Of a stretch of 27,218 nucleotides of DNA, positions 1-27,218 are shown in pieces (position 1 is the stretch's first letter; every line of letters begins with the position of its first letter). The notes beneath the pieces were generated by a model. It worked only from the letters and a program-made list of their open reading frames with translations, was not told the origin of the DNA and searched no databases. The position numbers were made by a program, and so were the translations under genes. The DNA is from a virus, in the IMG/VR virus record IMGVR_UViG_3300020122_000109, positions 1 to 27,218 of that record, one strand, 5' to 3'.

Positions 1-2
1 AC

Positions 3-290
3 GCCACGGTCACGGGCGGGGACGGCGCGAAGGTCACGGGCGGGGACTACGCCACGGTCACGGGCGGGTACAACGCCACGGTCACGGGCGGGGACGCCGC
101 CACGGTCACGGGCGGGGACGCCGCCACGGTCACGGGCGGGTACAACGCCACGGTCACGGGCGGGGACAACGCCACGGTCACGGGCGGGGACGCCGCCACG
201 GTCACGGGCGGGGACGCCGCCACGGTCACGGGCGGGGACGCCGCCACGGTCACGGGCGGGGACGGCGCGAAGGTCACGGGCGGGGAAATG
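3..290 (+). repeat. Twelve 24-bp tandem repeats inside the first gene
   Basis: Units start every 24 bases from position 3 to 267. The constant part is GCCACGGTCACGGGCGGG followed by two variable codons. Most units are identical over 18 bases. The variant with GCGAAG in place of GCCACG appears twice, at 27 and 267, each time after a GAC-GGC ending. That suggests block duplication within the array. Exact multiples of eight codons keep the frame open whatever the copy number. Confidence 0.9.
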
Positions 291-422
291 GCAGAGCTGC
301 AACTCCGCTGGTGGGACGGCAAGAGGTATCGGACGACAGTTTTCTACGTCGGCGAGGACGGGATCGAGGCGAACGTCGCCTACCAACTCGACGCGCAGTG
401 GAAGCCGGTAAAAGTGTCGTGA
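3..422 (+). CDS. C-terminal part of a tandem octapeptide-repeat protein (5' end outside window)
   Basis: The reading frame is open from the window edge to a TGA at 420-422, giving 139 codons. The first 96 residues are 12 octapeptide units of the form A-T-V-T-G-G-[DY]-[AYNG], with two A-K-V variants. The remaining roughly 43 residues are a non-repetitive tail rich in aromatic and charged residues (two adjacent Trp, a V-G-E-D-G turn). From memory, similar short-repeat proteins with a V-G-E-D-G tail occur as uncharacterised proteins in phages and GC-rich bacteria; I know no function. The regular small and beta-branched residues suggest a repetitive beta structure, which is inference. The start is not visible. 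An ATG at 288 lies in frame but would exclude the repeats. The stop overlaps the GTG of the next gene, so the two are translationally coupled. Confidence 0.6.
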   Translation, partial: ATVTGGDGAKVTGGDYATVTGGYNATVTGGDAATVTGGDAATVTGGYNATVTGGDNATVTGGDAATVTGGDAATVTGGDAATVTGGDGAKVTGGEMAELQLRWWDGKRYRTTVFYVGEDGIEANVAYQLDAQWKPVKVS

Positions 423-517
423 AGTGGTACGGCGTTGTAGGCGTGGTGATCGCAGTGATCACTGGCGGGATTGTTTTCGCGCTCGGCCGATGGTTGCTAC
501 CATGCTTATCCGGTTGA
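419..517 (+). CDS. Small single-pass membrane protein
   Basis: A 32-residue product starts at GTG 419, which overlaps the TGA of the repeat gene (GTGA), so the start is chosen by coupling. Residues 5 to 27 form one continuous hydrophobic segment rich in Val, Ile and Gly, flanked by a Lys-Trp-Tyr start and a Cys-Leu-Ser-Gly end. The longer frame beginning at 311 would overlap the repeat gene and is not used. The size and single transmembrane helix fit a small phage membrane peptide such as an accessory or regulatory protein. No specific function can be assigned. Confidence is limited by the short length. Confidence 0.5.
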   Translation: MKWYGVVGVVIAVITGGIVFALGRWLLPCLSG

Positions 518-535
518 CACCCAAAGGACGCAGTT

Positions 536-751
536 GTGAATGAGCTGGCACTTTTTGCAGGAGCGGGATGGCCGTGGTGGTTCGTAATCGCGGGTTGCGC
601 GCGGGCGGAGCCTCTCGAACCTTCGACGGTCGACGCCGCGGGAATCGACGCCTGCGACGCGTGTTGGGACGCGTGCGGCCGCACGAACAGCTTCAAGGAC
701 GCGCTCGAATGTTCGGAGGCGTGCAACCGAATTTGCGAGGGCGACTCGTGA
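536..751 (+). CDS. Small cysteine-rich putative lipoprotein
   Basis: The start is GTG 536, preceded by AAAGGA at 523-528 with a 7-base spacer. The 71-residue product has a hydrophobic, Trp-rich start and the sequence V-I-A-G-C, which fits a lipobox with Cys at residue 21. The signal region lacks the usual early Lys or Arg, which weakens the call. The mature part is small and contains six further Cys residues in D-A-C-D-A-C and E-C-S-E-A-C type patterns, suggesting disulfides or metal binding in the periplasm. It overlaps the next gene by GTGA. It could be a host-surface or superinfection protein, but that is speculation. Confidence 0.5.
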   Translation: MNELALFAGAGWPWWFVIAGCARAEPLEPSTVDAAGIDACDACWDACGRTNSFKDALECSEACNRICEGDS

Positions 752-951
752 AGGGTCTTGAGCTATCCGCCGAATTGTGGGAGATGATCAGGTACCTCGC
801 CGCGCGGCGCGAAGAACCCTTGTTACAAGCGCTGCGTCGCGCGATCAAGTTCGCGTACCAGACAGCACTTGCGGCCGACCGGGCGTACGTGCGATCCGGG
901 TTGTTGACCGCCGCGCAGCGGGCTCGCTTTCGCAAGGACTGCGTCGAGTGA
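748..951 (+). CDS. Small hypothetical protein, basic and helical
   Basis: GTG 748 overlaps the preceding TGA (749-751), and the frame ends at TGA 949-951, giving 67 residues. The composition is Arg, Ala and Leu rich without Gly or Pro, so the protein is probably mostly alpha-helical, with repeated R-R-A and A-A-D-R segments. There is no signal peptide or membrane segment. The frame is open further upstream to 568, but that part overlaps the previous gene and has poor codon bias. It sits directly before the excisionase-like gene and shares a four-base overlap with it. It could therefore belong to the lysogeny-control unit. I do not recognise the family. Confidence 0.45.
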   Translation: MKGLELSAELWEMIRYLAARREEPLLQALRRAIKFAYQTALAADRAYVRSGLLTAAQRARFRKDCVE

Positions 952-1349
952 CGTACCTTACGATCGCCGAGATCGCGGACGCCCTGGGGTGCTCGGACAG
1001 TCACGTTTACAACCTGCTCCCGGTGATCCCGGGCGCTTGGAAACTAAACCAGCGGTGGAGGTTGACGCAGGCGGACTTGGACTGCTACATCCAGAAGTTG
1101 AAGGAGGAGCGGCAGACATGCCCAAGATCACCAGGCGACCTGACTCCGCCTACTGGTTCGCGTGGGTCACGGACCCGCGGACCGGAAAGCGCAAGCGGGT
1201 CAGCACCCACGAAACGAACAAGCGCTTGGCGCAGTCCGTCGCCGACGCCCGCGAGCGAAGAGCATTTGATCCGGCTCGTTCAACCGAAGGACCTGCGGTC
1301 ACGCTCGAGGTCGCGGCGCGGGATTTCGTCGAGCAGCGGGCCGCATTGA
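948..1349 (+). CDS. Excisionase-family helix-turn-helix protein
   Basis: The start is GTG 948, overlapping the previous stop. The first about 60 residues match the MerR/AlpA-like excisionase HTH pattern: Y-L-T-I-A-E-I-A-D-A-L-G-C-S forms the helix-turn-helix, followed by a wing containing W-R-L-T-Q-A-D-L and a short helix. Such proteins bind DNA and bias recombination toward excision or act as small regulators. Its position directly before the integrase supports this. The frame does not stop until 1347-1349, giving 133 residues. Everything after about codon 57 overlaps the integrase gene and has shadow-like codon use and low-complexity Ser/Arg content. The tail may be a real overprinted extension or simply a missing early stop. 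Confidence 0.65.
   Translation: MTYLTIAEIADALGCSDSHVYNLLPVIPGAWKLNQRWRLTQADLDCYIQKLKEERQTCPRSPGDLTPPTGSRGSRTRGPESASGSAPTKRTSAWRSPSPTPASEEHLIRLVQPKDLRSRSRSRRGISSSSGPH
1101..1107 (+). promoter_or_regulatory. Shine-Dalgarno site of the integrase
   Basis: AAGGAGG ends 10 bases before ATG 1118. It is the strongest ribosome site in the window and decides the integrase start over the upstream in-frame extension to 989. It lies inside the excisionase reading frame. Confidence 0.7.
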
Positions 1350-2149
1350 AAGCCGCGGCCACGCGCGAATTCTACGAGAAGAAACTCGGCGTGGTCGCGA
1401 ACTACTTCGGGCCGACGCGCGAGATCGCGACGATCGACGCGGCCGCGATCGACAAGTTCACGTCGGACCAGCTCACCCGCGGTGCCGAGAAGTCGACGAT
1501 CGGCAAGTACCTCACGGCGTTGAGGCAGGTGCTCAAGCTCGCTCGGCGGCAGGGCAAGTACCCGTACGCGCTCGACGACGTGATGCCCGAGCGCTGGCCG
1601 GGGAAATCGAAGCCTCGCAAGCGCTGGTGCCAGCCCGAGGAGGTTTGGGCGATCATCCGCGAGCTACCAACGTATCGCGGGGCCGTGGTCGCGTTCCACG
1701 TCGCGACCGGGAGCAACCTCGGAGAGTGTCTGCGCGTGCGTCGCGAGGACGTGGCGTCTGACCGCTCGCAGGTGTTCCTTCGCGGGACGAAACGTGAAAC
1801 GCGCGAGCGCATGGCCCCGGTGTTCCCCTGGGGCGCGCCGTTTCTCGCGTACGCGCTGCAACACGGCAACAAGAAGCGCGGCGAGCCCCTGTTCCGCGAC
1901 TGGTACAAGGCCATGCGGTGGGATCTCAAGCGAGTGTGCGAAAAACTCGAGATCGAGGGCGTGAGCTCGAACGATCTGCGTCGAACGTACTCGAAATGGT
2001 TACGTCTGCGCGGCGTCGCGCCGAATCTGATCGGTCCGGCAATGGGACACGCCCCCGGGTCGAAAATGGTCGAGCAACATTACGGGCAGGTGACCTCGGA
2101 CGAGCTCCGGGCGCTGATCGATTTGCAGTTGGCGGGGGCGAAACAATGA
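1118..2149 (+). CDS. int: Tyrosine-family site-specific integrase
   Basis: The product is 343 residues, a usual size for phage tyrosine recombinases. Residues 1-50 are a short beta-rich basic arm-binding segment (Y-W-F-A-W-V-T-D then R-T-G-K-R-K-R). Residues about 60-160 form the helical core-binding domain, and the rest the catalytic domain. Recognisable active-site residues are K225 in G-T-K-R, R288 in D-L-R-R-T-Y, H311 in M-G-H-A, and the nucleophile Y322 in Q-H-Y-G. Two positions differ from the canonical pentad. The first Arg of T-G-x-R-x-x-E is N200 (T-G-S-N-L-G-E), and the His of H-x-x-R is N285. The likely target is the tRNA-Phe-like sequence about 210 bases downstream. The stop overlaps the next start (ATGA). 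Confidence 0.9.
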   Translation: MPKITRRPDSAYWFAWVTDPRTGKRKRVSTHETNKRLAQSVADARERRAFDPARSTEGPAVTLEVAARDFVEQRAALKAAATREFYEKKLGVVANYFGPTREIATIDAAAIDKFTSDQLTRGAEKSTIGKYLTALRQVLKLARRQGKYPYALDDVMPERWPGKSKPRKRWCQPEEVWAIIRELPTYRGAVVAFHVATGSNLGECLRVRREDVASDRSQVFLRGTKRETRERMAPVFPWGAPFLAYALQHGNKKRGEPLFRDWYKAMRWDLKRVCEKLEIEGVSSNDLRRTYSKWLRLRGVAPNLIGPAMGHAPGSKMVEQHYGQVTSDELRALIDLQLAGAKQ

Positions 2150-2364
2150 GCCTTTGGGACCGTTTGGTCGAGCACGTGGAGATTCGGCATCCTTGGGGTT
2201 CCAAAGACGCCCAGTACCGGGAAGCTCTCCGCTTTCTTTGCAAGGAGCTCGAACGATACGAGCACTTGCTGGTGGAGAACAGTCCAACAACTGTCCAGTC
2301 TGTGACGAAACGCCAACAAATCGCGCAAAATACCGACGAATCGTCAGATCCCAACGCGGACTGA
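2146..2364 (+). CDS. Small hypothetical protein ending inside attP
   Basis: ATG 2146 overlaps the integrase TGA, giving a 72-residue protein. The N-terminal half has aromatic and charged residues with a helical look (W-D-R-L-V-E-H, then an amphipathic F-L-C-K-E-L-E-R-Y-E-H helix). The last 25 residues are polar, Gln/Asn/Ser rich and probably disordered. The TGA stop at 2362-2364 is formed by bases of the tRNA-Phe anticodon loop in the att core. The attachment site therefore supplies the stop. Translational coupling to the integrase suggests a role in integration control, but no family is recognised. Confidence 0.5.
   Translation: MSLWDRLVEHVEIRHPWGSKDAQYREALRFLCKELERYEHLLVENSPTTVQSVTKRQQIAQNTDESSDPNAD
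2279..2300. repeat. Left candidate integrase arm-type sites
   Basis: ACAGTCCA at 2279-2286 and GTCCAGT at 2294-2300 lie about 60-80 bases to the left of the att core. ACAGTCCA recurs exactly to the right of the core at 2474-2481. Flanking short direct repeats of this kind fit arm-type integrase sites. This is inference from position and repetition only. Confidence 0.3.
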
Positions 2365-2405
2365 AAATCCCCGTGTCGGCGGTTCGATTCCGTCCCTGGG
2401 CACCA
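2358..2405 (+). other. attP: attP core: 3' half of a tRNA-Phe(GAA) gene
   Basis: The stretch reads as the 3' half of tRNA-Phe. It has the anticodon loop CTGAAAA (2361-2367, anticodon GAA), the 3' anticodon strand TCCCC, variable loop GTGTC, T-arm GGCGG-TTCGATT-CCGTC with one G-T pair, acceptor strand CCTGGGC, discriminator A and CCA (2403-2405). No D-arm or 5' acceptor strand precedes it. The 28:42 position of the anticodon stem is a C-C mismatch (2357 against 2371), which marks the left edge of tRNA identity near 2358. Phage integrases often use tRNA 3' ends so that integration restores the gene. With integrase on one side and terminase on the other, this is most simply attP of a non-integrated phage genome. 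Two adjacent prophages could also place an att site here. Confidence 0.8.
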
Positions 2406-2423
2406 GTTCAAGGCGTATTTCCA

Positions 2424-2609
2424 GTGTATTCGTCCCACGCATTACTTCGCGTTCCGTCGGATTCGGCGGACCTACAGTCCACCAGCAGTCCAGCGATCGA
2501 ACCCTCGCCCGTCCTGGTGCTCGACGGCGCGAGAGTCGTCGAGGTGCGCGCGGGCGCGGTGTCGTGGAAGCGCACAACGTCAGTCACGGAAACGCGCGTG
2601 CCAAAATAG
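2424..2609 (+). CDS. Possible small protein between attP and terminase
   Basis: A frame from GTG 2424 to TAG 2607-2609 would encode 61 residues. The second half shows GC-ending codons and a plausible beta-strand pattern (V-L-V-L-D-G-A-R-V-V-E-V), unlike a random frame. The first half is Ser-rich and has mixed codon use. There is no good ribosome site, and the frame is also open further upstream across the att site. It may be a real small gene or the remnant of one. The stop overlaps the putative promoter of the terminase gene. Confidence 0.25.
   Translation: MYSSHALLRVPSDSADLQSTSSPAIEPSPVLVLDGARVVEVRAGAVSWKRTTSVTETRVPK
2474..2493. repeat. Right candidate integrase arm-type sites
   Basis: ACAGTCCA at 2474-2481 exactly repeats the left copy at 2279, and CAGTCCAG follows at 2486-2493. 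They lie about 70-88 bases to the right of the att core. Repetition on both sides of the core suggests integrase arm binding; no binding evidence is available. Confidence 0.3.
2599..2607 (+). promoter_or_regulatory. Weak copy of the late-promoter element before terminase
   Basis: TGCCAAAAT ends 5 bases before GTG 2613. It keeps the TG-N dinucleotide and spacing of the better copies but has C instead of T at the first hexamer base. It is the weakest member of the set. Confidence 0.3.
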
Positions 2610-2612
2610 GGG

Positions 2613-4220
2613 GTGCTCCCCCGGGCGGGTCGACCGAAGAAACCCAAGGACACGCTCGCGAGCGTGTGGGCGGCCGCGTTCCTCGCGAAGGCCGCGGAGC
2701 TCCGGCCGGTCGACGACGGCACGTCGTGGCCGAGCAAGAAGTACCAGCGCGATCCGATCGGGTTCTTCCGGGACGTGCTCGGCTGGAAGCCTTCGGCGAA
2801 GCAGGCTGAGATCGCAGAGAAGGTCCGGGACAATCTTCGCGTCGCGGTCCACAGCAACAACAAGGCGGGCAAGACGACGCTCGCGGCCGCGCTCGCGATC
2901 TGGTTCTTCTGCTCGTTCCCGGACGCGCGCGTGCGGATCACGGCCGTCAAGGCCGAGCAGATCAACGCCGGCGTGTGGCGCGAGATCCGCAGGCTGTGCA
3001 AGAACGCGAAGGTCACGATCAACGTCCGCCCTCCGGCCTGGCACGCGGGGACGGGCATGCATGCCGACGATGGCCGGGAGATCGTCGGCTTCTCGTCGGA
3101 CTCAAAAGAGGGCGCGCAGGGTATCTCCGGCGGGAACCTGTTCTACATCGTGGACGAGGCGTCAGGCTTGCCCGACGAGATCTACGAGGCGATCCAAGGC
3201 AACCGCGCCGGCGGCAACGCGCGCCTGTTCTGCATTTCGAACCCGACGCGGTGCGAGGGTTGGTTCTACGAGGCGTGTCGCTCCTCCAAGCTCGCGAGCT
3301 TGTGGCAGGTCGTCCACCTCTGCGCATACGACTCGCCGAATTTCAACGGCGGGCACGTCCCCGGGCTCGCGTCCCCTGCGTGGGTCGAGGAGATGAAGAT
3401 CGAGCACGGCGAGGACTCGGTATTTTTCAAGCAACGCGTGCTCGGCCAGTTCACGGAGGGCGAGGAGGGGAAGATCATCTCGCTTCACGCCATCGTGACC
3501 GGGCAGAAGGCCTGGGCGACGGCATCCGAGGACGGGCCGCTCGTGATCGGGCTCGACCCCGCGGGTCCCGGCCAGGGGGGCGACGACACCGTGTTCGCGC
3601 CGCTGCGCGGGTTCAAGTGCTACAATGTCCACGGCCACCGCGGACTCACGTCCCAGGGCATCCTCACGCACCTGGAGGGGTACATCGGGGAGTACGCGCG
3701 CGACGGGCGGGACATCGCGATCGTGGCGGTCGACCGCGCCGGCGCGGTCGGGAACGAGGTCTACGGGATCCTCCGCGCGGCCGCGCAGCAACCGCGGGCG
3801 CAGTTCCGGGTCGTGGGCGTGGCGTCAGGCCAGCGCGCGACGCGCCTGCCGCACGTGTACGAGCTGATTCGCGACGAACTCTGGGCGTGCTGCGCGCAGT
3901 GGCTCAAGGACGGAGGCGGGATCCCGGAGCACCACAAGCTCGAGCGCGATCTCCACGCGCCGGCGTGGGAGCGGTCGATCCGCGACCGCGACAAGGCCAC
4001 GCACAAGGACGAGATCCGCAAGGCGCTCGGCCGCTCGCCCGATTACGGCGACGCGCTCTGTCTCGCCGTCTGGTGCCGCAACATGGATCCGAACGCGAGC
4101 GGCGGTGGGCCGGACGGCGCGGGTGGACGGCGCGTCACTACGGCCCAGGACGCGCGCCGGATCGCGGGCTCGGATCCCTACTCGGGCGGATCGGGGTTCG
4201 ATCCGTACGGAGGCGGGTGA
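2613..4220 (+). CDS. terL: Terminase large subunit
   Basis: The 535-residue product is a phage DNA-packaging motor with ATPase and nuclease domains. The Walker A motif is S-N-N-K-A-G-K-T-T (K87), Walker B is L-F-Y-I-V-D-E-A (D181, E182), and N-P-T-R follows as the likely coupling segment. The nuclease domain shows V-I-G-L-D-P-A-G (D315), V-A-V-D-R-A-G and D-Y-G-D-A (D477, D480), the expected acidic metal ligands. The C-terminus is Gly-rich and unstructured. The start GTG 2613 gives a basic N-terminus (R-P-K-K-P-K) and follows a weak promoter-like element. No small terminase is recognisable beside it, so that gene may lie elsewhere or be one of the unknowns. Confidence 0.9.
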   Translation: MLPRAGRPKKPKDTLASVWAAAFLAKAAELRPVDDGTSWPSKKYQRDPIGFFRDVLGWKPSAKQAEIAEKVRDNLRVAVHSNNKAGKTTLAAALAIWFFCSFPDARVRITAVKAEQINAGVWREIRRLCKNAKVTINVRPPAWHAGTGMHADDGREIVGFSSDSKEGAQGISGGNLFYIVDEASGLPDEIYEAIQGNRAGGNARLFCISNPTRCEGWFYEACRSSKLASLWQVVHLCAYDSPNFNGGHVPGLASPAWVEEMKIEHGEDSVFFKQRVLGQFTEGEEGKIISLHAIVTGQKAWATASEDGPLVIGLDPAGPGQGGDDTVFAPLRGFKCYNVHGHRGLTSQGILTHLEGYIGEYARDGRDIAIVAVDRAGAVGNEVYGILRAAAQQPRAQFRVVGVASGQRATRLPHVYELIRDELWACCAQWLKDGGGIPEHHKLERDLHAPAWERSIRDRDKATHKDEIRKALGRSPDYGDALCLAVWCRNMDPNASGGGPDGAGGRRVTTAQDARRIAGSDPYSGGSGFDPYGGG

Positions 4221-4232
4221 TCCGGAGCCGTC

Positions 4233-4241
4233 TGGTAAACT
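4233..4241 (+). promoter_or_regulatory. Extended -10-like element, leaderless arrangement
   Basis: TGGTAAACT, followed by AG, ends 5 bases before ATG 4247. A transcript starting about 7 bases after the hexamer would begin at the start codon. No -35 box is evident upstream. Confidence 0.55.
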
Positions 4242-4246
4242 AGGGC

Positions 4247-4669
4247 ATGGCGAAACGTACACCGAAGTCGACCGACCCCACGGAGCCCGAGCAGACGCCG
4301 GAGCCCGAGCAGACGCCGGAGCCCGAGCAGACGCCGGAGCCCGAGCAGACGGTGGCCCCGCCCGCGCCCTCGAACGCCAACAAGCGGCGGTGGTTCGAGC
4401 GTTTCTATCGCGGGGGCGTGAACATCTACGTTCGGCTCGACCCGAAGCACGAGGGCTTTCGCTCCGAGGATTACCCGGTCGACGGCCGACTCGACGCCGC
4501 GGGGTTGCTCGTCCTCCAGTGCGGGATCGCGGTCCTGCCGGCGGTGCAGGAATTTCGGTTCGACGACCTCGGGTTCTCGGGCCGCTGGAAGGTCGGCGAC
4601 ACGTTCCGCGATGTCTTCGCGCGTTGGGAGTCCGTGAAGCGCATCAACGACGAGGCTTTCGAGGACTGA
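4247..4669 (+). CDS. Hypothetical protein with Glu-Pro repeat linker, between terminase and portal
   Basis: The product has 140 residues. Residues 13-36 are four copies of the hexapeptide E-P-E-Q-T-P (the last ends in V), an acidic extended linker. The C-terminal domain of about 90 residues begins with a basic aromatic stretch (K-R-R-W-F-E-R-F-Y) and continues with mixed alpha/beta-type sequence ending in D-E-A-F-E-D. Its place between terL and portal suggests a head or packaging role, perhaps a head-tail joining or small terminase function, but no motif supports either. The start is set by the promoter-like element five bases upstream; a clear ribosome site is absent (AGGG is only one base from the ATG). 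Confidence 0.7.
   Translation: MAKRTPKSTDPTEPEQTPEPEQTPEPEQTPEPEQTVAPPAPSNANKRRWFERFYRGGVNIYVRLDPKHEGFRSEDYPVDGRLDAAGLLVLQCGIAVLPAVQEFRFDDLGFSGRWKVGDTFRDVFARWESVKRINDEAFED
4283..4354 (+). repeat. Four 18-bp tandem repeats
   Basis: Units of GAGCCCGAGCAGACGCCG start at 4283, 4301, 4319 and 4337; the last ends GTG instead of CCG. They encode the E-P-E-Q-T-P linker. The near identity suggests recent slippage expansion. Confidence 0.85.
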
Positions 4670-4676
4670 CGCCCCG

Positions 4677-4700
4677 GTTTACCACCCGCGGGTGGTAAAC
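4677..4700. promoter_or_regulatory. Perfect 24-bp palindrome over the portal promoter
   Basis: The left half GTTTACCACCCG is followed directly by its exact reverse complement, ending in GGTAAAC. The right arm contains most of the extended -10-like element of the portal gene. With no T-run after it, it is a poor intrinsic terminator. It looks more like an operator for a dimeric regulator, or a hairpin at the 3' end of the preceding transcript. Confidence 0.6.
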
Positions 4701-4701
4701 T
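4693..4701 (+). promoter_or_regulatory. Extended -10-like element before portal
   Basis: TGGTAAACT, followed by AG, ends 5 bases before GTG 4707. Sequence and spacing are identical to the copy at 4233. It overlaps the 24-bp palindrome. Confidence 0.55.
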
Positions 4702-4706
4702 AGCAC

Positions 4707-6155
4707 GTGAGCCGACTCGCAGACGCAGCCAAGGCCCTCCTCGGCATCTCCACCTACCAGAAGCCGACGACGTACCTCGGCGGGGACCTCTCTGACCTCG
4801 ATATCGAGGCGATCCGCGCATCGATTGGAGGAGGGCAGCTCGGTCCGCTCCCGCACACCCAGACGCGGTGGTACCTCGCCGACCTCGAGACCGCGCAACG
4901 CAAGGCGGACGTCGGCGACGTCTCGGCCGCAGCTCGCCTCTGGTCGTCGATCCGGACCGACGGCACGGCCTGGGGTCTCCGGCGTACCTTGAGCTCCGGG
5001 CTCGTGCGTCTGCCGCGGCGCTTCTACGGCGACGACGAACTCGTGAAGGAGCTCCAGGAAACGAACGGCACGCGGTCGCAATTCGACGACATGTTCCCGC
5101 CGGCGGAGCTCGCCCTCATGGCCGACGACGGCCACGGCCTCGGAGTCAGCGTCGGCGAGCTCGTGCCAGTCCAAGGGCGCGATCTGCCCGTGCTCGTGCG
5201 GCTCGAACCCGAGTTCCTCTACTACCGCTGGTCCGACAACCGCTGGTTTTACAAGTCGATCGCGGGCCTGCTCCCGATCACGCCCGGCGACGGCCGCTGG
5301 ATCCTCCACCTGCCAGGCGGGCGCGTGAACCCGTGGCGCAACGGCGTGTGGCGCGCGGTCGGCCGCTCCTACATCAACAAGGAGCACGCAATGCTCCACC
5401 GCTCGAACTTCTCGGCGAAGCTCGCGAACCCGGCCCGCGCGGCAACGGCGCCCATGGGCGCGACTGAGGAGCAGCGCGTCGGGTTCCTCTCGCGCGTGAT
5501 CGCGTGGGGCGTCAACACCGTGTTCGAGCTCCCGATCGGGTGGGACGTCAAGCTGATCGAGTCGAACGGCCGCGGGTACGAGGTGTTCCAGCAAGAGATC
5601 GCGAAGTCCGACGAGGAAATGATGATCTCGCTCGCCGGCCAGGTGGTCACCACGACCGGCGGCGCAGGCTTCTCGAACGCAGACATCCACCGTCTGATCC
5701 GAAACGACATCATTCAGGACATCGGGGACGCGCTCGCGTACACGCTCAACACGCAGGGCTTGACCGCCTACGCGTTCGCGCGCAAGAAGGCGAGCTGGCA
5801 GGAACACCAGGTCACGGTCGAGTACGTGACCAAGGCCCCGAAGGACCACGAGGCCGAGGCTCGGACCATGGTCACGATCGGCAACGGGATCGCGCAGGTG
5901 CGCGCAGCAATCGCGCCCGACGGCAAGAAGCCCCAGGTGGGCGAGATCATGACCCGGTACGATATTCCGGTCGCGGACATGACCCCGGAGGAGAAGGCCG
6001 CCGCGGCCGCGCGAACGCCTCAGGACCTCACGCCGACCGAGTCCGCGCAGAAGGTCGAGGCCGACGCCGGGACCGAGAAGACGAGCGCGGGCGACCCCGG
6101 AACGACGAAACAAGAGCAGCGCGAACGCGCTCCCGAAGACGACCAGGACGCCTGA
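4707..6155 (+). CDS. Portal protein (Mu gp29/DUF935-like)
   Basis: The 482-residue product has portal size and lies between terminase and head protease, the standard portal position. Residues about 70-110 (L-W-S-S-I-R-T-D-G-T-A-W-G-L-R-R-T-L) match the start of Mu-type portal proteins, where an Asp is followed by a helix ending in Arg residues. A long helical stem region follows (E-V-F-Q-Q-E-I-A-K-S-D-E-E), then a T-T-G-G-A-G-F-S-N-A-D segment and a helical crown. The C-terminus is a polar Glu/Lys/Gln tail. The portal forms the dodecameric DNA entry ring of the head. GTG 4707 is chosen by the promoter element and the sequence start; there is no Shine-Dalgarno site. The end is a tandem TGA-TAA. 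Confidence 0.75.
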   Translation: MSRLADAAKALLGISTYQKPTTYLGGDLSDLDIEAIRASIGGGQLGPLPHTQTRWYLADLETAQRKADVGDVSAAARLWSSIRTDGTAWGLRRTLSSGLVRLPRRFYGDDELVKELQETNGTRSQFDDMFPPAELALMADDGHGLGVSVGELVPVQGRDLPVLVRLEPEFLYYRWSDNRWFYKSIAGLLPITPGDGRWILHLPGGRVNPWRNGVWRAVGRSYINKEHAMLHRSNFSAKLANPARAATAPMGATEEQRVGFLSRVIAWGVNTVFELPIGWDVKLIESNGRGYEVFQQEIAKSDEEMMISLAGQVVTTTGGAGFSNADIHRLIRNDIIQDIGDALAYTLNTQGLTAYAFARKKASWQEHQVTVEYVTKAPKDHEAEARTMVTIGNGIAQVRAAIAPDGKKPQVGEIMTRYDIPVADMTPEEKAAAAARTPQDLTPTESAQKVEADAGTEKTSAGDPGTTKQEQRERAPEDDQDA

Positions 6156-6169
6156 TAAACTGGCGCGCG

Positions 6170-6178
6170 TGCTAGATT
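6170..6178 (+). promoter_or_regulatory. Extended -10-like element before the head protease
   Basis: TGCTAGATT ends 6 bases before ATG 6185. It is part of a small dyad, GCTAGA-TT-TCTAGC, at 6171-6184. No ribosome-binding site is visible. Confidence 0.5.
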
Positions 6179-6184
6179 TCTAGC

Positions 6185-7582
6185 ATGCCTGAATCGGCCA
6201 AGCTCCGGTATGACAAGCTCGGGCCGGCCGCGATCCTGCTCTCCGCCTATCGCGAGACCTTCGCGGCGGTCACCGTCGCGGAGCCGGTCGACGACGCGGG
6301 CGTGGCGTGCGTGGAGGTGTGCGGACCGCTTACTCAGCGCGCCGGACAAGGTTTCGACTCGTACGAGTCCGTGCTCGCGCGCGTGCGCGCGGCGCTCGCG
6401 ACGCCCGCCCGCGTCGTTCTCCTTCGGATCGGGAGTCCCGGGGGCGATGTCTACGGATGTTTCGAAACCGCGCGCGCCGTCCGCGCCGCGGCCGACGCCA
6501 GCGGCAAGCGACTCGTGGCTTACGTGGACGGGCAGGCAGCGAGCGCGGCATACGCGCTAGCCTGCGCAGCGGACGAGATCGTGCTCCCTGCGTCGGCGTG
6601 CGTCGGATCGATCGGCTGCGTCGACATGCTCGCCTCGGTCGCGCGGCAGGATGCGGCCATGGGAATCGACTTCGCTGTGGTCACGAGCGGCGCGCGCAAG
6701 GCGGACGGGAATCCGCACGTCCCAATCTCCGAGGGCGCGCTCGCGGCGCACCAGGGGCACATTGACGAACTCGAGGCCGTGTTCTTCGCATGGGTGGCGG
6801 AGCGCCGGGGGATCTCGGTCGAGGACGTGAAGGGGTTCGAGGCCGCGTTGTTCATCGGGGAGAAAGCGGTGGCTGCGAAACTAGCCGACCGCGTCCAAGA
6901 TTTCTACGACCTGCGTGGTACACTAACTGCAACTGCACCAACCGTGCCACAGGGAATCCAGATGACGACCCCGAAAGCATCCAAGTACACCGACGCCATG
7001 GCGGCGCTCGCGGCGCTCGCGGAAGAAGGCGACGAGGACGCGAAAAAGGCCATGAAAAAGATGCTCTCGCCGGCGAAGGCCGCCGAGGACACCGGCGAGA
7101 AGGACGAACCGAAAAAGGACGAGTCCAAGGCCGAGGCGTCGGACGACGAGAAGAAAGATAAGGACGCTGCGGGAGCGAAAGCGCTCGCGCAGGCGAACGT
7201 GGACGCTCTCGCCGAGGTGATCAAGCTTCGGAACGAGATCGCGGCACGCGACGAACGCGACCAGCGGCGCAAACTTCTGGCCTCGCGGCCGGACCTGACT
7301 GCCGACGCGAAGACCAAGGCGATGCTCGAGCGCATGCCGCTCGACACGCTCCGCGAGGCCGTCGAATCGCTCCCCAAGGCGACGCTCCCGGGCGTTCCCG
7401 AGGTGAAGCCGACGCAAGGTGCGCGGCAGAACGTCGGTCAGCCCGAGGCGCAGGCGCGCGACCTTCGGATCGAAATGGGTCTCGAGTCGGTCCCGCGCGC
7501 GTCGGTCACGAAGACCGACAACATGACGATTTTCGGAGGCACGCCCGCGCAGATCGCGGAGCGCCTCGGAGAGGGTAAGTAA
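6185..7582 (+). CDS. S49 (SppA-like) head maturation protease fused to scaffold
   Basis: The 465-residue product joins two domains. Residues about 40-255 are an S49 peptidase. G-S-P-G-G-D-V-Y opens the ClpP-type fold, Q-A-A-S-A-A-Y holds the nucleophile S120, and G-A-R-K-A-D holds the general base K172. This is the dyad of lambda gpC-type proteases, which process scaffold and portal during head maturation. Residues about 260-465 are a charged Lys/Glu/Asp-rich, coiled-coil-forming region typical of scaffold. An in-frame ATG at 6962 (M260), with AGGGA six bases before it and an internal promoter-like element at 6916, would give scaffold alone, like lambda Nu3 inside C. Start ATG 6185 follows a late-promoter element. 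Confidence 0.85.
   Translation: MPESAKLRYDKLGPAAILLSAYRETFAAVTVAEPVDDAGVACVEVCGPLTQRAGQGFDSYESVLARVRAALATPARVVLLRIGSPGGDVYGCFETARAVRAAADASGKRLVAYVDGQAASAAYALACAADEIVLPASACVGSIGCVDMLASVARQDAAMGIDFAVVTSGARKADGNPHVPISEGALAAHQGHIDELEAVFFAWVAERRGISVEDVKGFEAALFIGEKAVAAKLADRVQDFYDLRGTLTATAPTVPQGIQMTTPKASKYTDAMAALAALAEEGDEDAKKAMKKMLSPAKAAEDTGEKDEPKKDESKAEASDDEKKDKDAAGAKALAQANVDALAEVIKLRNEIAARDERDQRRKLLASRPDLTADAKTKAMLERMPLDTLREAVESLPKATLPGVPEVKPTQGARQNVGQPEAQARDLRIEMGLESVPRASVTKTDNMTIFGGTPAQIAERLGEGK
6916..6924 (+). promoter_or_regulatory. Internal promoter-like element inside the protease-scaffold gene
   Basis: TGGTACACT followed by AA lies 37 bases before the internal scaffold start at 6962. Nine consecutive codons across and after it (6911-6937) end in A or T, unlike the surrounding GC-ending codons, as if the DNA sequence itself were selected. 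Confidence 0.45.
6962..7582 (+). CDS. Scaffold protein from an internal in-frame start
   Basis: This is a second product of the same frame, 206 residues from ATG 6962. AGGGA at 6951-6955 with a 6-base spacer gives a ribosome site. The sequence starts M-T-T-P-K-A-S-K-Y and is nearly all charged and helical, with an E-E-G-D-E-D-A-K-K segment and a long Lys/Glu/Asp-rich linker. It then has a region of regular helices (A-E-V-I-K-L-R-N-E-I-A-A-R-D-E-R). Scaffold assembles the procapsid around the portal and is then removed by the protease. The nested arrangement is well known for lambda C/Nu3. Here it is inferred from the start, spacing and promoter-like element. Confidence 0.55.
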   Translation: MTTPKASKYTDAMAALAALAEEGDEDAKKAMKKMLSPAKAAEDTGEKDEPKKDESKAEASDDEKKDKDAAGAKALAQANVDALAEVIKLRNEIAARDERDQRRKLLASRPDLTADAKTKAMLERMPLDTLREAVESLPKATLPGVPEVKPTQGARQNVGQPEAQARDLRIEMGLESVPRASVTKTDNMTIFGGTPAQIAERLGEGK

Positions 7583-7585
7583 CCC

Positions 7586-8341
7586 ATGTCGGCTCTCACG
7601 GCTGCGCGGCAAGAGCCGCGCGAGATCACCTGGACGGAGCGGAAGTTCCCGCTCAACGGCGGCTCGAAGGCGTTCGCGGGCGGGATCGCTTGCATCGACC
7701 TTACGGACGGCGTCGTTCGCCCCGCGGCGAACGCCACCACGCAGGTCCCGATCGGGATCTTCCAAGAAGACGTCGACAACTCGGCCGGCGCCGACGGCGA
7801 CCTTTCGGTCAACGTCTCGCTGTCCCGCACGGTGAACGGCCGCTGGTTCCTCAACGATCCCGGCGCTGGCGCCGCGACGTCCGCGCACGTCGGTCAGGAC
7901 TGCTTTCTGCTCGACGACCAGACCGTGACCATGACGCCGACCGGTGCCAGCAAGGCCGGACGCGTTTGGGCGGTTGCAACGAAGGACGGATCGTCCTGCG
8001 TCGCCGTCGAGGGGATGCCCTTCGAGTCCGTGCTCGCACCTGTTCCCGTCGCTCCGGCGTACGCCGCGAACGACTCCGCCCCGGCCTCGATCGTCGCGGG
8101 CGGTTTCTACGACGTGCCGACGACCGGCGCGGCGTCCACGATCACGCTCCCCGCCGCGGCCCCGGACGGCACGATCGCCTACTTCATGGCCGACGGTACC
8201 AAGAACGGCCACACGGTCACGTACCGCGATGCTACCGGCCCGACGGCCCTCACGGCGGCCCTGACCGCCTCGAAACGCCACCTCTGCGTCGTATCGAAAC
8301 TCGGCGGCAAGTGGTTCGCGAACGCAATGGTGAGCCCGTAA
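7586..8341 (+). CDS. Head decoration / capsid cement protein
   Basis: The product has 251 residues and sits between scaffold and major capsid, the usual place for decoration proteins. Residues about 30-75 (G-G-I-A-C-I-D-L-T-D-G-V-V-R-P-A then P-I-G-I-F-Q-E-D-V) resemble the DUF2190-type cement fold, in which a value or status segment is followed by a G-I-x-x-x-x-V strand. Residues about 150-251 look like a second all-beta domain ending in L-G-G-K-W-F-A-N, similar to the ends of the two fibre proteins downstream. The protein may therefore carry a head-surface extension. The start ATG 7586 has a GAGGG about 10 bases upstream. Assignment rests on position and general pattern. Confidence 0.6.
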   Translation: MSALTAARQEPREITWTERKFPLNGGSKAFAGGIACIDLTDGVVRPAANATTQVPIGIFQEDVDNSAGADGDLSVNVSLSRTVNGRWFLNDPGAGAATSAHVGQDCFLLDDQTVTMTPTGASKAGRVWAVATKDGSSCVAVEGMPFESVLAPVPVAPAYAANDSAPASIVAGGFYDVPTTGAASTITLPAAAPDGTIAYFMADGTKNGHTVTYRDATGPTALTAALTASKRHLCVVSKLGGKWFANAMVSP

Positions 8342-8361
8342 CCGGGAAGGACTGAACGACG

Positions 8362-9468
8362 ATGGGTGCCCGCGTACTGACCGCAAGTTTTCTGTTCGAC
8401 TTTAAGTCGAACATGCAGGCGATTTCCGAGCAGAGCTATCAGAACAAGCTCAAGAACCTGCACTACCAGAAGTTCACGCGCTCGCGCACCAGCGACGGCG
8501 AGCGCGAGATCTTGGCCTGGTTGCTCTCGACGGCGCGCCTCCAGCGCAACGGGCAGGGCGGCAACATCGAGTTCGACTCGCTCGCCCAGATCAAGCAGAC
8601 CTACACGCACGGCAACTTCGACGCCGGCCTGAAGATCAAGAAAAACCAGCTCACCGATCTCGACGGTCGGGGCGTGGACATCGCGCGCGAGTGGTCGTCC
8701 CAGATCGGCGCGGACATCGCGTACTTCCCTCAGCGCGAAGTCGTGACCCAGCTCCTCAACGGCGAAACCGGCCTTTGCTACGACGGCAAGGCGTTTTTCG
8801 CGAAGGACCACCCGATCCATCCGGCGCTGACCTCGGGCGGCACCTACGCCAACCTGTTCAGCGGCGCGGCCGCGTCGACCCCGTTGACCGACCCGAACGA
8901 CGCCGGCTACCCGGGCGCGCTCCCGATCGACGAGAGCGTGACCGTGGATGTCGCGATGTCGAACCTGAACAAGGCGCTCGCCTACATCAGCTCGATCAAG
9001 ATGCCGAACGGCATGGATCCCCGGTTCCTGACCGTGAAGGGGATCATCCACCCGCCCAAGCTCCGGGCGCGCGTCCAGCAACTCAGCAACGCCAAGCTCG
9101 TGGCGCAGCCGACCTCCGGCGGTGGCGGTTCGGCGAACGTCGAGGCCGTGGTCCAGGACTGGGCTTTCGGTGAGCCGATTTGCATGGCCGAACTCGGTGG
9201 CGGGGCAAACTACCCGCTCGGCGAGAACGGCGAAGGCTCGACGGTTTCGGGCAGCGACACGTCCTACTACCTCCTCTGCGCAGAGGAACAGACCTCCGAG
9301 ATCGGCGCTCTCGTTTGGATCGAGCGCGAACCGGTCGTCATCCAGTCGTTCACCCCGAACGACCAGGTGGCGCTCGCGGAAGCGCGCGTGTTCGAGTGGC
9401 TTGCGCAGGGACGCGGCGTCGCCGGCTACGGCCTGCCGTACTTCCTGTTCAAGGTCAAGGCGACCTGA
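8362..9468 (+). CDS. Major capsid protein, Mu gpT-like
   Basis: The 368-residue product has the size and position of a major head subunit. The segment Y-D-G-K-A-F-F-A-K-D-H-P (residues 140-151) closely matches the D-G-x-x-F-F-x-x-D-H motif of the Mu gpT capsid family. The N-terminal region (K-S-N-M-Q-A-I-S-E-Q-S-Y-Q) and the helical central part fit an HK97-type fold. No long delta domain is present, consistent with the separate scaffold upstream. ATG 8362 is preceded by GGAAGGA with a 10-base spacer, so it is expressed within the protease transcript. The gene ends at TGA 9466-9468, immediately against the stop of a minus-strand gene. Confidence 0.88.
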   Translation: MGARVLTASFLFDFKSNMQAISEQSYQNKLKNLHYQKFTRSRTSDGEREILAWLLSTARLQRNGQGGNIEFDSLAQIKQTYTHGNFDAGLKIKKNQLTDLDGRGVDIAREWSSQIGADIAYFPQREVVTQLLNGETGLCYDGKAFFAKDHPIHPALTSGGTYANLFSGAAASTPLTDPNDAGYPGALPIDESVTVDVAMSNLNKALAYISSIKMPNGMDPRFLTVKGIIHPPKLRARVQQLSNAKLVAQPTSGGGGSANVEAVVQDWAFGEPICMAELGGGANYPLGENGEGSTVSGSDTSYYLLCAEEQTSEIGALVWIEREPVVIQSFTPNDQVALAEARVFEWLAQGRGVAGYGLPYFLFKVKAT

Positions 9469-9852
9469 TCACTTCGCGCGGGTCTTCTCGCGCAGGTACC
9501 AGATTTCCCAGCGCACGTCGTCGCCGAGCGTCCGACCGAGCAGGTTCGCCCGGTCGCGCGTCACGTCACACGATGCGCCCGCCCGGGCCGTGTCGACATC
9601 GTCGTCCGACTCGGTTTCGGCGAGCTCCCAGATTTGACAGAGCAGGGTCGCGATCTTCGCTTGCTTGTCGAGCGGCTGTCTCGTGAACTTGTCGGCCACG
9701 TCCACCTGCGCGCTGGTCGCGCTGGTGATTAGGCCGTCGCGGATCATCTGACTCGTGACCTGTTCGGCGTGCGCGCGGCGCTCCTTGGCGTCGGCGTGTC
9801 CGAGATTTGCGAAGAGCGAAACCAGCAAGAAAATCGAGAACCCGTAGCGCAT
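9469..9852 (-). CDS. Exported small protein on the opposite strand (possible cargo gene)
   Basis: The 127-residue product starts with a clear signal peptide: M-R-Y-G, a hydrophobic core I-F-L-L-V-S-L-F, and A-N-L-G-H-A as the likely cleavage site near residue 20. The mature part is about 107 residues, charged and helical, with two Cys that could form a disulfide. The gene fills the only large + strand gap between capsid and neck genes. It uses GC-ending codons on the minus strand and ends exactly where the capsid gene ends. A divergent promoter-like element, TGGTATTTT on the minus strand at 9894-9902, lies upstream. The arrangement fits a 'moron', a gene expressed in the lysogen. The function is unknown; a periplasmic effect on the host or on superinfection is speculation. 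Confidence 0.65.
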   Translation of the reverse strand: MRYGFSIFLLVSLFANLGHADAKERRAHAEQVTSQMIRDGLITSATSAQVDVADKFTRQPLDKQAKIATLLCQIWELAETESDDDVDTARAGASCDVTRDRANLLGRTLGDDVRWEIWYLREKTRAK

Positions 9853-9889
9853 TCCCCAAGGCTACCGCGCCGGGAGTCGGCGTCAAGCC

Positions 9890-9898
9890 TGCTAAAAT
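9890..9898 (+). promoter_or_regulatory. Extended -10-like element before the neck genes
   Basis: TGCTAAAAT ends 6 bases before GTG 9905. The following ACCAGCGTGG, which contains the start codon, recurs at 11446-11455 near another copy of the element. Confidence 0.6.
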
Positions 9899-9902
9899 AC
9901 CA
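9894..9902 (-). promoter_or_regulatory. Minus-strand promoter-like element for the exported protein gene
   Basis: Read on the minus strand the bases are TGGTATTTT, an extended -10-like element about 42 bases before the minus-strand ATG at 9852. It overlaps the + strand element at 9890, so the two divergent promoters would compete for polymerase. Confidence 0.35.
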
Positions 9903-9904
9903 GC

Positions 9905-10393
9905 GTGGCGAGTCCGATCAACGTTGCGCAGTGGACGACCCGGACGATCATGCCCGCGGCCGACGTGGCCCAGCTCGAGTCGATCGAGGCCGGGTTCCTA
10001 CAGACGTCCCTCGACGACAATTGGGACTGGATCTGCGACCGTCTGCGAAAGCGTTACAACATCGCGCAGATCCAGACCGCGCCCAACCGGACCGTCCTCC
10101 GCTGGCTCACCAAGCTCGTTACGCGCGACGCCTACGACAAGCGCGGGAACAACCCGAGCGCCGCGAGCGACGCCGAGGCCATCTACAAGGCCGCGGAGCG
10201 CGTGGAGGCTGAGGTCGAGGAAGCGGCCGACAGCCGGGATGGCCTGTTCGAGCTCCCGCTCCTCCCCGGGCAGTCGCCCAGCGGAGTGAGCCGCGGCGGG
10301 CCGCTCAGCTACAGCGAGACGAGCCCGTACGTGTCGACGACAATCCAGGCGGTCAACGGCCGCGTCGAGGACGCGGACGGGCAGGGGACCTAA
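9905..10393 (+). CDS. Head-tail connector, Mu gp36/DUF1320-like
   Basis: The 162-residue protein begins with small polar residues. It then has a helical region beginning D-V-A-Q-L-E-S-I-E and the segment D-D-N-W-D-W-I-C-D-R-L-R-K-R-Y, which fits the DUF1320/gp36 adaptor family found after the capsid gene in Mu-like phages. In that family the protein forms a ring below the portal. Residues about 95-120 are an Ala/Glu helix, and the last 40 residues are polar and probably disordered. The start is GTG 9905, six bases after a promoter-like element, and no Shine-Dalgarno site exists. It heads a three-gene cluster with the next two genes. Confidence 0.6.
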   Translation: MASPINVAQWTTRTIMPAADVAQLESIEAGFLQTSLDDNWDWICDRLRKRYNIAQIQTAPNRTVLRWLTKLVTRDAYDKRGNNPSAASDAEAIYKAAERVEAEVEEAADSRDGLFELPLLPGQSPSGVSRGGPLSYSETSPYVSTTIQAVNGRVEDADGQGT

Positions 10394-10397
10394 CCCC

Positions 10398-10787
10398 GTG
10401 GCCGAGATCGACGACATGATCGCGCGCCTGCGCGGGCTCGGGAAAGCTGCGCGCGACGCCGTGCCCGAGATCGCCGAGGAGTGCCGAAAGGTGATCGCGA
10501 CGAACGTCGCAGCCCAGCGCGGCCCCGACGGCGAGCCGTGGCCGAAGAGCAAGGACAGGCGTCCAGTGCTAGTGGACGCCGCGAAAAACATGTCGGCGCA
10601 GGCCGTCGGTGGGGCCGCGTTGCTGGTCCTCAACGGCCCGGAGGCGCGTCACCATCTCGGCATCGCCCGAGGCAAGGTGCTGCGCCGGATCCTGCCTTCT
10701 AAGGGCATTCCCGCGCCAATGGCCGAGGCAATTCGGCGCTTGCTCGAACGGCGCCTCGACGCCGCGGCGAAGGGGGGCGCGAAGTGA
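10398..10787 (+). CDS. Virion morphogenesis protein, Mu gpG-like
   Basis: The 129-residue product starts with an amphipathic helix (D-D-M-I-A-R-L-R-G-L-G-K). It contains the G-P-D-G-E-P-W-P motif typical of the phage virion morphogenesis / HK97 gp10-like family, in which R-x-P-x-G-x-x-W-x-P is followed by Leu-rich and Arg-rich segments. A Pro-containing segment (L-P-S-K-G-I-P-A-P) precedes the final helix, matching the P-A-R-P-F-L region of relatives in position though not in exact sequence. Members act in head completion or in head-tail joining. GTG 10398 is used. The end overlaps the GTG of the next gene. Confidence 0.65.
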   Translation: MAEIDDMIARLRGLGKAARDAVPEIAEECRKVIATNVAAQRGPDGEPWPKSKDRRPVLVDAAKNMSAQAVGGAALLVLNGPEARHHLGIARGKVLRRILPSKGIPAPMAEAIRRLLERRLDAAAKGGAK

Positions 10788-11419
10788 ACACGTTCGCCCT
10801 TACGCTACTCGTGGCCGACGTCAAGGCGCTGTTCACGGCCGACGGCAACACCGCCAACGTGGTGTTCGGCCCGCGTGAGCCCGCGAAGCAGATCAACCAG
10901 GGTACCGGCCGGGCGAACCGCGTGGTGTTCTCGCCTGGCGACCCGACAGGCAAGGCGGGAAGCTACGAGGGCGCGAAGGTGACCCGCCGCGGGCCGACGT
11001 TCTCGGGCCGCAAGGCGAGCAAGGCCCTTTTGACGTTCCGCGAGCGCGCGACCGTCTATTGCTGGGCGGTCGACGCGACGACCAAGGACACGCTGAACGA
11101 CGAGTCGAAACAGTACGACGCCGCGCGCCTGCTCCACGACGACGTGATCCGGGCCATCTACCGGAGCCCGAATGTAGGCCACGGTTCCTTCACGGTCTCC
11201 GCGCCGCAGTGGCTCCGCGACAAGAAGGAGCGCGTGTACGGCGCCGAGATCATGTTCCAGCTTGAGTTCGAGGCGATGATCCCGGACGAGCCGCACACGC
11301 TCCCGACCGCGATCGTAAACCCGACGGTGGCCACGGGTCCGACCCAGATCACGACCGACACGACGACGAATCCCGTCGTCTACGAGAACGACGGCTCCGA
11401 CACGACGCCACCTCCGTGA
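10784..11419 (+). CDS. Probable tail terminator / neck protein
   Basis: The 211-residue product starts at GTG 10784, overlapping the previous stop (GTGA). It lies just before the tail sheath, where the tail terminator gene normally sits. Residues 1-30 form a helix followed by beta strands. The central part contains T-F-R-E-R-A-T-V-Y-C-W-A-V-D and a helix with Q-Y-D-A-A-R-L-L-H-D-D-V, and the next strand includes E-I-M-F-Q-L-E-F. This strand-helix-strand order is reminiscent of gpU-type terminators but longer. The last 40 residues are Thr/Pro-rich and probably disordered. The assignment rests mostly on position. Confidence 0.5.
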   Translation: MNTFALTLLVADVKALFTADGNTANVVFGPREPAKQINQGTGRANRVVFSPGDPTGKAGSYEGAKVTRRGPTFSGRKASKALLTFRERATVYCWAVDATTKDTLNDESKQYDAARLLHDDVIRAIYRSPNVGHGSFTVSAPQWLRDKKERVYGAEIMFQLEFEAMIPDEPHTLPTAIVNPTVATGPTQITTDTTTNPVVYENDGSDTTPPP

Positions 11420-11433
11420 AACTAGCGGACTTC

Positions 11434-11450
11434 CTGGTTTAAGAAACCAG
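11434..11450. promoter_or_regulatory. Inverted repeat upstream of the sheath promoter
   Basis: CTGGTTT-AAG-AAACCAG is a 7-bp dyad directly before the promoter-like element at 11453. A looser CTGGT/ACCAG dyad stands in the same place before the 18456 element, so this may be an operator. Confidence 0.4.
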
Positions 11451-11452
11451 CG

Positions 11453-11461
11453 TGGTACACT
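11453..11461 (+). promoter_or_regulatory. Extended -10-like element before tail sheath
   Basis: TGGTACACT followed by AG ends 6 bases before ATG 11468. No ribosome-binding site is visible. Confidence 0.6.
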
Positions 11462-11467
11462 AGATGC

Positions 11468-12916
11468 ATGTCGAGTCCCAAAGTCACGATGATCGAGCTC
11501 GACGGCGCGCTTGGCATCCTGCCGACGTCTGCCGGCGACCTACAGGCCATCCTGGGCGACGCGCAGAGCGGACCGACCGCCGCGCCCGCCGCATTTGCGC
11601 GGATCAAGGACGTCGTCTCGACGTTCGGGTCCGGCCCCCTCGTCGAGCACGCAGCGTACGCGCTCGAGCACTACGGCAAGCCTCTCGTCCTCGTGCGCAC
11701 TGCGCGAACGACCCTTGGCGCCTCCACGAACCTGGTCACGTCCGGGGTCACGGGGACGTCGGTCATCACGCTCGACGCGACGGTCCACCCGGTCGACGAC
11801 CAAGAGATCGTGATCAAGGTCACGAACGGCGGGACGATCGGCGTCGCGGGGATCACGCTCACCTACTCGCTCGACGGCGGTCGCACGACCTCGCCTGCCG
11901 TCGCGCTCGGGACGGCGAACACGTACACGGTCCCGAACGGCGGACCGAAATACAACCTCGCGGCCGGGACGCTCGTCACGGGCGACACCTGGACGTCGGT
12001 TTCCCACGCCCCGCTCTGGTCGAGCGCCGACCTCTCGGCCTCGATCGACGCGCTCGCCGCGTCGAAGCTCCCCTGGGAGTACATGACGATCCTCGGCGAC
12101 GCCACCGGTGCCGACCAGGACACGGTCGACGCGAAGCTCGCCTCGATGCACACGGCTGGGAAGCACAAGTGGGCCCAGTTGCACTTCCGGATGCCGAACG
12201 TCGGCGAGTCCGACGCGGCATACCAGACGGCCTTCTCGACCTCGTTCTCGTCGTATACCAGCATCAACATCGAGCGCTACGCCGGCGCGGCGCAGGTTCT
12301 CTCCTCGATCTCGTTCCGGCAGTATCGCCGGCCCGCGCTCCACGCCGTGGCCCCGCTCTACTCCGCGGTTTCGCAGGAACAGGACGTGGCGCAGATCAAG
12401 TACGGTCCGCTTCCTGGCGTCCAGATCCGCGACGGCAATGGGAACCTACTCGAGCACGACGAGTTCGAACAACCCGGCCTCGACGATCTCAAGGCGACGA
12501 CCCTCCGCACGTGGAACGGCCGCGACGGCGTGTTCGTGAACAACCCGCGGATCGCGTGCCCGGTCAACTCCGATTTCCAGTTCGTCCAGTACCGGCGCGT
12601 GATGAACATCGCGCGGACGACACTCCAGGCGTATCTCGAGCTCCGTACGAGCAAGGACATCGTGGTCAACGCCACGACGGGGTTCATCGTCGAGAGCGAG
12701 GCCAAAGACATCGAGTCGGGCGCGAATGCCGCGCTCGAGGCGGCGCTACTCGCGAAGCCCAAGGCGAGCGCAGCTTCGTTCGTGCTCTCGCGCACGGACA
12801 ACCTCCTCTCCACGCAGACGCTCACGTACCAGGAACGGATCGTCCCCCTCGGGTACGCGAAGACGATCACGGGCGACATCGCCTTCAACAATCCTGCAAT
12901 TCGCGCGGTGACGTGA
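11468..12916 (+). CDS. Tail sheath protein
   Basis: The 482-residue product has the size and place (between neck and tube) of a contractile sheath. The N-terminus (K-V-T-M-I-E-L-D-G-A-L-G) begins like sheath proteins of DUF2586-like type. A middle part of Thr/Gly-rich beta sequence looks like an inserted domain. The C-terminal third contains the conserved-looking segment W-N-G-R-D-G-V-F-V-N-N-P-R and an R-R-V-M-N-I-A-R-T helix, features common in sheath C-terminal domains that interlock neighbouring subunits. The sheath surrounds the tube and contracts during DNA injection. The start ATG 11468 is six bases after the promoter-like element and has no Shine-Dalgarno site. Confidence 0.75.
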   Translation: MSSPKVTMIELDGALGILPTSAGDLQAILGDAQSGPTAAPAAFARIKDVVSTFGSGPLVEHAAYALEHYGKPLVLVRTARTTLGASTNLVTSGVTGTSVITLDATVHPVDDQEIVIKVTNGGTIGVAGITLTYSLDGGRTTSPAVALGTANTYTVPNGGPKYNLAAGTLVTGDTWTSVSHAPLWSSADLSASIDALAASKLPWEYMTILGDATGADQDTVDAKLASMHTAGKHKWAQLHFRMPNVGESDAAYQTAFSTSFSSYTSINIERYAGAAQVLSSISFRQYRRPALHAVAPLYSAVSQEQDVAQIKYGPLPGVQIRDGNGNLLEHDEFEQPGLDDLKATTLRTWNGRDGVFVNNPRIACPVNSDFQFVQYRRVMNIARTTLQAYLELRTSKDIVVNATTGFIVESEAKDIESGANAALEAALLAKPKASAASFVLSRTDNLLSTQTLTYQERIVPLGYAKTITGDIAFNNPAIRAVT

Positions 12917-12917
12917 C

Positions 12918-13391
12918 ATGGCCCTCGACCGAAAGCGCATCAACGGCAACGTCTACTCGTGGGGCTCGATCATCGCCAAGTGCGAGGGCGAGGAATTCTC
13001 CGGACTCCTCGGCGCAAGCCGCTCCCAGAAGCGCGAGCGCGCCAAGGTCTACGGCACGGGTCGACACCAGGCGCCACGAGGCCGCACGCGCGGTAAGTAC
13101 TCCGCCGAAGGCAAGCTCACGGTGGTTCGCGGCACGATGGCCGACTTCATCAACTTCCTGGCCAGCAAGGCCAAAGACGGCGTCTCCTACGGCAACGTGG
13201 TGTTCCAAGTCACGATGCAATGGGTCGAGGACGACGAGACCCCCATGCTCGAGGAGTGGGTCGACTGCGTGATCGGCGGCGAGGACTCGACCGACGACGA
13301 GGGTAGCGAAGCCCTCAAGGACGAGGTTTCGCTCGACATCATGCGGATCAAGAAGAACGGCAAAACGCTCTACGATTCGACGAAAGCTTGA
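12918..13391 (+). CDS. Tail tube protein
   Basis: The 157-residue product directly follows the sheath; the start ATG 12918 is one base after the sheath TGA, so translation is probably coupled. It is predominantly beta-type sequence. An R-I-N-G-N-V-Y-S-W start is followed by a G-R-H-Q-A-P-R-G-R-T-R-G-K loop and strands such as L-T-V-V-R-G-T-M. The end D-I-M-R-I-K-K-N-G-K fits tube proteins of contractile tails. Tube subunits stack as hexameric rings inside the sheath. One base after its stop a strong RNA hairpin begins that covers the ribosome site of the next gene. Confidence 0.7.
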   Translation: MALDRKRINGNVYSWGSIIAKCEGEEFSGLLGASRSQKRERAKVYGTGRHQAPRGRTRGKYSAEGKLTVVRGTMADFINFLASKAKDGVSYGNVVFQVTMQWVEDDETPMLEEWVDCVIGGEDSTDDEGSEALKDEVSLDIMRIKKNGKTLYDSTKA

Positions 13392-13459
13392 TTTCTCGAT
13401 CCTGGCCGCGCGCGACGATGGCGAGATCAGCCTAGAACCGCACGGTCAGGATCGAGGAA
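13392..13459 (+). promoter_or_regulatory. Hairpin that can mask the chaperone ribosome-binding site
   Basis: Bases 13392-13404 (TTTCTCGATCCTG) pair with 13447-13459 (CAGGATCGAGGAA) as 13 continuous pairs, one of them G-U in RNA. The 3' arm contains GAGGA (13454-13458), the Shine-Dalgarno site seven bases before ATG 13466. The 5' arm begins one base after the tube stop. Ribosomes finishing the tube gene would melt it. Confidence 0.6.
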
Positions 13460-13465
13460 ACAGCC

Positions 13466-13900
13466 ATGGCAGACGACGACAAGAAGACCAAGGAACAGCA
13501 ACTCGCCGAGATCCAAGGCAAGCTCGCCGAGATCGAAAAGCGCCGGCGCGCTCGAACGCAGGTCGACGACGTGGCGACGGCCACCGCCGAGCTCGAGCGC
13601 GCGGAGCTGATCGACTCCTTCGAGGCCGATCACGGCCCGGTCGGCCGCGGGATCGCGGTGTTCGAGGTGCCCGACGGCTCGATCGTCGTCGTGAAGAAGC
13701 CCGCGAGCGCGACCTACCGCAAGTTCGTGGACAGCAAGTCGCAGTCGAGCGAGGCCGCGGCCGCGTTCGTCAAGCCCTGCGTCGTCTACCCGGCGAAGGA
13801 ACGCTGGGTGGAGTTGCTCGACGAGTACCCGGCGATCCTCGCGCGCGTGGCGCTCGGTTGTGCTCGCCTGGCCGGCCACAGAGACGACGAAAAACCCTAA
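13466..13900 (+). CDS. Tail assembly chaperone, short form (gpG-like role)
   Basis: The 144-residue product has a charged coiled-coil N-terminus (E-Q-Q-L-A-E-I-Q-G-K-L-A-E-I-E). A compact domain follows with F-E-V-P-D-G-S-I-V-V-V-K-K-P, K-P-C-V-V-Y-P-A-K-E-R-W-V-E-L-L-D-E-Y-P and A-L-G-C-A-R-L-A-G. The V-Y-P then E-x-x-P pattern is common in tail assembly chaperones, and the gene lies between tube and tape measure as expected. These chaperones coat the tape measure during tail assembly. GAGGA stands seven bases before ATG 13466 inside a hairpin. The frame ends in K-P-stop at an A-rich slippery stretch leading into a second frame. Confidence 0.75.
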   Translation: MADDDKKTKEQQLAEIQGKLAEIEKRRRARTQVDDVATATAELERAELIDSFEADHGPVGRGIAVFEVPDGSIVVVKKPASATYRKFVDSKSQSSEAAAAFVKPCVVYPAKERWVELLDEYPAILARVALGCARLAGHRDDEKP

Positions 13901-14082
13901 GCCTGCTCGGCGACGCCCGGCGGGACCCGGGGACGGCGGCCGACTGCCTCCTCGCGCTCTCCCGGCCGGAGCAGGCGGACGAGTCCGCGGGCGAGGAAAC
14001 TCGGCGCTGGGTCGGGGCCGTGCTCGTGGCCGAGGCGCTGCGCGATCTGCGCGCTCTCCGGCAGGCCTTGACCCAGGGCTAA
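13466..14082 (+). CDS. Tail assembly chaperone, -1 frameshift fusion (gpGT-like)
   Basis: After Lys codon 143 (13892-13894), a -1 shift on the run of five A bases enters a frame open to TAA 14080-14082. It adds 62 residues beginning T-L-S-L-L-G-D-A-R-R, for a fusion of about 205. The extension has GC-ending codons and an A-A-D-C-L-L-A-L-S-R-P helix, while the other overlapping frame is low-complexity. No start codon with a ribosome site precedes it, so it is best explained as an extension. A low-frequency -1 shift here is conserved in lambda (G/GT) and many tailed phages; the exact slip position is inferred. Confidence 0.65.
13889..13897 (+). other. Probable -1 slippery site
   Basis: GAAAAACCC is read as GAA-AAA-CCC in the main frame. 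A lysyl-tRNA on AAA can re-pair with AAA one base back. It is not a perfect X-XXY-YYZ heptamer. The main-frame stop comes immediately after, at 13898-13900. Confidence 0.5.
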
Positions 14083-14378
14083 CTAAGGCCCCCGGCGTTC
14101 GCCTTCTGGATCAGCTCTTGTAGCTGGACGAGTGCGACCCGCACGGCCTCGAGCTCGTGCCACCCGCGGTCCTGCCAATCCGGCGCGAGCGGGTCTTTCA
14201 ACTCGATCTCGAGCGCCACAAGGCCGGCGCGCATGTAGGTCAGCATTCGCTCGAGGCGCGCTCGTGTCAGTTTTTCCGAGAGGCGAAAATGGCTCTCTCG
14301 ACGGATTACGCGGCCTGGTACACCACCCATCTTCCCCACCTTTCGCTTCTTGTCGGCTCCCATGGTTTCGTGAGGCAT
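14079..14378 (-). CDS. Minus-strand hypothetical protein between chaperone and tape measure
   Basis: The 99-residue frame from ATG 14378 ends at TAG (14081-14079), overlapping the chaperone fusion stop tail to tail by two bases. A TTG at 14402 would add eight residues, and an ATG at 14363 would remove five. The N-terminus is strongly basic (K-K-R-K-V-G-K and R-V-I-R-R-E). The rest is helical, with a D-P-L-A-P-D-W turn between two amphipathic helices. A DNA- or RNA-binding role is possible, but no HTH is clear. The + strand holds no gene here, and the tight convergent packing argues that this frame is real. No good ribosome site or promoter is seen. Confidence 0.5.
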   Translation of the reverse strand: MPHETMGADKKRKVGKMGGVPGRVIRRESHFRLSEKLTRARLERMLTYMRAGLVALEIELKDPLAPDWQDRGWHELEAVRVALVQLQELIQKANAGGLS

Positions 14379-14445
14379 AGCGGAAAACCGATTCAGTTCC
14401 AATCACTTTCGCTGGCCTCGTAAAAATCGGGCAAGTTGGCGCCAC

Positions 14446-14454
14446 TGCTAGACT
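14446..14454 (+). promoter_or_regulatory. Extended -10-like element before tape measure
   Basis: TGCTAGACT followed by AG ends 7 bases before ATG 14462. The short AT-rich spacer (GAAAAC) contains no Shine-Dalgarno sequence. Confidence 0.55.
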
Positions 14455-14461
14455 AGAAAAC

Positions 14462-16228
14462 ATGGCCGACGTCAACGCCACGTACGGGATCCAGCTCGCC
14501 GTCGAGGGCGCGGACACCGCCGAGGACTCGGCCAAGGCGCTCGAGAAGCTCCGCGACAGTATCGCCGAGGACACGGCCGCCTTACGGGAAATGCAGGCGA
14601 CGCTGCGACGGCTCCAGGGGTCGACCACAACCTCCAAGGAAACGTTCAAGCAACTGCGCGACGCGATAGCAGCCAAGAAACTAGCCCTCGCTCAAGGATC
14701 CCAGGCCCTTGTCAAGATGCAAGGGGCTTTCGACGGCCTCGGACCTTCGGCCAAACGTGCGAAGGCCGCCACGGACCAGCTCGCGTTTTCTACGCTGAAA
14801 CGAGAAGTTTTCGGAGCCGAGCGCGCGTTTGGCGGGCTGCACCTTTCCACGCTCAAGGCCGTTCCGGTCCAATACGCCATGGCCGCGGCCGTCGCTGTGG
14901 TGGTCGCTGGACTTGCCGCCGCTACGGTCGCGCTGTTTCAGTACGGCGCAGCGGCCGCGGACGCGCGACGGAGCGAGGCCCTGATGATCCAGGCGGCCGG
15001 GACGCACCTCTGGTACGCGTACGGCCTCGAGGCGTCGAAAGCGGCCGACCTCACGGAGGCGGGCGCGAAGGTGATCCAGGGGGCGGTCGACCGCGTGAGC
15101 ACCTCCACCGCGATCAGTCGCGAGAAGGTGGCGGGCTTCGCCGAGGAGCTCCTCAAGGCGCGCCTCTCCGGGCAGGACCTCGAGAAGGCCCTCAAGGCCG
15201 TGAGCACGGCCGCGAGCGTGGGCAAGGAGGCCGGCCTCGTCGGCGCGTTCGCGTCGCTCAAGTTCATGGGGATGTCCGTCGACAAGCTCGCCGACAAGAT
15301 CGACGAGAAGTTCGGTGGGATCGTGCGCAGGCGGATGCTCTCGCTCGACGTCCAAACGATGAAGCTCAAGGAGGACTGGGCGCGCCTCTGGAAGAACGTC
15401 AACGTCGAGCCGCTGCTCGAGGCGATTCACAAGGTGCTGTCTCTGTTCTCGGACACGACCGCCGCGGGCTACGGCCTGCGCACGATCTTCGAGGCGCTGT
15501 TCCCGACCGACTCCGCGAAGACGTTCGGCGACATCGCCGCGGCCGTGTTCAAGCGCCTGGTGATCGGCGCGCTTTACCTCACGATCGCGATCCTCACGGT
15601 CAAGAATAAGTTCCTCGATCTCAAGGACTGGATCGACAAGACGTTCAAGGTCGACTCCGTCAACGCGTGGCGCGACGCGATCCTAGACGCGGTCGACGCC
15701 GTGGCGCACTTGATCCCGGGTTTGAGCCAGGTTCTCGACCTGATCTCGATCGGGTCCGCGGCAAGCAAGGCGGGCAAGGGGCTCGCCGACGGCATCCGGG
15801 ACGGCGTCGATTCTGGCCGGGGAGGGGTGCTTGCCGCGATCGAAGGCATGGGCGAAGCGAGCCTCGCCGCGTTCAAGCACGCGCTCGGCATCCACTCGCC
15901 GTCGCGCTTGTTCGCCGAGGCCGGGTTGCAGCTTCCGATGGGGGAAGCGATCGGCATTCGCAAGGGCTTGCCCGACGTCAAGGCCGCGGTCGAGGACTTG
16001 GGCGCGGCGTCGGCCCCGCCCAAGGAAGACGCAGACGCGGCCTCGGCTTCGCCCGCTGGGCGGACCGCGGCCGTGCGGTCGATCACGGTCCAGGTGTCGG
16101 CCCCGATCTCGATCGACGCGACCGGCGCGAAAGACCAGAAAAGCTTGCTCGACGACATCGAGGCGAAGGTCGCGGACGTGTTCGAGCGCGCGGCGCAGAA
16201 GCTCGCGGCACCTCTGGAGGCGACGTAA
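14462..16228 (+). CDS. Tape measure protein
   Basis: The 588-residue product is the length-setting protein of the tail and may help form the DNA channel through the inner membrane. Residues 20-110 are charged coiled coil. A strongly hydrophobic segment spans about 139-162 (A-M-A-A-A-V-A-V-V-V-A-G-L) and a second lies near 366-381 (L-V-I-G-A-L-Y-L-T-I-A-I-L). Near the C-terminus is H-S-P-S-R-L-F (from residue 478), a short motif frequent in tape measures. At about 0.15 nm per residue the tail would be roughly 85-90 nm, a short contractile tail. ATG 14462 follows the promoter-like element. The TAA stop overlaps the next ATG by one base (TAATG). Confidence 0.85.
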   Translation: MADVNATYGIQLAVEGADTAEDSAKALEKLRDSIAEDTAALREMQATLRRLQGSTTTSKETFKQLRDAIAAKKLALAQGSQALVKMQGAFDGLGPSAKRAKAATDQLAFSTLKREVFGAERAFGGLHLSTLKAVPVQYAMAAAVAVVVAGLAAATVALFQYGAAAADARRSEALMIQAAGTHLWYAYGLEASKAADLTEAGAKVIQGAVDRVSTSTAISREKVAGFAEELLKARLSGQDLEKALKAVSTAASVGKEAGLVGAFASLKFMGMSVDKLADKIDEKFGGIVRRRMLSLDVQTMKLKEDWARLWKNVNVEPLLEAIHKVLSLFSDTTAAGYGLRTIFEALFPTDSAKTFGDIAAAVFKRLVIGALYLTIAILTVKNKFLDLKDWIDKTFKVDSVNAWRDAILDAVDAVAHLIPGLSQVLDLISIGSAASKAGKGLADGIRDGVDSGRGGVLAAIEGMGEASLAAFKHALGIHSPSRLFAEAGLQLPMGEAIGIRKGLPDVKAAVEDLGAASAPPKEDADAASASPAGRTAAVRSITVQVSAPISIDATGAKDQKSLLDDIEAKVADVFERAAQKLAAPLEAT

Positions 16229-16767
16229 TGGCCGCGGGAAATCCTCTTCGCACGCCCGAGATCTACGACTCGTTCCTCCTTGCGGGAGTACGTTCGCCGG
16301 GTCAGTGCGACTTGAGCGGAGCGAGCGCGCCGCGAAAATGGGACGTGTTTCGGGGGTTCGGCCTCACGGGCGCGACCACGATCTTTACGGGGATCGACAT
16401 CAAGGACTTTTCGATTCGAATTTCGATGTGGGAGCCCGAACAGATCGACGACTACAACGCGAAACTCGTCCCGCTACTCGCTCTGCCGCCGCGAGGCAAA
16501 CGGCCCAAGGCTCTCGACTTTTACCACCCGCTCGCGAGCGATCCGCCGATCGGGATCCGCTCCGTCGGCGTCAAGGACGTGACGCAGCTCCAACAGATCA
16601 GCGACGGCCTCTGGGCGGTCGACATCCTATTCGTGCCGTTCGTGACCCCGAAACCGCACATCGCCAAGCCCATCGCCTCGGGTGACGACCGGCCAAAGCC
16701 GCAGGACGCCGCGGACGCGAAGATCCTCGAGCTCTCCGACCAGGTCAAGGAGCTGATGAAGCGGTGA
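16228..16767 (+). CDS. Tail/baseplate protein following tape measure
   Basis: ATG 16228 overlaps the tape measure TAA, giving 179 residues. The sequence is mixed alpha/beta: a G-L-T-G-A-T-T-I-F-T-G strand region, W-E-P-E-Q-I-D-D-Y, then a H-P-L-A-S-D-P-P-I-G-I-R-S-V-G-V strand pair and V-D-I-L-F-V-P-F-V. It ends in a charged helix preceded by a Pro/Lys linker. Position between tape measure and hub matches the tube-baseplate junction proteins of myoviruses, sometimes LysM-containing, but no LysM motif is evident. It is probably part of the baseplate hub. No family is recognised. Confidence 0.6.
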   Translation: MAAGNPLRTPEIYDSFLLAGVRSPGQCDLSGASAPRKWDVFRGFGLTGATTIFTGIDIKDFSIRISMWEPEQIDDYNAKLVPLLALPPRGKRPKALDFYHPLASDPPIGIRSVGVKDVTQLQQISDGLWAVDILFVPFVTPKPHIAKPIASGDDRPKPQDAADAKILELSDQVKELMKR

Positions 16768-17435
16768 GCGACGACGCTTTCCTCTCCGTTGCGGGCAAGC
16801 GCGCGACCGACGCCACGATCCGGGTCCCGCAAGTGGGCGCCTGGATCGCGGACGTCCCGCTCGATGGTGACGACATCGTGACTGGGAAGGTGACCCTTAA
16901 GGTCGGCGCGGTCGCGTTCGTGGGCACGATCGATGAGAAGTTCTCGGGAGCGTACGACCGACCAGCGAAGCAACGCGCGCTCCGGATCGTCGGCGCGGCC
17001 GGCTGGTCGAAGGTGATCGGCGCGCAGCACTGGCACAACGACGCGGGCGTGAAGCTCTCGCAGGTGCTCACGTCGTCGGCGGCCGCGGCGGGCGAGACGA
17101 TCGACGTCGCGACGGATACGCGTCTCGGCGCGGACTACGTTCGGCGGTCCGGGCCCGCCTCGGCGACGCTCCGCGATCTCGCCCCGGCCTGGTACGTTCG
17201 CCGCGACGGTACAACCTCGACCGGCCCGCGGCTCGCCCCGACCCCGGGCAAGTTCGAGCTCCTGAACTTCGACCCGGGTCAAAACGTCGCCGAGATCGGG
17301 ACGCTCGAGGTGGACGCGGTCGACGTCGGCGCAGTCCTTCGCGATTCGCGATTCGAGAAATCCTTGACCGTTCGCCAGCTCGAGATCCGCGTCCACGCGG
17401 GTGCGATCCGGCTGGTGGTGTGGGGGACGACGTGA
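16764..17435 (+). CDS. Probable baseplate hub protein (gp27/gpD-like position)
   Basis: GTG 16764 overlaps the previous TGA, giving 223 residues. It is beta-rich with hub-like features. A-T-I-R-V-P-Q-V-G-A-W-I-A-D-V opens with strands, V-G-T-I-D-E-K-F-S-G-A-Y follows, and the region W-H-N-D-A-G-V-K-L-S-Q-V-L resembles helices in hub proteins where the tube meets the spike. It immediately precedes the spike gene, which is the normal gene order for hub proteins. It is shorter than typical gpD-type hubs (about 350 residues), so it may be a reduced hub. The end overlaps the start of the next gene. Confidence 0.5.
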   Translation: MSDDAFLSVAGKRATDATIRVPQVGAWIADVPLDGDDIVTGKVTLKVGAVAFVGTIDEKFSGAYDRPAKQRALRIVGAAGWSKVIGAQHWHNDAGVKLSQVLTSSAAAAGETIDVATDTRLGADYVRRSGPASATLRDLAPAWYVRRDGTTSTGPRLAPTPGKFELLNFDPGQNVAEIGTLEVDAVDVGAVLRDSRFEKSLTVRQLEIRVHAGAIRLVVWGTT

Positions 17436-17938
17436 TCGAGGACCGCTTCCTGCGCGCCGTCCGGGCCGTGGTCGACGCCTTCACGGAGCGGACGCGCTGT
17501 CACGTGCCCGTGCGTTACCGCGTGGTCGCGGCGAGCGGCCCCGACCGCTACGAGCTCCAGGCCGTGCGCAAGGCCGCGGGATGGCCCGACCTCGTGCCCT
17601 GCGCCGTAATGCCCGGCGCGGGTGGTTACAAGGCGAGCCTCGCGATCGGCTCGACGGTGCTCGTTCAGTTCGTGGAGGGGGACGTCTCCCTGCCCGTGAT
17701 CACGCACTTCGAAACGCCGGGCGCGCCCGGGTTCGTCCCGATCAGCGTCAAGATCGCGGCCGACGCCGGGACCCCGCCCGCGGCCGCGCGCGTGGGGGAC
17801 ATCGTCTCCATTTTCTTCCCTTCGCCCATGGCCTTTTCCGGAACGATCGGCGGTGTCCCGGCTACGGGAACGGTCGTGATCCCGGGCCCGGGCGTCGGCT
17901 CGATCCAGACGGGATCGACCAAGGTGGGCATCGGATGA
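17432..17938 (+). CDS. Baseplate spike / assembly protein V-like
   Basis: I take GTG 17432 as start because it overlaps the preceding TGA; an in-frame GTG at 17420 is also possible. The 168-residue product contains the OB-fold pattern of gpV/gp45 spike proteins. V-P-V-R-Y-R-V-V-A-A is an early strand. L-A-I-G-S-T-V-L-V-Q-F-V-E-G-D-V-S-L-P-V-I-T is the characteristic G-x-x-V-L-V-x-F-x-x-G-D-x-x-x-P-V-I motif. Repetitive Gly/Pro/Val strands follow that could form the spike helix. The spike pierces the outer membrane when the sheath contracts. No apical His-x-His iron site is visible at the end. Confidence 0.7.
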   Translation: MIEDRFLRAVRAVVDAFTERTRCHVPVRYRVVAASGPDRYELQAVRKAAGWPDLVPCAVMPGAGGYKASLAIGSTVLVQFVEGDVSLPVITHFETPGAPGFVPISVKIAADAGTPPAAARVGDIVSIFFPSPMAFSGTIGGVPATGTVVIPGPGVGSIQTGSTKVGIG

Positions 17939-18414
17939 GCCTCGTCTATCTCGGCTCGCTCTCGCTCGGTCAGGTGATCCCGGGGCTTGGGGTCGCGCTC
18001 GCGTCGGCCGTGCCGCGCATCAACGCGGAGCTCGCGGTCCAAAACGCGACGGTGGCCCAATTGCAGGTCGTTCCGCCGACAATCACGGGCGCGCTCTCCG
18101 CCGCGAACAGCATCGTGGCCGGGATCAACGCCGCAATCGCGCTCGGCGTACAGGTGCCGTCCTTGTCGGTCCAGGTGAACGCAGCGCTCGCGCTGATTGC
18201 GGCGCTCAACATCGAGCTCGGCGCGCTCGCGTTCGACATGTCGGCCCCGGGCATCCACGCCTACGCCTACGCCGGCGATTCGCAGGGGCTCGGGCCCGCG
18301 CTCCCCTCGAGCTTTCCCGGCGGCGCGCCGACGACGCCGTGCAACGCGCTCGTTCTCGCGACGACCATCGGCTCGACGTGGGTCTCGCTCGGTGCGGCGC
18401 TCAAGACGTCGTAA
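17935..18414 (+). CDS. Ala/Val-rich hypothetical baseplate protein
   Basis: ATG 17935 overlaps the spike TGA, giving 159 residues. The first about 100 residues are low-polarity helices with Ala, Val, Leu and Ile and regularly spaced Asn/Gln (A-V-P-R-I-N-A-E-L-A-V-Q-N-A), which suggests a helical bundle rather than membrane helices. A Gly/Pro-rich section with A-Y-A-Y-A-G-D-S-Q-G-L-G follows, then a short hydrophobic end. The position between spike and wedge makes it a baseplate component, perhaps a spike-tip or wedge adaptor. I do not recognise the family. It is the last gene of the tape-measure cluster. Confidence 0.55.
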   Translation: MSLVYLGSLSLGQVIPGLGVALASAVPRINAELAVQNATVAQLQVVPPTITGALSAANSIVAGINAAIALGVQVPSLSVQVNAALALIAALNIELGALAFDMSAPGIHAYAYAGDSQGLGPALPSSFPGGAPTTPCNALVLATTIGSTWVSLGAALKTS

Positions 18415-18427
18415 TTCGCGCTCGTTT

Positions 18428-18452
18428 CTGGTTTCCCAGGTCAGATTACCAG
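18428..18452. promoter_or_regulatory. CTGGT/ACCAG dyad before the baseplate-wedge promoter
   Basis: CTGGT (18428-18432) and ACCAG (18448-18452) form a dyad with a 15-base spacer. It stands three bases before the promoter-like element at 18456, like the tighter dyad at 11434-11450. Confidence 0.3.
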
Positions 18453-18455
18453 CGC

Positions 18456-18464
18456 TGCTAGAAT
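18456..18464 (+). promoter_or_regulatory. Extended -10-like element before baseplate wedge genes
   Basis: TGCTAGAAT ends 6 bases before GTG 18471. It and the following bases to the start codon match the 9890 copy at nearly every position. Confidence 0.6.
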
Positions 18465-18470
18465 ACCAGG

Positions 18471-18872
18471 GTGGCAGACCCGGATTTCGGCACCGATCTC
18501 TCTTGGGGCGATGACCTCGACCCGGCCGGTCGGATGGTGACCGGAATTGACCTGCTCGGTCAAGCGGCGCTCCACAGGCTGACCACGACCCGCGGTGGGT
18601 GCCTCGACGCGCCCGACAACGGGCTCGACGTCGCGGAGCTGCTCTCGCTCGGGATGACCGCCGCGGAGCTCGCTGCCGTGCCCGGGCAGATCGCGCAGGA
18701 GCTCCGCAAGGACGAGCGGTTCCTCGATGCCGAGGTCGTGGTGGGACGGCTGACCGACGGGTTCAACCTCACGATCCGGATCACGCCGAGCGCGGGCCCC
18801 GACTTCGAGCTCGTGCTCTCAATCGCCGACGCTGCGACGAAACTCGTCTCGATCACGAACAAGGGGGTGTGA
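18471..18872 (+). CDS. Baseplate wedge protein, gp25/gpW-like
   Basis: The 133-residue product has the gpW/gp25 size and lies before the J-like wedge gene. Residues 4-20 (D-F-G-T-D-L-S-W-G-D-D-L-D-P) give the typical early acidic segment. A helix with L-L-G-Q-A-A-L-H-R-L-T-T-T-R-G and G-L-D-V-A-E-L-L matches the helix and 'tile' motif of wedge proteins, where helices precede a strand ending in an E-x-R-x-x pattern (here Q-E-L-R-K-D-E-R-F). Final strands L-T-I-R-I-T-P and F-E-L-V-L-S-I complete the fold. The protein forms part of the wedge that triggers sheath contraction. GTG 18471 has no ribosome site but follows the promoter-like element. Confidence 0.7.
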   Translation: MADPDFGTDLSWGDDLDPAGRMVTGIDLLGQAALHRLTTTRGGCLDAPDNGLDVAELLSLGMTAAELAAVPGQIAQELRKDERFLDAEVVVGRLTDGFNLTIRITPSAGPDFELVLSIADAATKLVSITNKGV

Positions 18873-18873
18873 C

Positions 18874-20040
18874 GTGTTCACGGTCGACCAGCTCTTGACC
18901 AAGACGACGACCGAGGCCGTCGAGCAGCAAATGTACGACTACATGGCCGCGGCTGGGCTCTCGACCACGGCCTGGCTCCCGTTCTCGCCGCTGCGCACGC
19001 TCGTCCACGTCTTCGCGATCCTGCTCGCGATCACGATCAACATCGTCGTCGACATCGCGCGCGCGGGCTTTCTCTCCACCGCGAGTGAGGACGGCCTCAC
19101 GCTCACGTCGGCGGAGGTCTACAACGTCGCGCGCATCGAGGCCACGTTCGCGACCGGGACTAACTGCCTCGTTCTCAACAACGCCGGCGGAGGGATCTAC
19201 CACTTCGACCCAGACGAGTTCGTGGTCAAGAACACGGTCACCGGAAAGACGTACCGGAACACGAGCGTGATCGACGTCGGCGCGCTTCAGGTGGGTGTGC
19301 TCGTCTCCCTGCGCGCGGACGAGGTCGGCTCAGCGTCGAACGCGGCCCCGGGTCAGATCACGACCCTGGTCACGGTCGCCAACGGCGTGACCTGTACGAA
19401 CACCGGGACGGTAACGGGGCAGGACGCCGAGATCGACCAAGCGCTCCGCGACCGCGACCTCGACAAGCTCGGATCGCTTTCTCCCGACGGCGCCAAGGGC
19501 GCATACGCGTTCGTCGCCAAGACGCCGACCCTGAACGGGGGCGTGGCGATCAACCGCGTTCGAATTCCTCCACCGCCCGGCGACGGCACGCTCCTGGTGA
19601 TCGTCGCGAACCCGCTCGGCCCCGTATTGGCCGGTGACGTCGCACTGGTGCAGGCCGCGATCGACCTCCTCTCGACGCCCGAGACTGTGACCGCGACCGT
19701 GGTCAGCGCCGCGGCCGCGCCGCAGAGCTATTCGATCACGGTCTGGGTCCCTCGGCGGACGGGGCTGACCTTCGCCGACGTAACGGCGATGACCCGCGCA
19801 GCGATCGTGAACTACATCAACGCCCTGCCGATCGGTGGGCTCGACATCGGGACCGGCAACAAGATCCCGTGGCGTGCCGTCATCGGCGCAGCGGAAAACG
19901 CCTCGCCCGACAACGGCGCGACGCACCCGGTCGAAGCTGCGCAGCTCCTCTCCGAGGTCGACACGACGCTCGCGAGCAACCAGGTGGCGACGATCGACGC
20001 GCTCTCGATCACGGTCCTCACGATCCTTACGGACGACTGA
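18874..20040 (+). CDS. Baseplate wedge protein J-like
   Basis: The 388-residue product matches baseplate J in size and place, directly after the gp25-like gene. The N-terminal helices hold a hydrophobic stretch (H-V-F-A-I-L-L-A-I-T-I-N-I) followed by A-R-A-G-F-L-S-T-A-S-E-D-G-L-T-L, a region that in J proteins carries the A-x-G-x-x-L motif. Beta-rich middle strands (G-G-G-I-Y-H-F-D) are followed by V-T-N-like and G-P-V-L-A-G-D-V-A segments. The C-terminus has alternating strands (Y-S-I-T-V-W-V-P) and a helix-strand end. J subunits form the wedge ring with gpI. GTG 18874 has AAGGGGG nine bases upstream. Confidence 0.75.
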   Translation: MFTVDQLLTKTTTEAVEQQMYDYMAAAGLSTTAWLPFSPLRTLVHVFAILLAITINIVVDIARAGFLSTASEDGLTLTSAEVYNVARIEATFATGTNCLVLNNAGGGIYHFDPDEFVVKNTVTGKTYRNTSVIDVGALQVGVLVSLRADEVGSASNAAPGQITTLVTVANGVTCTNTGTVTGQDAEIDQALRDRDLDKLGSLSPDGAKGAYAFVAKTPTLNGGVAINRVRIPPPPGDGTLLVIVANPLGPVLAGDVALVQAAIDLLSTPETVTATVVSAAAAPQSYSITVWVPRRTGLTFADVTAMTRAAIVNYINALPIGGLDIGTGNKIPWRAVIGAAENASPDNGATHPVEAAQLLSEVDTTLASNQVATIDALSITVLTILTDD

Positions 20041-20043
20041 CCC

Positions 20044-20856
20044 ATGGCCGACCTCCTCCGCGTTCGCGACGTAGTGCGCAAGTTCCTGCCGCAGTGGATG
20101 CTGGACCGCGTCGCGGCCGGTTTCACGGTCGGCTTTCGGTACATCTACGTCTTTGCGTTGATGTGCGATCTGTTGATCCAGTTCGCGCTCGAGGGCATTT
20201 TTCTCAAGTTTCCAAGTCTGGCGCCGAGCGCCGCGCTCGACAAGATTGGGCAGAACCGACGGATCCGCCGTGGACTCGCGGATTCGGACGCGAGCTATCG
20301 CGCGCGCCTGCTCCTCTGGATCGACTCGTGGCGGCGCGCGGGTTCCGCGTACGCGATCATGCAGCAACTCCGCGCCTATCTCGGCGTCGCGGGGACGATC
20401 CGGATCGTCAACGCGAACGGAACCTGGTGGACGCTGAAACCCGACGGCACGTTCGAGCGCGTCGTCACGCTCCCGACCAAGAATTGGAACTGGGACGGCA
20501 ACGCGGCGTTGTGGGCCCGCTTCTGGGTGGTGCTTTACGCCGCCGACTACGGCTGGACGAGCGACGGCACCTGGGGAGACGGAGCCGTGTGGGGCGACAA
20601 CGGCCTGGGGTGGGGCCTAGGAAACTTGAGCTGGCAAAGTGTTCTAGACCTGCGTGGTATAATTTCAGACTGGAAGTCCGCGGAAAGCGTGTGCAAAAAC
20701 GTGCTGATCTCGTTCGACCCTAGTTTCCCGGCCCCGACCGATCCTGCCGGCGCACCCGAGCCCGACGGCACTTGGGGCTCGTTCTACAAGGTCGTGGCGG
20801 GGGTCGCCGTGCCCGCGCGTGACGCGCGCTTGCTCTACTGCGCGGGGGCCGAATGA
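20044..20856 (+). CDS. Tail protein I-like (baseplate wedge to fibre link)
   Basis: The 270-residue product follows J and precedes fibre genes, the position of gpI. The N-terminal part is helical (L-L-R-V-R-D-V-V-R-K-F-L-P-Q-W-M). A domain rich in Arg (R-R-I-R-R-G-L-A-D-S-D-A-S-Y-R-A-R-L) follows, then Trp/Asp/Gly-rich beta repeats including W-N-W-D-G-N-A-A-L-W-A-R-F and D-G-T-W-G-D-G-A-V-W-G-D. The Arg-rich L-x-x-W-x-x-x-W segments are common in gpI-like proteins, which connect the wedge to fibres. An unusually AT-ending codon stretch near 20620-20665 coincides with a perfect extended -10 sequence. The stop overlaps the next ATG. Confidence 0.6.
   Translation: MADLLRVRDVVRKFLPQWMLDRVAAGFTVGFRYIYVFALMCDLLIQFALEGIFLKFPSLAPSAALDKIGQNRRIRRGLADSDASYRARLLLWIDSWRRAGSAYAIMQQLRAYLGVAGTIRIVNANGTWWTLKPDGTFERVVTLPTKNWNWDGNAALWARFWVVLYAADYGWTSDGTWGDGAVWGDNGLGWGLGNLSWQSVLDLRGIISDWKSAESVCKNVLISFDPSFPAPTDPAGAPEPDGTWGSFYKVVAGVAVPARDARLLYCAGAE
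20655..20663 (+). promoter_or_regulatory. Consensus extended -10 sequence inside the tail I-like gene
   Basis: TGGTATAAT is a perfect extended -10. It shares the 13 bases GACCTGCGTGGTA with the internal element at 6916. Codons around it are A/T-ending, unlike the gene's norm. It lies about 190 bases before the fibre gene start at 20853. Confidence 0.4.
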
Positions 20857-21674
20857 GCTCGCCCTATACGCCGATCCCTGCCGCGGGTACGTGGGCGACG
20901 GCCACGTTCCCGACCGACGGCGACAACAAGAACGTCGCGAGTATTCGCGTCGGGCTGGAAGCACTCGCAGACAAGCTGTTCCGGATGCTGGACCGGGCCG
21001 GAGGGCACATCACAGGCTCGGTGTTCTTCGACAACGGATCGGTGCTCGAGCTCGACGACGGGACGGCACTGGTGTTGACGCCGGTCGGCACCTTCGCCTC
21101 GTACCGCTTGTTTCAAGCGCGCGGCGGTCTGACGATCGACACGGCGGGCACGTTGGACTGCCAGCGGCCCGCCAGTTTCACGGGCTCAACGTTGCAGGGC
21201 GGTGGAACAACCAGCGTCACGTTTCAGAAGGACGTGACGTTCTCGAGCGGAACCGATCTGTTCGAGTGCGCGGGCCCCGTCCGATTTGACAGCACGTTGG
21301 TTCAAGTCGGCGACGCGACATTTTTCGGCCTGATCAAGTCCAGCGGAACGGGACACATTCGCCAACGTACAGCCTTCGGCGTGACCCTCGACGCGGACCA
21401 CCCGACGGCCACGATTGCGGATGCGGATCGGTGGCTGATTACTGGTCTGGGCGCGAATCGCACCTACACATTCAAGAACACAGGCGCGGCGCTGGGTGAC
21501 GTGATCGCGCTCGTGGTGAGCGGCGCGTCGGGCCACAACGTCGTCGTCAAGCGCGACGACGGGACGACGTTGATCACGCTCCAAGACGACGCGATCACCG
21601 GACACGTTTCGGGCGTGGAGCTCTGGCACAACGGCACCAACTGGCAAGTCGGCCTGGTTTCGGTGAACCCATGA
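20853..21674 (+). CDS. Tail fibre or collar protein
   Basis: ATG 20853 overlaps the preceding TGA, giving 273 residues. A short N-terminal region (P-Y-T-P-I-P-A-A-G-T-W) probably attaches to the baseplate. A helix follows (G-L-E-A-L-A-D-K-L-F-R-M-L-D-R), then long Gly/Thr/Ser-rich beta repeats of the kind in trimeric fibres. The last about 70 residues end in W-H-N-G-T-N-W-Q-V, a pattern like the ends of the decoration and spike proteins. The protein is probably a fibre shaft or the base on which the large spike sits. The stop overlaps the next start (ATGA). Confidence 0.6.
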   Translation: MSSPYTPIPAAGTWATATFPTDGDNKNVASIRVGLEALADKLFRMLDRAGGHITGSVFFDNGSVLELDDGTALVLTPVGTFASYRLFQARGGLTIDTAGTLDCQRPASFTGSTLQGGGTTSVTFQKDVTFSSGTDLFECAGPVRFDSTLVQVGDATFFGLIKSSGTGHIRQRTAFGVTLDADHPTATIADADRWLITGLGANRTYTFKNTGAALGDVIALVVSGASGHNVVVKRDDGTTLITLQDDAITGHVSGVELWHNGTNWQVGLVSVNP

Positions 21675-24600
21675 CCGCGCCCTGGCTCGACATGCTCATC
21701 GGGCGCGCGCTCCGTGCGCTCGGGACTCCAGTCACGCGCCGGACCGCCATCAACTTCGGGACCGGGTTCACGGTCACGGACGACCCCGCGAACGACCAGA
21801 CCACGATCACCAGCGCGGGGGGCGGTGGCGGAGGAACGGGAAACCAGATCGTTGCGACCCAGGCCGCGCTCAAGGCCTTGCACGCGGTCGACCTCGCGGA
21901 CGGCCAGGCATTCACGGTCAAGAGCACCAACAAAGTTTGGCTGTGGTCGGCGACGACGGGCGCGACGCTCGCCGGCGACGACCTCACGATCACGCAGCTC
22001 ACGGAAACCCTGACCGCGAACGCGGGCCGGTTCTACCCGGCGACGGCGGGCGTTTCGGTGCCGAACATGGCCGCGCTCCGGGCCGCGACCTCGGGCAAAA
22101 CGGATTCTACCGTCTTGCAAGGGTTCTACGCCGCGAGTGACTGGGGCGAAGGACACTTCGATTGGAACGCTGCCTCGAGCGTCGCGGACGACGGCGGGAC
22201 TGTGATCGCGCCCACGGGCGTCGCGACGGGCCGCTGGATTCGCCGTGTCGCGGGCCACAGGATCAGCGTGAAATGGTTCGGCGCCAAGGGCGACGGCACG
22301 ACCGACGACCGCGCGTCGATCCAGTTGGCGGTCGCGTACGCCGTCGCTCACACGGTGCAGGTCCAGACGCCGTCGATCAACCCGTATCAAACGACGCGCG
22401 GGATCGAAATCTTCTTGCCGTCCGGTGACTACGTCATCGGTTCCGCGAGTTCGACGCCCGGCGCGATCGGCTACAACCACGGGATCGAGCTCCCGGGCGC
22501 GCTCACGTTCGTGGGCGAGAACGGGACGAACATCCTGCCCGCCTGGAAAGCGGTCACGTTCGACAACACGACGGACACGTTCACCTGCAACGGCCACGGC
22601 CTCGTCGCGGGCGACCGCGTGACTGTGTACGTGCCGAACGGCGGGACGGTGCCTGCGGGCTACGGCGCGAACCACTGCTACTTCGTTCGCGCGGGTGTGA
22701 CCGCGAACACGTTCACGCTCTCGGCCACGTCCGGCGGCGCGGCCGTCAATGTGACGAGCAACGGCGCCAGCGTACGGATCGCGCGCGCCATCGCGCCAAT
22801 CCGCTGGCAACGGCGCCTCGGGCTGATCAAACGGATTCAGTTCGTAGGCGGGTTCGACGCCATCGCCATGTGCGGCGACACGATCAACTACGGGACGTTC
22901 GGCGCGTTCTTCGGTTCCAACTGCGAGGCGCGGATCGAGGACTGTCGGTTCTACTACCAGGCGGGTCCTGCGATTTGGCAGGACATGACCCTTCACGACG
23001 CGACGACGGGCAACTACCGAACGATCGACCCGATCTCGATCAAGGACTGCCTGTTCCAGGGCGCGTGCGCATTCTGGGGCGCCTCCGACAAGCTCACGTT
23101 CACCAACTGCGTTTTCGAATGGGATCAGCTCGCGATCTCCACGGACTCGGACGCCAACCTGCCCACGCAGTGGCGAACGTCCGACAACCTGCCGCTCGGG
23201 TGCATCAACTCGGCCGACAACGTGTTCCTGGAACACTGCTTCATTGAACCGCTCGGCGCGGGTGGTGGCCAGATCTGGCCGCCTCGGCTCGCGTTCGCCG
23301 TCGGGTCGGGCGACTGGCATTTCAACGACACGATCTGGGGCGAAACGAACGGCTGTTTCATCCGGTCGAAGTCGGCTCCGACCTACCAAGGAATCGGGTA
23401 CGCGGCCGTGAGCCTCTCCGGCGCGACTGGCAACCCGCCGTTGATTGTGAAGGCCGATCGCATGCTTGTGGCGTGCTCGTCCAAGAACCTGTTCGAGATC
23501 TACGAGCAACCGCCGAAGTCGATCGAGCTCTCGAAGTTCTACACCGTCAACACGAACTCAAGCTACGGCGTCTGGCTGAATTCGGACGTAGATCTTGCCG
23601 TCATCGCGAAGACGCACGCGCTCAACTTGGTGCTCCACTCGGACGTCTACCCGTCGGATTTCTTCCGATTCCGGCAAAGCACAGAGGCGAACGGGTTCAC
23701 GGCCGTTGGCGGCAACCCGACCGGCGAGCCGATCAGCACGTCCGCGAACATCACGAACGTGTCCGCGCGCTTCGAGCAGTATCACCAGCACCGCGACCCG
23801 CGGCACGCGCAGGGCGGGAACTTCCCGCAGAACAACCTGTGGTTCGATGGCCAGTACAACATCACGGGCGGGCAGGTCACGGCCGCGAACACGGGCGTGG
23901 TGTCAACCGCGAACGACACGACGTTCGGATTCACGCTCACCAAGTACACGTTCAGCGCGAACCCGACGACTTGCATCTTCGGCTTCACGTCCGACAACTG
24001 GGGCGCGAGCATGCCCGCGGGCGTGTACTACTTCGACTTCGACCTCAAAACCGATTTCGAGGGAGAGCGCCTCGAGCTCTCGTACACGTACAACGGGACG
24101 CAAAGCACGGTCGAGGCGTCGAGCGTGGTCGGCGCGGGCGGTTTCCGCCGGTACGGGTTCGCGTTCTACTTCCCTGGCATCAGTGGCGGAGACACATTCA
24201 CTTTCCAAGGGGCGATGCACGTCCCCGCGAACGGGAGCGTGACCGCAGGCCGATTCCAGATCGTCCCCGGCCGCAAGCCCGCACCCTACCACCTGCCCGT
24301 GGACAGCGCCTCGGCCCCGACCAAGAATCTCGTCGGGTCGCGCCAGCCCATGCCGTATTTCGCGTCCGCCGCGCCTGCGTCGGGGCGGTACCAAGAAGGC
24401 GACATCGTCTGGAACAACAACCCGACGGCGCTCGGCTCTTTCGTCGGGTGGGTCGCGTACACCAACGCGATCACCAGCGGTACGCCGACCTTCGGTGGGT
24501 TCGGCGCGCTCGGAACTGTCTCGGGCGACGCGACGGACACCTACGTCAACGCGCCGGGCGCGAGCGGGCACGTCAAGATCCGCAAGAACGGGATCGGGGG

Positions 24601-25189
24601 CACGGTCCACACCACGGTCGGCGACGACGCGATCGTGACGACCGGCTTTCTACAGCCGAACTCGGGTGGTTTCGGAGTCGTACTCGGCGGTGTCGCGGGC
24701 AACCTGAACAGCTTCGGGGCCATCGGGTTCGGGATCAGCACGAACCCGAGCACCACGAACTTCTCGATGCTGGGCGACGGAACAAATACATACCTCAACG
24801 CGCCGGCGGGCGGTGGTTTCATCCTGCTCGGGTGCGGCGGGTCCTCGCATCAAACGCTGGTGCTCGCCCAGACGTACTGGAAGCGCCTCATGCCGTCGTA
24901 CATCGCAGCGACGGCGCTCGGAAACTTCGCCGGAGGCGGGTCGGCCGGGTCGGCCGCCGCGACCGTGGATGGGTTCGAGTCGATCACGATCAACCAAACC
25001 ACGGCCGGGCAGTCGATCTCGATCCCGGACCCGACGAACATCGGCGGCTACTCGAAACCCGTGGCCGTGAGCAACGTCGGATCGCAGGCCTTCGCGCTGA
25101 CCGGGACGGGATTGTCGATCGCGGCCGTCGCGCCCGGGACAACCGCCCTGCTTTTCTGGACGGGCGCAGGTTGGAGCAAAGTTTCCTGA
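21671..25189 (+). CDS. Large tailspike with pectate-lyase-like beta-helix
   Basis: This 1172-residue gene is the largest in the window. Residues 1-110 are a baseplate-binding and Gly-rich linker region (A-G-G-G-G-G-G-T-G). Near residue 200, V-K-W-F-G-A-K-G-D-G-T-T-D-D is the hallmark of the Pectate_lyase_3-type head that opens right-handed beta-helix tailspikes. It is followed by many short strands with N, G and D turns, the expected helix coils. Such spikes often cleave or bind surface polysaccharide. The active-site residues cannot be named from sequence alone. The last about 350 residues are distinct beta-rich domains, perhaps for trimerisation and receptor binding, ending in W-T-G-A-G-W-S-K. 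The stop is TGA 25187-25189. Confidence 0.75.
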   Translation: MTAPWLDMLIGRALRALGTPVTRRTAINFGTGFTVTDDPANDQTTITSAGGGGGGTGNQIVATQAALKALHAVDLADGQAFTVKSTNKVWLWSATTGATLAGDDLTITQLTETLTANAGRFYPATAGVSVPNMAALRAATSGKTDSTVLQGFYAASDWGEGHFDWNAASSVADDGGTVIAPTGVATGRWIRRVAGHRISVKWFGAKGDGTTDDRASIQLAVAYAVAHTVQVQTPSINPYQTTRGIEIFLPSGDYVIGSASSTPGAIGYNHGIELPGALTFVGENGTNILPAWKAVTFDNTTDTFTCNGHGLVAGDRVTVYVPNGGTVPAGYGANHCYFVRAGVTANTFTLSATSGGAAVNVTSNGASVRIARAIAPIRWQRRLGLIKRIQFVGGFDAIAMCGDTINYGTFGAFFGSNCEARIEDCRFYYQAGPAIWQDMTLHDATTGNYRTIDPISIKDCLFQGACAFWGASDKLTFTNCVFEWDQLAISTDSDANLPTQWRTSDNLPLGCINSADNVFLEHCFIEPLGAGGGQIWPPRLAFAVGSGDWHFNDTIWGETNGCFIRSKSAPTYQGIGYAAVSLSGATGNPPLIVKADRMLVACSSKNLFEIYEQPPKSIELSKFYTVNTNSSYGVWLNSDVDLAVIAKTHALNLVLHSDVYPSDFFRFRQSTEANGFTAVGGNPTGEPISTSANITNVSARFEQYHQHRDPRHAQGGNFPQNNLWFDGQYNITGGQVTAANTGVVSTANDTTFGFTLTKYTFSANPTTCIFGFTSDNWGASMPAGVYYFDFDLKTDFEGERLELSYTYNGTQSTVEASSVVGAGGFRRYGFAFYFPGISGGDTFTFQGAMHVPANGSVTAGRFQIVPGRKPAPYHLPVDSASAPTKNLVGSRQPMPYFASAAPASGRYQEGDIVWNNNPTALGSFVGWVAYTNAITSGTPTFGGFGALGTVSGDATDTYVNAPGASGHVKIRKNGIGGTVHTTVGDDAIVTTGFLQPNSGGFGVVLGGVAGNLNSFGAIGFGISTNPSTTNFSMLGDGTNTYLNAPAGGGFILLGCGGSSHQTLVLAQTYWKRLMPSYIAATALGNFAGGGSAGSAAATVDGFESITINQTTAGQSISIPDPTNIGGYSKPVAVSNVGSQAFALTGTGLSIAAVAPGTTALLFWTGAGWSKVS

Positions 25190-25211
25190 TCACGAAAGGT
25201 TGACGATTCCC

Positions 25212-25790
25212 ATGAAAAATCTAGGGCGAATGGTTCTCACGATCGTAACGCTGGTCTGCCTCGTCGGCGTCGCAGGCGCCGTGCTCCCGAGCGGCCCCGG
25301 CCAGACGGACATGGCACACAGCAAGTCCGTGGTGGTGGCGTCGGACCAGGTCGTGCCCGCTGCCTCGCCGGACCACTCGACCGACGCGACGTTCACTCTT
25401 GCCGTGTGGGTCACCAACAACGGAAGCGCCAACGTTACCGGGGTCCCCGCTACCGCGAACGTCCTCTTGACCGAGAACGACCCCAACACGACCTCGCCGG
25501 CCGCTGCGCGCGTCGTGCGGGTCACTGCCAAACGTGGCGGAACACAATTCATGGGTGGCGGATTTTGGAGAGGATTCACCAACGGCGTCGGGACCTCGAT
25601 CGTGGTTCAGCCTTGGTATTTCGACGACACGCTCGCAACCTGGATCAAGTTCGGTCCGGCGGTCACGATCACGAACTCTACAACGAACTTGACGGCCGCC
25701 GTGACGATGGGAAACATGGCCGGCGCGAAGTTCTTCCTACAGATTACGACGGTCACGGGCGCGACCGCCCTGGGATACGACTACCAGTGA
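25212..25790 (+). CDS. Signal-peptide-bearing hypothetical protein after the tailspike
   Basis: From ATG 25212 the product has 192 residues. It begins with M-K-N-L-G-R-M, a hydrophobic core V-L-T-I-V-T-L-V-C-L-V-G-V and A-G-A as a likely cleavage site, so it should be exported or membrane-anchored. The mature part is Thr/Val/Asn-rich beta sequence, similar in character to fibre domains. The AAAGG at 25195-25199 lies 12 bases before the ATG, which is longer than ideal. A TTG at 25200 would spoil the signal start. It lies between the spike and lysis genes. It could be a secreted adhesin-like or lysogenic-conversion protein. No family is recognised. Confidence 0.6.
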   Translation: MKNLGRMVLTIVTLVCLVGVAGAVLPSGPGQTDMAHSKSVVVASDQVVPAASPDHSTDATFTLAVWVTNNGSANVTGVPATANVLLTENDPNTTSPAAARVVRVTAKRGGTQFMGGGFWRGFTNGVGTSIVVQPWYFDDTLATWIKFGPAVTITNSTTNLTAAVTMGNMAGAKFFLQITTVTGATALGYDYQ

Positions 25791-26041
25791 AAAGTCGGCG
25801 GCCTTCCACGACAGAGCTCCTGCGCGAGCTCGCGACTCGACCCGCCATGAACGGCGGATTCGCAAAGCTCGCAGCCCAGCAAGACGAGCAGTGCGAGCGC
25901 TTGAAAACGCTCGAGGAGCGATTCGACCGCTGGGACCGCTGGGGGCGCTGGATCGTGGGCGCGGTCGGAACCGTGGCGGTCTCCGTGATCGGGCGGATGG
26001 TTGTGGACCTGGTTTCTCACCTCCAGGTGTCGCTACACTGA
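25787..26041 (+). CDS. XhlA/holin-associated-like membrane protein
   Basis: GTG 25787 overlaps the preceding TGA, giving 84 residues. The first 45 residues are charged and helical (L-L-R-E-L-A-T-R, then E-R-L-K-T-L-E-E-R-F-D-R-W-D-R-W), a likely coiled coil. Residues about 55-78 (W-I-V-G-A-V-G-T-V-A-V-S-V-I-G-R-M-V-V-D-L) are one transmembrane helix near the C-terminus. That coiled-coil-plus-C-terminal-helix layout is typical of XhlA-type holin partners. It sits directly before a small hydrophobic gene and the endolysin, so a lysis role is likely. Confidence 0.6.
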   Translation: MKSRRPSTTELLRELATRPAMNGGFAKLAAQQDEQCERLKTLEERFDRWDRWGRWIVGAVGTVAVSVIGRMVVDLVSHLQVSLH

Positions 26042-26043
26042 CG

Positions 26044-26052
26044 TGGTAAACT
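26044..26052 (+). promoter_or_regulatory. Extended -10-like element before lysis genes
   Basis: TGGTAAACT followed by AG ends 7 bases before ATG 26060. The AGGGA inside the spacer is too close to the start to be a good ribosome site. Confidence 0.55.
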
Positions 26053-26059
26053 AGGGACC

Positions 26060-26245
26060 ATGAATCCCACCACTCTCCGAAGTCTTCTCACGTTCGGGGC
26101 CGTCGCCGCGGGCTCCGCGGCTCAAATGCCCGGTGTCAACCCGATCCTCGCGCAAGCCCTCGTGGCGGTGGCGGGGTTCCTCGCCGGCTGGGCCCACATG
26201 CAGAAGCCCGGCGCGGACGTTCCGCCCGCTCCTCCGACGGCCTGA
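26060..26245 (+). CDS. Small holin-like membrane protein
   Basis: The 61-residue product begins after the promoter-like element. It has a weakly hydrophobic N-terminal region (L-L-T-F-G-A-V-A-A-G-S-A-A) and a clear membrane helix near residues 28-46 (I-L-A-Q-A-L-V-A-V-A-G-F-L-A-G-W-A). It ends in a Pro/Ala tail. Two possible helices joined by a P-G-V-N-P turn fit a short class II-like holin. Its neighbours are an XhlA-like protein and, downstream, an endolysin. Holins open the inner membrane at the end of infection. The TGA is immediately followed by the ATG of the next gene. Confidence 0.55.
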   Translation: MNPTTLRSLLTFGAVAAGSAAQMPGVNPILAQALVAVAGFLAGWAHMQKPGADVPPAPPTA

Positions 26246-26494
26246 ATGCGCCCCCTGGCACTTTCCACCGCCCTGGTTTTCGTGGCCTGCGGCGGGTCGC
26301 TCGCGCCAAGCGCCTCGTCCGCCGAGGTAGAGCACGCCTGCGAACGCACGCTCGCGAATCTGCGCGCCGACAAGGCCATGGGGTTCTCTTGCGAAGCAGC
26401 GAAGGCGCGCGCGGCCAAGGCCGAGCCGCTCTGCCCGGTCTCGTTCTCGTGCCCGGACGCTGCAACGCCGAATTTGGACGGCGGTGTCCAATGA
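26246..26494 (+). CDS. Small putative lipoprotein in the lysis cluster
   Basis: ATG 26246 follows the holin-like stop without a gap, giving 82 residues. M-R-P-L-A-L-S-T-A-L-V-F-V-A-C-G-G is a signal sequence with a lipobox-like F-V-A-C, Cys at residue 15. Four further Cys occur in the mature part (E-H-A-C, F-S-C-E-A, P-L-C-P, F-S-C-P), so disulfides are possible. A lipoprotein among lysis genes could be an outer-membrane spanin subunit. It lacks the usual Pro-rich Rz1 composition, and no separate inner-membrane spanin is obvious. I rate the lipoprotein call higher than the spanin idea. Confidence 0.5.
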   Translation: MRPLALSTALVFVACGGSLAPSASSAEVEHACERTLANLRADKAMGFSCEAAKARAAKAEPLCPVSFSCPDAATPNLDGGVQ

Positions 26495-26721
26495 GCGTTG
26501 TCGACCAGCTCGAAAACCCGGACGTCCTCGCGGCCGCGGCCGTGCTCGCGGCGCTCGCTCCTCCGCCGTACGGCCCCGCGCTCGCGGCCGCGATCAAGCT
26601 CGCCGAGTCGTGGATCCGCGCAGGTAAGTCGGTCGAGGAAATCAACGCGATCGTCGCGCGGTACTCCGTCGAGGCGCAAGCGCTCGCGGACAGTTGGAAC
26701 GCGCCTACGAACCCCGGATGA
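26491..26721 (+). CDS. Small helical hypothetical protein before endolysin
   Basis: ATG 26491 overlaps the preceding TGA, giving 76 residues. The N-terminal part includes an Ala/Leu/Val-rich stretch (V-L-A-A-A-A-V-L-A-A-L-A-P-P-P-Y-G-P-A-L-A-A-A) that is moderately hydrophobic. It could be a weak membrane helix or a helical hairpin broken at P-P-P. A charged helix follows (V-E-E-I-N-A-I-V-A-R-Y). It overlaps the endolysin gene at ATGA. A role in lysis or endolysin regulation is plausible from position only. Confidence 0.5.
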   Translation: MSVVDQLENPDVLAAAAVLAALAPPPYGPALAAAIKLAESWIRAGKSVEEINAIVARYSVEAQALADSWNAPTNPG

Positions 26722-27218
26722 TCAAGGTCTCGCCCAGCGGGTGCCGATTCTACGAGTCGTGCGAGGGCTGCGTTCTGCACCCCTACCACGGCGTCAAGGA
26801 TCTGCCCGGGGTCATGACGATCTACATGGGGCACGTGATCCGGCCGGAGGACGACATCGTTCCGCCGTACACGCGCGAGAAAGCGGACTGGTGGTTCCAA
26901 AAAGACAGCGCGTGGGCTCAAGCGTGGCTCTACCGACACTGCCCTTGGACGCTCGGCGAGCCGAACGGACGCCAGCACAACTTCGACGCGTGCGTATCGC
27001 TCGTCCTCAACGCGGGCCACGTGTTCGACGACGTGCTCGCCGAGATCAACGGCGAGAACCGGCCCGAGGTTGTCCAGAAGCTCTGGATGAGCCACACGCG
27101 CGCGGACACGGATCCGAAGGCGCTCACGTTCCGCCGAGCGCGTGAGATCGCGTTCTACTTGACGCCCGACACGCCGACGTTCTCGGACGACGAGGTGCGA
27201 GAGGTGCTCGCGCGCGTC
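26718..27218 (+). CDS. Endolysin, lysozyme-like (GH24 type), truncated by window end
   Basis: ATG 26718 overlaps the previous TGA; 167 residues are visible and the frame is open at the edge. F-Y-E-S-C-E-G-C-V-L-H-P-Y (residues 11-23) is the catalytic helix start of T4-type phage lysozymes, with E16 as the likely acid. T34-I-Y-M-G-H matches the T-I-G-Y-G-H strand but with altered residues. N-F-D-A-C-V-S-L-V-L-N-A-G matches the Q-x-D-A-L-x-S-F-x-F-N-x-G segment, and N-G-E-N-R-P then L-W-M-S-H follow as expected. D28 could be the second acidic residue, but it lies three positions later than usual. The enzyme cleaves peptidoglycan for lysis. No signal sequence is present, so it needs the holin. 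Confidence 0.8.
   Translation, partial: MIKVSPSGCRFYESCEGCVLHPYHGVKDLPGVMTIYMGHVIRPEDDIVPPYTREKADWWFQKDSAWAQAWLYRHCPWTLGEPNGRQHNFDACVSLVLNAGHVFDDVLAEINGENRPEVVQKLWMSHTRADTDPKALTFRRAREIAFYLTPDTPTFSDDEVREVLARV

Follow-up and report, generated by a model that had tools for sequence, protein, structure and literature searches.

Gene content of the phage and layout of its late region

The window analysed here is the whole viral record IMGVR_UViG_3300020122_000109 (27,218 bases, ~66% GC). It belongs to a temperate, contractile-tailed myophage whose early region is located outside the contig. The 3' half of a tRNA-Phe found between integrase gene and terL is a probable attachment site (attP), and the contig is therefore likely derived from an excised or virion genome. 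The following genes and features are present:

989–2149: integrase gene
~2357–2405: 3' half of tRNA-Phe with CCA, probable attP
2613–4220, + strand: terL
start ATG 4247: gene for a 140-aa protein of unknown function
4707–6155, + strand: portal gene (phrog_113)
6185–7582, + strand: protease gene (phrog_53)
8362–9468: capsid gene
module head GTG 9905: neck genes
11468–12916, + strand: sheath gene, homologous to those of Mx4 and Riverbug
between sheath and tape measure genes: tube gene, then chaperone gene
14462–16228, + strand: tape measure gene (tape measure families)
start GTG 18471, + strand: baseplate wedge gene (phrog_975)
late region: other baseplate genes and a fibre gene with a pectate-lyase-like domain
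module head ATG 26060: lysis module; lysozyme gene at the end

Several further observations concern gene content. Tandem repeats at 1–285 code for GGDxATVT-like units and are weakly similar to the ice-binding beta-roll profile PF21300, under its cut-off. At the tail chaperone position, ORFs overlap (13466–14082), with a possible programmed frameshift near GAAAAACCC. Small ORFs on the − strand occupy two module junctions, 9469–9852 before 9905 and ~14080–14380 before 14462. The first of them has a signal-peptide-like beginning and TAGCCT 6 nt before its ATG. We infer that such counter-oriented insertions may have favoured new promoters at these two junctions.

The tRNA-Phe half matches 78 stretches of other bacteria. 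GC-rich matches with the same anticodon stem were considered as host and rejected because their tetranucleotide agreement is poor. The tRNA pattern is absent from 396 genomes, and sheath-profile searches of ~300 genomes (phyla of three centres) yielded no close prophage.

A conserved element at the heads of the late modules

The motif TGSTANAHT has 11 exact matches on the + strand of the window and none on the − strand. By chance, 0.35 matches are expected for both strands together, and 11 were reached in none of 100 dinucleotide shuffles. This is at odds with an equal frequency at random positions, the outcome that the preliminary description had named as evidence against its proposal. Eight of the 11 copies end 5–7 nt before a start codon. 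These are the eight strong copies claimed there, and all were found with the places and spacings given. The copies, together with a weak one before terL, are:

2599–2607, + strand: weak copy TGCCAAAAT, 5 nt before terL GTG 2613
4233–4241, + strand: TGGTAAACT, 5 nt before ATG 4247; −35-like GGTGAT at 4216–4221
4693–4701, + strand: TGGTAAACT, 5 nt before portal GTG 4707; −35-like GGTTTA at 4676–4681
6170–6178, + strand: TGCTAGATT, 6 nt before protease ATG 6185; −35-like TGATAA at 6153–6158
9890–9898, + strand: TGCTAAAAT, 6 nt before neck-module GTG 9905; −35-like GGAGTC at 9873–9878
11453–11461, + strand: TGGTACACT, 6 nt before sheath ATG 11468; −35-like GGTTTA at 11436–11441
14446–14454, + strand: TGCTAGACT, 7 nt before tape measure ATG 14462; −35-like GGGCAA at 14429–14434
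18456–18464, + strand: TGCTAGAAT, 6 nt before wedge GTG 18471; −35-like GGTCAG at 18439–18444
26044–26052, + strand: TGGTAAACT, 7 nt before lysis-module ATG 26060; −35-like GGTGTC at 26027–26032
3618–3626, + strand: internal copy TGCTACAAT within terL, without −35-like element
6916–6924, + strand: internal copy TGGTACACT in the protease gene, 37 nt before the in-frame ATG 6962
20655–20663, + strand: internal copy TGGTATAAT in gene 20044–20856; matrix score 10.1

In this GC-rich genome, TG, TA, A and T are the invariant bases of the element, and the extended −10 positions are among them. All eight heads carry TGn directly upstream of TAnnnT, as defined for extended −10 promoters. In addition, they correspond to the TANNNT definition of leaderless genes, a −10 element ~5–8 nt before the start codon. 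When every ATG or GTG opening at least 60 codons was considered, eight of ten TGNTANNNT sites located 0–24 nt before a start were found at 5–7 nt and two at all remaining offsets, the offsets directly adjoining this range being empty. With a matrix built from the eight heads, the top-scoring other site on both strands is the terL copy at 2599 (18.1 vs 24–33 for the training sites), in agreement with the weaker copy proposed before this gene. The gene starts at 8362, 13466 and 25212 are preceded by gaps, yet they lack the element; therefore, not every gap contains such a promoter. Two of these starts, 8362 and 13466, have a Shine-Dalgarno (SD) site.

At seven of the eight heads, no match of at least 3 nt to AGGAGG is present 4–11 nt before the start. 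The eighth, 26060, has only AGG at a distance of 4 nt, so that the proposed lack of usable SD sites is clear for seven heads and qualified for one. Among the other late genes, 11 of 19 have an AGGAGG match of at least 3 nt, and several of the remaining ones overlap or abut the preceding gene.

Besides the starts that follow a gap but lack the element, the preliminary description overlooked two properties. First, the region upstream of the eight heads contains six conserved, GGT-rich columns that begin at −17 (−35-like hexamers listed above). Among 3000 sets of random positions, one reached such conservation anywhere in −40 to −1 (P 0.0003) and none did so at the −35 position. The box is not TTGACA-like, and no standard −35/−10 promoter (TTGACA-like hexamer with standard spacing) was detected within 2400–19000. 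Second, three exact copies lie within genes. Synonymous-codon shuffles of the coding sequence gave a mean of 0.24 internal copies, and three were never reached in 600 shuffles. Such a non-random occurrence is expected of a protein-DNA signal, not of a translation signal. The copy at 3618 may be due to chance. The copy at 6916 could serve a putative nested scaffold protein starting from ATG 6962 and translated from an mRNA with leader. In other phages, nested scaffolds begin at comparable places within the protease gene.

Distribution of the element among related and unrelated phages

A sheath alignment comprised 19 contigs (L171–L189) with 43–53% identity that have kept the late gene order. 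In these syntenic relatives the element is missing: TGNTANNNT at 5–7 nt is at background across 80 loci. Similarly, no element adjoins the starts in the distant relatives Myxococcus phage Mx4, Thermus phage Riverbug and Meiothermus phage MMP17. All these phages share late gene order and homologous proteins with the phage studied here but do not carry the element at module heads. Many of the relatives' sheath, capsid and tape-measure homologues closely follow the preceding gene. Some starts, chiefly those of sheath and capsid genes, have a purine-rich SD-like site; at others, neither signal is clear. Single-protein searches of viral or genome contigs revealed no close relatives, and a portal search found two contigs at 53–54%, both without the element. 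The element is not a conserved feature of this myophage family, and one promoter-like element per late module is unusual among the close relatives of this phage. The layout either arose in the lineage of this phage or was lost in the relatives; the first is simpler. A different arrangement was observed in MMP17 (L170, 9220 and 12448) and Riverbug (L168, 11949), where blocks with an extended −10 TGCTANNCT are located ~55–100 nt before late genes. These are likely late promoters with leaders.

The search for the element at the same spacing in other phages, suggested at the outset, had a divided outcome, with the syntenic relatives devoid of it and three other phages positive. In Clavibacter phage CN1A, five of five TGNTANNNT sites are at 6–7 nt. 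Microbacterium phage Alleb has four of five at 7 nt, two of these four at annotated starts (protease 14751 and chaperone 24469). In contig L311 (IMGVR_UViG_3300025502_000066), eight of ten are at 5–7 nt, and the element precedes HNH, portal, protease and other genes at this distance. The L311 portal is 46% identical to that of CN1A, and the hosts of CN1A and Alleb are Actinobacteria. Like the phage studied here, the three have an extended −10 element 5–7 nt before portal, protease, chaperone and other starts. However, their late regions are unrelated, the consensus is looser and the hexamer is not generally followed by AG. For Arthrobacter phage Wheelbite, no such peak was found for the TG-extended form. 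Among the matches listed by a scan of the collection for TGGTAAACTAG-N3-5-ATG, most were AT-rich contigs and probably due to chance, but L311 and L338 were also obtained in this way. In CN1A (L387, − strand), portal homology extends past the annotated start 16864 towards ATG 16978, which follows TGCTAAACT-N6. The portal start seems to be annotated too far downstream.

The preliminary description knew of no earlier account of such a set. For the kind, this did not hold: leaderless middle and late mRNAs of phages as well as late phage promoters of the extended −10 type have been published, and isolated actinophages show the signature. Leaderless late promoters of this kind are known already from other phages. 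Most middle and late mRNAs of Thermus phage phiYS40 are leaderless (PMC3594737). For its middle and late promoters, PMC4842269 cites Sevostyanova 2007. In Bradyrhizobium, leaderless mRNAs are preceded by the extended −10 box TGnTA, and promoters of leaderless phage genes are noted to contain a motif that resembles it (PMC4842269). A positional rise at 6–8 nt was also evident here when the initial 50 kb of phiYS40 were analysed. The extended −10 motif similar to TGnTA at leaderless genes is common to both phages, but phiYS40 is a large 152-kb Thermus phage with a looser motif. Middle and late promoters of Thermus phage P23-45 are of the extended −10 type (PMC7403470). Here, too, host RNA polymerase acts on extended −10 promoters of middle and late genes. 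In contrast to P23-45 with its sigma-remodelling factor gp39, no such factor is known for the phage studied here. The late half of P23-45 has no TGNTANNNT site at 5–7 nt. In bacteria, leaderless gene frequency was estimated across phyla (PMC3160421), and TANNNT beside ORFs was tested in Deinococcus, where it acts as −10 of leaderless genes (PMC12340547). Leaderless genes of Deinococcus-Thermus, Actinobacteria and other bacteria resemble those proposed here in having TANNNT few bases before the ORF (PMC3160421, PMC12340547). They are, however, cellular, and their described motif lacks the TG extension, whereas in our case the element is common to nearly all late modules of one phage.

Proposed leaderless module transcripts and competing explanations

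We consider it likely that the eight elements, probably together with the terL copy, are extended −10 promoters that give rise to separate leaderless mRNAs for the late modules. Promoter identity, start points and leaderless translation are deduced from motif sequence, spacing, enrichment and the lack of SD sites at the heads. The elements (TGnTAnnnT, sigma-A/sigma70 type) would be read by host RNA polymerase, with the last T of the hexamer at position −7. Sigma-A polymerase initiates ~7 nt beyond the final T of the −10 element. A start codon 5–7 nt beyond this T would be located on or within ~1 base of the transcription start, so the head mRNAs would be leaderless. Head genes would be translated by initiation at a 5'-terminal AUG or GUG, while downstream genes of each transcript would use SD sites or overlap the preceding gene. 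The late region would thus consist of ~8–9 units: terL; 4247; portal; protease-capsid; neck; sheath-tube-chaperone; tape measure-hub-spike; wedge-fibre; lysis.

If the elements are promoters for leaderless mRNAs, this would explain why their spacing is so strict, why SD sites are missing and why only one orientation occurs. This reading is the best supported one: Statistics, strand bias, a spacing that fits sigma-A, the lack of SD sites and the same layout in unrelated phages all argue for it. Absence of the element from syntenic relatives and the three internal copies not adjoining a start codon count against it. The original proposal of one leaderless mRNA per module from its own promoter is retained as the best reading of statistics, spacing and SD distribution, but not as a family-wide feature. 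Terminator-like sites on both strands number 17 vs 10.7 expected (sd 4.2), with no clear excess between modules. As no clear terminator excess separates the modules, read-through from upstream could contribute to their expression.

The promoters might need a phage factor, either a late activator bound to the GGT box or a protein that remodels sigma like gp39 or AsiA. We regard this as unlikely; it is a more specific form of the favoured explanation and not its opposite. The significant GGT-rich box that does not resemble TTGACA and the absence of standard promoters mentioned above are in accord with it. Moreover, P23-45 gp39 and T4 AsiA favour extended −10 promoters likewise (PMC7403470). On the other hand, an extended −10 promoter can function without −35 contact (PMC7403470), and no such factor is encoded within the window, which lacks the early region (longer relatives have ~43–45 kb). 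A still bolder and somewhat less likely idea is that an ancestral late operon, originally continuous, was remodelled by the phage into a regulon. The eight to nine leaderless promoters of this regulon, nearly identical to each other, would be switched on jointly by a phage factor, which would either recognise the GGT-rich box or modify sigma.

It is improbable that the elements are instead dyad-symmetric operators (TGSTA-N3-TASCA) for a phage repressor or activator over the late module starts. The longest perfect palindrome of the window, the 24-nt GTTTACCACCCGCGGGTGGTAAAC at 4677–4700, covers the portal element. Dyads are also found at 6170 and at 11434, the −35-like GGTTTA of the 11453 head being part of CTGGTTT-AAG-AAACCAG, and TGCTANAATACCA at 9890 and 18456 is partly symmetric. 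But dyads are confined to three heads and do not share their sequences, the half-sites mostly lack complementarity at their third base, and operators require neither a single orientation nor a fixed distance to the start codon. Much less probable is a translation or processing signal in the mRNA that substitutes for SD. The element is near start codons and present where SD sites are absent, but its invariant positions are those of an extended −10 element, internal copies exist without a nearby start, and a −35-like element co-occurs. Chance or a composition artefact, of negligible probability, is refuted by the dinucleotide and codon shuffles, the strand distribution and the offset counts.

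If the regulon idea were true, late expression would be tied simultaneously to a change of host transcription and to leaderless translation. Irrespective of this, the leaderless promoter reading makes the phage a compact and testable case: a temperate myophage whose structural modules each seemingly have a leaderless mRNA, while those of its syntenic relatives do not. Since the relatives lack the layout, a single family offers the opportunity to study this change. The signature in Clavibacter and Microbacterium phage isolates points to an under-reporting of leaderless late genes in phages and to some misplaced start annotations, e.g. that of the CN1A portal gene.
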